A DNA stretch of 64,000 nt from Bacteroidia bacterium. Its GTDB lineage: Bacteria; Bacteroidota; Bacteroidia; Chitinophagales; Chitinophagaceae. Shown here one piece after another: positions 1 through 64,000 of this stretch. The stretch's first letter is position 1. Each line of letters opens with the position of its first letter. A model generated the notes under the pieces. The model saw only the letters and a list, made by a program, of their open reading frames with translations, was not told the origin of the DNA and made no database searches. The stretch is taken from assembly GCA_030427635.1 (NCBI GenBank), contig JAUIBA010000004.1:62001-126000 (forward strand), in the 5' to 3' direction. The translations under genes were made by a program, and so were the position numbers.

Positions 1-441
1 GATGCATCATTGGGCATAACGGCCGATGATCTGGGTACTACAATGCTGGCACTGCGCTCCGGTGGCCGCATCATGTATGGCCTTATCGGTATAGGTAGTA
101 ATCTCATGTCGCCCGATAATAAGACGTTTGCTGCATTGGAAGTGGGGCTGGGAGCACACCTGCCTGTATCAAAACACTTCCGCATCAGTGCAGAAATATC
201 GTCCATGACCCTGTCAGATTTTACGTATAACCGCTATCACGATAATGGCATACGCATACTGCCGGCAGTACGTATGGGCAGAGTAGAAGTTTTTGCTGGT
301 GCAGGCATTCATTATGGGTACTATACATACCGCCCGCAGGCATTGATACCGGAAAACAATATTCTCTGGTCAGGAAATTCCTTTGCAGGCACATCAGAAT
401 ACCGCATAGGTTACCGTGCGGGTGTCCAGTTCCGGCTGTAA
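1..441 (+). CDS. C-terminal part of an outer-membrane beta-barrel-like protein (cut by the window edge)
   Basis: The reading frame is open from base 1, so this is the last 146 codons of a longer gene and its real start lies outside the window. The visible part has alternating Gly/aromatic/polar stretches (GLIGIGSNL, GAGIHYGYYTYRP) and ends in GVQFRL, which resembles the closing strand of a small outer-membrane barrel. No enzyme motif is visible. It converges with cinA, leaving only 11 bases between the two stops. The family cannot be named from this fragment; a PorT-type or general outer-membrane barrel is a guess. Confidence 0.55.
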   Translation, partial: DASLGITADDLGTTMLALRSGGRIMYGLIGIGSNLMSPDNKTFAALEVGLGAHLPVSKHFRISAEISSMTLSDFTYNRYHDNGIRILPAVRMGRVEVFAGAGIHYGYYTYRPQALIPENNILWSGNSFAGTSEYRIGYRAGVQFRL

Positions 442-452
442 CACTATTCCTT

Positions 453-1712
453 CTATTCTACGGGATAACCCTGCACAAAACGGTACAGCAGCAGCATAGC
501 CATAGCAGCAGCCATTTCCTTATTGCGGGCGCGGTCATAGAAAAAACGGAACTTCTTTGCTACTACCCCGGTAGCCGATGCAGCAGCCATCCACACGGTA
601 CCTACCGGCAGTGTGTCTGATGCACTGGCTGGCCCCAGCAGGCCGGTAACGGCCAGTGCATAGTCTGCTTTCAGTAAGCGTTGTGCCCCTGCTGCCATCT
701 CGCGTGCCACGGCTTCACTTACAGTGCCATGCGCATCCAGCGTTTCCCGGCTTACCCCCAGCAGTTCTGACTTTGAGTAATCACTGTAGCATACTACACC
801 ACCCTGCAGTATGCCCGATGCCCCCGGCACCTGCGTAATGAGGTGTGCTATAAGCCCTCCTGTGCAGCTTTCTGCCATTGCCATAGTAATGCCCCTGGCG
901 GTAAACAGGTCATAAAGCACCCGCTCCAGCGGCACATCAGTATGCGCTACTACTATTGTTCCCAGGCGCTCAGCCATTGCATTGCGATAAGGCGTTATTT
1001 CCTCCTGCAGCAGGCTCACAGAGTCTCCCCTGCCTGTGAGTCTCAGCTTCACGGTACCGGCTCCTGGCAGATAAGCCAGCCTTATATGGGGCGGCAATGA
1101 GTTTTCAATGTCCGCTATTTTCTCAGCTATAAAACTTTCACCCTCACCGGCAGTCACCAGCGTATTATGTACTATGGCCCCACTCACAAATCTTTCCCTC
1201 AGCCTCGGCAACACCTCATCTTCCATGATACCCACCATTTCATTAGGCACTCCGGGCAGCGATACCACCACCCTGCCCTCCCGCTCAAACCACATACCAG
1301 GAGCAGTACCCCGTGCATTGAACAGTACGGTACAGCTATCCGGCACTTCAGCCTGTTTCAGATTGCGCTCCAGCATAGGCCTGTTTCGTTTAGTAAACAG
1401 GTCTCTCACATGCGCCAGCACCCGCTCATCTACACGCATCGTGCCACCAAAGTATTCCAGCAGCAGGGGTTTCGTAATATCATCAGCGGTTGGTCCCAGC
1501 CCACCTGTTACTATAACTATATGTGCAGTACGCAGCTCTTCATTCAGCGCCCGTGTTATCGCATCTTTATTATCACCCACTGCCACCCGCCTGTGCATAT
1601 CTATACCCAGCGCGTTAAGATGTGTACCTATCCATGCCGAATTGGTATCTATTGTCTGGCCTATGAGCAGCTCATCACCAATAGTAATGACAGATGCGAC
1701 AGTATTTATCAT
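453..1712 (-). CDS. cinA: CinA-family nicotinamide-nucleotide amidase / competence-damage protein
   Basis: A 419-residue protein with the two usual CinA modules. Residues about 1-170 form a MoCF/molybdopterin-binding-like domain (starts ITIGDELLIGQTID, then VTGGLGPTADDITKP). Residues about 260-415 form the PncC amidase domain (MAESCTGGLIAHLI, then GVVCYSDYSKSELLGV). In known CinA proteins the C-terminal domain deamidates nicotinamide mononucleotide in pyridine nucleotide salvage, and the N-terminal domain can act on ADP-ribose. Length is normal. The ATG overlaps the stop of the upstream thioesterase by 4 bases (ATGA), so the two are almost certainly translated together. Confidence 0.93.
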   Translation of the reverse strand: MINTVASVITIGDELLIGQTIDTNSAWIGTHLNALGIDMHRRVAVGDNKDAITRALNEELRTAHIVIVTGGLGPTADDITKPLLLEYFGGTMRVDERVLAHVRDLFTKRNRPMLERNLKQAEVPDSCTVLFNARGTAPGMWFEREGRVVVSLPGVPNEMVGIMEDEVLPRLRERFVSGAIVHNTLVTAGEGESFIAEKIADIENSLPPHIRLAYLPGAGTVKLRLTGRGDSVSLLQEEITPYRNAMAERLGTIVVAHTDVPLERVLYDLFTARGITMAMAESCTGGLIAHLITQVPGASGILQGGVVCYSDYSKSELLGVSRETLDAHGTVSEAVAREMAAGAQRLLKADYALAVTGLLGPASASDTLPVGTVWMAAASATGVVAKKFRFFYDRARNKEMAAAMAMLLLYRFVQGYPVE

Positions 1713-2128
1713 GATTCTGTATTGAAATATGGTAATAAACGGTCTCTTAACACATCAGGAATCCGTACAGTTTTCTTCTCGGCGGCACCGTAAAACACCA
1801 GTGTAGTCACACCTTTGTTCAGCAGTACCCCCGCCTCATTATATAACGCTGAGTGAAACTGTATCTTACTACCGGTCGGCAACTCCTCCAGCGTAGTCTT
1901 TACCGTAATCAGATCGTCATATAATGCCGGACGAAAATACCGGCTCTGCAGCTCGGCTACAGGCATCATTACACCCATCTCCTCCAGCTCACGGTAAGTA
2001 AACCCCAACTGGCGGATAGCTTCTGCTCTACCCACCTCATAGTACAAAGCATAATTTCCATAATACAGGTACCCCATCTGGTCGGTTTCTCCATAGCGCA
2101 CCCTTATTTGTGTCTCTGCCGTAAACAT
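1709..2128 (-). CDS. YbgC/4HBT-type acyl-CoA thioesterase (hotdog fold)
   Basis: A 139-residue single hotdog-domain protein. The family signature is near the N-terminus: RYGETDQMGYLYYGNY, with Asp16 at the position of the catalytic aspartate of 4-hydroxybenzoyl-CoA thioesterase and YbgC. It should hydrolyse acyl-CoA thioesters in the cytoplasm; the substrate cannot be told. It overlaps cinA by 4 bases. The ATG lies only 5 bases after a TAACTTTG promoter element, so the mRNA probably begins at or next to the start codon. Length matches the family. Confidence 0.88.
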   Translation of the reverse strand: MFTAETQIRVRYGETDQMGYLYYGNYALYYEVGRAEAIRQLGFTYRELEEMGVMMPVAELQSRYFRPALYDDLITVKTTLEELPTGSKIQFHSALYNEAGVLLNKGVTTLVFYGAAEKKTVRIPDVLRDRLLPYFNTES

Positions 2129-2133
2129 ACCCC

Positions 2134-2141
2134 CAAAGTTA
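2134..2141 (-). promoter_or_regulatory. -7 element (TAACTTTG) for the thioesterase-cinA pair; predicted leaderless start
   Basis: TAACTTTG on the minus strand is a perfect match to the Bacteroidota -7 consensus TAnnTTTG. It is followed by GGGGT and then the ATG, so transcription should start at about the A of the start codon. No clear -33 TTG box is seen. Confidence 0.6.
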
Positions 2142-2271
2142 ACAGATGTTGCGACGGATTTATAGAGGATGCAGCTGAAGCAACAATAAAATATGCCCGT
2201 ATTAACGCATTCATTAGCCGCAATAGTCTGCGCTTAAGCTATCTGCAGTACCCCATGTATTTCATTTCTGC

Positions 2272-2279
2272 TATTTTTG
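2272..2279 (+). promoter_or_regulatory. -7 element (TATTTTTG) for the DUF5723-like gene
   Basis: TATTTTTG matches TAnnTTTG and lies 28 bases before the first ATG, which leaves a normal short leader. It is back to back with the thioesterase promoter in the same intergenic region. Confidence 0.5.
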
Positions 2280-2307
2280 TCACACTATCCGTGTTTTACA
2301 CAACCAG

Positions 2308-3717
2308 ATGCGAATGAAAAAGACTTTGATATTAGCCGCAGGAATTGTCAGTACTCTTTCTGTAAAAGCACAGCACAATCTTGGAATAGCTACCGGTAAC
2401 TGGTCCAGTATCAACAGCCTGTATCTCAATCCTGCCAATATTGCCGAAAGCAGGGAAAAGAAGTCCGTATCGGTAATAGGCGGCATGTTTTTTGTAGACA
2501 ATAACGTGGGCCCGTTCAATGCTGGCAATGGTTTGGTAGTGGCCGTAGGAGATGGCAAGACAAATGATATGTTTGCCTACAGAAACAACTCCAAAATAAG
2601 CATGATGGCGCCCTACTTTAACATCATGGGCCCCGGCGCTGTGTATCGTGTGGATAATAAAAGCAGTATAGCTGTTACCAGCAGGCTTAGAGGCATGAAC
2701 CAGTTCAATTTTTTCGACCAGACTATATTCCATGCATTTAATGATCCAAAGTATACTCCTGATGAGAACATCCTGTCACTTCCACGCGACTTTGCATACA
2801 CGGTACACCTCTGGCTGGAGATAGGTTTTACTTATGCCAAAACGGTATATGAAAAAGATAACCATAAAATAAAACTGGGTGGCTCATTTCGTTATCTGGG
2901 CGGTATAGCCTATGTAGGGGTAAAGGGCAATACGATGAATGCAGCATTCACTAAAGGTGTTGACTCGTTTTATGCCAGCAATTCCGATATCCAGTATGGT
3001 AGCAACATCCTGAACACATTTACTTACCAGGGAAACAATTTTTCAAAAAATCTGGTGAATCTGGTTCGCGAAGGAAACTTTGGTCATGGTATTGGCGGTG
3101 ATGTGGGTATCGTGTATGAATTCACTGCCAGCGACCCTGAGGAAGGAAATGATAAAAAGAAAAGAAGGAAAAAGAAACCAGGATATACAACCAGACTATC
3201 AGCATCTATATGCGATATAGGGGGCATAGCTTATGGCAAACGGGTGAATACAAACCAGGTAATAAATGGAGAAGGCTACGTCACAGCAAAAGGTATACTG
3301 GACAACGTAAAAAACTTTGCCAACATGGAAAAATATGTTGAAGCAAGGGGCTTTACAGCTACAACACGTAAAAGGAATACGTTTGTGAACATGCCTACAC
3401 ATATTAAGCTCGGTGCCGATTACCATATAAAAGACAAATACTACATAAATGGCATGATGCTGGTAAACCTTGCCAGCCGCCGTACATGGGGCAACTCATT
3501 TTATAATCAGGTATCTGTAACGCCACGCTACGAAACCAAAAAGCTGACAATAGGATTACCCATTACATATGGCATACTATCCAGAAGCATGAAATTGGGA
3601 ACCGGGTTCTACTATCGTAACTTTTATATAGGCAGTGACGATATGCTGGCATTCTTCTCAAAATCGCAATACGGCATTAACCTCTATGCCGGCATGACGA
3701 AACGTTTTTACCGGTAG
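2308..3717 (+). CDS. DUF5723-like outer-membrane beta-barrel protein
   Basis: A 469-residue secreted protein. The N-terminus MRMKKTLILAAGIVSTLSVKA is a signal peptide with cleavage expected after KA-Q. The mature start contains SSINSLYLNPANIAESR, a pattern I associate with the Bacteroidota DUF5723 family. The rest is rich in alternating beta-strand patterns and ends in FYR. A very basic stretch (KKKRRKKKPG, near residue 290) would sit in a loop. Start could be the first ATG or the ATG two codons later; both keep the signal peptide. The family's function is not known to me. Confidence 0.7.
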   Translation: MRMKKTLILAAGIVSTLSVKAQHNLGIATGNWSSINSLYLNPANIAESREKKSVSVIGGMFFVDNNVGPFNAGNGLVVAVGDGKTNDMFAYRNNSKISMMAPYFNIMGPGAVYRVDNKSSIAVTSRLRGMNQFNFFDQTIFHAFNDPKYTPDENILSLPRDFAYTVHLWLEIGFTYAKTVYEKDNHKIKLGGSFRYLGGIAYVGVKGNTMNAAFTKGVDSFYASNSDIQYGSNILNTFTYQGNNFSKNLVNLVREGNFGHGIGGDVGIVYEFTASDPEEGNDKKKRRKKKPGYTTRLSASICDIGGIAYGKRVNTNQVINGEGYVTAKGILDNVKNFANMEKYVEARGFTATTRKRNTFVNMPTHIKLGADYHIKDKYYINGMMLVNLASRRTWGNSFYNQVSVTPRYETKKLTIGLPITYGILSRSMKLGTGFYYRNFYIGSDDMLAFFSKSQYGINLYAGMTKRFYR

Positions 3718-3730
3718 CTGTTGATAAGAG

Positions 3731-4216
3731 TTATAGTCTACCCCACAGGGCAACAGCCTGTGTATCCTCGCAGGAGTTCAGCATATCCTGTACACTGAGG
3801 CCGGTAACCGGGTGTATGTAGTCTGGCGCTATATCAGCAAGGGGAATTAATACAAAACGACGCCGTGGCATATGAGGATGTGGCACAGTAAGCGTATCTG
3901 TGTTTATTATTTCACTGCCATAAAACAGGATGTCTATGTCTATAGACCGCATGCCCCAATGCACCACCCGCTCCCTGCCCAATGACTTTTCTATGTCATG
4001 AATCATATGCAACAGTAATGCCGGTGGGGTTAAGGTATGCAACTCCAATGCCAGATTTAAAAAGTCGGGCTGGTCTGTCAGTCCCCAGGCCTGTGTCTCA
4101 TATACAGGCGACACTGAATACACAGTACCTGCGTGCCGCAGCATAGCTACAGCCTCACGGAGCAGGTCCTCTCTTGCTCCCATATTACTGCCCAGTGAAA
4201 GAAATACTTTATTCAC
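3731..4216 (-). CDS. folK: 2-amino-4-hydroxy-6-hydroxymethyldihydropteridine diphosphokinase
   Basis: A 161-residue HPPK enzyme that transfers pyrophosphate from ATP to the pterin alcohol in folate synthesis. The start FLSLGSNMG and the signature W-GMRSIDIDILFYG carry the conserved residues for pterin and ATP/Mg binding, and HPHMPRRRFVLIPLADIAP is the usual C-terminal motif. The start codon is GTG, chosen because the family's conserved beginning (NKVFLSLGSN) immediately follows it and no in-frame ATG precedes it. It is a stand-alone gene here; no folB or folP is adjacent. Confidence 0.94.
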   Translation of the reverse strand: MNKVFLSLGSNMGAREDLLREAVAMLRHAGTVYSVSPVYETQAWGLTDQPDFLNLALELHTLTPPALLLHMIHDIEKSLGRERVVHWGMRSIDIDILFYGSEIINTDTLTVPHPHMPRRRFVLIPLADIAPDYIHPVTGLSVQDMLNSCEDTQAVALWGRL

Positions 4217-4257
4217 CCGGCACGCAATATACGCTATAGAATATGTATAAAAGAAAT

Positions 4258-4285
4258 GGTCCCAGGCGGCGAACGCTCCGGGACC
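4258..4285 (-). terminator. Hairpin terminator after hsp20
   Basis: Inverted repeat GGTCCC / GGGACC with further imperfect pairing inside (around CGGAGCG/CGCC). On the minus strand it is followed by ATTTCTTTTAT. It lies just beyond the hsp20 stop. Confidence 0.6.
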
Positions 4286-4312
4286 CTATAGAAACCACCC
4301 TATTAATCCAAC

Positions 4313-4753
4313 TTATTTTACTTCTATTATGCTGTCTGCTTTTTTATCATTCCGTTCTCTTCTGGGAACAATAAGTTTCAGAATTCCGCCTTCATAACCA
4401 GCCTCAATCTTTCCTTTTTCAACATGTTCGGGGAGTGAGAAGGAGCGGGAAAAAGATGAATAGTTATACTCTCTGTGCGTGAATCTGTCCTCTGTATTTT
4501 CGCTTCTGGTCTCATTTTCTGCAGAAATTGTCAACTTGTTACCATCAACGGAAATTCTGAAATCTTTTTTTTCAAATCCGGGTGCAGCCACGGTAATCGT
4601 AAATTCCCTGGCATTTTCAGATATATTTACTTTGGGCATAGTAAGCTCTTTTGAAAATCGTTCATTGCTTACCCAGTCTCCCCATGAGTCTACAAAGTCT
4701 CCGAACAGAGAGGGTAATGAGTCTGATTTTCCGGTAATAGGTCTGAGTGTCAT
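4313..4753 (-). CDS. Hsp20 / alpha-crystallin small heat-shock protein
   Basis: A 146-residue holdase-type chaperone. The alpha-crystallin domain spans about residues 40-135: it starts at PKVNISENAREFTITVAAPG, continues through KLTISAENE, and ends with GGILKLIVPRRE, the typical beta8-beta9 region. The short C-terminal tail lacks a clear IxI motif (it ends DSIIEVK). It would bind unfolding proteins in the cytoplasm. Its promoter has two TGA-N6-TCA sites 22 bp apart, as at the neighbouring universal stress gene and the cbb3 oxidase operon, so oxygen or redox control is likely rather than, or in addition to, heat control. Confidence 0.93.
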   Translation of the reverse strand: MTLRPITGKSDSLPSLFGDFVDSWGDWVSNERFSKELTMPKVNISENAREFTITVAAPGFEKKDFRISVDGNKLTISAENETRSENTEDRFTHREYNYSSFSRSFSLPEHVEKGKIEAGYEGGILKLIVPRRERNDKKADSIIEVK

Positions 4754-4815
4754 AGCAATTACTTTTAGTGTGGTTTAACCTGCATTCATGTGGTCTTTCT
4801 CTGTGACCGATAATG

Positions 4816-4880
4816 CAAAGTTACCCTGGCACCCTACCCTGCTATATGACCTGTGTCAGTATTACCGCTGAACCTCGTCA
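4816..4880 (-). promoter_or_regulatory. hsp20 promoter with tandem TGA-N6-TCA operators
   Basis: Read on the plus strand: distal site TGAACCTCGTCA (4869-4880), proximal site TGACCTGTGTCA (4847-4858), and the -7 element TAACTTTG on the minus strand (4816-4823). Site centres are 22 bp apart and the proximal centre is 29.5 bp from the first T of the -7 element, placing it near -41.5. This is the geometry of a class II CRP/FNR-family activator site. The predicted mRNA start is near 4811, giving a leader of about 58 nt. Confidence 0.75.
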
Positions 4881-4893
4881 GCCCCACGGCTGA

Positions 4894-5742
4894 CTAATGG
4901 TGGGCTATAAACACCGGCGTAGCTGTAGCTTTTACTACTACCTCTGCCGCCCCGGGTTTGAAAAAACGGGAAAATGCACTGCGTCCGAATGCACCGGCCA
5001 CAAGCATCTTCTGCCAGTTGTCTGTATCATCCATAAAATAGCTGAACAATACATCACCTATAGCGCCATCTACAGTAGTGACAGTAATATTGGGGCAATG
5101 CATACGCAGCCAGACAAGGAAAGACTCCAGTGTATCATCTGATTCATTATCATTACCCTCCTCATTTGCCCTGAGTACTGTAATACGCTTACTGCTCAGC
5201 TCCGGCATCTGGTAACAAAACTGTTTTGCAGCCGCTACAGCCGCCGCAGAGCCATTATACGCTATCACAACTTCTTCCAGTGGGCGATGCGCATCTCCCG
5301 ATAGTAACACCGGGCACTCGGCATTGTGCAGAATATCTTTAACCAGACTGGTAGGAATATGTTCATCACCGGTGAATGACAGTAGCGGGTCTACAATGAT
5401 ATAGTCGGCAAAACGACTCTCTTTCAGTATTATATCAATAGGACTACCTGCCTCCCGGATAACTTTGGACGTAATGCCTGATGCTACACAAGCCTCCGTA
5501 AACCTTGTCACATTAGCATCTGTCTTATCTGCTACCGCCTTACGCTCTTCAGCATCCGGTACAATTTCTTCTACATATGTCTGCCCTGCTACCATACTTA
5601 CCCCGGGAGCCGACCAGAAACTGGCATCATGTATAAACATTCCCGTGAGCTCATTTTTTTCTACACCAGCTATAGAAACAGCAAAACGAAGTACATCTTC
5701 TGACAGGCTCAGAGCATTGGTAACAAACAGAATTCTTTTCAT
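4894..5742 (-). CDS. Universal stress protein with two tandem Usp domains
   Basis: A 282-residue cytoplasmic protein. Domain 1 (about residues 1-145) starts MKRILFVTNALSLSEDVLRFA, and domain 2 (about 150-282) contains VVIAYNGSAAAVAAAKQFC and ends with LVAGAFGRSAFSRFF and TPVFIAHH. The glycine-rich nucleotide-binding loop of domain 2 (VAGAFGRSAFSR) is close to the G-x2-G-x9-G-S/T pattern but imperfect, so ATP binding is uncertain. I chose the ATG at 5742 because the family normally begins MKRIL. A longer frame to 5841 would run through the promoter and both operator sites. Members of this family are often induced by low oxygen. Confidence 0.9.
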   Translation of the reverse strand: MKRILFVTNALSLSEDVLRFAVSIAGVEKNELTGMFIHDASFWSAPGVSMVAGQTYVEEIVPDAEERKAVADKTDANVTRFTEACVASGITSKVIREAGSPIDIILKESRFADYIIVDPLLSFTGDEHIPTSLVKDILHNAECPVLLSGDAHRPLEEVVIAYNGSAAAVAAAKQFCYQMPELSSKRITVLRANEEGNDNESDDTLESFLVWLRMHCPNITVTTVDGAIGDVLFSYFMDDTDNWQKMLVAGAFGRSAFSRFFKPGAAEVVVKATATPVFIAHH

Positions 5743-5760
5743 GACAGATATTATTTTATG

Positions 5761-5825
5761 CGAAAGTAATACAGCTATGCACGCTTTCAAATGACCATAA
5801 TCAATAATTAATATGAACATTATCA
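5761..5825 (-). promoter_or_regulatory. Universal stress gene promoter with tandem TGA-N6-TCA operators
   Basis: Plus-strand reading: distal TGAACATTATCA (5814-5825), proximal TGACCATAATCA (5792-5803), and -7 element TACTTTCG on the minus strand (5761-5768, one mismatch to TAnnTTTG). Both spacings (22 bp between sites, 29.5 bp to the -7 element) are identical to those at hsp20. The leader to the ATG would be about 14 nt. Confidence 0.75.
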
Positions 5826-5922
5826 ACGCACCGGGATGCACCTGCCATTTGTAGATATATTGTAACTAACCAGCATCAGGGATAGCTATATTCAGCATCA
5901 CATACTGATAATCACAGACACC

Positions 5923-5930
5923 TAACTTTG
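5923..5930 (+). promoter_or_regulatory. -7 element (TAACTTTG) of the CoA-transferase gene; predicted leaderless
   Basis: A perfect TAnnTTTG followed by TCTGCT and then the ATG at 5937, so transcription should start at or within a base or two of the start codon. No TGA-N6-TCA site is present at the spacing seen at the divergent stress gene. Confidence 0.55.
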
Positions 5931-5936
5931 TCTGCT

Positions 5937-7226
5937 ATGAGAAACCAGCTCAATTATGTAACGGCCGATGAGGCCGTAAGGGATATTAACAGCGGGGAAC
6001 GGGTATTCGTTCATGGCAGCGCGGCTACTCCGCTGGCATTGCTACATGCGCTTCTGCGTCGTGCCGGCAGCGTGAAAGATATAGAGCTTACAGCAATTAG
6101 CCTGTATGGGCGAATAGAGTGGAACAGACCAGAAGTGCTGGACAGTTTTTACATGAATTCATTGTTTGTATCGGAAAACATAAGGGGCTGGGCCAACTCT
6201 CAGCGAGGTAGTTATGTGCCTGTATTCCTGAGTGAAATACCTCAGCTGTTTGACAGCGGCATACTGAAGCCCGATGTTGCACTGATTCATGTATCCCCGC
6301 CCGACTATCACGGATATTGCACGCTGGGCACATCGGCTGATATAGCTATAAGTGCCGTACGGAATGCTAAAAAAATCATAGCACAGGTCAACCCTCAGAT
6401 GCCACGGGTATTGGGTGAAGGCTTCATACACTCATCAAAGTTTGATGCTGTGGTATGGGAAGATGCAGCACTGCCGGAAGTAGAGTACCCTGATACAGGC
6501 GCTATAACGGATAAAATAGGGCAACAGGTAGCATCGCTGGTAGAGGATGGGGCAACCCTGCAAATGGGTATAGGCGCTATACCCAATGCAGTACTTAAAT
6601 ACCTGGAGCATCATAAAGACCTGGGAATACATACCGAAATGTTCTCTGACGGAGTACCTGCACTGGTACACAAAGGAGTAATAACCAATACAAGGAAAAA
6701 AGTAGAACCAGGTAAAATAGTAAGCACCTTTGTACTGGGAACCCGGAAAGTATATGACTTCATAGACAATAATCCATATGTAAACTGTATGGATGTGGCC
6801 TTTGTAAATGATACAGGCGTGATAAGGCAGAACCCAAAAGTAACTGCCATTAACAGCGCCATAGAGATAGACCTTACCGGCCAGGTATGTGCAGACTCTA
6901 TTGGTACCTATCAATACTCGGGAATAGGCGGACAAATGGACTTTATGCGTGGTGCTGCACTCTCTGAAGGCGGGAAACCTATCATAGCCATGCCCTCCGT
7001 TACCTCACGGGGCATATCACGTATCGTACCGGAGCTGAAGCCGGGTGCGGGTGTGGTTACTACCCGTGGGCATATACATTATGTAGCTACAGAGCATGGC
7101 GTTGTAAACCTGTATGGCAAAAACATGGAGCAACGCGCCCGAATGATGATAAGTATAGCCGACCCTTCTCATCACGAAATGCTGGAACGTGCCTATCATG
7201 AACGATTTGGCAGGCTACCCCGGTAA
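5937..7226 (+). CDS. Acetyl-CoA hydrolase/transferase family protein (4-hydroxybutyrate or acetate CoA-transferase-like)
   Basis: A 429-residue class I CoA-transferase. The motif LQMGIGAIPNAV and the following HTEMFSDG are the family's CoA-binding and catalytic region; Glu234 in HTEMFSDG aligns with the glutamate that forms the CoA thioester. The C-terminal part has GIGGQMDFMRGA and the conserved THYVATEHG-like IHYVATEHGVVNLYG. It should exchange CoA between acyl-CoA and a carboxylate such as acetate. I chose the ATG at 5937; a TTG three codons earlier lies inside the -7 element. It is divergent from the universal stress gene. Confidence 0.88.
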   Translation: MRNQLNYVTADEAVRDINSGERVFVHGSAATPLALLHALLRRAGSVKDIELTAISLYGRIEWNRPEVLDSFYMNSLFVSENIRGWANSQRGSYVPVFLSEIPQLFDSGILKPDVALIHVSPPDYHGYCTLGTSADIAISAVRNAKKIIAQVNPQMPRVLGEGFIHSSKFDAVVWEDAALPEVEYPDTGAITDKIGQQVASLVEDGATLQMGIGAIPNAVLKYLEHHKDLGIHTEMFSDGVPALVHKGVITNTRKKVEPGKIVSTFVLGTRKVYDFIDNNPYVNCMDVAFVNDTGVIRQNPKVTAINSAIEIDLTGQVCADSIGTYQYSGIGGQMDFMRGAALSEGGKPIIAMPSVTSRGISRIVPELKPGAGVVTTRGHIHYVATEHGVVNLYGKNMEQRARMMISIADPSHHEMLERAYHERFGRLPR

Positions 7227-7237
7227 CAGCACTACAG

Positions 7238-9571
7238 TCAGAACTCTATTTTGTAACTGATATTGGGTACGATGAGTGCCTGTCGGGTTTCGTCTATACT
7301 GCCTGTAAGGTAGTTGTATTTAAAGCCTTCAAACTCAGGATACATGGTGGCATTAATAACCTTTAATGCTATGGTATGCGCTACCGCCTTCCTGTTAATC
7401 TTATAACTGGCAGTAAGATGTACTACAAAAGCAGGTGAAAACTGACTACCAAAAGTATTGGCATCGTTATATACAACATCTCCTGCGGTAGCAGATGCAG
7501 CATAATTTACAGGTGTATAACGCTCACCACCCTGATAGCTTACACGGGCATTCAGGCCCAGCACATTGGCACCCGTACGCCCCTTCTGCCACTCCTTACC
7601 CCCCAGGAGGTTGAACACATAACTGCGGTGGAACCGGGTATCCCGCCAGATACCATCACCACCTGTATAGCGCGATGAGAATATACTACCGGTGAACATC
7701 GCATAATAACCATGCGACATATACTTCTCCAGAGTAACATCAATACCATAGTTCTGCCCCTTGCCTGTGTTCTCCAGCCTCTCCGCAAAGAAAAAGTCAC
7801 TCTGCAGATTAATGAGAGATATGGGTGTACCCGCTACTACAGCTACATTGAACAAATCCTGATACCAGGGTTCTATTTTCAGGTGTACATTTTTTGACAG
7901 CCGCCGGTCATAGCTAAGTACCACATGGCTTGCCTTAGTAAAATCAAGGTCTTTATTCACAAATTCACTGCCCGATGCAGGAAGCTGTATAAAATAGAAA
8001 TTCAACCGCTCCAGCCTGCTGTGTAAACCGTAAGCCACACCCAGCGACTGCTCATCAGACAACTGATAGCGCAGGCCTATACGCGGCTCTATAGTATAGC
8101 GGCCATTGAGCGTAAATACCTGCCCGGTAACGCCCGCATTTGCCGATAGCTTTTCAGTAAGATGTACAGATGACTGGCTGTAGGCGGCAAGCAAAGCACT
8201 ACTGCCACTGCTGTTTACTATATCTGTAAGCACTCCCGGAGACAACGCATCTTTTATCTGCTGATTGTAGGTAAGCCCAGTTAGTATAATGCCTGTACGG
8301 TTTGTATGCCTGGCGCCAAATCGCTTATTGATAAATGAGTTCAGAACAAGATTGGTATAAGTGTTCTCTACCCTGTTCTGCGGAAGTAATATAAGTGTAT
8401 TGTCCAGCCTGCTGGTTTTCATATCCAGCCCGCTCACTGTAGCAGCCAGCGTAGTACGCAGATATGCTCCATTCTTCAATAACAGCTTATGTGTAAGCCC
8501 CGTGGCCCCCATGTATTGATTTACCTTCTGCTCCTCCCTGTCGCTAACATATTTCATAAGCAGCGTATCTTTCTGCACATCGGCACCTGAGTAGTCCTGC
8601 AGCCCAATACCCCACAACGAGAATGTTCCGGCTTTCTTAGTCGGGAAGTTCAGCTTAAATGATAAATCCTGATAGCGAACGCCTCCTGCATTATCAGGCA
8701 GCACTGGTGCCAGCAGTGCCAATGTAGAATATCGGTAATTAAACAGATAGGACGACTTGCCCCCTTTCACAAATGGGCCCTCGGACGATGCGTCTATACC
8801 TATAGCACCCAGCTGAAAAGTATGCTCCCGCTTCTGCGTATTCCCTGTACGCATAAATATATCAAACACGCCTGACAGTGCATTACTATACTCTGCGGGG
8901 AATGCTCCGGTAAAAAAATCAGAATTGGCCAGCATCTGACTGCTGAGTGCTGTAAGTCCACCACCGCCAAAGCTGGCAAGGTCAGCAAAGTGATTGGGGT
9001 TCGGTATTTCTACACCTTCCATTTTCCACTGTAGTGATTTTGGTGCATTGCCCCTTACCACTATACCATTGCTACCCACATTACTGGATACCCCGGCAAA
9101 GGCTGACGCCAGACGTGCGGGGTCGTCAAAACCACCGGCATAACGCGATGCTTCCTCTACACTTAACATACGGGCGCTCACAGTTGCCATCCTGTTTATA
9201 GGCTGCTCTTTATTTACACCGGCTCTTACCGTTACTTCCTTTAGGTTATAGGCACTTTCCCGTAATGCTACAGACAGCACCACCTCTCTGGCACTGCTCA
9301 CCGTAAGCTCTTTAATGATATAAGTCTCATAACCAGTCATGGACACCTGTAAGTCGTACCTGCCCGGAGCTACCCCGTTTATCACAAAGTTCCCGGCACT
9401 ATCACTACCTGCACCTACTGGCTGTGCACCACCCAGCAGTACAACAGTAGCATAAGACAATGGCTGCTGTGTGGCAGCATCAGTTACAGTGCCACGCACT
9501 GCCTGCTGTGCCCATATATATCCCGGAAAAAACAGAAATATCAACACCAGTACACGGATACCCAACTTCAT
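7238..9571 (-). CDS. TonB-dependent receptor with N-terminal carboxypeptidase-regulatory-like domain
   Basis: A 777-residue outer-membrane receptor. A signal peptide (ends GYIWA-QQ) is followed by a carboxypeptidase-regulatory-like domain (about residues 23-110: VRGTVTDAATQQPLSYATV, then GRYDLQVSMTGYE). Next come a plug domain (about 120-240: GIVVRGNAPKSLQWKMEGVE, then GAFPAEYSNALSG) and a 22-strand-type barrel ending in ISYKIEF. It would import an unknown ligand with TonB-ExbBD energy. No SusD-like partner is adjacent, so it is not a typical SusCD pair. The divergent neighbour is a PAS-LuxR regulator, with a long palindrome between them. Confidence 0.9.
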   Translation of the reverse strand: MKLGIRVLVLIFLFFPGYIWAQQAVRGTVTDAATQQPLSYATVVLLGGAQPVGAGSDSAGNFVINGVAPGRYDLQVSMTGYETYIIKELTVSSAREVVLSVALRESAYNLKEVTVRAGVNKEQPINRMATVSARMLSVEEASRYAGGFDDPARLASAFAGVSSNVGSNGIVVRGNAPKSLQWKMEGVEIPNPNHFADLASFGGGGLTALSSQMLANSDFFTGAFPAEYSNALSGVFDIFMRTGNTQKREHTFQLGAIGIDASSEGPFVKGGKSSYLFNYRYSTLALLAPVLPDNAGGVRYQDLSFKLNFPTKKAGTFSLWGIGLQDYSGADVQKDTLLMKYVSDREEQKVNQYMGATGLTHKLLLKNGAYLRTTLAATVSGLDMKTSRLDNTLILLPQNRVENTYTNLVLNSFINKRFGARHTNRTGIILTGLTYNQQIKDALSPGVLTDIVNSSGSSALLAAYSQSSVHLTEKLSANAGVTGQVFTLNGRYTIEPRIGLRYQLSDEQSLGVAYGLHSRLERLNFYFIQLPASGSEFVNKDLDFTKASHVVLSYDRRLSKNVHLKIEPWYQDLFNVAVVAGTPISLINLQSDFFFAERLENTGKGQNYGIDVTLEKYMSHGYYAMFTGSIFSSRYTGGDGIWRDTRFHRSYVFNLLGGKEWQKGRTGANVLGLNARVSYQGGERYTPVNYAASATAGDVVYNDANTFGSQFSPAFVVHLTASYKINRKAVAHTIALKVINATMYPEFEGFKYNYLTGSIDETRQALIVPNISYKIEF

Positions 9572-9596
9572 AAATTATTGTTTTAAAAACCTGATG

Positions 9597-9604
9597 CAAA
9601 GTGA
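9597..9604 (-). promoter_or_regulatory. -7-like element (TCACTTTG) of the TonB receptor gene
   Basis: One mismatch to TAnnTTTG, 25 bases upstream of the receptor ATG on the minus strand. The 18-bp palindrome at 9627-9644 lies just upstream of it. Confidence 0.4.
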
Positions 9605-9626
9605 CGGCTATTGTGCGTCCGGGCCA

Positions 9627-9644
9627 ATACTGATTAATCAGTAT
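9627..9644. promoter_or_regulatory. 18-bp perfect palindrome between the TonB receptor and the PAS-LuxR gene
   Basis: ATACTGATTAATCAGTAT reads the same on both strands. It lies 10 bases before the ATG of the PAS-LuxR gene and about 31 bp upstream of the receptor's -7-like element. A homodimeric regulator such as the LuxR-type protein encoded next to it could bind here. It differs from the TGA-N6-TCA sites elsewhere because its TGA and TCA are only 4 bp apart. Confidence 0.55.
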
Positions 9645-9654
9645 ATTGCACATA

Positions 9655-10458
9655 ATGAGCGCTGAAATGCAGGATGTATATATGGAATATCAGCAATTGC
9701 TGGCGATGCAGGAGTTTGATGCAGCTATGCTGGACTATAATGCGCTGGACAAACATTTCAGTTTTCTGCAGCAATTGGCCGAGGTGGAGAACAGTGCCGT
9801 TTCGGTATTTGACATGTATCAGCAGAAACATGTTTTTGCATCCTATAATTTCACTACTCTTCTTGGCTATGATGAAGACGGGCTGGAAGGTATGCAAAAC
9901 GAGTATTTTGATGCCCGTATACATCCCGAAGACCGTACAAAAATGATATATAATGGCATAAATGCGCTCAAGTTTATCTATTCTGTTCCCCGTGAAGAAA
10001 GGAAGCAATACAAGATAGTAACAGAGTTCAGAGTGATGAATGGTGAGGGAAACTATATACGGGTAGTAGAGCAGCAGCAGGCACTACTGCTGGACCATAT
10101 GCACAATGTATGGCTGTCACTGAGTGTAATGGATATTTCTCCCAATCAGGACGGTGTACCTGATGTTATAGGCAGAATCATCAACTTCACTACCGGCAAA
10201 ACATTTATGCTACCTGTAGCTGAGCGAAAAAGCACAACAGGAGCAGATATAAAACTAACACCCCGGGAATCCCAGATACTAACGCTTGTAAAAGAGGGGC
10301 TGCTGAGCAAGGAAATATCTGACAGGCTTTCTATAAGCGTACATACCGTAAATACACACCGGCAGCGTATACTGGAAAAGCTGGGCGCTGACAACTCTGT
10401 AGAAGCGATACGCTATGCTGCCAATCTGGGTCTGGTACAGCACCCCGGTATAATATAA
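9655..10458 (+). CDS. PAS domain protein with C-terminal LuxR-type DNA-binding domain
   Basis: A 267-residue transcription regulator. The middle (about residues 48-145) looks like a PAS_3-type fold (SVFDMYQQKHVFASYNFTTL, then HPEDRTKM). The C-terminal 65 residues are a LuxR/GerE helix-turn-helix: LTPRESQILTLVKEGL, SKEISDRLSISVHTVNTHR, ILEKLGADNS. There is no receiver domain, so control is probably by a ligand or partner at the PAS domain. I start at the ATG at 9655 rather than a TTG three codons upstream. It is divergent from the TonB receptor and may control it. Confidence 0.85.
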   Translation: MSAEMQDVYMEYQQLLAMQEFDAAMLDYNALDKHFSFLQQLAEVENSAVSVFDMYQQKHVFASYNFTTLLGYDEDGLEGMQNEYFDARIHPEDRTKMIYNGINALKFIYSVPREERKQYKIVTEFRVMNGEGNYIRVVEQQQALLLDHMHNVWLSLSVMDISPNQDGVPDVIGRIINFTTGKTFMLPVAERKSTTGADIKLTPRESQILTLVKEGLLSKEISDRLSISVHTVNTHRQRILEKLGADNSVEAIRYAANLGLVQHPGII

Positions 10459-10578
10459 CACACTTCAGGCAGTCATCTGTATGTTTTAAATCTTGTTAAA
10501 ACCAGTACTGAAGAAGACTGCAAACAGTTCTGGCATTGGGTTTGCTGTATTAATTTTAATTCACCAAATCATTACCCG

Positions 10579-11286
10579 ATGATGACACTGAGCGAAACAT
10601 GGTTCATGGAAGGGTACATAGATTACGAGCTTCAACGCTACAGGCTGCTTGCCTATCTGCAGGATGTAAGAAAGCAGTTCCATGAAAAGAAGCTGTACCC
10701 ATTATTATCAGATATTGTAGCCCACTACAACAATCTGCTCCTGTTCAGAGCTAATAAACACAACCTGCAGGAAAGCTTCCCGAAGCGCATAAACGGTATA
10801 GATGCATCGCGCATGCAACTTATCTATGAACGTATATTAACTGATGATGCGCTCATGCAGGAGCTGGAAGAAATTACTGAATTTGCAGTAACAGAAATGA
10901 AAGGTACTATCAGCGAGGGTGCAGGTATATACGATGCCATAGAGCGGGATATGCACATGGAGCCAGTGGGAATAGTACCATTGTATAAAAACGAGGGGTA
11001 TCTGTTTTTACGTACACTGTCTCATGCTGATGTATGGATATATGCATATACCGTCACGATATTTGAGCAGCAGGATGCGCGCTACAGAGGTGTGCGTATA
11101 GCATACATTGACAACAGAAAAAAGACCATCATCAATACATATGAGCAACTGAAGCTGGAGATAGTGCGGAAAATAAGGACACTACCCAATCCTGCTGTCT
11201 ATTGTATAGAATTTCCGGAGGAACTTCCATTGCAGGAAACTATGCTTCCCATTGCAAAACGCTCACTGATGCGTATTGTATCATAA
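10579..11286 (+). CDS. Conserved-looking hypothetical protein next to arginase
   Basis: I do not recognise this 235-residue soluble protein. It has no signal peptide and no membrane segment, and it is rich in Leu, Glu and Arg in the first 100 residues (likely helical). A more beta-like central part (GIVPLYKNEGYLFLRTL, then DVWIYAYTVTIFEQQDARY) follows, and a helical end. Two Met codons start it and either could be used. It is co-directional with arginase, 64 bases upstream, but arginase has its own promoter. Residues 150-190 loosely recall a compact alpha/beta domain; no catalytic motif is seen. Confidence 0.7.
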   Translation: MMTLSETWFMEGYIDYELQRYRLLAYLQDVRKQFHEKKLYPLLSDIVAHYNNLLLFRANKHNLQESFPKRINGIDASRMQLIYERILTDDALMQELEEITEFAVTEMKGTISEGAGIYDAIERDMHMEPVGIVPLYKNEGYLFLRTLSHADVWIYAYTVTIFEQQDARYRGVRIAYIDNRKKTIINTYEQLKLEIVRKIRTLPNPAVYCIEFPEELPLQETMLPIAKRSLMRIVS

Positions 11287-11337
11287 CCATACATACGAAC
11301 AGAAGAAGTGGGTACTGACCCGTTAGCCGGAAATAAT

Positions 11338-11345
11338 TATCTTTG
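11338..11345 (+). promoter_or_regulatory. -7 element (TATCTTTG) of the arginase gene; predicted leaderless
   Basis: A perfect TAnnTTTG followed by GCGAT and the ATG at 11351, so the mRNA probably begins at the start codon. It also implies that arginase can be transcribed separately from the gene before it. Confidence 0.6.
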
Positions 11346-11350
11346 GCGAT

Positions 11351-12298
11351 ATGCGCAACATAAAAATACTGGAAGTAAGGTCAGAGATAGGAGCCGGTAC
11401 CCGTGGTGCGAGCCTGGGTGTGGATGCAATTAAGATAGCAGCTCTTGACTTCATGAGCAATCTGTTTGTAAACTTTCCGTCGGAGGTTATAGAAAATGAA
11501 AACAGGCTTCTGTATGAACCTGTTGCCTCGCCATATGCCAAGAGGATACAAGGTATACATACTATGTATGAGCGGGTATCAAAAGCTGTATGTGACACTG
11601 TGAAATCGGGTCTGTTCCCGATAGTGCTGGCGGGAGACCACAGCACTGCAGGCGCTACCATAGCCGGGCTGAAAATGGCAAGACCCAAGAACCGCCTGGG
11701 GGTGGTATGGATAGATGCCCATGCCGACATGCACTCGCCTTTCACTACACCATCAGGCAATATGCATGGCATGCCGCTATCTATATCACTGGCTGATGAC
11801 AATGCCGACAATCAGGTACATAACCTGGATACACAAACCTCAGAGTTGTGGCGTAAGCTGAAAAACATTGGTAAAATAGAACCTAAAGTGCTACCTGAAG
11901 ACATTGTATTCATTGCACTGCGCGACTATGAGAAGGAAGAAGAAGCCCTTATTAAGAAGTACAATATAAAGGTGATAACAGTAGCTGAGCTCCGCAAAAA
12001 GGGCGTGGAGAATATAGTACGACAGACATTTCTCCACCTTTCCAACTGTGACAACATCTATGTATCATTTGATGTAGACAGTCTGGACAGTTCCATATCG
12101 CGCGGCACAGGTACTCCTGTAAGCAATGGACTGAAAGAAAGGGAAGCAGAAGATCTTGTTGCCTCATTTATGCAGCATCACAAAATATGCTGCTTTGAAA
12201 TAGCAGAAGTGAATCCCACTTTGGATAAAGAGAATCTCATGGCAGAAATAGCCTTTAACATACTGCAGCGTAGCGTTAACCTGCTGATGCTGAACTAG
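11351..12298 (+). CDS. rocF: Arginase / ureohydrolase family enzyme
   Basis: A 315-residue binuclear manganese enzyme. Metal ligands are visible: His97 in LAGDHST, Asp122/His124/Asp126 in WIDAHADMH, and two Asp in SFDVDSLD near residue 240. NMHGMPLS and RGTGTPVSNGL are the substrate-loop motifs, and FEIAEVNPTLD closes the domain. It should hydrolyse arginine to ornithine and urea; agmatinase or formimidoylglutamase activity is less likely from the overall motif pattern but not excluded. No urease or ornithine-using gene is nearby. Confidence 0.87.
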   Translation: MRNIKILEVRSEIGAGTRGASLGVDAIKIAALDFMSNLFVNFPSEVIENENRLLYEPVASPYAKRIQGIHTMYERVSKAVCDTVKSGLFPIVLAGDHSTAGATIAGLKMARPKNRLGVVWIDAHADMHSPFTTPSGNMHGMPLSISLADDNADNQVHNLDTQTSELWRKLKNIGKIEPKVLPEDIVFIALRDYEKEEEALIKKYNIKVITVAELRKKGVENIVRQTFLHLSNCDNIYVSFDVDSLDSSISRGTGTPVSNGLKEREAEDLVASFMQHHKICCFEIAEVNPTLDKENLMAEIAFNILQRSVNLLMLN

Positions 12299-12327
12299 TA
12301 ACCGGTAATACCAACTCACTATTCTTT

Positions 12328-12352
12328 AATGCCTCACTATATGTGGGGCATT
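12328..12352 (+). terminator. Rho-independent terminator after arginase
   Basis: AATGCCTCAC / GTGGGGCATT form a 10-bp stem (one G-T pair) with a TATAT loop, followed by ATTTTTTC. It lies 30 bases after the arginase stop and before the convergent GNAT gene. Confidence 0.8.
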
Positions 12353-12362
12353 ATTTTTTCCG

Positions 12363-12854
12363 TTACTGAGTCCAAACTATTTTCACCGCAGATAAATGCG
12401 GCATATTTAACCGCTCATCACACACTTTAAAATCTGCTTTTTTATAAAAATCAATGGGCGACTTATATGGTGTACCATCCGGCTTGCTATATCTGTCATG
12501 GTCTGTAACCCATCCATACAGCTCTGTGTTGTCACTTTTTAAGCGCATCATGAGCCGCCTGCCTATTCCCCTACCCTGCCATTTACCGGCTATTATTATA
12601 CCAAACCATCTGCCCCCCTCACGCAGGAATGTAAATGCCCAACCTGCAATTGTGCCATCTGCTGCATAGAGGAGATAATGTAATGACTCCTGCAAACCAT
12701 TCAGATAACTTTGTAAATCAGCAATACTGTTATAAGCCAGCTGTGCCGGATACTCTGCATTCCACAATTGTAAAAGCAGTGGCTTCACCTCATCGGCCAA
12801 CAACTCACATACCTGAATATCCCCGAAAAGTCCGGTACTCTCATTAAAAGACAT
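12363..12854 (-). CDS. GNAT-family N-acetyltransferase
   Basis: A 163-residue acetyltransferase. The acetyl-CoA pyrophosphate-binding loop is GKWQGRGIGRRLM (near residue 92), matching Q/R-x-x-G-x-G/A. It is preceded by the beta4 strand RWFGIIIAG, and a late DFYKKADFKV is the usual alpha4-beta6-beta7 region. The acceptor substrate is not predictable. It is convergent with arginase, and the minus-strand upstream region has no clear -7 element. Confidence 0.82.
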   Translation of the reverse strand: MSFNESTGLFGDIQVCELLADEVKPLLLQLWNAEYPAQLAYNSIADLQSYLNGLQESLHYLLYAADGTIAGWAFTFLREGGRWFGIIIAGKWQGRGIGRRLMMRLKSDNTELYGWVTDHDRYSKPDGTPYKSPIDFYKKADFKVCDERLNMPHLSAVKIVWTQ

Positions 12855-12890
12855 GAAATAAAATAACGGTATCTGCCTGAGAGCAACAAA

Positions 12891-13559
12891 TTACACAGGC
12901 ATTTCTGCATTTACCAGTATACAATATACCTCTGCCGGACCGTGTACGCCTACCACGAGTGTCTTCTCAATATCGGCGGTACGGCTGGGACCAGTAGCAA
13001 GATTTATCATGGAAGGGATATTATCTCCATACTTCTTTTTCAGCAGACGAAAACCATCTGATATATCATTATGCACCTGGTCTATATATGCTACTGCAAT
13101 ATGCACCGGATAATATACCGGCGCAGTACGCCCCATGAACTGTGCACTACTCAGCAGCATTGACCCTGTACGGGCTATCAATGCTTCACATCCTGTAATG
13201 CAGGCATCTGCGGCCTCCTGCGGCTCTGTAGCCGGATGCACAAAGCCTGCACCACGCTGCTGAAACAGATTCAGTATATACTCATCGGCACATAATACCT
13301 GTTTCCAGTCGTGATTACCGGCAAGAATAGTAATGGTGTTTACTGCTTCATTAACATCATCGCAGAATACAAACTTACCACCCAACTGCTTGAAGTTAAC
13401 TACAAACTCCTCTTCGGGCGATGTAGCATCTGTAGTATAAACACCCCCACTATTTTTATCTTCCTCAGGATATGGCATAGGGAGTTTACTGCCCGATAAT
13501 TCCTTACGAATCCGGGCAAGTATGTTCTCCTTAGCTTTTGATGTTTTAAAAGTCTGCAT
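12891..13559 (-). CDS. LUD-domain protein (LutC/YkgG family)
   Basis: A 222-residue LutC-like protein. The conserved end NLATGPSRTADIEKTLVVGVHGP is shared with LutC of lactate utilisation, and TGCEALIARTGSMLLSS is the other family block. LutC normally works with the iron-sulfur proteins LutA and LutB, but none is present here. This copy instead follows ftsH by 39 bases, and I recall the same order in other Bacteroidota, so a role in lactate oxidation is doubtful. I start at the ATG at 13559 (MQTFKTSKAKENIL) rather than a TTG five codons upstream. Confidence 0.84.
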   Translation of the reverse strand: MQTFKTSKAKENILARIRKELSGSKLPMPYPEEDKNSGGVYTTDATSPEEEFVVNFKQLGGKFVFCDDVNEAVNTITILAGNHDWKQVLCADEYILNLFQQRGAGFVHPATEPQEAADACITGCEALIARTGSMLLSSAQFMGRTAPVYYPVHIAVAYIDQVHNDISDGFRLLKKKYGDNIPSMINLATGPSRTADIEKTLVVGVHGPAEVYCILVNAEMPV

Positions 13560-13598
13560 TATTACTGGTTGCAATGAATTATTGCAATGTACCGGCCA

Positions 13599-15623
13599 CT
13601 AAACAGCCGGAGCCACAGGGGCTTCTACTGCTTCCTCACCTTCTCCGAATACATTATCTTCATACGGACGCTTACCCAGCAGGCGCTCCATATCATCTTT
13701 GAAAAGCACTTCACGCTTCAGCAACTCTTCAGCTATCGTCTTCACAGCATCCAGCTTTTCGTCCAGCATATGCTTCACACGTTCATAAGCTCCTGCCACC
13801 AGTTTCCTTACTTCCTCATCTATGAGCTTTCCTGTTTCTTCAGAATATGGTTTTGAGAATGAGCTATCGCTCTGAGGGTCGTAGAATGAGATATTTCCTA
13901 CCTCTTTATTCATACCATACATAGACACCATAGCATAAGCCATACGTGTCACCTGCTGCAGATCGCTCAGTGCACCGGTAGATATCTTACCGAATACCAG
14001 TTCTTCCACGGCCCTGCCACCCAGCGACATGCACATCTCGTCCATCAGATGGTCTGTAGTGCGTATGTACATTTCCTTTGGCAGGTATTGTGCATAGCCC
14101 AACGCAGCTACCCCACGTGGCACTATAGTAACCTTTACCAGCGGATGTGCATGCTCCAGGAACCAACCCGATACCGCATGACCAGCTTCGTGATAAGCAA
14201 TGACACGCTTCTCTTCTGGCAGTATTATTTTATTTTTCTTCTCCAGACCACCAATTACCCTGTCAATAGCGTCATTGAAGTCGCTCATGTCTACCTCTGA
14301 CTTTCCTTTACGGGCGGCGATGAGAGCTGCTTCATTACAGATATTAGCGATATCTGCGCCTGCAAATCCCGGAGTCTGTATAGCCAGCTTACGGATATTA
14401 AGGTCTTTAGAGCGCTTGATTGGCTTCAGGTGTACTTCAAATATCTTTTCACGTCCTTTAACATCAGGAATATCAATAGATATCTGACGGTCGAAACGAC
14501 CAGGGCGCAGCAGGGCACTATCCAGTACATCGGGCCTGTTAGTAGCTGCAAGTACTATAATACCGCTATCTCCACTAAAGCCATCCATTTCCACCAGCAT
14601 CTGATTGAGCGTATTTTCACGCTCATCATTGCTCATGACCATGTTCTTACCACGGGCACGACCAATAGCATCTATCTCATCGATGAACACGATACATGGC
14701 GCTTTCTCACGCGCCTGCTTAAACAGGTCGCGCACACGGCTGGCTCCCACACCTACGAACAACTCTACGAAGTCAGAACCGGACATAGAGAAGAACGGCA
14801 CCTGAGCCTCACCTGCCATAGCCTTGGCCAGCAATGTTTTACCGGTACCGGGAGGGCCTACAAGCAGGGCACCTTTAGGTATTTTACCACCCAGAGCTGT
14901 ATATTTTTTAGGATTTTTCAGGAAATCCACAATCTCCATTACCTCTACCTTAGCCTCATCCAGGCCGGCTACATCGTTAAATGTGATGTTAACTCTGGTT
15001 CCTTTTTCAAAAAGCTGAGCTTTTGACTTGCCGATATTGAAGATGCCACCGGCACCACCGGCACCACCGCCTGAGCCCATCTTGCGAAATACAAGGAAGT
15101 ACATAGCCACAATCAGTATCAGTGGCAGCAGGAAAGTATTGAGTAATGTGTACAGCTTATCGCCACGTGTCACATAGTCTACCAGTACTCTTTCATTCTC
15201 AGGTTTATCTTTCTGCGCTTCAAAGAGGTCCTTATTAAACTGCTCTACAGTACCTATAGTGAAGGTAAAAGCAGGCGTCTTTTCATTGCCTGTTGCTATA
15301 GACGGTACCCGTCCTGGTGCAGGTGGGGGTACAGCTCCCTGCTTCAGGAATACCTCCACATTTTCCTTGTTTACCACTACCAGCTTGCTCACCTGGTCTT
15401 TTGCCAGGTATTGCTTCATGTCACGGAAAGACTTCTCAGTGACAGACATGCCGAAATTCCCCCCAAAGAACTGTGCACCCAGTATTGCTACCAGTATAAG
15501 TCCGTAAATCCAGTAAATATTAAATCTGGGGCCTTTTTTAGGGCCGCCACCATTACCAGAACCATTATCTCCACCACCGGGTCTCAAATCACCAGGATTG
15601 GTTTTCTGTTTATTTTCTTCCAT
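13599..15623 (-). CDS. ftsH: ATP-dependent zinc metalloprotease FtsH
   Basis: A 674-residue membrane AAA+ protease. A glycine-rich N-terminal tail precedes the first membrane segment (residues 36-54); a periplasmic domain follows, then a second membrane segment (about 160-178). Walker A is GPPGTGKT (256-263), Walker [10 protein letters not shown], and the zinc site HEAGH is near 478. It degrades misassembled membrane proteins and some regulators. Length is typical for Bacteroidota. It lies between rsfS and the LUD gene, all on the minus strand with gaps of 55 and 39 bases, so one operon is likely. Confidence 0.97.
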
Positions 15624-15678
15624 TTTATCCTTTGCTCGTTACTTTGTTCGTATAATCTGAATTGCACCCTGCGGTACC

Positions 15679-16074
15679 TTACGAATGCTCCACCCGGGGA
15701 GCGTCTTCCCAAAGACTCTCCAGATTATAGAACAGCCGCTGTTCGTGCTGAAAAATATGTACAACAACGTTCACGTAGTCAACAAGTGTCCATGAATCAC
15801 CATACTCCTTGTGATAAGGCCGCTCTCCACACTCTTTCTGTACTTCTTCAATGATATTATCTGCAATGGCCTTCATCTGAATGTTCGATTGCGCCTCACA
15901 CAATACAAAATAGTCGGCTACTGCCTCATCAATTTTTTTTAGGTCAAGAGATACAACTCCCTCTCCTTTTTTGTCCAGTATTGCTTTGATTATTACTTTG
16001 AACAGTTTACTATTCCTTGTAAGGCGGGTAGGCGAAATTTTGCGTTCCTGTAAAGCGGTGATTATTTTCTCCAA
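15679..16074 (-). CDS. rsfS: Ribosome silencing factor RsfS/RsfA
   Basis: A 131-residue protein of the Iojap/RsfS family. The core has KKIDEAVADYFVLCEAQSN followed by SWTLVDYVNVVVHIF, the family signature (W-x-L-x-D-Y-x3-V-V-H-x-F). In other bacteria it binds ribosomal protein uL14 and stops subunit joining when nutrients are short. An N-terminal extension of about 25 residues (KISPTRLTRNSKLFK) is basic. It is first in the rsfS-ftsH-LUD unit and divergent from birA. Confidence 0.92.
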   Translation of the reverse strand: MEKIITALQERKISPTRLTRNSKLFKVIIKAILDKKGEGVVSLDLKKIDEAVADYFVLCEAQSNIQMKAIADNIIEEVQKECGERPYHKEYGDSWTLVDYVNVVVHIFQHEQRLFYNLESLWEDAPRVEHS

Positions 16075-16106
16075 ATTAGCTTATTAGTTTTGTTGCATTA
16101 TTTAAT

Positions 16107-16114
16107 CAAAATTA
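16107..16114 (-). promoter_or_regulatory. -7 element (TAATTTTG) of the rsfS-ftsH unit
   Basis: A perfect TAnnTTTG on the minus strand, 32 bases before the rsfS ATG. The birA start is just 24 bases further upstream, so the birA and rsfS transcripts must begin very close together. Confidence 0.5.
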
Positions 16115-16137
16115 TAAATCTTTTCGCACTTCACCAC

Positions 16138-16881
16138 ATGACAAATACCGACTGGGTGTTAATTAAGCTTGACAATACAGATAGTACCAATAACTATGCC
16201 ATGCAGCTGGTCAATGACGATAAGGCGCACCATGGCCTTACCATCACTGCACGCAGCCAGCATAGCGGCAAAGGACAACGTGGCCGGAAATGGACAGACA
16301 TGCCCGACAAATGTCTTCTGATGAGTGTTGTGGTCAATCCGAGGATGCCAATTTCTGCCCAATTTACGTTTAGTGCCGCTATGGCCACCGCAATTGCCAA
16401 TATTTTGCAAAAATCCCTGCCCGAATGTCAGGTTCGTATCAAATGGCCCAATGACATCATCATCAATGACAAAAAGGCAGGTGGCATACTCATTGAAAAT
16501 GCACTACGCGGCAGTAACTGGACCCACAGTGTCATAGGTGTAGGGCTGAATGTACTTCAGAATTCCTTTCCCAAAGACCTGCCCGATGCCACCTCTCTGA
16601 AAATTGCATCGGGCAAAAGCTTTGAAATAGATGAAATAAGAGATATGCTGCGTGGTGAGCTGATACGGGTGGCAGCAGCGGGCAATGTAAACCCGGCGCT
16701 GATACTGGAACAGTATAACGAGGTGCTGTACAAAAAAGATCAGCTGCAATTATTTGGGAAGGACGATAACACCTGGATGGCCCGCGTAGTGAGGGCCCAT
16801 GAAGATGGAACACTGGAAGTACTTACTGAGGAAGGCATGGTAGACTTCTATATACACGGCAATGTGAAATGGATATTTTAA
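16138..16881 (+). CDS. birA: Biotin-[acetyl-CoA-carboxylase] ligase
   Basis: A 247-residue biotin protein ligase without the N-terminal DNA-binding domain of E. coli BirA, so it is an enzyme only. The biotin/ATP site motif is SGKGQRGRKW, followed by IKWPNDI, KAGGILIE and VIGVGLNV. It activates biotin and attaches it to the biotin carboxyl carrier protein. I chose the ATG at 16138 (MTNTDW); the frame is open upstream to 16090 but that part overlaps the rsfS promoter. It is divergent from rsfS. Confidence 0.93.
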   Translation: MTNTDWVLIKLDNTDSTNNYAMQLVNDDKAHHGLTITARSQHSGKGQRGRKWTDMPDKCLLMSVVVNPRMPISAQFTFSAAMATAIANILQKSLPECQVRIKWPNDIIINDKKAGGILIENALRGSNWTHSVIGVGLNVLQNSFPKDLPDATSLKIASGKSFEIDEIRDMLRGELIRVAAAGNVNPALILEQYNEVLYKKDQLQLFGKDDNTWMARVVRAHEDGTLEVLTEEGMVDFYIHGNVKWIF

Positions 16882-16907
16882 AGCCCTCTTACGGATAAAT
16901 AAAACAG

Positions 16908-16937
16908 CAGAGGCTGCCTCCTGGGAGACAGCCTCTG
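16908..16937. terminator. Bidirectional terminator between birA and the outer-membrane protein gene
   Basis: CAGAGGCTG / CAGCCTCTG make a perfect 9-bp stem, with further pairing of CTC and GAG inside the loop. It lies between two converging genes, with A- and T-rich flanks on both sides. Confidence 0.7.
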
Positions 16938-16970
16938 AATATGTTGTTATTAAGGAATGTTTCTGGTTGC

Positions 16971-17564
16971 TTAATTCAGAAAGCGATAACCAACAGTTAC
17001 CTGGATGGTAGATGTAGTCCAATCACCGGAACCTGGAATGGATGTTTTATTCACATTAGAAAACCCTTTTATATACCTCGCACCTACAGTAAGCTTAAAT
17101 GGCAGATAAACCTCTGCACCCACTGCGGCAGCAATATCGCTGGAGTTCAGCAGGCTCTTAACATCAGCATCTGCATTATCTTTTGCAGAAAGCAACATAC
17201 TGAATTGAGGACCACCATGAATCTTCAAACGTGGGACAGGTGAATACTGAAAAAGAACAGGGATATCCATACCTACAGTTTTGATGTAACTGCCGCCAGT
17301 GGTATAACTTATTTTAGCAGACTTCACAAGTCCCTCTACGCGCACACCCATTTTCTTTTTGGATACACCTACAAATACACCACCTACAATACCGGCACCA
17401 AATGCATTTTCGACATAGTCGCCGGATACCTGCTGCATATTCAGACCTGCTTTAACACCAACGGTTACTTTAGGAAGCACCTTTTTTGCTACGCCCAGCT
17501 GAGCATCGGCAGTATTGGAAAACAAAAGAGCGCCCAGCGCTACGGAAAGAAGTGAAAATTTCAT
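16971..17564 (-). CDS. PorT-like small outer-membrane beta-barrel protein
   Basis: A 197-residue secreted protein. The signal peptide ends NTADA-QL. The mature part has eight-strand-barrel patterns (VTVGVKAGLNMQQVSG, GIVGGVFVGVSKKKMGV, PRLKIHGGPQFSMLLSA) and ends in the strand IQVTVGYRFLN with an aromatic near the C-terminus. The GVKAGLN start of the barrel is typical of the PorT/OMP_b-brl_2 group in Bacteroidota. The function of this member is not known. Confidence 0.78.
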   Translation of the reverse strand: MKFSLLSVALGALLFSNTADAQLGVAKKVLPKVTVGVKAGLNMQQVSGDYVENAFGAGIVGGVFVGVSKKKMGVRVEGLVKSAKISYTTGGSYIKTVGMDIPVLFQYSPVPRLKIHGGPQFSMLLSAKDNADADVKSLLNSSDIAAAVGAEVYLPFKLTVGARYIKGFSNVNKTSIPGSGDWTTSTIQVTVGYRFLN

Positions 17565-17579
17565 GTGTCAGATTTTGGG

Positions 17580-17587
17580 CAAAGATA
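17580..17587 (-). promoter_or_regulatory. -7 element (TATCTTTG) of the PorT-like gene
   Basis: A perfect TAnnTTTG on the minus strand, 15 bases before the ATG, giving a leader of about 10 nt. Confidence 0.55.
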
Positions 17588-17634
17588 GGTCCAAAAAAAA
17601 TGCTTCGCCAAAACAAAACACACTTTACCGTTAT

Positions 17635-20253
17635 TTATTTACGGTATTGCTTCGCTATTTCCTTCATCTGATTCAGTTTCAGTAAAGCCTCTACCGGTGT
17701 AAGCGTATTCACATCTGTCTCATCCAGCAGTTGCTGTATACGTCTCATATCTTCTGTAACTCCATCAAAAATATTCAACTGGTAGTTGGGCTCCGGTCGC
17801 AGGTTCTTTACCTTCTGCTGTATAGACTCACCGGTATCTCCGTGCTTTTCCTCCAGCTGTGCCAGTATCTCATTGGCTCTGTCCAGCAAAGACGGAGGCA
17901 TACCTGCCATACGGGCTACCTGTATACCAAAGCTATGCCTGCTGCCACCCGGGGCCATTTTCCTGAGAAATATGACTTTATTACCAGTCTCTTTGTGTGT
18001 AATATGATAATTGCGCACACGAGGCAGGTGCTTCTCCAGCTCATTTATCTCATGATAGTGAGTTGCAAAAAGAGTTTTGGGCCGGGCCGGGCTGTTATGC
18101 AGATACTCCACTATACTCCACGCCAGTGATATGCCATCATAGGTACTGGTACCCCTACCTATCTCATCCAGCAGAACAAGGCTTCGGTCGCTGATACTGT
18201 TGATGATACTGGCAGTTTCATTCATTTCCACCATGAAGGTACTCTCTCCCCCACTCAGGTTATCAGAAGCCCCTACCCGGGTAAATATCTTGTCGGTAAG
18301 CCCTATTGAAGCCGAAGCCGCAGGTACAAAACTCCCCATATGTGCCATGAGCGTAATGAGTGCAGTCTGCCGCAGCAAGGCACTCTTACCACTCATATTA
18401 GGCCCTGTAAGTATAATTGCCTGTTGTTCGGTTTTGTCAAGACGTACATCATTAGCTATGTAACTCTCTCCCGGAGGCAGCTGCTGTTCAATTACAGGAT
18501 GTCTACCGTCTTTTATTTCCAGTACCGCCTCGGTTGTGAGCTGCGGCCGGTGATAACTGAATCGTTGAGCATTGGAGGCAAAGCACAGCAGGCAGTCCAG
18601 CTGCGCCGTAATATTTGCATTGTGCTGTATAGGAGCTATAAATGGCTCTATAGCCATAAGCAACTGCTGATACAGGTCCTGCTCTATGGCCATAATCTTA
18701 TCCTCGGCCCCCAGTATCTTTTCCTCATATTCCTTCAGCTCAGGAGTTATATACCGCTCTGCATTTGCCAGTGTCTGTTTTCTTATCCATTCGGCAGGCA
18801 CCTTATCTTTATGGGTATGCGTTACCTCCAGGTAGTAGCCAAATACATTATTATAAGACACCTTGAGCGATGATATACCTGTGCGCAACGCTTCCTGCTG
18901 CTGTATCTGCAGCAGATAATCCTTACCACTACGTGAAATATTTCTGAGTTCATCCAGCTCTGCCGACACGCCATCCCGTATCATTCCTCCCTTTGCAGCT
19001 ATGGCCGGTGCATCATCGGCAATGGTACTCATGATACGTTCCCTGATGGCTGTAAGTGGCTGCATACCGGCTGTCATCCTGCCCAGTTGCTCATGCCCGC
19101 AGGCCTCGCACAGCTCCTTCATCTGCTGCATTGTGTGCAGCCCCTTTGCTAACTGTAATACTTCCCGCGGATTGGCCTTTTTCAGCGGTATCTTTCCTAC
19201 CAGTCTCTCTATATCCCCTGTCTGCTTTATAAGTGTGGTAAGCTCATGATTCAGGTCCTGCGACAGGATAAAATAGCTTACAAGGTCCAGCCGCTGTTCT
19301 ATACGCTGCTGGTCATAAAGCGGGAATATCATCCAACGTTTCATGAGCCGTGCGCCCATAGGTGTGTGCGTATGATCTATAGCCTGCAGCAGGCAGGAGC
19401 CCTGCTCATGCGTGCTATGAATAAGCTCCAGATTGCGGATAGTGAATTTGTCCATCCACAGAAAATCTGTAGCTGTTATACGCTGCAGGGTACTTATATG
19501 CTGCAGATTGGCATGTTCTGTATCCTTCAGATAATGGATAGCTACTCCACAGGCTACAGTTGCCGCCTTCATATCTTCCACACCATATCCCTTCAGGGAT
19601 TGTGTTTGAAAATGACCGGTAAGCAACTCATATGTGTATTGTTCTCTGAAAACCCACTCATCCAGCTGAAAGGTATATACACGCGTATCAAACTGTTCCC
19701 GGAATCGTTTGGCCTGCGATTTTGAGAGTATTATTTCTGAAGGCTGGAAGCTCTGCATCAGCTTATCCATATACTCAGCATTACCCTCGGCTGTATAAAA
19801 CTCACCAGTGCTAATATCCAGAAACGCTATGCCGCATACGGGCTCGGCAAGGTGCAGAACAGCCAGAAAGTTGTTGGTACGGTTTTCCAGCAGCTTATCA
19901 CTGGTAGCCACACCCGGTGTTACCAACTCGGTAACGCCCCGCTTTACGATACCTTTAGTTAGCTTAGGGTCTTCCAGCTGGTCACATATAGCTACCCGGT
20001 ATCCTGCTTTTACCAGCTTATGCAGGTAAGTTTCCAATGCATGGTGAGGAAAGCCGGCCAGCTCTACTGAAGATGCTGAGCCATTGGCTCTTTTGGTAAG
20101 TGTAATACCCAGCACACGGGATGCAATAAGTGCATCCTCGCCAAATGTCTCATAAAAGTCCCCTACCCTGAAGAGCAGTACTGCATCGGGATATTTATTC
20201 TTAATATCCTTATGCTGCTTCATCAACGGTGTTTCCGCTACTTTTTTTGCCAC
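17635..20253 (-). CDS. mutS: DNA mismatch repair protein MutS
   Basis: An 872-residue MutS. The mismatch-reading Phe-x-Glu is in VGDFYETFGEDA near residue 33. Walker A is TGPNMSGKS (about 616-624), followed by the LLDEIGRGTST Walker B region and FATHYHEI. It recognises mismatches and recruits MutL. The start is a GTG: the conserved ETPLMKQ motif requires a start upstream of the first ATG (residue 11). A TAACTTTG element ends 4 bases before the GTG, so the message is probably leaderless with a GTG start, which is unusual. Confidence 0.96.
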   Translation of the reverse strand: MAKKVAETPLMKQHKDIKNKYPDAVLLFRVGDFYETFGEDALIASRVLGITLTKRANGSASSVELAGFPHHALETYLHKLVKAGYRVAICDQLEDPKLTKGIVKRGVTELVTPGVATSDKLLENRTNNFLAVLHLAEPVCGIAFLDISTGEFYTAEGNAEYMDKLMQSFQPSEIILSKSQAKRFREQFDTRVYTFQLDEWVFREQYTYELLTGHFQTQSLKGYGVEDMKAATVACGVAIHYLKDTEHANLQHISTLQRITATDFLWMDKFTIRNLELIHSTHEQGSCLLQAIDHTHTPMGARLMKRWMIFPLYDQQRIEQRLDLVSYFILSQDLNHELTTLIKQTGDIERLVGKIPLKKANPREVLQLAKGLHTMQQMKELCEACGHEQLGRMTAGMQPLTAIRERIMSTIADDAPAIAAKGGMIRDGVSAELDELRNISRSGKDYLLQIQQQEALRTGISSLKVSYNNVFGYYLEVTHTHKDKVPAEWIRKQTLANAERYITPELKEYEEKILGAEDKIMAIEQDLYQQLLMAIEPFIAPIQHNANITAQLDCLLCFASNAQRFSYHRPQLTTEAVLEIKDGRHPVIEQQLPPGESYIANDVRLDKTEQQAIILTGPNMSGKSALLRQTALITLMAHMGSFVPAASASIGLTDKIFTRVGASDNLSGGESTFMVEMNETASIINSISDRSLVLLDEIGRGTSTYDGISLAWSIVEYLHNSPARPKTLFATHYHEINELEKHLPRVRNYHITHKETGNKVIFLRKMAPGGSRHSFGIQVARMAGMPPSLLDRANEILAQLEEKHGDTGESIQQKVKNLRPEPNYQLNIFDGVTEDMRRIQQLLDETDVNTLTPVEALLKLNQMKEIAKQYRK

Positions 20254-20257
20254 GTTT

Positions 20258-20265
20258 CAAAGTTA
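20258..20265 (-). promoter_or_regulatory. -7 element (TAACTTTG) of mutS; predicted leaderless GTG start
   Basis: A perfect TAnnTTTG on the minus strand, followed by AAAC and the GTG start codon. If translation instead used the ATG at codon 11, the conserved TPLM residues would be lost. Confidence 0.55.
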
Positions 20266-20341
20266 ATCTCATCCCCCCGCAATGCGCAATGCAGCTTTTA
20301 ACATGTGTGGGAAATGTGGAAAAAGAGCTCATATACATACA

Positions 20342-20374
20342 AAAGGACCTGTGCTGAAACAACACAGGTCCTTT
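20342..20374 (-). terminator. Terminator after the T9SS cargo gene
   Basis: AAAGGACCTGTG / CACAGGTCCTTT form a perfect 12-bp stem with a 9-base loop. On the minus strand it follows the stop at 20395 and separates that gene from mutS. Confidence 0.8.
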
Positions 20375-20394
20375 ATTCTGACTTGTATACCTTA

Positions 20395-21435
20395 CTACTG
20401 CACGTATAGTTTCCGGCTTTCATTAGTACCGGGGGCCTGAATACGAACTATGTATAATCCTGGCAGCAGCATATCTATATTATATGATATCTGCTGTTTA
20501 CCTCCCATTTCACCATCAGCCAGCACTGCTACTTCACGTCCTGTGACATCAGTTACAGATACGCGTACCTGTTGACGCTCAGAGAGATTCATAGTCAATG
20601 TGCATACTCCCTTTGCAGGATTTGGCGCGATAGAGACATCTGAAATGTTATTGCTTAAGTCTTTCACAGCACTTATCTGCGCACCCGCATAAGCGATGAA
20701 CCTGAATGAGTGCATTGTAGCCCCTACTTCAGTTACCGTTTGTATGGTGAGCAATGCTGTATGATAATCGGCTTTGTACCAGTCGTAAGACAGGATATTG
20801 TATGACTGAACAAGCGGAGCGCCAAAAATATTGGTACTATCTACAAAAACCTGAGTAGTTTTTACCCTGAGCACATTTGCATCAGTACGACCGGGCAACT
20901 GTAAAGTACCCCATCCATCACATAATACTGATATAGAGCCATTGTGATGTGCCGCTATAGGCCCCAGTGTAAGCATACCCGAATAAGTATCTGTGAACGA
21001 GGACATGTATGTAAAAGGATACCTTAACTGGTCTGCCTCATCAGAAAGTATCAGGTTTGTATCCGGCGCAGCATAGTAGCCATTCTGAGCAAGTCTGGAC
21101 GAATTGGCTATCAGATAGCTGGTAGCATCTGCCATAACGGTAGGACCTTTAAGGGCTACGGTGCTGGATGGAAAAGATGCGTAATAAGGCGTAGCCGTAC
21201 AGGCTACCGCCTGACCAGTATCTGTTTGTGTAAGTACCAGAGCATTGGCGCCGGTAGCAAAGTTCCATGTTACAGATGCCCCCCCGGCGCCCGGCGTAAT
21301 GCCGGTGGTGTCACAAATTTTTAGCTGAAAAGCATCGCCGGGTACAGGGTTCAGGTTAACTCCGGTAAGTGTAGGCTGTGCAGAAACACTTGCTGAAATG
21401 AATAACAGGCAGGATGGTATTATTTTTTTAAACAT
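20395..21435 (-). CDS. Secreted protein with type IX secretion C-terminal sorting domain
   Basis: A 346-residue exported protein. The signal peptide is MFKKIIPSCLLFISASVSA. The last 75 residues are a T9SS type A sorting domain: SIAPNPAKGVCTLTM, then RVSVTDVTGREVAVL, LPGLYIVRI and the basic end ESRKLYVQ. The 250-residue cargo part has no motif I recognise; it contains many Thr, Ser and Gly residues and looks beta-rich. It should be moved across the outer membrane by the type IX system and anchored or released. I start at the ATG at 21435; the frame extends 12 codons further upstream without a better signal peptide. Confidence 0.85.
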   Translation of the reverse strand: MFKKIIPSCLLFISASVSAQPTLTGVNLNPVPGDAFQLKICDTTGITPGAGGASVTWNFATGANALVLTQTDTGQAVACTATPYYASFPSSTVALKGPTVMADATSYLIANSSRLAQNGYYAAPDTNLILSDEADQLRYPFTYMSSFTDTYSGMLTLGPIAAHHNGSISVLCDGWGTLQLPGRTDANVLRVKTTQVFVDSTNIFGAPLVQSYNILSYDWYKADYHTALLTIQTVTEVGATMHSFRFIAYAGAQISAVKDLSNNISDVSIAPNPAKGVCTLTMNLSERQQVRVSVTDVTGREVAVLADGEMGGKQQISYNIDMLLPGLYIVRIQAPGTNESRKLYVQ

Positions 21436-21572
21436 AAGGAAAAGTGGTTTAAGGTTAAATAAAGATATCACTACAAATATACGAATACGTCACATTAAAC
21501 AACGGAATATATCAAAAGATTAACGTAAACATCGAAAAAGCAGCATTTTTGCAGCTCAGTTCAGGAAAACAC

Positions 21573-22043
21573 ATGACAGATAATATACAGACTGAAGCAC
21601 TGGTAACCGCAGCGTATACAGGCGCGCTGCATCAATGGAACAAACGCAATGCTGCCGGCATGACAGCATACTTTGCTACTGATAGTACCTACATAGGATT
21701 TGACGGCAGCCAGCTGAACGGACAAAAGGAAATATACACTGTAATGGATGAGATTTTCACCCACTACCCCACTGCGGCATATGTTTCCATCATCAAAGAA
21801 ATACGGATATTAAGCCCTGATACAGCATTACTGCTGGCTGTGGCAGGTATGGTAGCCGAAGGCAGCGATGATATAACCCCTACCGTCAATGTCATACAGA
21901 CTGCGACACTGGTATTACGGGATGGCACCTGGAAAATAGCGCTCCTGCAAAATACACCTGCTGCTTTTCACGGCCGACCAGAAATGAATGAACAGCTTTC
22001 TGCAGACCTCCGGATTGCTCTACAGACAAACGGTACCGTATAA
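21573..22043 (+). CDS. NTF2/SnoaL-like (SgcJ-type) protein
   Basis: A 156-residue small alpha+beta barrel protein of the NTF2-like superfamily. The patterns are ALHQWNKRNAAGMTAYFA followed by TYIGFDGSQLNGQKEI (helix then first strand), VNVIQTATLVLRDGTWKIALLQNTP (strands) and a final helix. Such proteins may bind or isomerise small ligands; no catalytic residue can be assigned. I chose the ATG at 21573 over a TTG eight codons upstream. It converges with the DUF4476 gene, leaving 11 bases between stops. Confidence 0.72.
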   Translation: MTDNIQTEALVTAAYTGALHQWNKRNAAGMTAYFATDSTYIGFDGSQLNGQKEIYTVMDEIFTHYPTAAYVSIIKEIRILSPDTALLLAVAGMVAEGSDDITPTVNVIQTATLVLRDGTWKIALLQNTPAAFHGRPEMNEQLSADLRIALQTNGTV

Positions 22044-22054
22044 CCGGAACGATA

Positions 22055-22861
22055 TCATTTCTTACTGTTCAGGAAAGACTCCAGCTCCTCTTTGGAACTG
22101 TTGTATCTGAATTTTGATGCCAGATCGGGATAGAACTCCTGATCGGTGGTGATGTGATATGCCCATTTGGCAAAATCAAGTTTAGAGGACTCAAACATAA
22201 ACCAGTCCATCATATCTCCTACCTGTATTGTAGTTACGGTTTCCTTTTTCAGTACATCTTTAAGATACTTCAGCTTTTCTGTGTCTGTTTTCCTGGCTGC
22301 AACTTTCTTTTTGGCAAACGCTACCTCATCATCAGAAAAGGAACCCTCAGGCACAGGTGATGCTGCCGGCACGCCCTCGGGCAACGGAGCAGCAGCAGGC
22401 TGCTCTTCAGCCACAGGAGCTTCATTACGGTTATCTGGCTGCATATCCTGCTGCTCGTCTTTATTGCGCTCATCATAGTAATAATGAGACTGTGAAGGCG
22501 GCTGCTGCGACCGGTAACCGGGTCTCATTTCTATAGGATTAGTACGAATAGATACACGGCGCGTAAGCGGGTTCATCATGAAGTTTGTAATCATCCCATT
22601 GCTGGTACGTACCGTACCCTGATATACAAGGCGGTCAAAATAGCGCCCTCTCTGGTCGTAAGTAGTACGGAATATCTTTACATAGTGACGACCGGGAGGA
22701 AGATCACCCACGGTTACCGTAGTACCCCTCCGATCGAAGTAGCGGCCATTTACCGATACATTGATGCGCGAATTGTCCGTAAGATGCACACGGAGCTGTG
22801 ACTGAGCATACCCTATTACCGTAAGGCAGCAAAGCAGGAAAACCAATGATAACTGTTTCAT
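22055..22861 (-). CDS. Secreted DUF4476-domain protein
   Basis: A 268-residue exported protein. A signal peptide ends at GYA-QSQ. An N-terminal beta domain (VTVGDLPPGRHYVKIFRT) is followed by a Pro/Ala/Glu-rich linker (about residues 115-175). The C-terminal 90 residues (FAKKKVAARKTDTEKLKYLK, then KLDFAKWAYHITTDQEFY) match what I know of DUF4476, a helical domain common in Bacteroidota. Function unknown; probably periplasmic or surface-exposed. Confidence 0.78.
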   Translation of the reverse strand: MKQLSLVFLLCCLTVIGYAQSQLRVHLTDNSRINVSVNGRYFDRRGTTVTVGDLPPGRHYVKIFRTTYDQRGRYFDRLVYQGTVRTSNGMITNFMMNPLTRRVSIRTNPIEMRPGYRSQQPPSQSHYYYDERNKDEQQDMQPDNRNEAPVAEEQPAAAPLPEGVPAASPVPEGSFSDDEVAFAKKKVAARKTDTEKLKYLKDVLKKETVTTIQVGDMMDWFMFESSKLDFAKWAYHITTDQEFYPDLASKFRYNSSKEELESFLNSKK

Positions 22862-22933
22862 AGACTATAAAGGTAAATCTTTATACAATTTCACCCGACA
22901 GTGATCATACCATATACTGCACTTAAGACAACT

Positions 22934-23677
22934 TTAACGTGGTAGCATCAATGCACATAATATACCAGCAGACACTGCTGCATTGAGCGACTCTGCCCCG
23001 CCCTGCCTGGGTATAGTTACCTTATGAGTGGCAATCTGCTGTGCCGGGTCTGATATGCCACGGGACTCATTCCCTATCACCAGTACACCGGCGGTACCTG
23101 TGGTAATATCATATACATTCTCACCATGCAGCGTAGCTGCATAAACAGGAACTCCCAGTTGCGGTAATGCCGTAGCAAGGTCTGCCTCATATATATTTAC
23201 CCTTAGATGGCTACCCATAGCACTCTGTACTACTTTAGGATTCCATGCATCTACACAGCCCACAGAACATATAACATGCTTGACCCCAAACCAATCAGCA
23301 ATGCGGATAATTGTTCCCATATTGCCAGGGTCCTGTATATCATCCAATGCTATATACCAGCCATCTGATGCCGGTATAGTAGTAATGACTTCCGGCTGAG
23401 GTATTACGAGCAGTATGGGTGATGGTGTGCTAAGAGAAGACACTGCTGCTATTTCCTCCTGTGTAGCTACAAGCAAATCAGCCTCCGAATGTTTGTCTAT
23501 AATAGCTTTATTCGCTTTATACCATGCTTCAGTAACTACTATTGTTTGTATGCGACAGTCAGAAACCAGCCACTCAGATACAACTTTAACACCTTCGGCA
23601 GTAAACAGGCCTGTTTCAGTGCGTATTTTTTGGCGGGTTAACGACCGAATGTGCTTAATTTGCGCTTTCGAGAGCAT
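22934..23677 (-). CDS. TrmH/SpoU-family RNA methyltransferase
   Basis: A 247-residue SPOUT methyltransferase. An N-terminal substrate-binding domain (IKHIRSLTRQKIRTETGLF) is followed by the knot domain. Its SAM-binding motifs are DDIQDPGNMGTIIRIADWFG, VLVIGNESRGI and IPRQGGAESLNAAVSAGIL. It probably 2'-O-methylates rRNA or tRNA; the exact target (RlmB-like or other) cannot be decided. It is divergent from the TamL-like gene, with only 35 bases between them. Its ATG lies 5 bases after a TAGATTTG element. Confidence 0.9.
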   Translation of the reverse strand: MLSKAQIKHIRSLTRQKIRTETGLFTAEGVKVVSEWLVSDCRIQTIVVTEAWYKANKAIIDKHSEADLLVATQEEIAAVSSLSTPSPILLVIPQPEVITTIPASDGWYIALDDIQDPGNMGTIIRIADWFGVKHVICSVGCVDAWNPKVVQSAMGSHLRVNIYEADLATALPQLGVPVYAATLHGENVYDITTGTAGVLVIGNESRGISDPAQQIATHKVTIPRQGGAESLNAAVSAGILCALMLPR

Positions 23678-23682
23678 ATCAG

Positions 23683-23690
23683 CAAATCTA
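23683..23690 (-). promoter_or_regulatory. -7 element (TAGATTTG) of the TrmH-type gene; predicted leaderless
   Basis: A perfect TAnnTTTG on the minus strand, followed by CTGAT and the ATG. Confidence 0.55.
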
Positions 23691-23712
23691 TACCAATTGT
23701 CGTTATCAGCAG

Positions 23713-26151
23713 ATGCCGGACCGCAGTTTTTACAGTAAGCATTTATGGTGGGGGATACTGTCCCTTGTAGTCATAGTAATGTTTACCGCCTGCAGCAGTA
23801 CAAAGCATATACCGGAGGGAAGCCACCTTTTGTGGAAAAACAAAGTAATACTGAACAGCGACAAAGTAATGACCAACAAAGGTGAGCTGCGGGAAAACCT
23901 GTCCAATATCATTGTTCAGCAGCCCAATGGACGCTTTCTGGGTATGACTATCGTTAAGATTCCTAAAAAGCTCTGGTGGTATAACTTCCGGTATAAAAAA
24001 TACCATACTACACCCGACTCTCTACTTCCCAAGGGCATGGAGCGCCCGGTACTTTATGACACACTTACTACCCTGCGTACAAGAGAAAACATGAAAAACT
24101 ATCTCTTTAATCAGGGGTATTTTTATGCATCGATACATGACACGGTGCATTACCGCCGAAAAAAAGCTTTTGTAGTATGGACTGTCAATGCGGGGTCTAA
24201 CTATCTTATCAACCGCATTAACTATGATATTGACGACAGCACCATAGCTGCTATTGTAAAAAAGGCACAGCAGGCTACTGTTCTTACCAAGGGAAATGAG
24301 TTTACCTACAGTATGCTGGAAGAAGAGCGCAGCCGTATTACAACTGTTGTTAACAACCATGGATACCGTCGCTTCAGCCTTGAGAACATCCGCTTCAGCA
24401 TTGATACTATGGATAAGTCCATATTCAAAGTAGCAGCCAGCCCGTTTGAAAATGCAGTAAACTTTGTAACACAGGCAAAAAGCAACAGAAAGAATACCCT
24501 GGATATTGACATCATCATCAGGAAGGGAGAAGACAGCCTGTCGTACAACAGCTATACAATCAATAAAATAACGGTATACCCCGACTTCGAAGGCTCAGAA
24601 GATACTCATGATTCCGGCCTTATATCCCGAACCATTAATGGAATTGAATTCCGCTACCATAAAGAGTATGTGTACCCCAGAGTACTGTATAAACATCTGT
24701 TTCTCTACCCCGGCAGCCTGTACTCCAGAGCCAATGAGGAACGAACCTTATCACGGCTGGGAGGGCTGGGGATTTTTCAGTATGCCCGTATCCAGTTCCG
24801 GGAAAACAGGCTTACACACGATAGTCTGGAGTGTAGTGTATTGCTGAATAAAGCCCAGAAATATGACTTTTCTACCAATTATGAAGTATCAAACGGCTCT
24901 ACCTATACAATTGGTAACTCTCTGAGTCTGAACTTCAGGAATAAAAACTTTATGAAGGGAGCAAATCTGCTCTCTCTCAGCGCCAATGGCGGCGTGGAAA
25001 TGTGGTATAATGAACAGCTACCCGGCAATATTTACAGGAGGCTGGAACTGCTTACCTTATATTATGGTATCAACGCCAGCCTTGACTTCCCCAAGTTCAT
25101 CGCACCGGTTGCATCATCTCTTTTTTCCAATACAAACCTGCCACATACCGTTATCAGTGTAGGTGAAAACGTAATGGACCGCGTAGATTACTTTAAGCTC
25201 ATCAATACCAGTCTGAACTTTTCCTACAACTGGCGGGAGACAGATACAAAAACATGGACACTGTCACCCATGTTTGTAAACGCTATAAGAGTACCCGTAA
25301 AATCACAATCCTTTCAGGAGGTACTCAGTAGCAATCAGTATCTGGCAAACTCCTACAAGCCTACGTTCATAGAAGGCGAAAACATAGCGTTCAAGTTTGA
25401 CAATAGTCAGCGAAAAAAAGGAAGAAGTTATTCCTATCTGCGCCTTGCTGCAGAGGAAGCAGGGGCAGTAATGGGTGGACTGAAAAAACTGGGATTTGCG
25501 CTGAATCAGCTATACGAGCTGGAAGACACCCTTTTTGCCCAGTATACCAAGTTCGACTTTGATGCCCGGCATTACTTCAGCCTGCGCCGCTCCACAATGG
25601 CGTTCCGGTTTTATGGCGGCATAGGCATTCCGTATGGTGAGCCGTGGGTAATGCCATACATCAAACAATACTATGCCGGAGGGCCATACAGCCTGCGTGG
25701 ATGGCGCATACGTACCCTGGGACCCGGACGGTACTATAATAACGAAGATGCACTTGCCGCCAATCAGATAGACCGTACCGGTGATATAAAGCTGGAAATG
25801 AACGGAGAATACCGGTTTCCGGTAATGCCCATGTTTGCCGGAGCCGTAAAAATGAACGGTGCCCTGTTTGCCGATGCCGGTAACATATGGCTATCATATC
25901 CTGACACCGCTTATGCAGGCGGCGAGTTTGCTATGGACAAGCTGGGGCATGATATAGCTATGGATATGGGTATTGGCTCCCGGTTTGAGATAGCATCATT
26001 CCTCACCGTTCGTGTGGACCTTGCTATGCCCGTAAAGAAGCCCTACTCCCCTAATGTAGGTGGGTGGGTATTTAAAGAAATAGACTTTGCAAACAGTACC
26101 TGGAGAAAAGAAAATCTGGTTGTAAACTTATCTATCGGTTATCCCTTCTGA
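23713..26151 (+). CDS. BamA/TamA-family outer-membrane protein with lipoprotein signal (TamL-like)
   Basis: An 812-residue Omp85-superfamily protein. The N-terminus has a lipobox (VMFTAC, Cys27), so it should be a lipoprotein, as described for the TamL variant of TamA in Bacteroidota. POTRA-like repeats cover about residues 30-370 (LRTRENMKNYLFNQGYFYAS, then GSLYSRANEERTLSRLGGLG). The surface-antigen barrel carries the family motif YYAGGPYSLRGWRIR near residue 655 and ends in NLSIGYPF. It would insert or export outer-membrane components with a TamB partner, which is not in this window. Confidence 0.88.
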   Translation: MPDRSFYSKHLWWGILSLVVIVMFTACSSTKHIPEGSHLLWKNKVILNSDKVMTNKGELRENLSNIIVQQPNGRFLGMTIVKIPKKLWWYNFRYKKYHTTPDSLLPKGMERPVLYDTLTTLRTRENMKNYLFNQGYFYASIHDTVHYRRKKAFVVWTVNAGSNYLINRINYDIDDSTIAAIVKKAQQATVLTKGNEFTYSMLEEERSRITTVVNNHGYRRFSLENIRFSIDTMDKSIFKVAASPFENAVNFVTQAKSNRKNTLDIDIIIRKGEDSLSYNSYTINKITVYPDFEGSEDTHDSGLISRTINGIEFRYHKEYVYPRVLYKHLFLYPGSLYSRANEERTLSRLGGLGIFQYARIQFRENRLTHDSLECSVLLNKAQKYDFSTNYEVSNGSTYTIGNSLSLNFRNKNFMKGANLLSLSANGGVEMWYNEQLPGNIYRRLELLTLYYGINASLDFPKFIAPVASSLFSNTNLPHTVISVGENVMDRVDYFKLINTSLNFSYNWRETDTKTWTLSPMFVNAIRVPVKSQSFQEVLSSNQYLANSYKPTFIEGENIAFKFDNSQRKKGRSYSYLRLAAEEAGAVMGGLKKLGFALNQLYELEDTLFAQYTKFDFDARHYFSLRRSTMAFRFYGGIGIPYGEPWVMPYIKQYYAGGPYSLRGWRIRTLGPGRYYNNEDALAANQIDRTGDIKLEMNGEYRFPVMPMFAGAVKMNGALFADAGNIWLSYPDTAYAGGEFAMDKLGHDIAMDMGIGSRFEIASFLTVRVDLAMPVKKPYSPNVGGWVFKEIDFANSTWRKENLVVNLSIGYPF

Positions 26152-26181
26152 TAACAGGCGCTATAATCAGGCATCAATCTT

Positions 26182-27099
26182 CTATGCCTCCTTCTTCGTC
26201 AGTGTTCTGAAAACATCTTCCAGCGACTCCGTCTGTGCCTGCATAGCGCTGATACTGATATCATTATTAAGCGCCCATTGCATCACTTCCCGCCGCAGGG
26301 CATCCGGCTCTGTGGTAACCAGCTTCCATTGATTGCCCCCCATATCCTCTACCGATGTGGTATGCTTCAACCCTGCCAGCTTTGCACTTTCTATTGGCTG
26401 CTCAAAAGTCACAAAAACCACATCGCGACGAGTATTGCGCTGCTGTAACTGCGATATAGTATCATCGGCCACTATACTGCCGTTATTAATGATAATAACA
26501 CGACTACACATAGCCTGCACTTCCTGCATGATGTGTGTAGATAACAGCACGGTCTTATCCCGGCCAATGTTCATTATGAGGTCTCTTATTTCTACTATCT
26601 GATTAGGGTCAAGGCCCGATGTAGGCTCATCCAGAATCAGCACCTCGGGGTCATGCAGCATAGCCTGAGCCAGACCTACACGCTGCTTATACCCTTTGGA
26701 CAATGCTCCTATTTTTTTATGCGCTTCTTTACTTAACCCGGTAAGACTTATCATTTCCTCTATCCGGCTACGGCGGTCGCCGGTGAGCTTATGAATACCG
26801 GCACTGAACTCCAGATATTCACGTACATACATTTCAAAGTATAATGGATTTGCCTCCGGCAGATAACCTACGCGCTTACGAACCTCCATAGGTTTTAATG
26901 CCACATCAAAACCACATACCAGTGCTGTACCGGACGTAGGCGGCAGATAGCCGGTAATCATCTTCATAGTAGTAGACTTGCCGGCACCATTAGGCCCCAG
27001 AAAACCTGTAATCTCTCCTTTCTTCACCTCAAAAGAGATATTATCTACAGCTTTCTGGGTTTCGTATAAGCGGGTAAGTCCTTTTACTTGTATCGACAT
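26182..27099 (-). CDS. gldA: Gliding-motility-type ABC transporter ATP-binding subunit GldA
   Basis: A 305-residue ABC ATPase. Walker A is GPNGAGKST, the signature is LSKGYKQRVGLAQA, Walker B is VLILDEPTSGLD, and the switch is STHIMQ. A C-terminal extension of about 85 residues ends ESLEDVFRTLTKKEA, as in GldA. GldA works with membrane proteins GldF and GldG; neither is adjacent, so the gliding link rests on sequence type only and another export role is possible. I start at the ATG at 27099 (MSIQVKGLTRLY); an ATG four codons upstream is also open. Confidence 0.85.
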   Translation of the reverse strand: MSIQVKGLTRLYETQKAVDNISFEVKKGEITGFLGPNGAGKSTTMKMITGYLPPTSGTALVCGFDVALKPMEVRKRVGYLPEANPLYFEMYVREYLEFSAGIHKLTGDRRSRIEEMISLTGLSKEAHKKIGALSKGYKQRVGLAQAMLHDPEVLILDEPTSGLDPNQIVEIRDLIMNIGRDKTVLLSTHIMQEVQAMCSRVIIINNGSIVADDTISQLQQRNTRRDVVFVTFEQPIESAKLAGLKHTTSVEDMGGNQWKLVTTEPDALRREVMQWALNNDISISAMQAQTESLEDVFRTLTKKEA

Positions 27100-27172
27100 A
27101 GCACATATCATTACCAGAGCATAGCGGGGTTGCTTTGCCTGAGTATTTTCTAAAAATTACTTACGCAAAAAC

Positions 27173-27727
27173 TTATGGCAAAGGAAGCTTTGTCTTATCG
27201 CCACGGAACGTACAACGGTTCTGGAAAGTATCCAGCTGTTCTGTTCTGTTGTATTCATAGCTATGCAGCACCAACACCTTATCAGACTGAAGAGTAGCAT
27301 CGAATGTACGCAGATACTCTATTGAGCCTGATTTTGTGCTATCTCCATTTGTGATAATAATGGAATATGTACTCTCATTGCTGCTTACATAACCCTGAAG
27401 CACTTTAGGGCTTATACTTTTAAAATATACGTCAACAGACAGGGTACCTCTATTGGCCGGCACAACAGTTACGGTATCAATGGTCATTGCACCATTATTG
27501 CACTCTGTAAAACCGCCATATACACCCAGATAACGGCTGCGCTTTTCAGCTTCACAGTTTACTCCCTCAAAACCAGACGGACAATTGCATACACCACTAC
27601 CACAAGAGCCCCCATTGAAACAGGTTATGCCATCGCAGGAATTAGGCTCACAGGAACTAAGCCCGAAAGAGCCAACAATAGCTGCAAACAAAGAAGTTGT
27701 GAGTAAAAGAGGTTTCCAAAGCTTCAT
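27173..27727 (-). CDS. EGF-like-domain lipoprotein (first of two in the window)
   Basis: A 184-residue predicted lipoprotein. The signal peptide ends in the lipobox FGLSSC, and it is followed by one EGF-like module with six cysteines (CDGITCFNGGSCGSGVCNC, then GFEGVNC). The remaining 120 residues look beta-rich (TLSVDVYFKSISPKVLQGYV) with one Cys pair (ECNN, NRCTF). The same plan of lipobox, one EGF module and beta-rich tail occurs at 46050-46733, so these are likely paralogues. EGF-like modules are more familiar from eukaryotic surface proteins; here the protein is probably on the cell surface. I start at the ATG at 27727. Confidence 0.75.
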   Translation of the reverse strand: MKLWKPLLLTTSLFAAIVGSFGLSSCEPNSCDGITCFNGGSCGSGVCNCPSGFEGVNCEAEKRSRYLGVYGGFTECNNGAMTIDTVTVVPANRGTLSVDVYFKSISPKVLQGYVSSNESTYSIIITNGDSTKSGSIEYLRTFDATLQSDKVLVLHSYEYNRTEQLDTFQNRCTFRGDKTKLPLP

Positions 27728-27793
27728 GGAATATTTATTTGAGACCAAGTTAACAATTTTTCATTACCGGGCAAAAATACGGCCGCAATTATG

Positions 27794-28816
27794 TTATGCA
27801 AATGAGTTCCACCCCTGAGCGGTGAGCGGATGCTGATTGCCGGATTTGGTAATCAACTGCTTTCCTTTATCGGCAATTGTTATATGCCCTACCACACTTA
27901 TGTGCGGATTTTCCTTCACTTTTTCATACTCATCCTGGCTAATGGTGAACAATAGCTCATAATCCTCTCCCCCACTCAATGCACATGTGGTTACGGACAA
28001 CCCAAACTGCATGGCCATAGCACGCGTATCATTGTGTGCCGGTATTTTATCTTCGTAAATAACGCAACCCACCTCACTTTTATTACATATATGAAGTAGC
28101 TCTGAGCTGAGCCCGTCACTTATATCTATCATAGAGGTAGGCATAATACCCTGTTCGTCCAGCCATGCAGCCACATCTGACCGTGGTTCAGGTTTCAGTA
28201 AACGCCCCACAAGATATGCCTGCTGCTGTAAATCGGGCTGAACATCCGGATGGTCCATAAATATCTTTTTTTCCCGCTCCAGCAATTGTAAGCCCAGATA
28301 AGCGCCACCGAGGTCACCGGTTACACATATCAGGTCATTGGGTTTTGCCCCTGAACGGGTCACAAATTTATCGGGCGCTACCTCACCTATGGCTGTAACA
28401 CTTACCACAAATCCTGAACGGGAACTGGTAGTATCCCCCCCTATCAGATCTACCCCATAGCGCTCACATGCCGCATATACACCCTCATAAAACTCGTCGA
28501 GCGCCTCTACCGACATTCTGTTAGAGACAGCAATGCTTACTGTTATATGCGTAGGTACCGCCATCATAGCATATATATCTGACAAGTTAACCACTACAGA
28601 TTTATATCCCAGATGCTTAAGCGGTGTATATGCAAGGTCAAAATGGATACCCTCTACCAGCATATCGGTAGAGATAACACATTGACGGCCAAACTGATCT
28701 ATTACGGCAGCATCATCGCCCACACTAAGCAGCGTACCAGCATTAAGGGTCTCATTATTTCTTGTCAGATGGTCAATAAGACCAAATTCACCGAGTGATG
28801 CAACTTCTGTTCTCAT
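27794..28816 (-). CDS. thiL: Thiamine-monophosphate kinase
   Basis: A 340-residue ThiL, which phosphorylates thiamine phosphate to the active diphosphate. The nucleotide/metal motifs are SVGDDAAVI, STDMLVEGIHFDL, VNLSDIYAMMA, LIGGDTTSS, CVTGDLGGAYLGL, DISDGLSSE and SGGEDYELLF. Length is normal. No other thiamine gene is adjacent. A TAGCTTTG element ends 7 bases before the ATG. Confidence 0.94.
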   Translation of the reverse strand: MRTEVASLGEFGLIDHLTRNNETLNAGTLLSVGDDAAVIDQFGRQCVISTDMLVEGIHFDLAYTPLKHLGYKSVVVNLSDIYAMMAVPTHITVSIAVSNRMSVEALDEFYEGVYAACERYGVDLIGGDTTSSRSGFVVSVTAIGEVAPDKFVTRSGAKPNDLICVTGDLGGAYLGLQLLEREKKIFMDHPDVQPDLQQQAYLVGRLLKPEPRSDVAAWLDEQGIMPTSMIDISDGLSSELLHICNKSEVGCVIYEDKIPAHNDTRAMAMQFGLSVTTCALSGGEDYELLFTISQDEYEKVKENPHISVVGHITIADKGKQLITKSGNQHPLTAQGWNSFA

Positions 28817-28823
28817 GCTGCTG

Positions 28824-28831
28824 CAAAGCTA
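28824..28831 (-). promoter_or_regulatory. -7 element (TAGCTTTG) of thiL; predicted leaderless or near-leaderless
   Basis: A perfect TAnnTTTG on the minus strand, followed by CAGCAGC and the ATG. No TPP riboswitch fits in the available space. Confidence 0.5.
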
Positions 28832-28859
28832 ACAAAGCATAGCGACAGTAATGTGCTTC

Positions 28860-29228
28860 TTAATAGCGGGAATAATATTCCCGCATCTTACTCAGCGAAT
28901 AATAAATACCGGGAAGTATGAGCAGACCGTACAAAAGGAGCGCAAAAATCCAGTCCTGCTGTGTGAAATTATCATGTATAGCTATTGCCAGCCACCCCAG
29001 CAGCAGAATGCTCATAGCTATATACACGCCCTTAGGCAACTCAAATCCATGACCTGGCTTGCCGGAATGTACCCTATGCAGATGCAGTACCCTCACCTTC
29101 TTTCCTTCATGCTGCCTGGCTGATACTGTAACTGCTGCCGGTGTAGCATTCCGGCGAATAAGCAATGCCGCATCGGCAGTAAAACCACAAAGCATTAGCA
29201 GAAAAAATATTATATACATGTTCTTCAT
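28860..29228 (-). CDS. Small membrane protein of unknown function
   Basis: A 122-residue protein. A signal peptide or first membrane segment (MKNMYIIFFLLMLCGFTADA) is followed by a basic, His-rich stretch of about 45 residues (KKVRVLHLHRVHSGKPGHG). Two membrane segments follow (GVYIAMSILLLGWLAIAI and WIFALLLYGLLILPGIYYSL), with a charged end MREYYSRY. I do not recognise the family. I start at the ATG at 29228; another ATG lies four codons upstream. Confidence 0.65.
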   Translation of the reverse strand: MKNMYIIFFLLMLCGFTADAALLIRRNATPAAVTVSARQHEGKKVRVLHLHRVHSGKPGHGFELPKGVYIAMSILLLGWLAIAIHDNFTQQDWIFALLLYGLLILPGIYYSLSKMREYYSRY

Positions 29229-29403
29229 AGGAAAACGCACTTTACATCAACAGACTGAAATATGTAAATCAGGCTATAAAAATAGTCTTTTACATGGCAT
29301 CCTGGTACACTTGTACGCTATGTGAAAAGTAATACGTATATTACAGACGGTTTTAAAATGCTGCACATTTTGATATGCAGCAACTTCTAAATAATAAAAC
29401 GTT

Positions 29404-30021
29404 ATGAATCTCTTTGTAAGCAATCTCAACCCTGAAACAAATGCCGATGGACTCAGGACCCTTTTTGCAACATTCGGCGAAGTACTCTCCTCTAAAGTAA
29501 TTTTTGACAGCGCTACAGGTGCATCCCGTGGATTTGGCTTTGTAGAAATGGCAGACAAAGGTCATAGCTATGATGCTATTGACAATCTGGACATGAGCTT
29601 TTTTGAAGGTAATATAATTAATGTAAAAGAAGCAAAACAAAACAATAGCGGCCCGGGTCGTGGTAACAGCCGTGGTGGCGGGTATGGCAATAATCGTGGT
29701 GGTGGATATGGCAACCGTCAGAGTGGCGGATACAACCGTGACCGCCAGGGTGGTGGTTATAACCGTGACCGTCAGGGCGGCGGTTACAGCAGTGACCGCG
29801 GTGGTTATAACAGTGATCGTAACTACAACAGCGACCGCGGCGGCTATAATCGCGACCGTCAGGGCGGCGGATACAATAATGACCGTGGCGGATATAACAA
29901 TGACCGCGGTGGTTATAACCGCGACCGCCAGAGTGGCTATAACAATGACAGACCGTCATATAACCGTTCAGAGCCACCACGATATACTAACAACAGAGAC
30001 GACGACTTTAACAAACTATAA
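29404..30021 (+). CDS. RRM RNA-binding protein with long glycine/arginine-rich repeat tail
   Basis: A 205-residue protein. One RNA-recognition motif (residues 1-80) has RNP2 LFVSNL and RNP1 RGFGFVEM. The last 120 residues are a low-complexity tail of repeats built from [16 protein letters not shown] and GGYNSDR. Short RRM-Gly proteins act as cold-shock-type RNA chaperones in cyanobacteria and Bacteroidota; most have a much shorter tail than this. The repeat DNA is similar from unit to unit, which favours length changes by slippage or recombination. The 175-base upstream region holds no gene. Confidence 0.9.
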
Positions 30022-30046
30022 TAGTACGGGTTCACTATCCGGCTTT

Positions 30047-30092
30047 ACTGGCCGTTTACGCTCATTTACGAAAAATGAGGTAAACGGCCAGT
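30047..30092. terminator. Long hairpin terminator that includes the DUF486 stop codon
   Basis: ACTGGCCGTTTAC / GTAAACGGCCAGT plus CTCATT / AATGAG give about 19 base pairs with one bulged G and a 7-base loop. It lies 25 bases after the RRM gene, and the last codon and stop of the convergent DUF486 gene are inside the stem. T-rich tracts follow only weakly. Confidence 0.65.
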
Positions 30093-30427
30093 ATTATTAA
30101 TACAAACCCTGCAATGTGATTCCATTCCAACCGTTGTTTGAAAACAACCACTGAGAATACCATAAATATGGTAAGCGATATTGCTTCCTGTATTGTTTTT
30201 AGTTGTACAAGATTGAAGGGTCCTCCTTCTCCACTGAATCCGGCCCTGTTTGCCGGCACCTGAAACAGGTATTCAAAAAAGGCCATCCCCCAGCTTAGCA
30301 ATATTATGGCAAACAGCCCTGCACCTTTCATTAATTCCATATCCCGGAACTTTAAGTGACCATACCAGGCAAACGTCATAAAGACATTGGATATAATAAG
30401 AAACACAATAGTTGTGAGCGCTCTCAT
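30062..30427 (-). CDS. DUF486 / DMT-like small membrane protein
   Basis: A 121-residue protein with four predicted membrane segments (ALTTIVFLIISNVFMTFAW, GAGLFAIILLSWGMAFFEY, ISLTIFMVFSVVVF, IAGFVLIILAVYLIF). The pattern FAWYGHLK near the start and EWNHIAGF near the end fit the DUF486 family of half-size drug/metabolite-transporter-like proteins. Such proteins probably work as dimers. Substrate unknown. I chose the ATG at 30427 because it starts at the first membrane segment; a longer frame adds an unlikely 16 residues. Confidence 0.8.
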   Translation of the reverse strand: MRALTTIVFLIISNVFMTFAWYGHLKFRDMELMKGAGLFAIILLSWGMAFFEYLFQVPANRAGFSGEGGPFNLVQLKTIQEAISLTIFMVFSVVVFKQRLEWNHIAGFVLIILAVYLIFRK

Positions 30428-30515
30428 AAATAGCCAAAAATACGTGGCAGATATAAAGAAAAAGCAATGACGCAATCAAAGAATATCCTTTAGACACTTA
30501 TAAGCGTCATTAAAT

Positions 30516-30523
30516 TACCTTTG
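30516..30523 (+). promoter_or_regulatory. -7 element (TACCTTTG) of metH
   Basis: A perfect TAnnTTTG, 29 bases before the ATG. The leader is too short for a cobalamin or SAM riboswitch. Confidence 0.6.
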
Positions 30524-30552
30524 CACAGTTTTTTCAGATAAAAAAATCCCGA

Positions 30553-33276
30553 ATGCCAGAAATACATCCATTTCTCAGACTCAGCGGTCTGGAACCTCTT
30601 ATAGTTCGTCCGGAAACAAACTTTGTAAACGTAGGAGAACGAACCAACGTTACAGGCTCTAAAAAATTTGCCCGTCTGATACGTGAAAGCAAATATGAGG
30701 AGGCACTTTCTGTGGCCCGGCAGCAGGTAGAAAACGGCGCTCAGGTTCTGGACATAAACATGGATGATGCATTACTGGATGGGGTGCAGGCAATGACCAC
30801 ATTCGTTAATCTGCTACAGGCAGAGCCGGACATTGCAAAAATCCCCATCATGCTGGACTCCTCTAAATTTCAGATAATAGAGGCCGGACTGAAATGTATA
30901 CAGGGAAAATGTATTGTCAATTCTATTTCGCTGAAAGAAGGAGAAGAAAAGTTTGTAGAGCAGGCAGAAATATGTCTCAGCTTTGGCGCTTCTGTTATTG
31001 TAATGGCATTTGATGAGCAGGGACAGGCAGATACACTCCAGCGCAGAGTAGATATATGCGAACGTGCATATAACATACTGGTAAATAAGGTGGGGTACCC
31101 CCCACAGGACATCATTTTTGACCTGAACATATTTGCAATAGCCACAGGTATTGAAGAGCATAATGCTTATGGTATTGATTTCATTGAGGCAACCCGTATT
31201 GTAAAACAGAAAATGCCGCTTACCCGCGTGAGCGGTGGTGTAAGTAATATATCTTTCTCTTTCAGAGGCAACGATACCGTACGCGAGGCTATGCACAGTG
31301 TATTCCTGTATTATGCTATAAAAGCAGGTATGGATATGGGCATTGTAAATGCCGGCGCACTGGTAGTATATGATGAGATAGACCCAGCACTGCGCGAGCT
31401 GTGCGAAGATGTAATTCTCAACCGTAATACTGATGCCACTGAAAAACTTATTTCATTTGCCGAGACAGTAAAAGCTAAAGGAAAAGAGGAGAAAAAAGAT
31501 GATGTATGGCGCTCAACATCAGTAGAAGAGCGTCTGAAACATGCGCTTGTTAATGGTATTACTGACCATATAGATAACGATACCGAGGAAGCCAGACAGA
31601 AATACCCCCGCCCGCTGGATGTGATAGAAGGGCCGCTGATGGATGGCATGAATGTAGTTGGCGACCTGTTTGGCAGCGGTAAAATGTTCCTGCCACAGGT
31701 GGTAAAAAGCGCCCGCGTTATGAAAAAAAGTGTGGCCTATCTGTTCCCGTTTATAGAAGCTGAAAAAGAAGAACGGAGGCAGGCTGCCCTGGCCAGCGGC
31801 ATAGCAGAAGAAGAGCAAAGTGGTGCTGCCAGGATACTGATGGCAACGGTAAAAGGCGATGTACACGACATAGGCAAGAATATAGTAGGTGTAGTACTGG
31901 GCTGCAATGGCTATGAAGTGATAGACCTGGGAGTAATGGTACCTGCCGATAAAATACTGGACACTGCTCAGAAAGAAAATGTAGATATTATAGGGCTTAG
32001 TGGCCTTATTACACCATCACTGGACGAGATGGTACATGTGGCAAAAGAAATGAAGCGGAGAGGCATGAAGCAGCCCCTGCTGATAGGTGGCGCCACTACC
32101 AGCCGCATGCACACGGCAGTGAAGATAGCACCACAGTATGAAGAAGGAGTAGTACATGTACTGGATGCCAGTCGTAGTGTGACGGTAGCAGGAAACCTGC
32201 TGAATAAAGACAATAAAACCGGCTTCCTGCAGCAGCTAACCACAGAATATGACAAACTGCGTACTGATTTTGAAAACAAAAAGACAGTAAAACAATATAT
32301 ACCCCTCACGGAAGCACAGGCCAATGCGGTAAAAACAGAATGGGATTCCTATACCCCACCCCGCCCGAAAAAGATGGGGGTAACAGTATTTGAAGAATAC
32401 GACCTTGCTGAAATAAGGCAGTATATAGATTGGGGACCATTTTTCATATCGTGGGAAATGAAGGGCAAATTCCCTGATATACTTAATGACTCTCATGTAG
32501 GTGCTGAAGCAACAAGGCTGTATAATGATGCCAACAAGCTGCTGGATAAGATAATATCAGAAAAGTGGCTGACCGCAAAAGGTGTTATCGGCTTCTGGGA
32601 AGCACATAAAAAAGCACCGGATACCATATCTGTAAGAGATGAGGCCGGTAATAAACTCACTACACTGGAAATGCTGCGCCAGCAGACTAAGAAAGCTGCC
32701 GGACAACCCAACTATTCTCTGGCAGACTTTATAAAACCATGTGCTCATGGAAAAGATGGCAAACACGAAGCTGACTACATAGGTGCGTTTGCTGTAAGCA
32801 TACATGGTATAGAGCCACACATAAAACGGTTCATGGACGACCATGACGACTATAACAAAATAATGCTGCAGGCCCTTGCCGACCGTATGGCGGAAGCATT
32901 TGCCGAGGTACTGCACAAACGCACACGTACAGAGTTCTGGGGCTATATACAGGAAGAGACCCTGAGCGCAGAGGACCTGGTGCGGGAAAAATACCAGGGC
33001 ATCAGACCAGCACCGGGCTACCCTGCCTGCCCTGACCATACAGAGAAACATAAACTGTTTTCGCTGCTCAATGCTCATGAAAATGCAGGGATAACGCTTA
33101 CAGAATCGCTGGCTATGTATCCTGCTGCATCGGTATGTGGCTGGTATTTCAGCCATCCTGAAAGCACCTATTTTGGTATCAATAAAATCACTGACGACCA
33201 GCTTCATGACTATGCTACCAGAAAAGGAATGACAGCAGCTGAGATTGGGAAATGGTTATCACCGATACTGGACTAA
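30553..33276 (+). CDS. metH: Cobalamin-dependent methionine synthase lacking the homocysteine-binding domain
   Basis: A 907-residue protein that begins directly with the methyltetrahydrofolate-binding domain ([18 protein letters not shown] at residue 26). The four-helix cap follows (about 320-420), then the B12 domain with the cobalt ligand motif [11 protein letters not shown] (His437), and finally the AdoMet activation domain ([15 protein letters not shown]). Full-length MetH is about 1,200 residues with an N-terminal homocysteine domain of about 330. That domain is absent here and is not encoded upstream, where DUF486 lies on the other strand. In many Bacteroidota it is a separate gene, so a partner elsewhere is expected. 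ahcY is 5 kb downstream. Confidence 0.94.
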
Positions 33277-33326
33277 ATATAACGATGAATCTTCGCAGCG
33301 CATGATAGCGCTGCATTGACAACATA

Positions 33327-33992
33327 ATGGACAACATAACATCGCAAAAAAACAGTCAGCAGTCTCCTGCATTGCGTACCGCAGCTAATGTAATATCGGT
33401 AATATGCCATCCTGTATTTATGCCGCTTATTATGTCAATCCTGATATATAAGCTGGACCCTGCGGGGTTTTCCGGCATGAAAAGCAAGCAGATAATGCTC
33501 CTGTTTATAAGCATAGGTATTTCTACCCTGTTCTTTCCTTTGTTCGCTATAGGTCTTATGAAGCCACTGGGCTTCATTGGCAGCTTTAAAATGCCTACCA
33601 GCAGAGAGCGTACTATTCCGCTCATGGCCACCATGATATTTTATTTCTGGATAAGCCATGTAATGAACAATATGCAGGGAGCCATTCCCATGACGCTTAA
33701 AGTACTGATGCTGGGCAACTTCTGGGGACTTATTGCCGTATTTATAGTGAATATTTTCACCAAAATAAGCATGCATACATCTGCCGCCGGCGGCATGGTG
33801 GGTATTCTTATTGTACTTCTCATTAATAGCCCCGCCAATATGATTGCGCCACTTTTTATAGCGGTAATCATAGCTGGTATAATAGGCACCGCAAGAATGA
33901 CCCTGGGCGCACACCAGCGCGGCGATATATGGCTGGGTTATATACTGGGTATCTTATCCCAGCTGGGAGCCTATCTGTACGTAAGCCATTAA
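33327..33992 (+). CDS. PAP2-like integral membrane protein
   Basis: A 221-residue protein with about six membrane segments. The C-terminal motifs resemble the lipid phosphatase PAP2 family: SMHTSAAGG at the place of the PSGH motif and ARMTLGAHQRGDIWLGY at the place of SRx5HxxxD. The first PAP2 motif (KX6RP) is not clear; only SRERTIP is found near it. Catalysis is therefore plausible but not certain. It starts 50 bases after metH; a GCAGCGC/GCGCTGC hairpin (33295-33314) lies between. Confidence 0.7.
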   Translation: MDNITSQKNSQQSPALRTAANVISVICHPVFMPLIMSILIYKLDPAGFSGMKSKQIMLLFISIGISTLFFPLFAIGLMKPLGFIGSFKMPTSRERTIPLMATMIFYFWISHVMNNMQGAIPMTLKVLMLGNFWGLIAVFIVNIFTKISMHTSAAGGMVGILIVLLINSPANMIAPLFIAVIIAGIIGTARMTLGAHQRGDIWLGYILGILSQLGAYLYVSH

Positions 33993-34032
33993 TATAATTG
34001 CTACTTTACCGGCGCTAACAAACATCCAGCCA

Positions 34033-34749
34033 ATGAAAGCCATGATATTTGCCGCAGGACTGGGCACCCGGCTAAAGCCGTTTACAGACCATAGCCCTAA
34101 AGCGCTTGCCGAAGTAAACGGGAAGTCGCTACTGCACAGAACGGTAACTTACCTTCAGCAGCATGGCATATATGATGTGGTTATCAACATACACCACTTT
34201 CCCCACCTTATGCGTGAAGCTATAGCAACACATAATGGTTACGGTAGCCGCATCACAATATCAGATGAAACCAGCGGACTTCTGGAAACAGGAGGCGGTC
34301 TAAAAAAAGCAACTCCACTTTTTGAAGGAGAGCATGACATCGTGGTTATCAATGTTGATATTCTTACCAGCCTTGACCTCACGGCCATGATCACAGCACA
34401 CAGGCAAAACAATGCACTGGCTACACTGGCAGTGATGCAACGACCTTCGTCCCGGCAACTGCTGTTTAACCCGGTCATGGAGCTGCGTGGCTGGATAAAC
34501 AACAATACAGGTGAATGTAAAGAAGCCGGCAATATTGAAAATACTACCCCGTGGTCATTCAGCGGCATACAGATAGTATCATCTACACTATTGCATTCCA
34601 TACCCTTTGAAGGAAAGTTTTCTATGATTGACGTTTATTTATGGCAGGCTGCCAGAGGCATTGTGAAGGGGTACAATCATACCGGAGACATATTTATAGA
34701 TGTGGGAAAGCCAGGTAGTGTGGAGCAGGCTGAGCAGCTTTTCCCCTGA
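34033..34749 (+). CDS. Sugar-1-phosphate nucleotidyltransferase (MurU/ManC-like)
   Basis: A 238-residue Rossmann-type NTP transferase. The signature MIFAAGLGTRLKPFTDHSPKAL at residue 4 contains the nucleotide-binding G-x-G-T-R and the lysine that contacts the sugar phosphate. IVVINVDIL carries the metal-binding Asp, and IDVGKPGSVEQAE is the usual end. Close relatives include the MurNAc-1-phosphate uridylyltransferase MurU of peptidoglycan recycling and mannose-1-phosphate guanylyltransferases. The partner sugar kinase is not adjacent, so the substrate cannot be decided. Confidence 0.87.
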   Translation: MKAMIFAAGLGTRLKPFTDHSPKALAEVNGKSLLHRTVTYLQQHGIYDVVINIHHFPHLMREAIATHNGYGSRITISDETSGLLETGGGLKKATPLFEGEHDIVVINVDILTSLDLTAMITAHRQNNALATLAVMQRPSSRQLLFNPVMELRGWINNNTGECKEAGNIENTTPWSFSGIQIVSSTLLHSIPFEGKFSMIDVYLWQAARGIVKGYNHTGDIFIDVGKPGSVEQAEQLFP

Positions 34750-34777
34750 CATAATATCATATAATGATATAACAACA

Positions 34778-34812
34778 AAAACGGCGTGAGATACATTATC
34801 ACACGCCGTTTT
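34778..34812. terminator. Bidirectional terminator
   Basis: AAAACGGCGTG / CACGCCGTTTT form a perfect 11-bp stem with A/T tails on both sides, between the converging nucleotidyltransferase and outer-membrane protein genes. A second small repeat, ATATCAT/ATGATAT, lies just before it. Confidence 0.85.
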
Positions 34813-34831
34813 CTATTGGGTACTGCCAGTA

Positions 34832-35434
34832 TTACCGATGTAGTGCAACACCTATTACAGATACTCCTGTAGACAGGTCTACAAATAAACCTGTTCTGCT
34901 GTTTAAATGATATTCTGCACCTACATGTACATCAAGAAATAATGGTCTGATGCCGGGGATATCACCCTCAGGACCTCTGTACTCTGAAGGCCATGACTTT
35001 CTGATAAATGTATAACCCAGAGAGCCCGCCGCATAAAGGTCCCAGCGCCAGGGTAACTCTATGAGGTCATCAAAATAGTAGGATGCCTTTGCCCCAATAG
35101 GCATAATAGTACCACGATAGCGATACGAACTATTGCCATAAATCTGAGGATTGCTCCTGTATGTAGAAAAACCTACAAACGGAGCCAGCGTAAACTCAGG
35201 CAGCAACTCTATCTCATAATTAAACGTCAGGTAAGGAGACCTCATGAGATAAGCTCCAAAATAACCCGGCCCCAGGCCCAGATTGTAAGTGTTACCATAA
35301 TACTCATGTGTACCTGTTGAGTATGATGATTGAGCGGAAACATTTTGTACTGTAGTGAAGAAAAGTAAGCCAGTGAGGGCTAAAGCAAAAAAACTGCGGT
35401 GTGTGGTTTTTAAACCGTTGGTTATCGTTTTCAT
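34832..35434 (-). CDS. Secreted beta-barrel-like protein, unknown function
   Basis: A 200-residue exported protein. The signal peptide ends NVSA-QSS. The rest has the pattern of an eight-strand outer-membrane barrel (GLGPGYFGAYLMRSPYLTFN, GAKASYYFDD, WRWDLYAAGSLGYTF, HVGAEYHLNSRTGLFVDLS). The C-terminus SVIGVALHR lacks a final aromatic residue, so barrel assembly is not certain. I start at the ATG at 35434; 11 more upstream codons are open but do not fit a signal peptide. Confidence 0.7.
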   Translation of the reverse strand: MKTITNGLKTTHRSFFALALTGLLFFTTVQNVSAQSSYSTGTHEYYGNTYNLGLGPGYFGAYLMRSPYLTFNYEIELLPEFTLAPFVGFSTYRSNPQIYGNSSYRYRGTIMPIGAKASYYFDDLIELPWRWDLYAAGSLGYTFIRKSWPSEYRGPEGDIPGIRPLFLDVHVGAEYHLNSRTGLFVDLSTGVSVIGVALHR

Positions 35435-35530
35435 GATGGATAATTTTGAGAATGAACAATAAAACAACAGTGTGAAGGTACACCATGTTATGTGTAGGAA
35501 ATGTGAATGTTTAACTGTAAAGCTATGGAC

Positions 35531-36190
35531 TCAGAGCAGCTTTAACTCTATTGCCTTTTTCACAAGGGCTGCAACATTTTTTACCTGCATTTTCAGAAGC
35601 AGGCTTTGCCGGTGAGAATCAACGGTACGCTTACTCAGAAACATAATATCTGCTATTTCCTGACTGGTATGATTGGCCGCAATATGCTCCAATACTTCCT
35701 TTTCCCGCCGTGTGAGTATGGGTATAAATCCAGACAAATGATTACCTGCGGCAACCTGTTGCAGCCGCTCACTAACATTTGCATCAAGGTATATTCCCCC
35801 GCCATAAACAATGCGTATTGCATCAAGAATAACAGCTTCCTCTGATGTTTTAAGAAGATACCCTCTGGCCCCCCTCTCCAGCATTGTTTCCACATAATAC
35901 AGGTCGCTCTGATTTGTAAGGGCAATTACCTTCAGGTCGTGATACATAGTTATGATACCGGCAAGTAATTCATCGCCTGTTATGTCCGGCAACATAATAT
36001 CCAACAGCAGAACATCCGGCACATCCTGTTCCAGGCCTGTCATCAGGGCCTTCCCTGTATTATATGTGGTCTGTAAAGCTATATCTGCCTGCCCGGAAAG
36101 TACATGACGCAGCCCGTTTATTACCAGTGGATGGTCGTCTGCAATTGCCACAGAAATAAAGGCACTTCCTGTATCCGGCTGTTTTCTCAT
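35531..36190 (-). CDS. NarL/LuxR-family response regulator
   Basis: A 219-residue two-component regulator. The receiver domain has the acidic pair in AIADDHPLV, the phosphorylated Asp64 in LLLDIMLPD, and the late Lys in YLLKTSEEA. The C-terminal LuxR helix-turn-helix is LTRREKEVLEHIAANHTSQE followed by SKRTVDSHRQSLLLKM. Its ATG overlaps the stop of the upstream histidine kinase by 4 bases, so the two are a pair. Its targets are unknown. Confidence 0.93.
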   Translation of the reverse strand: MRKQPDTGSAFISVAIADDHPLVINGLRHVLSGQADIALQTTYNTGKALMTGLEQDVPDVLLLDIMLPDITGDELLAGIITMYHDLKVIALTNQSDLYYVETMLERGARGYLLKTSEEAVILDAIRIVYGGGIYLDANVSERLQQVAAGNHLSGFIPILTRREKEVLEHIAANHTSQEIADIMFLSKRTVDSHRQSLLLKMQVKNVAALVKKAIELKLL

Positions 36191-38082
36191 AAGATGTTTA
36201 TATTGATATCTATATTTATAGCGGTACCCATGCCGGGCGCCGTATTCAGTACCATATCTCCATTAAGTCCTCTTACCCGTGCGGCAACATTACTGAGGCC
36301 CAATCCTGTCATTTTCTCTGACTTATCGAACCCACTACCATCATCTTCTACTGTTAATGTTATATGCCCATCATGCACCGTTGTCTGAATCAGTACTTTA
36401 TCTGCCTGTGCATGCCTCACTGCATTATGCAACAACTCCTGTACAATTCTGTACAGATTTAACTTCATCTCTGCACTAAGATTACTATGGTCTCCATATG
36501 ACTGATAACTGATAATGAATGCTCCGTCTCCTTTCACTGACTGGCACAATGCCTGCAGCGAAGCATCCAAAGTCTGTTTCATCAGTGCATCCGGCATCAG
36601 ATTATGAGATGTTTTCCTTACCTCTGCTCCCATGTCTTTCAGTAATGAGATAGACTCTGTGTAAGCTACCTGCTCTTTTATTGCAGGCCAGCCACGGGGC
36701 AGTGTACTTAACTGCATAATAGCAGATGATAGCATACCCCCTATCCCATCATGCAACTCTCGTGCAATACGTGCACGTTCTTTTTCCTCTCCATCCATGC
36801 GTGCATTAAGTGTGTCAATAGTATTTTGCTGCCTCAATGACTTTATTTTCTCATTCTGTAACCTTTGTTTATTGTTGCCATTTCTGTAGGATATAATGAG
36901 CAAACCCGCAAGTAATAGCCCACCACCCGATACCATCCAGATAAGTAATGTCTTGCGGGCCAGTGTACTCTCCTGTTTTTCAAGCAGGAATCTACTTTCT
37001 GCCAGCTGCAGATCTTTTTCGGAGGTCCTGTATTTTATCTCAAGATGATTGATTGCATTGACTTTGTCAGCATTAATAAGCGTATCATTTATTCTTAACA
37101 GAGAATCGGTATAAAGCAGTGCTTTCTGAAAGTCCCCCATTGCTTTATATAGAGCCACATACTGCCTGTATGCCACCGGCAGATGGTCGCGGTAGTGGCG
37201 TTGTTTTGTTTCCATATAAGCCCATTCCAGATGCTGCTTCGCCTTTGCAAATATCCCCATATGAGTATATGCTTCTGCCAACGAATAGGCTGCATCTATA
37301 ACCGGAGGCGTAAAGTGGTTTTGCGCCATCTCTATACACATATGCAGCTGCTCTACAGTCAGCTTGTATTGCCGGCGCAGCAATGACACCTCTCCCAACC
37401 GCCCCCATGAGAAGGATATTAAATCTACTTTACCCAGCTGCTTACCGATGTCCATCTCCTGCCTGAAATATATTTCAGCACTGTCTGGCATACCCATCCT
37501 GATAAAATACTTCCCTTTGTTTTCGCAGGCAATTGCGAGTTGATAGGGAAGATTTGCCTGCTGTGACACATGATAGGCAAGATTATAATAACCAAGTGCC
37601 TTATCGTATTGCTGCAATCTTGTATTTACCATTCCCAGACAGTTGTAAATATTGGCTGTGGCATGGGTAATTTCCGTCGTCTTCTTTCTTATATCTTTCA
37701 GGGCTTCATAGTAAAACTCATTTGCCAGTGTATAATTCCCTTCGTTAAACCAAGCCTCACCTATGTTTATAAGGCACCATGCTACCGCATCTTTCTGTGT
37801 ACTTTTTTCTGCCCAGGGCATTGCGTCATACGTAACACGCCTATACGATTCATAATCCAGCTTCTCCAGATATTTTATCCCTTTGGTTACCAATGCCATA
37901 AAAGCGCCATCGGCATATCCCGTCCTTACGCTCATCATATACATGGAGTCAAATAATACAATTGCGCTATCCGGATTAAGCACTTTTGTACCCTTCAGGT
38001 ATAATGCATTCACTGTTGCAGTATCCTCCCCCTCCACATTTGCAGTAATAAACAACAACAAAAACAGGAACACATTCTTCAT
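36187..38082 (-). CDS. TPR-containing sensor histidine kinase (HisKA_3/NarX type)
   Basis: A 631-residue membrane kinase. A signal peptide (MKNVFLFLLLFITANVEG) is followed by a periplasmic region of about 330 residues rich in TPR-like repeats (ANIYNCLGMVNTRLQQYDKA, IDAAYSLAEAYTHMGIFAKA). A single membrane segment follows (LLIWMVSGGGLLLAGLLIIS), then a HisKA_3 phosphoacceptor region (ERARIARELHDGIGGMLSSA) and the ATPase domain (DDGSGFD, GLGLSNVAARV). It should phosphorylate the overlapping NarL-type regulator. I use the ATG at 38082 because it begins the signal peptide. The signal sensed is unknown. Confidence 0.9.
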   Translation of the reverse strand: MKNVFLFLLLFITANVEGEDTATVNALYLKGTKVLNPDSAIVLFDSMYMMSVRTGYADGAFMALVTKGIKYLEKLDYESYRRVTYDAMPWAEKSTQKDAVAWCLINIGEAWFNEGNYTLANEFYYEALKDIRKKTTEITHATANIYNCLGMVNTRLQQYDKALGYYNLAYHVSQQANLPYQLAIACENKGKYFIRMGMPDSAEIYFRQEMDIGKQLGKVDLISFSWGRLGEVSLLRRQYKLTVEQLHMCIEMAQNHFTPPVIDAAYSLAEAYTHMGIFAKAKQHLEWAYMETKQRHYRDHLPVAYRQYVALYKAMGDFQKALLYTDSLLRINDTLINADKVNAINHLEIKYRTSEKDLQLAESRFLLEKQESTLARKTLLIWMVSGGGLLLAGLLIISYRNGNNKQRLQNEKIKSLRQQNTIDTLNARMDGEEKERARIARELHDGIGGMLSSAIMQLSTLPRGWPAIKEQVAYTESISLLKDMGAEVRKTSHNLMPDALMKQTLDASLQALCQSVKGDGAFIISYQSYGDHSNLSAEMKLNLYRIVQELLHNAVRHAQADKVLIQTTVHDGHITLTVEDDGSGFDKSEKMTGLGLSNVAARVRGLNGDMVLNTAPGMGTAINIDININIL

Positions 38083-38339
38083 ATGGTATAATTCCAGGGA
38101 ATGAGCAGTAAAATGCAAACTGAATATACGAAGTATCAGACTTATAAAAATTCGGTATTTATACTGATTTTTATAAAATAAGGTCTGTGTATTTTGCAGT
38201 TAATGTCAGCAACAACATAAAAATCGAATATTATATAACTGCCCCTTATGGAGAGTATACCCTATTTCATTTCAGAAACTCCTTCTCTGCTGAACAAGCG
38301 CTAAACGTCAACGAATAGGTCAAAGAATTGAATATAAAT
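38083..38339. other. Intergenic region between the TPR kinase and the tRNA-Leu terminator
   Basis: About 257 A/T-rich bases. The only element I can point to is TCAGTTTG on the minus strand (38116-38123), one mismatch from TAnnTTTG, which could serve the TPR kinase gene. I see no gene, tRNA or clear repeat. Confidence 0.4.
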
Positions 38340-38368
38340 AAAAACGACCCGCAAAGCAGGTCGTTTTT
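38340..38368 (-). terminator. Terminator after tRNA-Leu
   Basis: AAAAACGACC / GGTCGTTTTT form a perfect 10-bp stem with a 9-base loop. On the minus strand it starts 7 bases after the tRNA 3' end and ends in a T run. Confidence 0.8.
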
Positions 38369-38375
38369 GTATCAG

Positions 38376-38461
38376 TGCGGCAGAGGAGATTCGAACTCCC
38401 ACGCCCGATAAAAGGCGCTACCACCTCAAAGTAGTGCGTCTACCAGTTTCGCCACCGCCGC
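38376..38461 (-). tRNA. tRNA-Leu (anticodon GAG)
   Basis: An 86-base class II tRNA on the minus strand. The 7-bp acceptor stem GCGGCGG pairs with CTGCCGC (one G-T pair), with discriminator base A. The D-loop has AACTGGTAGAC, and the anticodon arm CTACT-TTGAGGT-GGTAG places GAG at positions 34-36. A long variable arm (CGCCTTTTATCGGGCG) is typical of leucine tRNAs, and the T arm is GGGAGTTCGAATCTCC. CCA is not encoded. It reads CUC and CUU codons. Confidence 0.95.
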
Positions 38462-38554
38462 AGTTGAGGAGCGCAAAAGTAAGAAGAAAACTGACATTTC
38501 AAAACAATATCTGTTAAAACGATAAAGAGACACTTCTGTTACAGTTGATATGTG

Positions 38555-38562
38555 TACCTTTG
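38555..38562 (+). promoter_or_regulatory. -7 element (TACCTTTG) of ahcY
   Basis: A perfect TAnnTTTG, identical to the metH element; 27 bases lie between it and the ATG, in an A/T-rich leader. No SAH riboswitch-like structure is visible in so short a leader. Confidence 0.6.
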
Positions 38563-38589
38563 CAAAAATTTTTTAACTAAAGAAACGCT

Positions 38590-39918
38590 ATGAGTACAAT
38601 GACTCGTTCAGAAATCGATTTCAAGATGCCTTACAAAGTCAAGGACATAAGCCTCGCAGAATGGGGTCGTAAGGAAATCAGACTGGCAGAAGCAGAGATG
38701 CCCGGCCTTATGGCTATACGTGAAGAGTATGGTCCCAGCCAGCCACTGAAAGGTGCTCGTATTGCAGGTTGCCTGCACATGACCATCCAGACAGCGGTAT
38801 TGATTGAAACACTGGTAGCACTGGGTGCTGAAGTGCGCTGGAGCTCATGTAACATCTTCTCTACTCAGGATCATGCTGCTGCTGCTATTGCTGCTGCCGG
38901 TATAGGCGTGTTTGCATGGAAAGGCCAGACTCAGAAAGAAGCTGACTGGTGCATAGAGCAGACTTTATTCTTCGGTAGCGCAGACCGTACATTGAATATG
39001 ATTCTTGATGACGGTGGAGACCTTACCAACATGATTTTTGACAACTATACCGAGCTGGTACAGCATATCAAAGGTCTGAGTGAAGAAACTACAACAGGTG
39101 TTCACCGCCTGTATGAGCGTATGGCTAAAGGTACACTGCCTATGCCTGCTTTTAACGTAAATGACTCTGTTACCAAGTCTAAATTCGATAACAAATACGG
39201 ATGTAAAGAAAGCCTGGTGGATGCAATCCGTCGTGCTACAGACGTAATGATGGCAGGTAAAGTAGCCGTTGTAGGTGGTTATGGTGATGTGGGTAAAGGA
39301 TCAGCAGAATCTCTGCGTGGTGCCGGTGCCCGCGTTATTGTTACTGAAATAGACCCTATATGTGCGCTGCAGGCAGCTATGGATGGCTTTGAAGTAAAAC
39401 GTATGATTGATGCTGTTAAAGAAGCAGACATTGTTGTTACTGCATCTGGCTGTCGCGATCTCATTACCGAAGAGCATTTCCGTGCTATGAAGGATAAGGC
39501 TATCGTTTGTAACATAGGCCACTTCGATATAGAAATAGACATGGCATGGCTGAATGACAACTACGGTAATACCAAAGACGTTATCAAACCTCAGGTAGAT
39601 CTTTATAACATAGATGGTAAAGATGTTATCGTTCTGGCTGAAGGCCGTCTGGTAAACCTCGGTTGCGCTACTGGTCACCCAAGCTATGTAATGAGTAACT
39701 CATTCTCTAACCAGACACTGGCTCAGATAGAACTGTGGAAAAACCACGCTAACTATGAGAACAAAGTATATGTTCTGCCTAAACATCTGGATGAGAAAGT
39801 TGCCCGTCTGCACCTAGCTAAAGTAGGCGCTCAGCTGGATGAGCTGACTACCGCACAGTCAGAATATCTGGGTATTCCTATAGAAGGTCCATACAAGCCA
39901 GAAATGTACAGGTATTAA
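38590..39918 (+). CDS. ahcY: Adenosylhomocysteinase
   Basis: A 442-residue S-adenosylhomocysteine hydrolase that returns SAH to homocysteine and adenosine. The NAD-binding loop is [14 protein letters not shown]. Substrate-site motifs are [15 protein letters not shown] near residue 85, [13 protein letters not shown] and [15 protein letters not shown]. The C-terminus KPEMYRY carries the Lys and Tyr that reach into the NAD site of the partner subunit. It makes the homocysteine that MetH would remethylate. Length is typical. Confidence 0.97.
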
Positions 39919-39941
39919 TATTGTATTGAAAATCAATTATT

Positions 39942-39968
39942 CAGGAGGCCCACAAAGTGGGCCTCCTG
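39942..39968 (+). terminator. Terminator after ahcY
   Basis: CAGGAGGCCCAC / GTGGGCCTCCTG is a perfect 12-bp stem with an AAA loop, followed by CTTTTT. Confidence 0.9.
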
Positions 39969-40049
39969 CTTTTTCAGGGCATTCTTAATAAGCACCTTTG
40001 CAGATTAAGTACCTGCTTTTTAACTTAGCAGATAATTATATAGTATCTT

Positions 40050-41324
40050 ATGAATCTGTTACCAATACCCATGCTGCTCATTTCATTGCTTTCCTGCTCT
40101 GCTGCCATTGCTCAGAAAAATGATATAGGATGGATAGCTCCTGAAGGTAAAATTATCAATTACCGGACGCTTACCTGGAACGATTTTCAGAACAAAGAGG
40201 ATAAAGAACATGCTAAAAGAATGGCAGCTCAGGGGTATCAGACTCAGGCTTATGTAATACCCCGCATCTATTTCAAATGGGTAAATGGAGAGCGCCTTGA
40301 TAATGGTCGTGTAAAAGTAAAATTAACAGCTAAGTGTGCATTTCAGAGTCATGCATTTGTTCGTGAAGATGTAAAAAATGCACACTCCAACTATATTTTC
40401 ACCCACGAGCATGACCATTATGATATAGCTTTAATCCATGCTCAGAAAATGGAGGAAGCTATTGTATCCCGTGATTACAGCCCTACTAAATACAATGATG
40501 AAATAAACAAAATCATATACGAAAGGTATGAAAAATACGAGGAAATGCAGCGGAAGTACGACAATGAGGTGAACCCTCACGGTACAGACGATGTAGCTAT
40601 GCAATCGCTGTGGGATATGCGCATTAAAAAGTGTCTGGAAAACAATACTCTTGAATACTTTGATAGCCCTGAAAGTGTAGTACAGAGCGTAAAAGCTCCG
40701 GGACAGTATGTAAAACGTATACCAGGGGAAAACATGAAACGCTTTGCCACACGCTGCCGCCCGTTATATTCTGAATTTACAGAAGAAAACGGATCGGCAA
40801 GTATAGAAACTGATGTATGGGGTAAGGAAAAAGTAGTTGTTGCATTTTATCAGCAACGTTATTATATAGAAGAAACAGGCAAACCTACACAACGTGCATC
40901 ACGTGTATTGGGCTACCTTTTCATACCCAGAGAAAAGGACACCTACAAACGTATTCTCATTGACTCCTTCTGCTATAATGATAATGCGCCTCAGATTAAT
41001 GCTGTTTTTTTTGCCAATGCAGATTCAGACAACGTAAAAGAGCTGGTTATTCAGACCTCTATACTTCGTAAGGATGATCAGGCATCGGGGAAACAATACA
41101 TAACCAACGTATATGACAATATCCTTTTTCGTGCCCTGCCTGGCCGGCTCCGCAGACTGGATGATATTTCACAGCAACTGGATGGCGGTATAGACGGAAG
41201 TGAAAACGGGAAACCTCAAAAAGCAAAGTACAAAACCGAAAAGGACATAACCGCCGCACTCATAAAACTGGGCTATCCTAATGATGCCGATACCCAACCT
41301 GTCAAAAGAGTAATTCACCGATGA
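40050..41324 (+). CDS. Secreted HExxH protein, DUF922-like putative metalloprotease
   Basis: A 424-residue exported protein. The signal peptide ends in AIA-QKN. Residues about 25-150 resemble the DUF922 zinc-protease-like domain: LTWNDFQNKEDKEH, then FTHEHDHYDIALIHAQKM, where HEHDH is an HExxH metal site. The next helical part holds many charged residues (YERYEKYEEMQRKYDNEV). Residues about 240-400 are a separate beta-rich domain I cannot name. Its stop overlaps the start of a small membrane protein by 4 bases, suggesting a joint function. Activity is inferred from the motif only. Confidence 0.7.
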   Translation: MNLLPIPMLLISLLSCSAAIAQKNDIGWIAPEGKIINYRTLTWNDFQNKEDKEHAKRMAAQGYQTQAYVIPRIYFKWVNGERLDNGRVKVKLTAKCAFQSHAFVREDVKNAHSNYIFTHEHDHYDIALIHAQKMEEAIVSRDYSPTKYNDEINKIIYERYEKYEEMQRKYDNEVNPHGTDDVAMQSLWDMRIKKCLENNTLEYFDSPESVVQSVKAPGQYVKRIPGENMKRFATRCRPLYSEFTEENGSASIETDVWGKEKVVVAFYQQRYYIEETGKPTQRASRVLGYLFIPREKDTYKRILIDSFCYNDNAPQINAVFFANADSDNVKELVIQTSILRKDDQASGKQYITNVYDNILFRALPGRLRRLDDISQQLDGGIDGSENGKPQKAKYKTEKDITAALIKLGYPNDADTQPVKRVIHR

Positions 41325-41881
41325 CCGCTGCTATATGGGGTGCAATATCCATTATATGCTTCATACTGTACATATTGCTGTTCTTTGGAGGTATAGCAGC
41401 AAAAAGAGTATGGATGGTAATTACAGCCATAACCTGTCTGATAACAGGACTTATAACCGGTGGTATGGGTTTGTATTACTTTTCATCGGCAATGGTCAGT
41501 ATAGCAGGAAACACTGTAAACAGCCGCACGTCAGAAGAAGTATATGCAGCAGAGCTGGGACGCCCCGCCTACCATTGTGTACAGATAGTAGACTACGCTA
41601 CCCCTAATGGCATCACAAATCAGAAAACAACAATATGCTTCCTGTCCTGTGCCGGGGAAACGAAACGTATTCTGTCACAGCGTCATTATGATATAGCGCT
41701 CAGAAATACAGAAGATGTGCTGACCATGCCGGGGACGGATGCCTGCTGCAGTGCCTTTCTACATCCGCGCCGTTTTGGAGATACACTGATAGAGTGTCTG
41801 TCTTCAGAAGGCAATAACGTGTACACATTGTATATATCTGCAGATAGCAGCAGGGTATATTATACTACAGCACACAGGTAA
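41321..41881 (+). CDS. Small membrane-anchored protein, unknown function
   Basis: A 186-residue protein with two N-terminal membrane segments (AIWGAISIICFILYILLFFG and MVITAITCLITGLITGGMG). A soluble domain of about 125 residues follows with five Cys (including DACCSAF) and likely beta structure (GNNVYTLYISADSSRVYY). It is not a family I recognise. It is translationally coupled to the HExxH protein before it (ATGA overlap). Confidence 0.7.
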   Translation: MTAAIWGAISIICFILYILLFFGGIAAKRVWMVITAITCLITGLITGGMGLYYFSSAMVSIAGNTVNSRTSEEVYAAELGRPAYHCVQIVDYATPNGITNQKTTICFLSCAGETKRILSQRHYDIALRNTEDVLTMPGTDACCSAFLHPRRFGDTLIECLSSEGNNVYTLYISADSSRVYYTTAHR

Positions 41882-41981
41882 CATTTTTATACAGGTCAGG
41901 GTTATTATCATCCATAATATTGCCTGATTTTAACAATACACCTCACTATTTTTCTCCTACATTTATAGCGGAAATTGAACT

Positions 41982-44603
41982 ATGAGAATACAACGTGCCG
42001 CTCCTGTCAATGAGTTGCTGGCAAAACTTATTTTCCTGGCATTACCTACTACTGTAGTGTCTTATTTCCTGCTGCAGCAGGTTAATGACTACTACTCTAT
42101 ACTACAGAATCAGGCCCTGCGGCAAACGATGTTTCTTGCGGGTGCCATGGGTCTGTCAGCCATTTTCTATGCATTCAGGTTTCGCTTTCTCCCCACTTTT
42201 GCACTGCTTCTGGCATTCATGTTCAGTATCTATCAGGGGCTGGACAAATATGAGACCGGAGAGTTTGACGCATTCTTCATAGCTCGCCAGTTTCAGGTTG
42301 CTGCCATTCTCTCAGGCCTGGGCTGGCTCATGGGTTGGGGGTGGATGCGTGTACGATACTGGGCTGTAGGTGTAGCTACCGCTACCATGTGCGGCTGTGT
42401 GCTGGTTATAGCAAAAGGAAACGTAGAAACTGTTTCGGGCCTGCTGTGGGCGTTTGCACCGGCGCTGGTGTACAGTGTATATATAGTCTTTACTGCCGAG
42501 CAGATATATAACTACCGTGATAAAACTGCCCGTTTCTGGTGGTTTCTCACCCGTAGACTGGGCCTTTTTCTGCTGCTATCTGCCGGCTTTCTGGCGGGTA
42601 TCATATACTGGCAGCGCGATGATATTCAGGAAACTGTAGATAACTATGGCGGCAGCGGCAAAGCCGGCCAGAACAGTATGCTGAAGAAAAATAAGAACAA
42701 TACCTTTGATCTTAAAGATTACTCGCGGCTCAGCGGAGCGCTGGGGCGCAGCAATGAGTTACTGTTCTGTGCACATATCAATAACTATTTTCCCGGCACA
42801 GATATACCCAATCCTTTATACCTGACAGCATTCTACTTTACAAGGTTTGATACATCTACTGAGACTTTTGAGCGGGATGCATCCATTCCTTATAACGACC
42901 TGTTTGAGCCAGACCCTTCCAAACTACCATTATTCAATACCCTGGCAGACTCCTCTGTTATAAAAAACAGCCTTGGGGAGAAACTGAGAGACATTGTAGA
43001 AGTAGAGATATACAGCCGCACACTATCTCCCAATACCTATCTGGCGCCAAACGTGGGCTTTTTTGTGCAGCCTATTACCATTGAAAAAGACTTCCGCGAT
43101 CAGTTTAAGTCTGCATTCCGTGCCAAAAGCTATGTATCTGCACTCAACAGCGCCTACTTTGTATACAACGTTGACAACCCCGAAATCGTAAAGTTTCAGG
43201 AAATGCGCTTTGAGGTACTGCGCAAAGTGAAAGGCTACGAAGGCATGGATGAGACATTTATGCGGTACTATACCGATATGCCCACCAATCCCAAATTCTC
43301 CTCCATCAGTGAGCTGGCGCATAAAATAGCAGATACCGCCCATACACCGTTAGATAAGGTACTTGCTATACGCAACTATTTCCTGTCAAAAGACGAAAAC
43401 GGAGCACGCCTATACCAATATACAGACAACCCGGGTATCCCAGACCTCCCCAATGCATCAAAACTGATGTATTTTCTTAATGAAAACCATAAGGGCTACT
43501 GCGCCTACTTTGCCGGCGCTACCCTCTTCATGCTACGCTCACTGGGTATTCCCTCCCGCATAGCTGTAGGCTTCCTTACTGAAGACCGTAGCGATAAAAA
43601 CAAAGGATGGTACTGGTATTATGCCAATCAGGCCCATGCCTGGGTACAGGTATACTTCCCCGGCTATGGCTGGCTGGACTTCGACACTACTGTAGGTAAT
43701 GATGCAGAAAACCGCTCTACCCCCCAGCCCGATGGCACCCCTCCTATGCAGCCGCCTAAAGCATGGCTGGCAGCAGAGGGTATCATAACCGATGTAGATA
43801 CGCTGGAAAGACTGATGAAAATGAAAGTGAAACAATTTGTGTTTCACGACAAGGACTACAAGCTGTCGCAGCCTGTGGAAATGACTATGGACATGAAGGT
43901 AGCCCTCATATACCGCGACAGCATAGCTATACCGCTATACCAGATAAGGAAGGGCGACAGAGGTACGGCAGTATCGTACTCTGAAGCGATAAAAAAGCTA
44001 CCGATACCGGGTAACCGGCAAGCTGCTGCTATACTGAACATTCTCCCCTCACCCGTACCTACAGATGAGGTGTACCTGCAGCGTACCGACCTAAAAACAC
44101 AGAAAGAAAAGCCACCCGTACAGGAAGATGAAAAGAAAATACCGGTGCGGGATATGGTATATGCAGCACTGGGTGTGCTGGGCATTATATTCCTGCTGTT
44201 GCTGTTACTCCCCTCCCTGGTGCTGCGCTATTATCTGCTCAGGCACAGGCTTGCTGCTGCTGGCACTAGCAAGCCATACTGGGCTTTCCGTACGGCATCA
44301 TACTACCTGCACATGTGCGGTATATTCAGGGGTACACGTACACCTATGCAGTATGCCCGGGAAACCGTAGACCCGGAACTACATACCGGCTTTACCGCTT
44401 TCATGAATATTTACCTGAAGAAGAAGTACGCAGATATGCAGCTGTCACCTGCCGAAGAAGAGCGTGCAGCAGCATTCCTGATGCCATTCATGACTCAGGT
44501 AAGAAAAGGTACTACCCTATGGCAGCGGCTGGCCGGCTTTACCAATCCGGTACGCTGCATATCGTTCTTTACCATGCCTGAAGACACAGAAAGTGAGGTG
44601 TAA
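41982..44603 (+). CDS. Membrane transglutaminase-like (TgpA-type) protein
   Basis: An 873-residue protein. The N-terminal 220 residues have six to seven membrane segments. A large periplasmic part follows, in which residues about 490-590 form a transglutaminase-like domain with a visible Cys-His-Asp triad: GYCAYFAGATLFMLRSLG (Cys), ANQAHAWVQVYFPG (His) and GWLDFDTTVG (Asp). A late membrane segment (AALGVLGIIFLLLLLLPSL) and a cytoplasmic DUF4129-like end close it. TgpA-like proteins are envelope proteins, essential in some Pseudomonas; the reaction here is unknown. No MoxR ATPase or DUF58 gene, the usual companions, is adjacent. Confidence 0.85.
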   Translation: MRIQRAAPVNELLAKLIFLALPTTVVSYFLLQQVNDYYSILQNQALRQTMFLAGAMGLSAIFYAFRFRFLPTFALLLAFMFSIYQGLDKYETGEFDAFFIARQFQVAAILSGLGWLMGWGWMRVRYWAVGVATATMCGCVLVIAKGNVETVSGLLWAFAPALVYSVYIVFTAEQIYNYRDKTARFWWFLTRRLGLFLLLSAGFLAGIIYWQRDDIQETVDNYGGSGKAGQNSMLKKNKNNTFDLKDYSRLSGALGRSNELLFCAHINNYFPGTDIPNPLYLTAFYFTRFDTSTETFERDASIPYNDLFEPDPSKLPLFNTLADSSVIKNSLGEKLRDIVEVEIYSRTLSPNTYLAPNVGFFVQPITIEKDFRDQFKSAFRAKSYVSALNSAYFVYNVDNPEIVKFQEMRFEVLRKVKGYEGMDETFMRYYTDMPTNPKFSSISELAHKIADTAHTPLDKVLAIRNYFLSKDENGARLYQYTDNPGIPDLPNASKLMYFLNENHKGYCAYFAGATLFMLRSLGIPSRIAVGFLTEDRSDKNKGWYWYYANQAHAWVQVYFPGYGWLDFDTTVGNDAENRSTPQPDGTPPMQPPKAWLAAEGIITDVDTLERLMKMKVKQFVFHDKDYKLSQPVEMTMDMKVALIYRDSIAIPLYQIRKGDRGTAVSYSEAIKKLPIPGNRQAAAILNILPSPVPTDEVYLQRTDLKTQKEKPPVQEDEKKIPVRDMVYAALGVLGIIFLLLLLLPSLVLRYYLLRHRLAAAGTSKPYWAFRTASYYLHMCGIFRGTRTPMQYARETVDPELHTGFTAFMNIYLKKKYADMQLSPAEEERAAAFLMPFMTQVRKGTTLWQRLAGFTNPVRCISFFTMPEDTESEV

Positions 44604-44690
44604 TATGAACCGGGATTCCTCATTTCAGGTTCTCAGATTTTAAATGTAAATTGCGTCGCATCTTTATTTAGATTAAAACTTGTAAAATAT

Positions 44691-45833
44691 ATGAATTTCC
44701 AACTTACTGAAGAACAATTAGCAGTACAGGCCGCCGCAAGAGATTTTGCACGTAACGAATTGCTGCCAGGCGTTATAGAGCGCGATGAGCATCAGAAGTT
44801 TCCTGCCGAGCAGATAAAAAAACTTGGAGAGCTGGGCTTTATGGGTATGATGGTAGACCCTAAGTATGGTGGCTCCGGTATGGATACCGTATCCTACGTA
44901 CTGGCTATGGAAGAAATATCTAAAATAGATGCTTCAGTTTCAGTATGTATGAGTGTAAACAACTCACTGGTATGCTGGGGCCTGGAAAAATATGGCAATG
45001 AAGAGCAGAAACAGAAATACCTGGTGCCTCTCGCTTCTGGTCAGAAGATAGGCGCATTCCTGCTTAGTGAGCCGGAAGCTGGTTCTGATGCTACTTCTCA
45101 GCGCACTACTGCAGAAGATAAAGGTGACTATTATCTGCTGAATGGTACAAAGAACTGGATTACTAATGGTAATTCTGCATCGTACTATCTGGTAATAGCT
45201 CAGACATACCCCGACAAGGCACACCGTGGTATCAATGCATTCATTGTAGAAAAAGACTCTCCCGGCGTTACTGTAGGCGCTAAGGAAAACAAACTGGGCA
45301 TCAGGGGCAGTGATACGCACAGCATCATGTTCCAGGATGTAAAAGTTCCTAAGGAGAACAGAATAGGCGATGATGGCTTCGGCTTCACATTTGCTATGAA
45401 AGTACTGGCAGGTGGCCGTATAGGCATCGCTTCTCAGGCACTGGGTATAGCCAGCGGCGCCTATGAGTTGGCGCTTAAGTACTCTAAAGAGCGTAAGGCT
45501 TTTGGTACAGAAATATCTAACCATCAGGCAATTGCATTCAAGCTGGCAGATATGGCTACTGATATAGAAGCGGCAAGACTGCTGTGCCTGAAGGCTGCAT
45601 GGACTAAAGATGAAGGACAGGACTATACCTTGCCTGCATCAATGGCCAAACTGTTTGCATCGGACATAGCGCAGCGCGTTACCAACGAAGCAGTACAGAT
45701 ACATGGCGGCTATGGTTACGTAAAAGAGTTCCATGTAGAGCGTCTGCTGCGCGATGCCAAGATTACTCAGATATATGAGGGTACCAGCGAGGTGCAGCGT
45801 ATAGTTATCAGCCGCACAGTTCTTAAAGGCTGA
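44691..45833 (+). CDS. Acyl-CoA dehydrogenase (short-chain/butyryl-type)
   Basis: A 380-residue FAD enzyme of fatty-acid or branched-chain acyl-CoA oxidation. Signatures are GAFLLSEPEAGSDATSQ, the FAD loop NWITNGNSASYYLV, and the C-terminal QIYEGTSEVQRIVISR. The catalytic base Glu is expected in QIYEGTSE. Its closest known types are the short-chain/butyryl-CoA dehydrogenases of Bacteroidota. No electron-transfer flavoprotein genes are adjacent. Confidence 0.94.
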   Translation: MNFQLTEEQLAVQAAARDFARNELLPGVIERDEHQKFPAEQIKKLGELGFMGMMVDPKYGGSGMDTVSYVLAMEEISKIDASVSVCMSVNNSLVCWGLEKYGNEEQKQKYLVPLASGQKIGAFLLSEPEAGSDATSQRTTAEDKGDYYLLNGTKNWITNGNSASYYLVIAQTYPDKAHRGINAFIVEKDSPGVTVGAKENKLGIRGSDTHSIMFQDVKVPKENRIGDDGFGFTFAMKVLAGGRIGIASQALGIASGAYELALKYSKERKAFGTEISNHQAIAFKLADMATDIEAARLLCLKAAWTKDEGQDYTLPASMAKLFASDIAQRVTNEAVQIHGGYGYVKEFHVERLLRDAKITQIYEGTSEVQRIVISRTVLKG

Positions 45834-45857
45834 TATCAATTAGCATAATACTATTAT

Positions 45858-45887
45858 ATAAAATGCCGCAGTGCTGCGGCATTTTAT
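45858..45887 (+). terminator. Terminator after the acyl-CoA dehydrogenase
   Basis: ATAAAATGCCGCA / TGCGGCATTTTAT is a perfect 13-bp stem with a GTGC loop and a built-in A/T tail, 24 bases after the stop. Confidence 0.9.
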
Positions 45888-45987
45888 ATTTTCACAATGC
45901 TTACTTATAGCTTTTTTAGACTGGCATGAGCGTAAATATTAGTTACTTTCACAGAAACTATTAATTTTATGCTTTCGCCTCATGATG

Positions 45988-46030
45988 TACCTTTCGTGAG
46001 ACGGGAGTTGTGTACATTTTCAGTACACAA
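45988..46030 (+). promoter_or_regulatory. Promoter and 5' leader hairpin of the second EGF-like lipoprotein
   Basis: TACCTTTC (45988-45995) is one mismatch from TAnnTTTG. The predicted leader contains a perfect 8-bp inverted repeat, TTGTGTAC / GTACACAA (46008-46015 and 46023-46030), 20 bases before the ATG. It could be an operator or an mRNA hairpin. Confidence 0.4.
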
Positions 46031-46049
46031 GCCAATAAAACACTGACTA

Positions 46050-46733
46050 ATGATGAAACAGATAAGGACCGTATTCATTACCTCTATACTCACAATGATA
46101 GCTTTCGGCTCTGTGATATATACTTCCTGCCGTAAAGACCGCTGTAAAAATATGGTTTGCCAGCATGGTGGCACCTGTAATGACGGATACTGCCTGTGCC
46201 CTCAGGGATATACGGGCACTTATTGCCAGACACCCAATGTATCTCAGATAACATTCAAAAACAACACATTTACACCGGTTACTATCACAATAGAAACTAC
46301 CGAGTACACAATAGATACCGGTGATGATATCACTTTTACCGGCTCTCACGGCGATACGCTGAGAGGTACAGGTACCACACATGGCACCTATGGCGAAAAT
46401 GTAAACATTACTCCATTTTCTCTGATATTTCCGGTAAGAGGTATTCTGGAGCATGACCTTGATGTAGCGCCTGAGTACTTCTTTCTGAAAGCACAGCTGA
46501 ACAATCCCACTGTAGATAATATCACCAAGGTGTTTGTCAACTATAAATATGTAGAAGATTCTACGCTGGATATTACAGTAATAGACAATGATGGCAGCAC
46601 CTACTTTATAGGCTACTATCATGCACTGGATAGCTCTACTGTAAGGCTGGAGCGCACGCCACTGAAATGGGAATTTACAAATCTGGCACTGCCCAAAACA
46701 GAGAACCAATCATTTACGGCAGTAATTAACTGA
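46050..46733 (+). CDS. EGF-like-domain lipoprotein (second copy)
   Basis: A 227-residue predicted lipoprotein. The lipobox is VIYTSC, and one EGF-like module follows with six Cys (CKNMVCQHGGTCNDGYCLC, then GYTGTYC). The remainder is beta-rich with many Thr, Asp and Asn residues (TFTPVTITIETTEYTIDTG). The domain plan is the same as the protein at 27173-27727, though the tails differ in sequence. Two adjacent ATG codons start it; either is possible. It is probably surface-exposed; function unknown. Confidence 0.75.
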   Translation: MMKQIRTVFITSILTMIAFGSVIYTSCRKDRCKNMVCQHGGTCNDGYCLCPQGYTGTYCQTPNVSQITFKNNTFTPVTITIETTEYTIDTGDDITFTGSHGDTLRGTGTTHGTYGENVNITPFSLIFPVRGILEHDLDVAPEYFFLKAQLNNPTVDNITKVFVNYKYVEDSTLDITVIDNDGSTYFIGYYHALDSSTVRLERTPLKWEFTNLALPKTENQSFTAVIN

Positions 46734-46742
46734 TAATACTTA

Positions 46743-46764
46743 AGGGCGCTGACATCAGCGCCCT
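46743..46764 (+). terminator. Terminator after the second EGF-like lipoprotein
   Basis: AGGGCGCT / AGCGCCCT with GA/TC continuing the pairing, followed by TTCTTTT. It ends 12 bases before the DUF72 gene. Confidence 0.85.
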
Positions 46765-46775
46765 TTCTTTTATAA

Positions 46776-47672
46776 ATGGAATTTGGCAGGATACCTATAC
46801 ACGAACTGGAGCAGACTAATCTGAAACTACCTCCGGAGCCTGAATCCAATAATGATATACTTGCAGGAGGTAACGGAAATACCCGTATCTATGTTGGCTG
46901 TGCAAAATTCAGCCGTAAAGAATGGGTAGGAACACTATATCCTCCCGGAGCCCGGGAGAAGAACTTTCTGAAATACTATGCGCAACAATTCAATAGTATA
47001 GAATTCAATGGGTTCTTTTATCAGTTATATCCTCCTGAGCAGGTAAAGAAATGGATTGCCGACGTACCTCCCGGATTCAGATTTTGTCCAAAATTTACGG
47101 GTTCCGTTACGCATCAGCAGCGATTGCGTGTGCAAAGAGAAGAAATTGATGCATTTCTGGAAACTATTCTGGCCTTTGGCCCCCATCTGGGGCCGGTGTT
47201 TCTGATGCCACATCCGGGCATGGGACCCGGTCAGTTCCATACTATCAGCACATTTTTAGAAGCACTGCCACAGGATATTGAGGTCTTTCTGGAACTAAGA
47301 CATTCCGGCTGGTTCAGCCAAGGGTACCACAAGGAGTTACTACAGTTTCTCATAGCGCATAAACGAGGCACAATTATTACAGACACGGCAGGCCAGAGAG
47401 ACATAATACATATGCACCTGTCTGTTCCTGAATGTTTTATAAGATTTGTGGGCAATGCGCCTCATCCATCCGACTATTCCCGCATTGATGAATGGGTAGC
47501 CAGAATAGGGAATTGGATGCAGCAGGGATTGGAAACATGCTATTTCTTCATGCACCAGCACGATGAGTCGCTCGCTCCCGGGTTACTGATATACTTCATT
47601 GAGCAAATGAATATGCATAATGGTACAAACATACCCATACCCACACTATATACACAGCCAAGGCTGTTCTGA
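46776..47672 (+). CDS. DUF72 family protein (YecE-like)
   Basis: A 298-residue TIM-barrel-like protein. Family blocks are IYVGCAKFSRKEWVGTLYPP, NSIEFNGFFYQLYPPEQVKK and FRFCPKFTGSVTHQQRL. A late region with FMHQHDESLAPGL matches the usual end. An N-terminal extension of about 38 residues precedes the domain. YecE/DUF72 proteins have no firmly known role. It has a short upstream gap and may depend on readthrough of the preceding terminator or on a promoter I cannot see. Confidence 0.88.
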   Translation: MEFGRIPIHELEQTNLKLPPEPESNNDILAGGNGNTRIYVGCAKFSRKEWVGTLYPPGAREKNFLKYYAQQFNSIEFNGFFYQLYPPEQVKKWIADVPPGFRFCPKFTGSVTHQQRLRVQREEIDAFLETILAFGPHLGPVFLMPHPGMGPGQFHTISTFLEALPQDIEVFLELRHSGWFSQGYHKELLQFLIAHKRGTIITDTAGQRDIIHMHLSVPECFIRFVGNAPHPSDYSRIDEWVARIGNWMQQGLETCYFFMHQHDESLAPGLLIYFIEQMNMHNGTNIPIPTLYTQPRLF

Positions 47673-47809
47673 CAGGTGCCATAAAAAAGGAACAGGTTAG
47701 TATCAGAGAGACATGTATCTGAAATATAACCAACCATCATGCCCCGCATTTACCTTCCTGTTCCAGTACACAATACCACCCTACATGGCTTCAGGTGATA
47801 CTGCACATA
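47673..47809. other. Gap between DUF72 and the helical-protein gene
   Basis: A 137-bp gap between convergent genes. GGAACAGG and CCTGTTCC occur about 70 bases apart but do not make a compact hairpin. I see no gene here. Confidence 0.3.
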
Positions 47810-48193
47810 TTACATCCACTGTTCTGCAAACTTTCTGAATGCCTGTATCAGCTCCACCGATACTTTCTCCTCGGCTTCGGCCTTCTCTCCCAGAGTTTTA
47901 TGCTCTTCCAGCAGCCCGCCATCTATATAACCGGCAGATGATGCCTGAGCATCTTTTGCAATAGCGCTCACATTGACATGAATGTCATGACATATACTGT
48001 CAATATTATTTGCCTGAATCAGGAACTGGTTTTCAAAGTGCTCTACCTCTTTCATCACATCCTTACCGGTATTTTTACCAGCTATCTCTGTAAGAATACC
48101 TTTCTGAATAGCCATTTCAGTCTTATAAAAGTTCAGGCTTCTGAGCCACTGATTGTGCATATTGTTTACGTGGCTGATATTTACTTTACTCAT
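47810..48193 (-). CDS. Small all-helical protein of unknown function, operator-controlled
   Basis: A 127-residue soluble protein with no signal peptide. The whole sequence looks like a bundle of four long amphipathic helices (NMHNQWLRSLNFYKTEMAI, MKEVEHFENQFLIQANNID, EKAEAEEKVSVELIQAFRK). It has several His and Asp/Glu residues (HVNNMH, CHDIHVN), but not the ferroxidase pattern of Dps or the ligand pattern of hemerythrin, so I do not assign a family. Its promoter has the tandem TGA-N6-TCA arrangement shared with hsp20, the universal stress gene and the cbb3 operon. A stress-protection role is inferred from that alone. Confidence 0.72.
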   Translation of the reverse strand: MSKVNISHVNNMHNQWLRSLNFYKTEMAIQKGILTEIAGKNTGKDVMKEVEHFENQFLIQANNIDSICHDIHVNVSAIAKDAQASSAGYIDGGLLEEHKTLGEKAEAEEKVSVELIQAFRKFAEQWM

Positions 48194-48215
48194 GTCTGTT
48201 TGATTGAATTTTCAA

Positions 48216-48280
48216 CAAAACTACCCTACTCTGCAGCCTTGGTCAATGACCCTCGTCATTTCTGTGAATGACAGATGATA
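48216..48280 (-). promoter_or_regulatory. Promoter of the helical-protein gene with TGA-N6-TCA operators
   Basis: Plus-strand reading: proximal site TGACCCTCGTCA (48247-48258) is perfect; the distal site TGACAGATGATA (48269-48280) keeps TGA but only the last base of TCA. The -7 element TAGTTTTG on the minus strand (48216-48223) is a perfect TAnnTTTG. The spacings are again exactly 22 and 29.5 bp. The leader is about 18 nt. Confidence 0.72.
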
Positions 48281-48322
48281 GTACAATGCATAGCCATGGT
48301 TTGTTCTGGTCACTGCTGTGGG

Positions 48323-48387
48323 TGACAAGGAACATTTTCCGCTCTGACAGCCATCAATATTATCCCGGACCGATGGAAATAATATTG
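48323..48387 (+). promoter_or_regulatory. Promoter of the DUF2158 gene with TGA-N6-TCA operators
   Basis: Distal site TGACAAGGAACA (48323-48334, one mismatch), proximal site TGACAGCCATCA (48345-48356, perfect), and -7 element TAATATTG (48380-48387, one mismatch). Spacings are 22 and 29.5 bp, a mirror of the promoter on the other side of the same intergenic region. The predicted mRNA start near 48392 supports the ATG at 48406. Confidence 0.7.
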
Positions 48388-48405
48388 CACAAAACAAGAA
48401 AGCTT

Positions 48406-48621
48406 ATGGAACATCAATTTGTAACGGGCGACAAAGTACGGCTGACATCGGGAGGACCGGTTATGACCGTACGTGGCACCCACTATGACGTGGTGCACGA
48501 CAGCTACAACAATAACATGGTGGATTGTATCTGGTTTGAGAAAAAAAGCGATGGCAGAAGTGAAGTGCAATATTGCCCTTTCAATGTAAGTGAGCTTGTC
48601 CCGGTCCCCCCATCCTGCTAA
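48406..48621 (+). CDS. YodC/DUF2158-family small protein
   Basis: A 71-residue protein beginning MEHQFVTGDKVRLTSGGPVM, the typical start of the DUF2158 (YodC-like) family, an SH3-like small beta fold. It then has VDCIWFEKKSDGRSEVQYCP, also typical. Function unknown. The frame is open to 48268, but a start that far upstream would put the promoter and operators inside the gene; the ATG at 48406 follows the predicted mRNA start. It is divergent from the helical protein. Confidence 0.82.
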   Translation: MEHQFVTGDKVRLTSGGPVMTVRGTHYDVVHDSYNNNMVDCIWFEKKSDGRSEVQYCPFNVSELVPVPPSC

Positions 48622-48686
48622 AGAACAGATTCTAAAGAGCAAATAACAGAAATAATGGGCCGTTCAACGATAAAAACACCTGGAAC

Positions 48687-48751
48687 TGACGATAATCAGT
48701 CCACCCGTTGAGTAACGTCATAAACACCCCTGTATCGCGAAAATAGCTTTG
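48687..48751 (+). promoter_or_regulatory. cbb3 operon promoter with tandem TGA-N6-TCA operators
   Basis: Distal site TGACGATAATCA (48687-48698, extended symmetry ACTGA/TCAGT), proximal site TGAGTAACGTCA (48709-48720, preceded by T as in the FNR half-site TTGA), and -7 element TAGCTTTG (48744-48751). Spacings are 22 and 29.5 bp. All six key bases of both sites are present. The leader to ccoS is about 20 nt. Confidence 0.8.
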
Positions 48752-48775
48752 TACAGCAATAATAAATAAGACATC

Positions 48776-48931
48776 ATGAGTGCATTAGTAGTATTAATAG
48801 TGGTGAGCATAATAGTAGCAGGCGCATTTCTTGGCGCATTTATATGGAGTGTTTACAGCGACCAGTACAATGACAGGGAAGGCTCTGCAATGCGCATGCT
48901 GATGGATGACGATACAAACAGATTAAACTAA
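48776..48931 (+). CDS. ccoS: cbb3 oxidase maturation protein CcoS
   Basis: A 51-residue single-span membrane protein, MSALVVLIVVSIIVAGAFLG followed by AFIWSVYSDQYNDREGSAMR and an acidic end MLMDDDTN. CcoS proteins have this size, one N-terminal membrane segment and an acidic tail, and are needed for cofactor insertion into cbb3 oxidase. It is first in the operon, 24 bases before ccoNO. The copper ATPase gene ccoI/fixI, which often precedes ccoS, is not present here. Confidence 0.88.
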   Translation: MSALVVLIVVSIIVAGAFLGAFIWSVYSDQYNDREGSAMRMLMDDDTNRLN

Positions 48932-48955
48932 GAAGATCAGTTACACTTAATACAT

Positions 48956-51115
48956 ATGGAATACAGCACAAGTAGTATGACAACATCGATCCAAAACGAC
49001 AAATTCTTTTACGACAATAAGATCGTAAAATGGTTTGCATACGCCACCATATTCTGGGGCGTAGTAGGTATGCTGGCCGGTATCCTGGCAGCGTTTCAGC
49101 TGGTATATCCTTCGCTGAACTTCAATTCTGCCCCTACCACATTCGGCAGGGTAAGGCCGGTACACACCAATGCGGTGATATTCGCATTTGTGGGTAATGG
49201 TATTTTCATGGGTGTATATTATTCCCTTCAGCGCCTGTGCAAGGCACGTATGTTCAGTGACAAGCTCAGCCGTTTCCATTTCTGGGGCTGGCAGTCCATA
49301 ATAGTCCTTGCCGCACTAACGCTACTGATGGGTTATACATCAGGCAAGGAATATGCAGAGCTGGAATGGCCGCTGGACATCCTTATTGCACTCGTTTGGG
49401 TAGCGTTCGGATGGAATATGTTCGGTACTATTCTTAAGCGCAGGGAGCGTCATCTGTATGTGGCCATCTGGTTTTACATAGCCACATTCGTTACCGTTGC
49501 CATGCTGCATATTGTAAACTCTATTGAGATACCATTCTCAATGCTTAAATCATACTCATGGTATGCAGGCGTGCAGGATGCGCTGGTACAGTGGTGGTAT
49601 GGTCATAATGCGGTTGCATTCTTCCTTACTACCCCATATCTGGGCCTCATGTACTACTTCCTGCCTAAGGCAGCTAATCGCCCTGTATATTCATACCGCC
49701 TTTCTATCATTCACTTCTGGGCGCTCATATTCATCTACATTTGGGCCGGACCTCACCACCTGCTTTACACTGCCCTGCCCGACTGGGCTCAGTCTCTGGG
49801 CACCGTATTCTCTATTATGCTTATAGCGCCATCATGGGGTGGTATGCTTAATGGTCTCTTTACCCTGCGTGGTGCATGGGATAAGGTGCGTGAAGACCCT
49901 GTACTTAAATTCATGGTAGTAGCCGTAACCGCATATGGTATGGCCACCTTCGAAGGCCCAATGCTGAGCCTTAAGAATGTAAACGCTATCAGCCACTTTA
50001 CTGACTGGACTATTGCACACGTGCACGTAGGAGCTCTGGGATGGAATGGTTTCCTCACTTTTGGTATCCTTTACTATCTCATACCTAAGATATTCCGTAC
50101 AAAACTCTACTCGGTTAAGATGGCAAATCGCCACTTCTGGATAGGTACACTTGGTATCGTATTCTATGTGGTACCTATGTACTGGGCTGGCTTCATGCAG
50201 AGCCTTGCATGGAAAGAGTTTACACCAGAAGGAACACTTAAGTATCAGTTCCTGGATACAGTAAAGCAGATGCAGCCATTCTACGCTATGCGTGGTATAG
50301 GTGGTGTACTCTTCCTTATAGGTGCGCTTATCATGTGCTACAACCTGTATAAAACTATCCAGACAGGTAATGTACTGAATGAAGAAGCTGCAGAAGCCCC
50401 TGCACTCAGTAAAGAATATGTACCGCATGGCTCTCAGCACTGGCACAGGTGGATAGAACGCCGCCCTGTACAGATGCTTGTATGGAGCCTGGTAGTGGTA
50501 GCGCTGGGTGGTATTATAGAAATGATACCCACATTCATGGTGAAGTCTAATATACCTACTATATCCAGTGTAAAACCATACACTCCACTGGAGCTTCAGG
50601 GCCGCGATATATATGTAAGAGAGGGTTGCTACCTCTGCCACAGTCAGATGGTTCGTCCGTTCCGCAGCGAGGTAGTGCGATATGGTGAGTACTCAAAAGC
50701 CGGTGAGTTTATTTACGACCACCCATTCCAGTGGGGCAGTAAGCGTACCGGTCCTGACCTGGCCCGTATAGGTGGTAAATATCCTGACAGCTGGCACTTT
50801 AACCACATGTACGATCCGGGTAGTATCTCTCCTGCTACTATCATGCCATCATACCCATGGCTGTTTAAAGACAGGATAGATACAGCGTCTACAGGTGCAA
50901 GAATAAGGGCTATGATTACCCTGGGCGTACCATACGAAAAAGGATATGACCTCATAGCCAACAAAGATCTGATGGCCCAGGCCGATGGAATCGTAGCTAA
51001 TCTGGCAAAAGATAAGATAACTGTGAAGAGTGATAAGGAGATAATAGCGCTGATTGCTTATCTGCAGCGTGTAGGTACTGACATTAAACTGGAACAGAAA
51101 ACAACACTAAAATAA
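48956..51115 (+). CDS. ccoN: cbb3-type cytochrome c oxidase, fused CcoN-CcoO subunits
   Basis: A 719-residue fusion. Residues about 15-485 are CcoN with 12 membrane segments and the heme/copper histidines (WWYGHNAVAFF, WAGPHHLLYTALP, AHVHVGALGWNGF). Residues about 500-719 are CcoO with one membrane segment (LVWSLVVVALGGIIEMIP) and a heme c site GCYLCHSQMVRP near residue 557; a Met ligand is likely in ATIMPSYPWLF. The fusion is the usual form in Bacteroidota. The enzyme reduces oxygen with high affinity, which suits low-oxygen growth. Confidence 0.96.
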   Translation: MEYSTSSMTTSIQNDKFFYDNKIVKWFAYATIFWGVVGMLAGILAAFQLVYPSLNFNSAPTTFGRVRPVHTNAVIFAFVGNGIFMGVYYSLQRLCKARMFSDKLSRFHFWGWQSIIVLAALTLLMGYTSGKEYAELEWPLDILIALVWVAFGWNMFGTILKRRERHLYVAIWFYIATFVTVAMLHIVNSIEIPFSMLKSYSWYAGVQDALVQWWYGHNAVAFFLTTPYLGLMYYFLPKAANRPVYSYRLSIIHFWALIFIYIWAGPHHLLYTALPDWAQSLGTVFSIMLIAPSWGGMLNGLFTLRGAWDKVREDPVLKFMVVAVTAYGMATFEGPMLSLKNVNAISHFTDWTIAHVHVGALGWNGFLTFGILYYLIPKIFRTKLYSVKMANRHFWIGTLGIVFYVVPMYWAGFMQSLAWKEFTPEGTLKYQFLDTVKQMQPFYAMRGIGGVLFLIGALIMCYNLYKTIQTGNVLNEEAAEAPALSKEYVPHGSQHWHRWIERRPVQMLVWSLVVVALGGIIEMIPTFMVKSNIPTISSVKPYTPLELQGRDIYVREGCYLCHSQMVRPFRSEVVRYGEYSKAGEFIYDHPFQWGSKRTGPDLARIGGKYPDSWHFNHMYDPGSISPATIMPSYPWLFKDRIDTASTGARIRAMITLGVPYEKGYDLIANKDLMAQADGIVANLAKDKITVKSDKEIIALIAYLQRVGTDIKLEQKTTLK

Positions 51116-51122
51116 CTGAGTC

Positions 51123-51296
51123 ATGAAATTCATACATTATCTGGAGCGCATCACCGGAGTAGGTATATATCCACTCACCTCGCTCGCTATATTCTTCCTG
51201 TTCTTTCTGGTAATGGCTTTATGGTCGGCCAGGGCAGACAAAACATACATACGTATCATGAAGAACATCCCTTTTCCTGACGAAAACAATCAGTGA
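51123..51296 (+). CDS. ccoQ: Small membrane subunit CcoQ-like
   Basis: A 57-residue protein lying exactly where ccoQ is expected, between ccoNO and ccoP. One membrane segment (LTSLAIFFLFFLVMALW) is followed by a basic, short cytoplasmic end (RADKTYIRIMKNIPFPDE). CcoQ/FixQ proteins stabilise the oxidase complex. The sequence is too short for certainty beyond position and layout. The ATG begins 5 bases after the ccoNO stop codon. Confidence 0.82.
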   Translation: MKFIHYLERITGVGIYPLTSLAIFFLFFLVMALWSARADKTYIRIMKNIPFPDENNQ

Positions 51297-51318
51297 TCAC
51301 ATTTTAAAACGAGCATAC

Positions 51319-52464
51319 ATGCGCTTATATAACAGAATAAAATTACTTACTGCCGCATCAATGATGGTTATGCCTCAGGTAGTGTGTGCAGCTGACGGGC
51401 AGAACTCAGGCTATAACGAAACATTAATAACGCTTGTGAGCCTGATGCTGATACTGGTACTGGTTATCGGTGTTCTGGCTACCACAGTGCGCAATCTGGG
51501 TATTGTGGTCAAAGAAAAAATACAAAAGGATAAAAGCTCAGGCAGCAATATTATCAAGTCGGTACTCCTGCTGGTATTACTCATACCTACAGTTGCCTTT
51601 GGTCAGGATACTGCACACGCATCTACAGGACCTGACGTTATAGCAGGTATGGCTGCTATGGACTTTTATACACTGGCAGGTGTTATCATACTGGAGCTTG
51701 CTGTAGTATTTGCACTTACCCTCTATATCAATGTACTGCTTAAAGTACTAAAAGGTGTACCGGAAGAAGAAGAAGCTGCAAGTAAAGCTACTGCAGAGAA
51801 AAAGAGCTGGTTCTGGGACAACTTTAATAGTGCCGTTACCGTAGAAAAAGAAAAGGACATCCTGCTGGATCATGACTATGATGGCATTCAGGAGCTGGAC
51901 AACAGTCTGCCCCCATGGTGGAAGTATGGCTTTTATCTCACAATTGTTGTAGCCTGTATATACATCTACAGATTCCACATTTCTCATGATGGTCCAAGTT
52001 CATCAGAGGAGTTTGTTGCAGAAATGCAGAAAGGAGAGGAAGACAAAGCTGCATATCTGGCAAAGTCTGCCAACAATGTGGATGAGACCAACGTGGTACT
52101 GCTCACCGATGCAGCATCACTGGCGGCAGGAAAGGAAAACTTTGTTCGTAACTGCGCCGCCTGCCATCTGGCAGATGGTGGAGGCTCTGTAGGACCAAAC
52201 CTTACCGACGACTACTGGCTGCACGGCGGCAGTGTAAAAGATGTGTTCAAATCAGTAAAATATGGCTGGCAGGACAAGGGTATGAAGAGCTGGAAAGACG
52301 ACCTGTCGCCCAAGCAGATTCAGGAAGTTGTCAGCTTCATCAGAACGCTGAAAGGCACCACACCTCCTGCCGCAAAAGCACCTCAGGGCGACCTCTATGT
52401 AGAGGCAACCGCAGCGCCTGTAGCTGTACAGGATACTACTGCAGCTGCAGAAAAGGCAGAATAG
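51319..52464 (+). CDS. ccoP: cbb3 oxidase subunit III (CcoP), single-heme type with extended N-terminus
   Basis: A 381-residue protein. An N-terminal signal-like segment ending VVCA-AD and a membrane span (TLVSLMLILVLVIGVLA) are followed by a second signal-like segment (VLLLVLLIPTVAFG-QD) and another span (GVIILELAVVFALTLYI). The FixP N-terminal domain follows (LDHDYDGIQELDNSLPPWWK, then a span). Only one heme c motif, NCAACH, is seen in the C-terminal cytochrome domain; most proteobacterial CcoP have two. An Ala/Pro-rich tail closes it. The layout suggests a fusion of a small membrane protein to CcoP. Confidence 0.9.
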   Translation: MRLYNRIKLLTAASMMVMPQVVCAADGQNSGYNETLITLVSLMLILVLVIGVLATTVRNLGIVVKEKIQKDKSSGSNIIKSVLLLVLLIPTVAFGQDTAHASTGPDVIAGMAAMDFYTLAGVIILELAVVFALTLYINVLLKVLKGVPEEEEAASKATAEKKSWFWDNFNSAVTVEKEKDILLDHDYDGIQELDNSLPPWWKYGFYLTIVVACIYIYRFHISHDGPSSSEEFVAEMQKGEEDKAAYLAKSANNVDETNVVLLTDAASLAAGKENFVRNCAACHLADGGGSVGPNLTDDYWLHGGSVKDVFKSVKYGWQDKGMKSWKDDLSPKQIQEVVSFIRTLKGTTPPAAKAPQGDLYVEATAAPVAVQDTTAAAEKAE

Positions 52465-52491
52465 TACAGGCATAGTCCAAAAAGAATAGCA

Positions 52492-53898
52492 ATGGAACAA
52501 CAGAAAGTAAATAAGGACACATTCAGGGATAAGGTAGCCACGATAGACAAAAAGGGCAAAAGGATATGGATATTTCCGCAAAAGCCCGAAGGCAGGCTAT
52601 ACAACTTCCGCAAGCTGGCTTCAGTATTATATCTGATTGTCTTCTTCGGACTACCCTTCCTGAAAGTGGATGGACACCCTATATTCCTTATTAACATTCT
52701 GCAGCGTAAGTTCATATTGTTTGGTCAGATATTCTGGCCTCAGGACTTCTTCATATTCGCCATAGGGATGATTGTTTTCATTGTGTTTGTGGCACTATTC
52801 ACAGTCGTCTTCGGGCGTGTATTCTGTGGATGGGCCTGCCCACAAACCATATTTATGGAAATGATATTCCGCCGGGTAGAGTACCTGATAGAAGGTAATG
52901 CAGCACGGCAGCAGGTGCTGGCAGCAGCCCCCTGGAATGCAGATAAGATTTTGAAGAAAACCACAAAATGGGTAGCATTCTGGCTTATCAGCTTCATCAT
53001 AGCCAATACCTTCCTGGCATATATGATAGGGGTAGATGAGCTGAGACTCCTGATAAGTGAGCCCCTGTCTCAGAATCTGGGCACATTTGTTACCCTTCTT
53101 GTATTCACCACAGTATTCTTCTTTGTATATCTGTGGCTGCGGGAGCAGGTATGTACCGTAATATGCCCATATGGCCGTATGCAGGGAGTGCTGCTGGATA
53201 AGAACTCTGTAGTAGTAGCATATGACTATAAACGTGGAGAGCCCCGTGGCAAGTTTCATAAAAATGAAGAGCGCAGCCTGGGTGACTGTATTGATTGTAA
53301 ACAGTGTGTGCGGGTATGCCCTACCGGTATAGACATCCGTAACGGCACCCAGCTGGAGTGCGTAAACTGTACTGCATGTATTGATGCCTGCGACAAAATG
53401 ATGAACGCTGTAGGAATGCCTACAGGTCTTATCAGGTATGCATCAGAGAATAACATTGCGAAGAAACGTCCATGGATACTTACCGTACGTGCCAAAGCAT
53501 ACAGTGTGGTAATGGTGTTACTGCTGGGTGTACTTGTATGGCTGCTCACCAGCCGTACCGATGTAAATGTTACACTACTGCGTACACCGGGCCAGCTGTA
53601 TCAGGAACAGCCCAACAACCAGTTAAGCAATCTGTATAGCTACAAACTGCTCAATAAAACTTTCAGAGAAAAGAAAATAGTTCTGAAGCCGGAGAACTTC
53701 AAAGGAACAATAAAGCTGGTAGGTGAAACTGACCTTATAGTGCCCAAAGATGACATCATTACCGGCACCATGTTTATATACCTGGACAAAAGTGATGTAA
53801 AAAGCAGAAAAACTCCATTGAAAATAGCTGTTTACGATGGCAATAAAAAAGTAGCCACAGTAACTACCTCTTTCCTTGGACCATTTACTGAAAATTAA
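52492..53898 (+). CDS. ccoG: cbb3 oxidase accessory iron-sulfur protein CcoG
   Basis: A 468-residue membrane ferredoxin-like protein (FixG/RdxA). About five membrane segments surround the motif VFCGWACPQTIFME. Two 4Fe-4S motifs follow (CIDCKQCVRVCP, CVNCTACIDAC), and an immunoglobulin-like C-terminal domain comes after the last span. CcoG reduces Cu(II) for insertion into cbb3 oxidase in Rhodobacter. The gene starts 27 bases after ccoP. Confidence 0.94.
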   Translation: MEQQKVNKDTFRDKVATIDKKGKRIWIFPQKPEGRLYNFRKLASVLYLIVFFGLPFLKVDGHPIFLINILQRKFILFGQIFWPQDFFIFAIGMIVFIVFVALFTVVFGRVFCGWACPQTIFMEMIFRRVEYLIEGNAARQQVLAAAPWNADKILKKTTKWVAFWLISFIIANTFLAYMIGVDELRLLISEPLSQNLGTFVTLLVFTTVFFFVYLWLREQVCTVICPYGRMQGVLLDKNSVVVAYDYKRGEPRGKFHKNEERSLGDCIDCKQCVRVCPTGIDIRNGTQLECVNCTACIDACDKMMNAVGMPTGLIRYASENNIAKKRPWILTVRAKAYSVVMVLLLGVLVWLLTSRTDVNVTLLRTPGQLYQEQPNNQLSNLYSYKLLNKTFREKKIVLKPENFKGTIKLVGETDLIVPKDDIITGTMFIYLDKSDVKSRKTPLKIAVYDGNKKVATVTTSFLGPFTEN

Positions 53899-53910
53899 AA
53901 CATAACTGTT

Positions 53911-54351
53911 ATGCAACTAAGTTGGGGATGGAAAATATCAATGCTGTACACCGGATTTGCAGTAATGATTATAGTACTGGTAGTAGCAAGCAGCCGTCAG
54001 AAATTCGATCTGGTATCTGCCGACTACTATCAGAAAGAGATAGAATACCAGAAGGTAATAGATGCCGGCCACAATCAGGCATCCCTGGCAGGTACAGTAA
54101 CCCTGCATGACGATGCATCTGCCGTATATATTGACCTGCCTCAGGAGTTCAAAGACCAGATAGCCAGTGGTGATGTACACTTCTACTCTGCCGTAAATAA
54201 AGACTGGGATTATACAGACAAAGTAAATACCACCAATGGCAGAATAACCGTACCTAAAGATAAGCTGCACCAGACCCGGTATTCTGTACGTCTCAGCTAT
54301 ACGGTAAATGACAAAGATTACTATTTTGAAACCGAAGTACCCGTAAGATAA
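53911..54351 (+). CDS. fixH: FixH-family protein
   Basis: A 146-residue protein with a short N-terminal membrane segment (ISMLYTGFAVMIIVLVVASS). The typical FLVSADYYQKEIEYQ-like block follows (FDLVSADYYQKEIEYQ), then a periplasmic beta domain (RYSVRLSYTVNDKDYYFE). FixH works with FixG and FixI in cbb3 assembly. It starts 12 bases after ccoG and ends 2 bases before the next gene. Confidence 0.88.
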   Translation: MQLSWGWKISMLYTGFAVMIIVLVVASSRQKFDLVSADYYQKEIEYQKVIDAGHNQASLAGTVTLHDDASAVYIDLPQEFKDQIASGDVHFYSAVNKDWDYTDKVNTTNGRITVPKDKLHQTRYSVRLSYTVNDKDYYFETEVPVR

Positions 54352-54353
54352 TA

Positions 54354-55067
54354 ATGAACAGCGCTACATACATAATGGCATTGATGATGGGGCTTACAGG
54401 TAGCCTGCATTGTGTAGGTATGTGCGGTCCTATTATCTGGATAATGCCCTTTCAGCGGTTCACAGGGCTGCGCAAGGCACTGGCGTTAGGCATCTATCAC
54501 CTTTCCCGTATATCAGTATATGCTGCTATGGCAGTTGTACTGCACTCTTTTCGCAGTGTGTTTAATCCTCAGGTGCAGCAGTATGTTTCCATTGCACTTG
54601 GTGCCCTGCTGCTGCTGGCCGGGCTACTCTACTTCTTCCCAGTCGGTAAACTGGTTCCCGTATCTCTGCCCTGGGCAGGCTTTGTAAAGAATCGCCTGTC
54701 TGCTCTGGTAGGCAGTACCCGTCTCTCTGCCATTGCATTGTCAGGTTTACTGAACGGCATGCTCCCCTGCGGGCTGGTATATATGGCGCTATCTGCTACC
54801 ATATCGCTCAGCACAGCTACTGACGCTATACTGTTTGTCTATACATTCGGCGCCGGTACGGTACCCGTACTCACAGGTATATCTCTGTTGCGTAGCCGTA
54901 TGCCCATATTACAGCGTAGTTCTTTCAGAAAGCTCACCCCTGTTATTGTTATGTGCTTCGGCTGTCTCTTCCTGCTTCGTGGCCTTAACCTCGGCATCCC
55001 CTACCTCAGTCCTAAAGTACAGATGCAGCATGGCAAGGTGCAGCACTCCTGCTGCCACAAAAAATGA
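54354..55067 (+). CDS. Sulfite exporter TauE/SafE-family membrane protein (metal-handling type)
   Basis: A 237-residue protein with about six membrane segments. The opening motif GLTGSLHCVGMCGPI has a CxxxC pair, and GLLNGMLPCGLVYMAL is the second repeat, both typical of the DsbD/SafE-like proteins found beside fixGH. The C-terminal tail is rich in His and Cys (MQHGKVQHSCCHKK), suggesting metal binding. Likely role: copper or other metal handling for oxidase assembly, inferred from position. Its TGA stop is the first half of a perfect TGACCATGGTCA palindrome. Confidence 0.85.
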   Translation: MNSATYIMALMMGLTGSLHCVGMCGPIIWIMPFQRFTGLRKALALGIYHLSRISVYAAMAVVLHSFRSVFNPQVQQYVSIALGALLLLAGLLYFFPVGKLVPVSLPWAGFVKNRLSALVGSTRLSAIALSGLLNGMLPCGLVYMALSATISLSTATDAILFVYTFGAGTVPVLTGISLLRSRMPILQRSSFRKLTPVIVMCFGCLFLLRGLNLGIPYLSPKVQMQHGKVQHSCCHKK

Positions 55068-55129
55068 CCATGGTCAGCGTCCCACATGACCAAAATCTGT
55101 GCTCCTGCAGCTGCTTAACGATAATTTCA
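55065..55129 (+). promoter_or_regulatory. Promoter of the PAS kinase/CRP-regulator pair with TGA-N6-TCA operators
   Basis: Distal site TGACCATGGTCA (55065-55076) is a perfect 12-bp palindrome, proximal site TGACCAAAATCT (55087-55098) has one mismatch, and the -7-like element is TAATTTCA (55122-55129; TA and the first two T of TTTG match, the last two bases do not). Spacings are 22 and 29.5 bp as at the other five promoters. The predicted mRNA start (near 55134) is almost at the ATG at 55137. Autoregulation is the natural reading. Confidence 0.6.
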
Positions 55130-55136
55130 TCGGCTT

Positions 55137-56852
55137 ATGTCAGAAAAAAAGCCGGGAACCAGTGCAGACGCTACCTCTAAAAAAGGAAATGACTTATTTT
55201 TAAGCATGCCTTTTACCACCCTTACCAATGAGTCCTTTCTTGCTCTGTTCAATTATGCAAGTATCGGGATTCTTATCACCAATGCCCAGGGCGAGATACA
55301 AATGGCCAATCGTTATATCAGCCAGCAGTTCGGGTATGAACAGGACGAGCTCATAGGTCAGAAAGTAGAGATACTCATCCCCCCCAGATATGCAGAGCGG
55401 CACGAGAGTCACAGGAGCCGTTACAGCGGCAATCCCCATAGCCGCCCTATGGGGCTGGGTATGGAGCTTGCCGGTATGCGTAAAGATGGTGCTGAGTTTC
55501 CGGTAGAGGTAAGTCTGGGACATTATAAAATAGGAGAAGACAACTACTCCCTTGCCTTTATCAATGACATTACCCAGCGAAAGGAAACAGAACAAGCCAT
55601 CATAAAACTCAATGCCCACCTGGAGCAGAAAGTAAAAGAAGGCTCACAATCACTGGCCATTACAGTAGAGCAACTGGGGAGCCAGATAAAAGAAACAGAG
55701 CGGAAAGATGCAGAACTGGAAAGGGTAAATAACTTTCTGAACAACATCTGGAACCATGCCGGTGCCATCATTTTTGTTACTGATATAGAAGGCACCATAC
55801 AATTCTTTAACCCGGCTGCAGAAAAGTGGCTGGAATATGCAGCATCTGAAATAATAGGAAAGAAAAACCTCACTTCATTCCATCGCACCGATGAGTTGAA
55901 TGCCAAAGCTGTTGCGCTTACCGAATTAACCGGGAAAAACGTCAACCCTGACTTTTCCATATTCCGGTTACTGGCCGAATCCGGCCAGGGCAACAACCAG
56001 GAATGGCATTATGTAAGAAAGAACGGCACAACATTTTTTGTTTCGCTCAATATTACATCTCTTAAAGACAGTTATGGCGAGGTGTCTGGTTACCTGGGTA
56101 TTGCAATAGACATATCAGAAAAAAAGCAGGCAGAGACTGAATTACGTACCGCTCTGGAAAAAGAAAAAGAGCTGAACGAACTGAAGTCCCGCTTCGTATC
56201 TATGGCATCTCATGAGTTTCGCACACCACTCAGCGCAGTACTGTCCTCAGCATATCTGCTATCGCGCTATGCAAAGACAGAAGAGCAGCCACAACGTGAA
56301 AAACATATTCAGCGTATTGTATCCTCAGTTACCTCCCTTACCGAAATACTGAACGATTTCCTTTCTGTTGGTAAAATTGAAGAGGGCAACATACAGGCTA
56401 ATATCAGGGAGTATGACCTGGCAGTTCAGCTAAAAGAAGTGCTCCAGGAGGTAAACCATCTCCTGAAACCTGACCAGAAGATAGATTATACCCACAATGG
56501 TACTACCTCTATCGTACATCTGGACTCATCCATGATAAGACACATTGTTATAAACCTGCTGTCAAACGCTGTCAAATTCTCTGGCGAAGGCACCACCGTG
56601 CAGCTTGTCACAACCATATCGGCAGGGAAGCTCACACTATATGTACAGGATCAGGGACTGGGTATCCCAGAAGATGATATACAGAATCTGTATAAAAGAT
56701 TCTTCCGTTCTTCCAATGTTACTAATATTCAGGGTACAGGCCTGGGGCTGCATATCGTAAAAAAATATACGGAACTCATGAATGGCACTATTGATTGTAA
56801 CAGCAAACTGGGTGAAGGAACCCGATTTACTATTACTTTTGATTCAGAATAA
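55137..56852 (+). CDS. PAS-PAS sensor histidine kinase, FixL-like
   Basis: A 571-residue soluble kinase. PAS1 spans about residues 30-150 and PAS2 about 195-330, with a coiled coil between. The HisKA phosphoacceptor His359 is in MASHEFRTPLSA, and the ATPase has N, G1 and G2 boxes (INLLSNAVKFS, DQGLGIPEDD, GTGLGLHIVKKY). PAS1 aligns by eye with the heme PAS of FixL: His89 in AERHESHRSRY is at the place of the FixL heme ligand, but the FixL Arg of the distal side is Met109. Similar His-containing PAS domains are common, so heme binding is only possible. Its partner starts 10 bases downstream. Confidence 0.9.
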   Translation: MSEKKPGTSADATSKKGNDLFLSMPFTTLTNESFLALFNYASIGILITNAQGEIQMANRYISQQFGYEQDELIGQKVEILIPPRYAERHESHRSRYSGNPHSRPMGLGMELAGMRKDGAEFPVEVSLGHYKIGEDNYSLAFINDITQRKETEQAIIKLNAHLEQKVKEGSQSLAITVEQLGSQIKETERKDAELERVNNFLNNIWNHAGAIIFVTDIEGTIQFFNPAAEKWLEYAASEIIGKKNLTSFHRTDELNAKAVALTELTGKNVNPDFSIFRLLAESGQGNNQEWHYVRKNGTTFFVSLNITSLKDSYGEVSGYLGIAIDISEKKQAETELRTALEKEKELNELKSRFVSMASHEFRTPLSAVLSSAYLLSRYAKTEEQPQREKHIQRIVSSVTSLTEILNDFLSVGKIEEGNIQANIREYDLAVQLKEVLQEVNHLLKPDQKIDYTHNGTTSIVHLDSSMIRHIVINLLSNAVKFSGEGTTVQLVTTISAGKLTLYVQDQGLGIPEDDIQNLYKRFFRSSNVTNIQGTGLGLHIVKKYTELMNGTIDCNSKLGEGTRFTITFDSE

Positions 56853-56862
56853 CCACCATAGA

Positions 56863-57921
56863 ATGAAAACCATCCTTGTAATAGAAGACAACGAAGACAT
56901 CAGGGAAAATGTAGCTGAGATACTTACCATATCTGACTACAATGTTATTACTGCTGCCAATGGCCGTGAAGGTGTGGAAACAGCACAGCAACATAAGCCT
57001 GACCTGATCATATGCGACATCATGATGCCCGGTATAGATGGCTATGGTGTATTGCATGTACTTAATCGCCAGCCCGACACTCAGAATATCCCATTCATCT
57101 TCCTCACATCCAAAAGCGAACGCAGCGATTTCCGCACAGCTATGGAAATGGGTGCCGATGATTATATCACCAAGCCTTTTGCAGGCAATGAGCTGCTCAA
57201 TGCTATAGAAAGCAGGCTCAAAAAAACAGATATTCTCAAAAAAACACTTTCTGCCGACCTCGCTGGCTTCCGGGAACTGCAGACTGCCGTTAATGACAGT
57301 CGTACACTGGAAGACCTTTCGGCACAAAGCAATACCAACGATTACAGAAAGAAACAGGTTATCTATAAAGAAGGCAACCATCCTCACTATCTGTTTTATG
57401 TGGCAAGTGGGAAGGTAAAAACATACAAAACCCATGAAGATGGGAAAGACCTCGTCATAGGCCTGTTCGACCAGGGCGATTTCTTCGGCTATACTGCCCT
57501 TCTGGAAAACAGCGTATATAAAGAAACTGCCGAGGCTATTGAAGATACAGAAGTAGCCATGATACCCCGAAAGGAGTTTGAAGAACTGCTGAATGGCAAT
57601 CCTTCTGTATCCCGTAAGATGATTTCTCTGCTGGCCAGAAACGTACTGGACCAGGAAACACACCTGCTGGGTATCGCCTACAACACACTACGCAAAAAAG
57701 TGGCAGAAGCGCTGGTAAGTATGGAACGCAAGTTTCATACCGACAAAAATGCACCGTTCTGTATAGATATAAGCCGCGAAGAGCTGGCATCTATTGCCGG
57801 TACGGCTACAGAATCACTGATACGTACACTAAGCGACTTTAAAGGAGAAAAGCTTATAGACATCAAAAGTGGTAAAATCTATATCACTGACGAGAAAAAG
57901 CTGGCAAACCTTCTCCGCTAA
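56863..57921 (+). CDS. Response regulator with receiver domain fused to a CRP/FNR-type DNA-binding domain
   Basis: A 352-residue two-component regulator. The receiver domain (1-120) has the acidic pair E8/D9, phosphorylated Asp52 in LIICDIMMPG, and Lys104 in YITKPF. The cyclic-nucleotide-binding-like domain spans about 160-270 (VIYKEGNHPHYLFYVASG, FDQGDFFGYTALLE). The CRP-type helix-turn-helix (about 300-335) has Glu317 and Arg321 at the positions of CRP Glu181/Arg185 and FNR Glu209/Arg213. It has only two Cys, so no FNR-type iron-sulfur cluster. It is the best candidate reader of the TGA-N6-TCA sites in this window. I start at the ATG at 56863 because MKTILVIEDNED begins the receiver. Confidence 0.92.
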   Translation: MKTILVIEDNEDIRENVAEILTISDYNVITAANGREGVETAQQHKPDLIICDIMMPGIDGYGVLHVLNRQPDTQNIPFIFLTSKSERSDFRTAMEMGADDYITKPFAGNELLNAIESRLKKTDILKKTLSADLAGFRELQTAVNDSRTLEDLSAQSNTNDYRKKQVIYKEGNHPHYLFYVASGKVKTYKTHEDGKDLVIGLFDQGDFFGYTALLENSVYKETAEAIEDTEVAMIPRKEFEELLNGNPSVSRKMISLLARNVLDQETHLLGIAYNTLRKKVAEALVSMERKFHTDKNAPFCIDISREELASIAGTATESLIRTLSDFKGEKLIDIKSGKIYITDEKKLANLLR

Positions 57922-57934
57922 GTATACGGCATAT

Positions 57935-57984
57935 AAAGAGCCCGGTTCTGATACATTACATTGATTATCAGTACCGGGCTCTTT
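57935..57984. terminator. Bidirectional terminator after the CRP-type regulator
   Basis: AAAGAGCCCGGT / ACCGGGCTCTTT is a perfect 12-bp stem, with CTGATA/TATCAG continuing inside. It lies between the converging regulator and VOC genes. Confidence 0.88.
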
Positions 57985-57997
57985 CGTTTGTTATCAG

Positions 57998-58432
57998 CTA
58001 TTTACCCTGCTGCGTATGGTCATAATTGACCATCCAGTGAATGCCATACTTGTCTTTAAAACTACCAAAGTATGCGCCCCAGAAAGTATCCTGCAGCGGC
58101 ATTTCTATAGTGCCACCGGCTGATAGTCCGTTGAACAGATGGTCTGCCTCTTCCCTGCTGGATGGATGCAGTGAAAGTTGTACATTATTACCGGCATTCA
58201 GTACATGCCCTGCCGACGGTATGATATCTGATGCCATTAGTATGGTATGCTCATCTATGGGCAGGGAAATATGCATTACCCTGTTCCGCTCCTGCTCTGG
58301 CAGTTGCTCTCCACCCGGGGCACCACTCATTCTGTGTACTGCAAGAAACTCACCCCCAAATACTGACTTGTAAAAGTTGAATGCTTCTTCTGCATTCCCA
58401 TCAAAGTTGAGATAAGGATTCATCTTAGCCAT
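57998..58432 (-). CDS. VOC-family protein (PhnB/YjdN-like)
   Basis: A 144-residue protein of the glyoxalase/bleomycin-resistance superfamily. Typical PhnB-like blocks are NPYLNFDGNAEEAFNFYKSV, followed by HISLPIDEHTILMASD, and DTFWGAYFGSFKDKYGIHWM at the end. The precise reaction of these proteins is unknown. I start at the ATG at 58432 (MAKMNPYL), with another ATG three codons later; the frame extends eight codons upstream. TTAATTTG lies just upstream as a near match to a -7 element. Confidence 0.85.
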   Translation of the reverse strand: MAKMNPYLNFDGNAEEAFNFYKSVFGGEFLAVHRMSGAPGGEQLPEQERNRVMHISLPIDEHTILMASDIIPSAGHVLNAGNNVQLSLHPSSREEADHLFNGLSAGGTIEMPLQDTFWGAYFGSFKDKYGIHWMVNYDHTQQGK

Positions 58433-58571
58433 AACTGATTTTTTTTGGTTGAACACTACAAATTAACTACATAGTTGTGCCTTTATATTCCTTTTTCCTG
58501 CTGATAACATATAATTTACATACACATCATCTGCCAGGTGTGTATATTGGTACAGAGATTTGTATACCCAT

Positions 58572-59660
58572 ATGACAAGACTATTATTACTGCTTATTCT
58601 TTCCACCATCGGCAGAATAGCTTCTGCCCAGTCTATAACAGACATCAGCTATCTGCTGAAAAATCGCAGCTATGAAAAGGCAAAGTCTTCCACAATGTCT
58701 ATGCTGCAAAAAGATAGCAGCGATGCCAGATTATATGAATTGCTCGGGGTAACCAATATGTCATTAGGCTATTACGACACTGCAGTTACATGCTTTGACC
58801 ACGCGCTCCGCATTGACAAAGACAGTGGCTATGTATCTGCCTGGAGTTATGCATACAAAGGCTATTCTCTGCTGGCTGCAGGAAAAAAAGATGCTGCAAT
58901 CCCAATGCTGAGAAAGACAGTAGAGATGGGATTAACAGACAACAGTATCCGGTTTGCTTCCCGCATTCTGGATTCAATTGATGCAGAAGTACCCATGCGG
59001 AAGTATGAAGACAATTATATTCCACAGTGGGTTACTATGGAGCACAGCAATATCAGATATCATTTTCAGGACACGAATCTGCTTACCGCATTTGCCAGCC
59101 GCTTCATGCGGCTACATGACATAGCTTATGATTCTTTGAATACTATTTTCCAGGCTACTATGACGCAAAAGATAAACATGTATGTTTGGCGCGACCCTGC
59201 AATAGCCCGTAAAATCACCCACCGCCCTCTTGGCTTTGCTAACGGAGCAGGCTGTTTTGCACATGTATCTCTTCAGCAAACATTGGGGCATGAACTCACA
59301 CATATATTTGCATGGTGGGCATGGGGCAGTAAGCCCACTGTTTACAACAGGTTTATTAGTGAGGGTGTTGCCGTCTGCTTTGATCTTTCCTCCCGCGACC
59401 ATTATACCAATGCCCGTCAGGCTATTATCCGTTATAAGGTAAAAAGTATAGAACATATATGGAGCCATTCCCGGAAAGCGAAGAGCAGTATACTCTACCC
59501 TTTAGGTGGCGCATTTGTTAAATATCTGTACGAGCATGTTACTCAGGAGCAGTTTCGGGCTATTATCAAGCGGCAGTCACCTGAGGAGGCAAAAAAGATA
59601 CTGGGCACCAGTGATTATGAGCGTATTATGAAAGACTTCTCCATGCTCATAGGCCTGTGA
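58572..59660 (+). CDS. Secreted TPR plus HExxH (peptidase MA-like) protein
   Basis: A 362-residue exported protein. The signal peptide ends RIASA-QS. Residues about 25-135 contain TPR-like repeats (ARLYELLGVTNMSLGYYDTA, AWSYAYKGYSLLAAGKKDAA). Residues about 160-350 hold a gluzincin-type metallopeptidase core: LGHELTHIFAWWAWG gives HExxH, and FISEGVAVCFD supplies the downstream Glu typical of the peptidase MA family. Substrate unknown. I start at the ATG at 58572 rather than a TTG four codons earlier. Confidence 0.78.
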   Translation: MTRLLLLLILSTIGRIASAQSITDISYLLKNRSYEKAKSSTMSMLQKDSSDARLYELLGVTNMSLGYYDTAVTCFDHALRIDKDSGYVSAWSYAYKGYSLLAAGKKDAAIPMLRKTVEMGLTDNSIRFASRILDSIDAEVPMRKYEDNYIPQWVTMEHSNIRYHFQDTNLLTAFASRFMRLHDIAYDSLNTIFQATMTQKINMYVWRDPAIARKITHRPLGFANGAGCFAHVSLQQTLGHELTHIFAWWAWGSKPTVYNRFISEGVAVCFDLSSRDHYTNARQAIIRYKVKSIEHIWSHSRKAKSSILYPLGGAFVKYLYEHVTQEQFRAIIKRQSPEEAKKILGTSDYERIMKDFSMLIGL

Positions 59661-59675
59661 TGGTGCACCCCTGCA

Positions 59676-60671
59676 TTAATCTGCTGTATCACGGTTTCCA
59701 TACCGCTGTGCCAGTATGCTCGCAGCTATTATCTGCAGTGCATGGTAGAGCATAAGCGGCAGCAGCAGAATACCCATTGCTGCCGTACTCCCGAACAATA
59801 TTCTGCTCATTACCGTTCCATGTACCAGCGACTTTTTTGAACCACAGAACATAGCAGTAATAGTATCGGCATGGTTAAACCCCAGCCACCGGCAACATTG
59901 TTTTATAAAAAACATAACCAGTGCAAACAAAGCCAGCATCCCCACCCCTAGTATAGTCAGCATTGTTACTGACACATTCCCGAAAATGCCCTGCGAAAAT
60001 GACTTACTGAAAGAGGTGTAAATAATAACAAGAATGATACTCTGGTCAAATAACCGGAGACGGGATTTATGCTTAACTGCATACCACCCCAGCTTTTTAT
60101 TGCATGCAATACCCAATGCCACCGGCAGTAATACCTGAAGAATGAGTTTATAGGCTATACCCCATGTATCAAATACAGCATCATTACCAGACATCAGCAT
60201 CCGCACCCATAATGGAGTAGCAAAAAGCCCAATAAAGCTGGATATACTGGCATTGAATATGGCAGCAGGCATATTGCCCCTTGCTATAGACACCATTACT
60301 ACCGATGAGGAAACCGTAGATGGGAGCGCACACAGATAACATATGCCGGACCATAGCACCAGCATATCTGCACCATGAAACAAAGGCCTTATACCTATAG
60401 CTATGAGCGGAAACAAAATAAATGTTGCTATCTGCACCACCAGATGCAATCTGTAATTACGAAGTCCGGCTTTCAATGCGGTAAAGTCCAGCTTCAGTCC
60501 GTAAAAGAAAAAAATAAGCGACACTCCATATCCGGCAAGCTCCTCCAGCGATACCGGATGCTCGGCCACACCAGGTCCGGGCATATAATACGCGGCAAAT
60601 ACCATAGCTATAATAGCCAGTACAAAACCATCTATCCCCCACCTTGCCGATGCCTTTTTTATCCGTTGCAC
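59676..60671 (-). CDS. Bile-acid:sodium-symporter-like (SBF/YfeH-type) transporter
   Basis: A 331-residue protein with about ten membrane segments. Family blocks include FFFYGLKLDFTALKAGLRNY, LPSTVSSSVVMVSIARGN and FCGSKKSLVHGTVMSRILF. These fit the SBF-like group (YfeH) rather than true bile acid importers. The transported compound is not known. The start is a GTG at 60671; no in-frame ATG is nearby. It is divergent from rnhA. Confidence 0.88.
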   Translation of the reverse strand: MQRIKKASARWGIDGFVLAIIAMVFAAYYMPGPGVAEHPVSLEELAGYGVSLIFFFYGLKLDFTALKAGLRNYRLHLVVQIATFILFPLIAIGIRPLFHGADMLVLWSGICYLCALPSTVSSSVVMVSIARGNMPAAIFNASISSFIGLFATPLWVRMLMSGNDAVFDTWGIAYKLILQVLLPVALGIACNKKLGWYAVKHKSRLRLFDQSIILVIIYTSFSKSFSQGIFGNVSVTMLTILGVGMLALFALVMFFIKQCCRWLGFNHADTITAMFCGSKKSLVHGTVMSRILFGSTAAMGILLLPLMLYHALQIIAASILAQRYGNRDTAD

Positions 60672-60729
60672 TCAGTGACCTGTTTACAGCAAATATCCTC
60701 AAAATGTCGGCTGAATCTGTCCGATGTTG

Positions 60730-60737
60730 TATTATTG
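60730..60737 (+). promoter_or_regulatory. -7-like element (TATTATTG) of rnhA
   Basis: One mismatch to TAnnTTTG, 21 bases before the TTG start chosen for rnhA. No operator-like site is seen upstream. Confidence 0.4.
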
Positions 60738-60758
60738 CCGCTCAATTACCAGCATACA

Positions 60759-61235
60759 TTGTCACAACTTACTATTTATACCGACGGAGCATCACGCGGC
60801 AATCCCGGCAATGGGGGTTACGGCGCTGTGCTTATGTGGGGCAATACCATAAAAGAAATATCACAGGGCTACCGGCATACTACCAACAACCGTATGGAGC
60901 TGATGGCTGTAATAGCTGCGCTGCAGCTACTTACACGTGAGGGACTTGATATTGTTATCTATACCGACTCATCATATGTGGTCAATGCAGTAGAAAAAAA
61001 GTGGCTCTGGGGCTGGGTAAAAAAAGGGTTTGCCGGTAAAAAAAATGCCGACCTATGGAAGCTGTTCCTACAGCAGTATCGTAAGCATCGTATACGCATG
61101 GTATGGGTAAAAGGACATGCCGATAACAAATGGAATAACCGCTGCGACCAGCTGGCAACAGCAGCAGCAGACGGAGGCAACCTACTGGAAGATACGGGCT
61201 ATGAGGCCGGTGAGCGGGACGACCTGCTCATGTAA
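60759..61235 (+). CDS. rnhA: Ribonuclease HI
   Basis: A 158-residue RNase H that cuts RNA in RNA-DNA hybrids. All four active-site acids are visible: Asp in IYTDGASRGNPG, Glu in TTNNRMELMAVIAAL, Asp in IYTDSSYVVNAV, and the late Asp in NNRCDQLATAAA, with the His of VWVKGHADNKWN. No ATG precedes the first strand within reach, so I chose a TTG giving MSQLTIYTDG; the long open frame upstream runs through the divergent transporter gene and is not real. The size matches the family. Confidence 0.9.
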   Translation: MSQLTIYTDGASRGNPGNGGYGAVLMWGNTIKEISQGYRHTTNNRMELMAVIAALQLLTREGLDIVIYTDSSYVVNAVEKKWLWGWVKKGFAGKKNADLWKLFLQQYRKHRIRMVWVKGHADNKWNNRCDQLATAAADGGNLLEDTGYEAGERDDLLM

Positions 61236-61246
61236 TAACATCGCTG

Positions 61247-61615
61247 CTATTTGCTACCCTTTCCTGATGCGGGTTTGCTTCGTTTCTTACTGGCTTTGGC
61301 CACAGCATTAAACTGTACACACAGGTCTATCCAGTGCAGGAACTGCTTATTTGTTTTAAAGCCCTCCTCACTCACATATACATAACCATTCATCGGCCTG
61401 CCGGTAAATACCATTTCCCGGCATCCGGGCATTGTTAATGCTTCCTCATATGCATCAGGCCCTATACGGCACATCATTTCATCCCCCACTACACCTATGC
61501 ACATTTTATCATTGAGCATAAAGCAGCAACCGCCAAACATGTACTTTTCTTCCACCTGCTTATAATCAGCAAGTGCCTCCCTTATTCTGTTGTTGAGCTG
61601 TTCATTATAGGCCAT
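61247..61615 (-). CDS. TfoX N-terminal-domain protein
   Basis: A 122-residue protein of the TfoX/Sxy N-terminal family: KYMFGGCCFMLNDKMCIGVV, then the block MCRIGPDAYEEALTMPG and FTGRPMNGYVYV. The end is a basic tail (KASKKRSKPASGKGSK). In gamma-proteobacteria TfoX controls competence, but the many stand-alone N-terminal-domain proteins elsewhere have no known role. I start at the ATG at 61615 (MAYNEQLNNRIREAL). Confidence 0.85.
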   Translation of the reverse strand: MAYNEQLNNRIREALADYKQVEEKYMFGGCCFMLNDKMCIGVVGDEMMCRIGPDAYEEALTMPGCREMVFTGRPMNGYVYVSEEGFKTNKQFLHWIDLCVQFNAVAKASKKRSKPASGKGSK

Positions 61616-61735
61616 AACATCACATATGCAATAAAAATAATAAAAATCAGACACACTTACATCATACATAGCCACACCTGCTGATACTACCTGTATCACC
61701 ATACACCTCAAAGGAAAATCTAAGATTGAATACCG

Positions 61736-61743
61736 TAACTTCG
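61736..61743 (+). promoter_or_regulatory. -7-like element (TAACTTCG) of the aminotransferase-epimerase pair
   Basis: One mismatch to TAnnTTTG, 19 bases before the ATG at 61763. No TGA-N6-TCA site at the regulon spacing. Confidence 0.4.
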
Positions 61744-61762
61744 CAGCCACAAAACGTATTTC

Positions 61763-62890
61763 ATGCAGCAATTGCAGATGGTTGACCTGAAGCGTCAATA
61801 CAATAAAATCAAAAATGAGATAGACATTGCAATCAGCAATGTCATTGAATCTACTGCATTTATAGGTGGTAAAGATGTAAGCGCACTCGCAGCTGAGCTG
61901 TCGGCATATGTGGGCGTTAAGCACACCATTCCCTGTGCCAACGGTACAGATGCGTTGCAGATAGCCCTCATGGCGCTGGGCCTTAAAGCAGGAGACGAAG
62001 TAATAACACCGTCATTCACATACATAGCTACAGTAGAAGTAGTACTGCTGCTGGGGCTGAAACCGGTTTTCGTTGATGTGCTGCCAGATGCATTTACTAT
62101 GGACCCGGTATCACTGGAAGGCGCTATTACGCCAAACACCAAAGCTATTATACCGGTACACCTGTATGGCCAGTCGGCCGATATGGCTCCTATACTGGAA
62201 ATTGCATCAAAACATGGCATACCTGTCATTGAGGACAATGCACAGGCTATAGGAGGCAGTTATACGTTCCCTGACGGGCGCATTGTAAAAACAGGCGCTA
62301 TGGGTACTATCAGCTGCACCTCTTTCTTCCCGTCCAAAAACCTTGGGTGCTACGGTGATGGTGGCGCTATCTTTACTAATGATGATGACCTGGCAGTGAA
62401 AATGAAAATGATTGCTAATCATGGTCAGAAGGTACGCTACTACCATGAGATGGTAGGCTGCAACAGTCGTCTTGATTCTATTCAGGCTGCTGTACTGCGC
62501 ATAAAACTGCCACTTCTGGATGAGTACTGTGATGCCAGAAGAGCTGCAGCCGATTATTATGACAATACATTCAGCAGCCATCCTATGCTCACGGTACCAT
62601 ACCGTGCACCTTATGCACACCATGTATATCATCAGTATACCCTTATTGTAGAGGGCTTTGACCGGGACACACTCCACACCAGGCTGGCAGAAAAGGGTAT
62701 TCCTTCTATGATATACTATCCGGTACCCTGCCATAAGCAGGAAATGCTGAAACCATACGGTACACATGATGCGGTACTACCTGTTACCAATGCACTGAAT
62801 GCATGCGTTATATCACTGCCTATGCATACAGAGCTCACAGAAGAGGAGCTGAAATACATTACTACTTCATTGTTGGAAATATTAGGATAA
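61763..62890 (+). CDS. DegT/DnrJ/EryC1/StrS-family sugar aminotransferase
   Basis: A 375-residue PLP enzyme that aminates keto-sugar nucleotides. The start MVDLKRQYNKIKNEID, CANGTDALQIALMALG, PVIEDNAQAIGG and the PLP lysine in TSFFPSKNLGCYGDGG are family hallmarks. It acts in making amino sugars for lipopolysaccharide, capsule or glycoproteins. Its neighbour 10 bases downstream is an RfbC-type epimerase, so the substrate is probably a dTDP-4-keto-6-deoxy sugar. Other sugar pathway genes are not in the window. Confidence 0.92.
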   Translation: MQQLQMVDLKRQYNKIKNEIDIAISNVIESTAFIGGKDVSALAAELSAYVGVKHTIPCANGTDALQIALMALGLKAGDEVITPSFTYIATVEVVLLLGLKPVFVDVLPDAFTMDPVSLEGAITPNTKAIIPVHLYGQSADMAPILEIASKHGIPVIEDNAQAIGGSYTFPDGRIVKTGAMGTISCTSFFPSKNLGCYGDGGAIFTNDDDLAVKMKMIANHGQKVRYYHEMVGCNSRLDSIQAAVLRIKLPLLDEYCDARRAAADYYDNTFSSHPMLTVPYRAPYAHHVYHQYTLIVEGFDRDTLHTRLAEKGIPSMIYYPVPCHKQEMLKPYGTHDAVLPVTNALNACVISLPMHTELTEEELKYITTSLLEILG

Positions 62891-62900
62891 ATACGGTAAC

Positions 62901-63452
62901 ATGAATATTACAAAAACACCTCTGGAAGGTCTGCTGATAATAGAACCTAAAGTACATGGCGACGACCGAGGCTATTTCTTTGAAAGCTACAATATGCGTC
63001 AGCTTCAGGAATTGACCGGCTACAGCACTCCCTTCGTACAGGACAATCAGGCACGGTCTGTAAAGAACGTACTAAGAGGGCTGCACTATCAGAATCCCCC
63101 CACGCCACAGGCCAAACTCATAAGAGTACTGGAAGGCGCTATATGGGATGTGGCTGTAGATATACGTAAAAACAGCCCTACCTACGGCCAGTGGTATGGC
63201 ATAGAGCTTAATGCAGAGAACAAACTGCAGTTCCTTATTCCTCATGGATTTGCACATGGTTATGCCGTACTGTCCGATACTGCCGAAGTATTCTACAAAT
63301 GCGACAACTTCTATGATAAGTCTGCTGAAGGTGGGCTTTTCTTCAACGACCCTGCACTCAATATAGACTGGAAGATAGATAAGACATTAGCCATCATTTC
63401 AGAAAAAGACAAGAACCAGCCAATGATGGCTGATGCAAACAACCTTTTCTGA
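62901..63452 (+). CDS. rfbC: dTDP-4-dehydrorhamnose 3,5-epimerase (RmlC/RfbC)
   Basis: A 183-residue cupin enzyme. The block DNQARSVKNVLRGLHYQNPP carries the catalytic His. WDVAVDIRKNSPTYGQW and FLIPHGFAHGYAVLSDTAEV hold the rest of the site, with Tyr/Asp in YKCDNFYDKSAEGG. In rhamnose synthesis it epimerises C3 and C5 of dTDP-4-keto-6-deoxyglucose. Paired with an aminotransferase it may instead serve an amino-deoxysugar branch. The gene is followed by a clear terminator. Confidence 0.93.
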   Translation: MNITKTPLEGLLIIEPKVHGDDRGYFFESYNMRQLQELTGYSTPFVQDNQARSVKNVLRGLHYQNPPTPQAKLIRVLEGAIWDVAVDIRKNSPTYGQWYGIELNAENKLQFLIPHGFAHGYAVLSDTAEVFYKCDNFYDKSAEGGLFFNDPALNIDWKIDKTLAIISEKDKNQPMMADANNLF

Positions 63453-63489
63453 TAGATGCCAGAAAAAAATCAATGATAATTATACAATG

Positions 63490-63513
63490 GAGGCCGGGCA
63501 TATATCCGGCCTC
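63490..63513 (+). terminator. Terminator after rfbC
   Basis: GAGGCCGG / CCGGCCTC is a perfect 8-bp stem with an 8-base loop, followed by TTTTATTATA. Confidence 0.85.
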
Positions 63514-63554
63514 TTTTATTATACGCACCCGGTACACCATGTAATGGCATTCAG

Positions 63555-63562
63555 TAAATTTG
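63555..63562 (+). promoter_or_regulatory. -7 element (TAAATTTG) of the last gene; predicted leaderless
   Basis: A perfect TAnnTTTG, followed by AGGT and the ATG at 63567. GAGGT could also be read as a ribosome-binding site, but it touches the ATG and is too close to work as one. Confidence 0.5.
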
Positions 63563-63566
63563 AGGT

Positions 63567-64000
63567 ATGAGCACATATGATCCCCGCATAGATGCCTATA
63601 TCGAAAAGTCAGCCGACTTTGCCCGTCCGGTATTGATTCATCTGCGTGAACTGCTACACGCCACTTGTCCCGATATAGAAGAAACATGGAAATGGAGCTT
63701 TCCTAACTTCAGCTATCGTGGTCAGGCAATGTGCAGCATGGCAGCCTTCAAAGAGCACTGTGCATTCAGCTTCTGGAAAGCGTCATTAATGCCAGATACT
63801 GACAATATACTGGAGCTGACCGAGCGCGAAGCAATGGGGCAGCTGGGACGTATTACCAGCCTGAAAGACCTGCCTAAAGACAGTGTGCTGAAGCGATACA
63901 TAAAAGCTGCTATGAAGCTCAATGAAGATGGCGTAAAAAAGCCTGCACCAGCTAAAAAAACAGAAAAGGAAAAATCAACGCTGGAAACACCTGCCGACTT
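63567..64000 (+). CDS. DUF1801/YdeI-like protein (cut by the window edge)
   Basis: The first 144 codons of a gene that continues past the window. The sequence PRIDAYIEKSADFARPVLIH, then ETWKWSFPNFSYRGQAMCSM and FKEHCAFSFWK fits the DUF1801 (YdhG-like) fold, an iron-chaperone-frataxin-like domain in some members. A helix with DVLKRYIKAA-type sequence (DSVLKRYIKAAMKLNEDG) and a Lys/Ala/Pro-rich linker follow, suggesting a second domain beyond the edge, as in YdeI-type proteins. Function unknown. Confidence 0.75.
   Translation, partial: MSTYDPRIDAYIEKSADFARPVLIHLRELLHATCPDIEETWKWSFPNFSYRGQAMCSMAAFKEHCAFSFWKASLMPDTDNILELTEREAMGQLGRITSLKDLPKDSVLKRYIKAAMKLNEDGVKKPAPAKKTEKEKSTLETPAD

Follow-up and report, generated by a model that had tools for sequence, protein, structure and literature searches.

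Six promoters sharing one layout are found in the window, a stretch of 64,000 nucleotides from a contig of a Chitinophagaceae genome (Bacteroidota). Each consists of two TGA-N6-TCA sites separated by N10, followed after N23 by a -7 box of the Bacteroidota type, TAnnTTTG; mismatches are counted over the 18 fixed bases. These promoters precede genes for a small heat-shock protein, a universal stress protein (usp), a small protein, a DUF2158 protein, a cbb3 oxidase with its maturation factor, and a sensor kinase with a receiver-CRP regulator (Table 1). A pattern scan of the window returned the positions and the register that an earlier note had given for all six, as well as the twelve perfect operator bases it had reported at the hsp20, usp and cbb3 promoters. 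Of the six, the kinase promoter fits the pattern least well; in a genome of the same genus (G097) the design also precedes the orthologous kinase, likewise with three mismatches. The cbb3 operon promoter has counterparts in 23 other genomes. Homologues of the small protein follow similar promoters elsewhere, and it groups with nine other targets upon clustering of the target proteins. No relative of the DUF2158 protein was seen among the targets examined (lists compared by eye).

Table 1. Tandem-operator promoters of the window and the genes that follow them (usp, universal stress protein).
Feature	Position	Strand	Distal site	Proximal site	-7 box	Mismatches	Remarks
hsp20 promoter	4816-4880	-	4869-4880	4847-4858	4816-4823	0	
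hsp20 gene	4313-4753	-					PF00011, E 2.3e-21
usp promoter	5761-5825	-	5814-5825	5792-5803	5761-5768	1	mismatch within the -7 box
usp gene	4894-5742	-					PF00582, E 1.9e-9; start from sequence, MKRILFV
Small-protein promoter	48216-48280	-	48269-48280	48247-48258	48216-48223	2	
Small-protein gene	47810-48193	-					127 aa, putatively helical; without Pfam match
DUF2158 promoter	48323-48387	+	48323-48334	48345-48356	48380-48387	2	
DUF2158 gene	48406-48621	+					PF09926, E 4.9e-7; start from sequence
cbb3 operon promoter	48687-48751	+	48687-48698	48709-48720	48744-48751	0	
ccoS/fixS maturation gene	48776-48931	+					PF03597, E 1.2e-17
Fused CcoN-CcoO cbb3 oxidase gene	48956-51115	+					PF00115 and PF02433
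Kinase/receiver-CRP promoter	55065-55129	+	55065-55076	55087-55098	55122-55129	3	
Sensor kinase gene	55137-56852	+					PAS-PAS-HisKA-HATPase; first PAS resembles the FixL haem PAS
Receiver-CRP regulator gene	56863-57921	+					receiver-cNMP_binding-HTH_Crp; proposed reader of the tandem sites

With three mismatches or fewer, the window contains six copies of the full pattern, whereas 100 shuffles average 0.09 and never exceed 2; for the tandem core alone, with two or fewer, 13 copies compare with 2.9. Genome-wide, 22 matches (13 + 9) are found, the reversed pattern giving 0 + 1. All nine matches of this genome with at most two mismatches precede a co-oriented gene start; some three-mismatch matches are intragenic. 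Across 147 Chitinophagaceae genomes, a variable-gap search yields 113 matches, and 7 with the reversed pattern. When both gaps are left free (31 values each, hence 961 cells), 67 of 112 spacing assignments share a single cell and 86 lie at most one base away, counts in which related genomes are not independent samples. These assignments come from 111 of the 113 matches, one of which has two readings; in one genome (G141) the same promoter lies at both contig ends and is thus double-counted in the spacing, proximity and target tallies. The fixed geometry claimed in the earlier note is therefore conserved across the family, except that the distance to the -7 box flexes (67 assignments at 23 nt, 10 at 24, 9 at 22). 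At 80 named receiver-CRP loci searched with at most one mismatch, 64 matches have gaps of 10 and 23, other first gaps reaching at most four matches each and other second gaps at most three; 59 of these loci harbor a match with two mismatches or fewer.

The site consensus is TGAY-N4-RTCA, repeated at 22 bp, with an outer T that is not fixed; the distal site is tighter and the proximal one looser. No -33 element is found in 130 promoters, which fits dependence on an activator. In Flavobacterium psychrophilum, according to the part of PMC9723704 consulted, TAnnTTTG spans -12 to -5. If the same start position holds for the box of the Bacteroidota housekeeping type in the window promoters, the two sites are predicted to be centered at -41.5 and -63.5. 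At promoters devoid of a -33 element, an activator centered near -41.5 would match the geometry of class II/III CRP-type activation, in which it takes the place of the upstream promoter element. Phylum-wide, the variable-gap search finds a match in 26 of 218 genomes. Outside the family, in-register matches are confined to five genomes from its own order or class (G207, G287, G169, G354, and G241 with two) and to one further out (G194; listing judged by eye). At the strictness used, the design is mainly one of Chitinophagaceae, with outposts within the class. Its description as a CRP/FNR-family regulon signature of this lineage is thus supported by matches exceeding the shuffled and reversed controls and by a geometry kept across the family.

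Several kinds of gene recur behind these promoters, namely those for cbb3 oxidase, CcoI-type ATPase, HemN, cytochromes c, Hsp20, universal stress proteins and PAS kinases. The commonest target is the high-affinity cbb3 oxidase, together with its maturation gene, and homogentisate dioxygenase, ScdA-like and hemerythrin genes also occur. Downstream genes were assigned by rule, none being called for 2 of 86 promoters; those of G040, G118 and G130 lie ~200 nt downstream and may not be the first gene. The window usp, ccoS and DUF2158 references were left out of the target clustering. Among the 20 of 25 G097 matches examined, ccoN and the kinase correspond to window targets, and no counterpart of hsp20, usp, the small protein or DUF2158 is found; regulon membership therefore turns over. 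Judged from its gene content, the set looks like a FixK/FNR-like microoxic regulon, which in this genome may comprise some fifteen to twenty promoters.

The regulator of the window belongs to the CRP/FNR superfamily (PF00027, E 3.2e-24; PF13545, E 2.6e-14; ORF 56782-57921). It lacks the Fe-S cysteines of FNR, possessing a receiver instead of the Cys-rich N-terminus and EVAMIP where FNRs have VCFIP. Nor is it a FixJ, its output domain being HTH_Crp_2. Its own genome contains six CRP-type matches, of which only the receiver-CRP carries the GTATES.IR helix, and the top match to an FNR query reaches only E 7e-34. Among the 86 in-register promoters of the family, 32 have a regulator gene no more than 10 kb away, a receiver-CRP in 22 cases and an FNR in 10, where we estimate ~0.5 by chance; this count uses the regulator rows listed for match-bearing genomes. 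Of the 125 genomes possessing at least one of the two regulators, 54 have strict matches, versus one of the 22 that lack both (Fisher p 2.5e-4). For this count, lists were read by eye, receiver-CRP being scored absent when the best E exceeded 1e-60 (40 genomes) and FNR present at E <= 6.8e-55 (38 genomes). Of the 92 genomes that lack an in-register strict match, 55 were searched with at most one mismatch, as was G012. The receiver-CRP-only genomes in this sample (22 of 53) were taken in listing order, those with an off-register match being left out. The design is found in 21 of these 22, in 7 of 12 FNR-only genomes and in 3 of 22 with neither regulator; no match is seen in the remaining receiver-CRP genome, in 5 FNR-only genomes and in 19 of those with neither. 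The three exceptions with neither regulator are two incomplete assemblies and one genome in which the edge of a contig carries a CRP fragment. The reversed pattern gives one match across the 56 genomes. The receiver-CRP is the likely reader of the tandem sites here.

The kinase gene is immediately upstream of that of the receiver-CRP in 71 of 77 evaluable loci. The first PAS domain of the window kinase aligns with the FixL haem PAS over 112 residues without gaps (E 1e-17). In a profile search, the position of the haem-ligating FixL His is kept in 61 of 72 kinases and missing in 11. The distal Arg of the FixL haem pocket (R220) is not kept in the window kinase, which has Met; among 63 His-bearing PAS domains, this position is Met in 28 and Arg in 8. 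The kinase probably senses oxygen or redox via its FixL-like PAS, in which a haem may be bound.

Seven genomes with strict sites have no receiver-CRP. Six of them possess an FNR with four cysteines whose recognition helix is that of the receiver-CRP; in all six, it displays CxxC-x8-C near the N-terminus and a Cys in a VCF[IV]P stretch, a set suggestive of an iron-sulphur cluster. Some FNR orthologs lack the third Cys (L276, L283, L295, L296, L297). In three of the seven genomes the FNR gene lies ~3 kb from the ccoN promoter; in the other four (G012, G031, G125, G146) no regulator gene is found within 10 kb of a site. The helix motif is present in 94 of 102 receiver-CRPs, 20 of 23 four-cysteine FNRs and none of nine other CRP rows, the group labelled "other" having also contained 13 receiver-CRP or FNR rows. 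Among genomes picked for carrying the pattern, a similar ccoN operator is found in 11 with receiver-CRP only, 5 with FNR only and 8 with both.

A tree of 76 rows was built from every third receiver-CRP (36 of 107), together with 31 proteins of FNR type and 9 other CRP proteins. The receiver-CRP rows fall into a single group (97/94), for which one fusion suffices; the receiver need not have been gained or lost repeatedly to explain the differences between FNR and receiver-CRP. Four long "other" CRP rows join the receiver-CRP branch.

We consider it probable that the six promoters belong to a low-oxygen regulon read by the kinase-fed receiver-CRP and, in relatives without this protein, by the four-cysteine FNR. 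The kinase would phosphorylate the receiver-CRP, two dimers of which would sit adjacent at -63.5 and -41.5, facing the same side of the DNA. The distal site would probably be occupied first and the looser proximal site then filled cooperatively. The bound dimers would activate a -7-only promoter without its own -33 element, and the kinase operon would be autoregulated. In relatives, the FNR, with its identical recognition helix, would read the same operators.

That the layout stems from chance or from a common repeat element rather than from regulatory sites is practically negligible. TGA-N6-TCA is indeed a loose motif, with 2.9 tandem cores expected per window at two mismatches or fewer, but the excess of the full pattern in the window, the single cell of 961 shared by most spacing assignments and the lack of conservation of the spacer bases speak against both origins. 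It is also very improbable that the tandem sites repress, two dimers blocking RNA polymerase. A proximal anaerobox does repress Rhizobium leguminosarum fnrN, but the part of PMC7888657 consulted places it at -2, whereas both sites here end at or upstream of -36, and the lack of a -33 element points to activator dependence instead.

Another CRP-family protein (C17:178878, C46:4788 or C17:27656) might read the sites, the receiver-CRP being a mere neighbor. All three exceed the family cut-off in this genome, and two carry an E..SR helix, which resembles that of FNR. However, presence of the design follows receiver-CRP or FNR genes, the sites are concentrated next to them, and the recognition helix common to these two regulators is missing from the other three proteins, making such a reader very improbable. 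The regulon might also answer not to oxygen but to nitric oxide, quinone redox state, starvation or light, which is unlikely, though a serious contender. Hsp20, usp, ScdA-like and hemerythrin targets are compatible with nitric oxide or general stress, as are hsp20, usp and homogentisate dioxygenase with a general stress signal, and the FixL Arg position is not conserved. Against it stand the rank of cbb3 oxidase and its maturation gene as top target, the recurrence of hemN and CcoI-type ATPase, and the FNR-like cysteine set of the alternative regulator.

One rigid operator design seems to be served by two sensors, since an FNR with the same helix is found where the receiver-CRP is missing and the design is scarce where both are absent. 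We lean towards a tandem-operator design frozen across the family, in which the regulon's reader has been swapped between an Fe-S FNR and a single-origin receiver-CRP with a FixL-like kinase. If true, the conserved unit is the architecture and not the sensor, and where a genome possesses both regulators it may be at an intermediate stage or have a system with two thresholds.

To our knowledge, oxygen control of respiration is little described in Bacteroidota. A limited search of top-ranked open-licence literature revealed no published account of the tandem-operator design or of a receiver-CRP hypoxia regulator. CRP/FNR regulons of wastewater bacteria, Bacteroidota included, have been searched with motifs from known regulators (PMC8510549, as far as consulted), and the word "tandem" is absent from the main text. 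In this family of Bacteroidota from soil and freshwater, low-oxygen genes appear to be turned on from fixed-spacing two-site promoters, and different species seem to read one design with two kinds of regulator. If so, the design would allow low-oxygen genes to be predicted genome-wide throughout a large environmental family, would give candidate roles to unnamed proteins, and would raise a testable evolutionary question, that of a sensor change without operator rewriting. With its site pair at 22 bp and a promoter reduced to the -7 box, it would also offer a clean setting in which to study how two sites activate transcription with a Bacteroidota sigma factor.

Several known systems share parts of this arrangement. 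FixJ is composed of a receiver and a LuxR-type helix-turn-helix. As in the FixL-FixJ-FixK cascade controlling fixNOQP in rhizobia, a FixL-like PAS kinase and a CRP-type regulator are found, with targets including cbb3 oxidase, the CcoI/FixI-type ATPase, FixS and hemN. Unlike in rhizobia, receiver and CRP domains reside in one protein, so that a separate FixJ step is missing. The FixK anaerobox, given as TTGAT-N4-ATCAA in the part of PMC7888657 consulted, differs from the TGAY-N4-RTCA sites, in which the outer T is unfixed and which are doubled at 22 bp. The relatives' alternative regulator resembles FNR/FnrN by its cysteines and by the TGA...TCA operators in its genomes, whereas the window reader lacks these cysteines and bears a receiver. 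The cysteine spacing is x8 in the relatives' FNR versus x5 in Escherichia coli FNR. The DosR/DevR regulon of mycobacteria likewise places hspX-like and usp genes under two-component hypoxia control; DosR is however of the receiver-LuxR type, whereas the window regulator is a CRP protein. Class III CRP/FNR promoters possess two activator sites which, as here, share one face of the helix, with one of them near -41.5. Class III is an occasional promoter type, whereas the present design, with its 22-bp spacing and Bacteroidota -7 box, is a regulon-wide rule.

The fixed spacing of the two operators and the -7 box is the strongest evidence for a tandem design. Six promoters of this type had been described in the window, and both their positions and their register are correct. 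The full pattern (TGA-N6-TCA, N10, TGA-N6-TCA, N23, TAnnTTTG; register (10,23)) also shows the predicted excess over shuffled sequence: with up to three mismatches the window contains six matches, whereas 100 dinucleotide shuffles averaged 0.09 and never exceeded 2. At the same threshold, the whole genome (4.25 Mb, 49 contigs) contains 22 matches, versus 1 with the reversed pattern as control. With up to one mismatch, the tandem core alone, a palindrome and therefore printed on both strands at each place, is found at 21 places versus 4. The expectation of the earlier note that matches lie at gene starts holds for all nine with up to two mismatches, each upstream of a co-oriented start, and fails for some three-mismatch ones, which are intragenic (loci L027 and L031). 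Promoters of the former class outside the window precede, e.g., hemN, homogentisate dioxygenase, a secreted protein, and an unnamed 170-residue protein, the names being assigned by eye from sequence for all own-genome matches. The three-mismatch set (n=13) takes in a heavy-metal ATPase, a DUF983-like protein, another PAS kinase, and the window's kinase, as well as palindromic pairs read in reverse (L025/L026, L032).

The layout is kept in related genomes, as had been anticipated. In 147 family genomes, TGAC-N5-TCA followed after 0-30 nt by TGA-N6-TCA and after a further 8-38 nt by TAnnTTTG was matched 113 times, in 62 genomes; the reversed pattern gave 7. Parsing of 111 of these matches yielded 112 spacing assignments, of which 67 are at (10,23), 10 at (10,24), and 9 at (10,22), the others being scattered with at most three per cell. 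In 80 named receiver-CRP loci (897 kb), 64 matches with up to one mismatch lie at (10,23); no other first gap has more than four and no other second gap more than three. Within these loci, a perfect site and a perfect box are separated by 45 nt, the distal position, in 43 cases and by 46 nt in 7, with at most four at each remaining gap within 30-60; at 23 nt, the proximal position, there are 25 versus a background mean of 0.43. When selected on the distal site and box, 34 of 43 have a proximal site with up to one mismatch, and when selected on the proximal site and box, 17 of 25 have a distal site with up to two; the two sites therefore occur together, the distal one being stricter. The logo of 130 promoters, 66 of which had been picked for C following the first TGA, displays TGAY-N4-RTCA twice, then the TAnnTTTG box, and the -33 region is nearly without information (0.01 bit). 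PMC9723704 gives -12 to -5 as the position of the sigma-A box in Flavobacterium psychrophilum; on this basis, the two sites would be centred at -41.5 and -63.5. The paper describes a rise of the cbb3 oxidase upon oxygen limitation, and its main text does not mention FNR or CRP. Two divergent promoters can also share a single palindromic pair, with a separate -7 box for each at the same distance of 23 nt (see the table).

In four close relatives, 25, 46, 31, and 27 matches with up to three mismatches were obtained, versus 3, 5, 6, and 2 with the reversed pattern. In G097, a genome of the same genus, 20 of the 25 matches were read; they include promoters of ccoN and of the kinase, as in the window, and hsp20, usp, the helical protein, and DUF2158 are unmatched among them. 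The homogentisate dioxygenase promoter is kept in G089. A window gene divergent from usp has a 74% identical counterpart in G097 that sits behind a tandem promoter with one mismatch; the window pair between usp and this gene is in register for usp.

Features and promoter rows with their locations
Feature	Location	Row
PAS-PAS histidine kinase	window 55137-56852	
Receiver-CRP regulator	window 56863-57921	
Gene divergent from usp	window 5928-7226 (+)	
Tandem promoter of its G097 counterpart	C18:18934-18998	L318
Small protein with no Pfam family	window 47810-48193	
Fused CcoN-CcoO frame	window 48956-51115	
Pair with two divergent promoters	4459-4554	L219
Pair with two divergent promoters	G012:C308:706-801	
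Pair with two divergent promoters	G027:C1:2159832-2159927	
Pair with two divergent promoters	G005:C83:22829-22924	
NYTYL-family promoters		L105, L106, L299, L311, L313, L317

For 86 in-register family promoters, the genes that follow were assigned by a simple rule (result for 84) and clustered with 64 from named-loci promoters (up to one mismatch), a share biased to receiver-CRP neighbourhoods; assignment was by rule and by eye, and the window's own promoters were left out of the counts. The clusters are ccoNO (28), PAS kinases (12), CcoI-type ATPase (12, one counted twice), hsp20 (9), the small helical protein (9), usp (7), cytochrome c (6 and 3), an unnamed 125-residue protein (5), DoxX (5), pyridoxamine-oxidase-like (4), and hemN (3), with 31 singletons among 148 targets. 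Hence, the hsp20, helical protein, cbb3, and PAS kinase promoters recur, as do those of usp-type genes; no second case of DUF2158 was found among the family targets examined. Pfam names among representatives include ScdA_N/hemerythrin, hemerythrin, Rrf2, DoxX, FixS, and cytochrome c. The small window protein with no Pfam family has homologues downstream of tandem promoters elsewhere and could be a new protein of the low-oxygen or stress response. An uncharacterised secreted/lipoprotein family with an NYTYL motif recurs behind tandem promoters in three genomes (G005, G079, G105). In the window, CcoN and CcoO form a single open frame (PF00115 then PF02433), preceded by ccoS.

The candidate reader is the window's receiver-cNMP_binding-HTH_Crp protein, encoded after the kinase. 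Its named relatives (best 80 of 589) are mostly from Chitinophagaceae, the closest being from a Taibaiella MAG (79%), which suggests that the window belongs to this family. The kinase lies directly upstream in 71 of the 77 evaluable loci among the 80. A receiver-CRP or FNR gene lies within 10 kb of 32 of 86 in-register promoters, where we estimate about 0.5 by chance, and of 3 of 27 off-register matches. By the cut-off used, receiver-CRP is absent from 40 of the 147 genomes, and seven of these have in-register sites. Six of the seven have as best match a receiver-less CRP protein (FNR) that carries CxxC-x8-C near its N-terminus plus a fourth Cys; the remaining genome, G012 (72% complete), has a weak match only. 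The FNR recognition helix, GTATE[ST]xIR, is that of receiver-CRP, and the FNR gene lies 3.1-3.3 kb from a tandem promoter in G066, G080, and G136, and elsewhere in G031, G125, and G146. Since the family genomes are interrelated, the counts are not independent: strict matches (TGAC-N5-TCA, TGA-N6-TCA, TAnnTTTG) occur in 34 of 87 genomes with receiver-CRP only, 14 of 20 with both regulators, 6 of 18 with FNR only, and 1 of 22 with neither. With up to one mismatch (56 genomes, the receiver-CRP-only sample lacking strict matches), the values are 21 of 22 for receiver-CRP only, 7 of 12 for FNR only, and 3 of 22 for neither, versus 1 match with the reversed pattern in all 56. The three exceptions are G012, G092 (60% complete), and G078, where a CRP-type fragment lies at the edge of a contig (42% to receiver-CRP, 40% to FNR). 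The ccoN promoter looks similar across 24 genomes, all selected for having the strict pattern: 11 receiver-CRP-only, 5 FNR-only, and 8 mixed. G045, with 25 matches at up to one mismatch, the most of the 56, is a good regulon test organism. Five FNR orthologs (L276, L283, L295, L296, L297), from genomes with and without receiver-CRP, are without the third Cys of the N-terminal cluster. In a tree of 76 rows, those of receiver-CRP fall together as a single group, so that one fusion event suffices.

The first PAS domain of the window kinase matches FixL haem PAS structures in seven of eight hits at E up to 1e-8 (best 1e-17, no gaps over 112 residues). The His of the FixL RHDS stretch, the haem ligand in FixL, is matched in this domain, as it is in a PAS of 61 of 72 kinases; haem-based oxygen sensing is therefore plausible. 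At the FixL distal Arg position, 63 PAS domains have Met in 28 cases and Arg in 8, and the chemistry may differ from that of FixL. The receiver, as read from sequence, retains D, T, and K, the residues expected for its phosphorylation. As the receiver is fused to a CRP-type activator, the kinase would address the regulon directly, by a path like FixL-FixJ-FixK, one step shorter; the alternative regulator of relatives would act like FNR/FnrN. The window regulator itself is neither FixJ, its output domain not being of LuxR type, nor FNR, the cysteines being absent. In rhizobia, as described in PMC7888657, a FixL-type path and FnrN share the same anaeroboxes. The Chitinophagaceae system would follow this logic, with an operator unlike that of rhizobia, a regulator that is a fusion, and tandem sites in a fixed layout.
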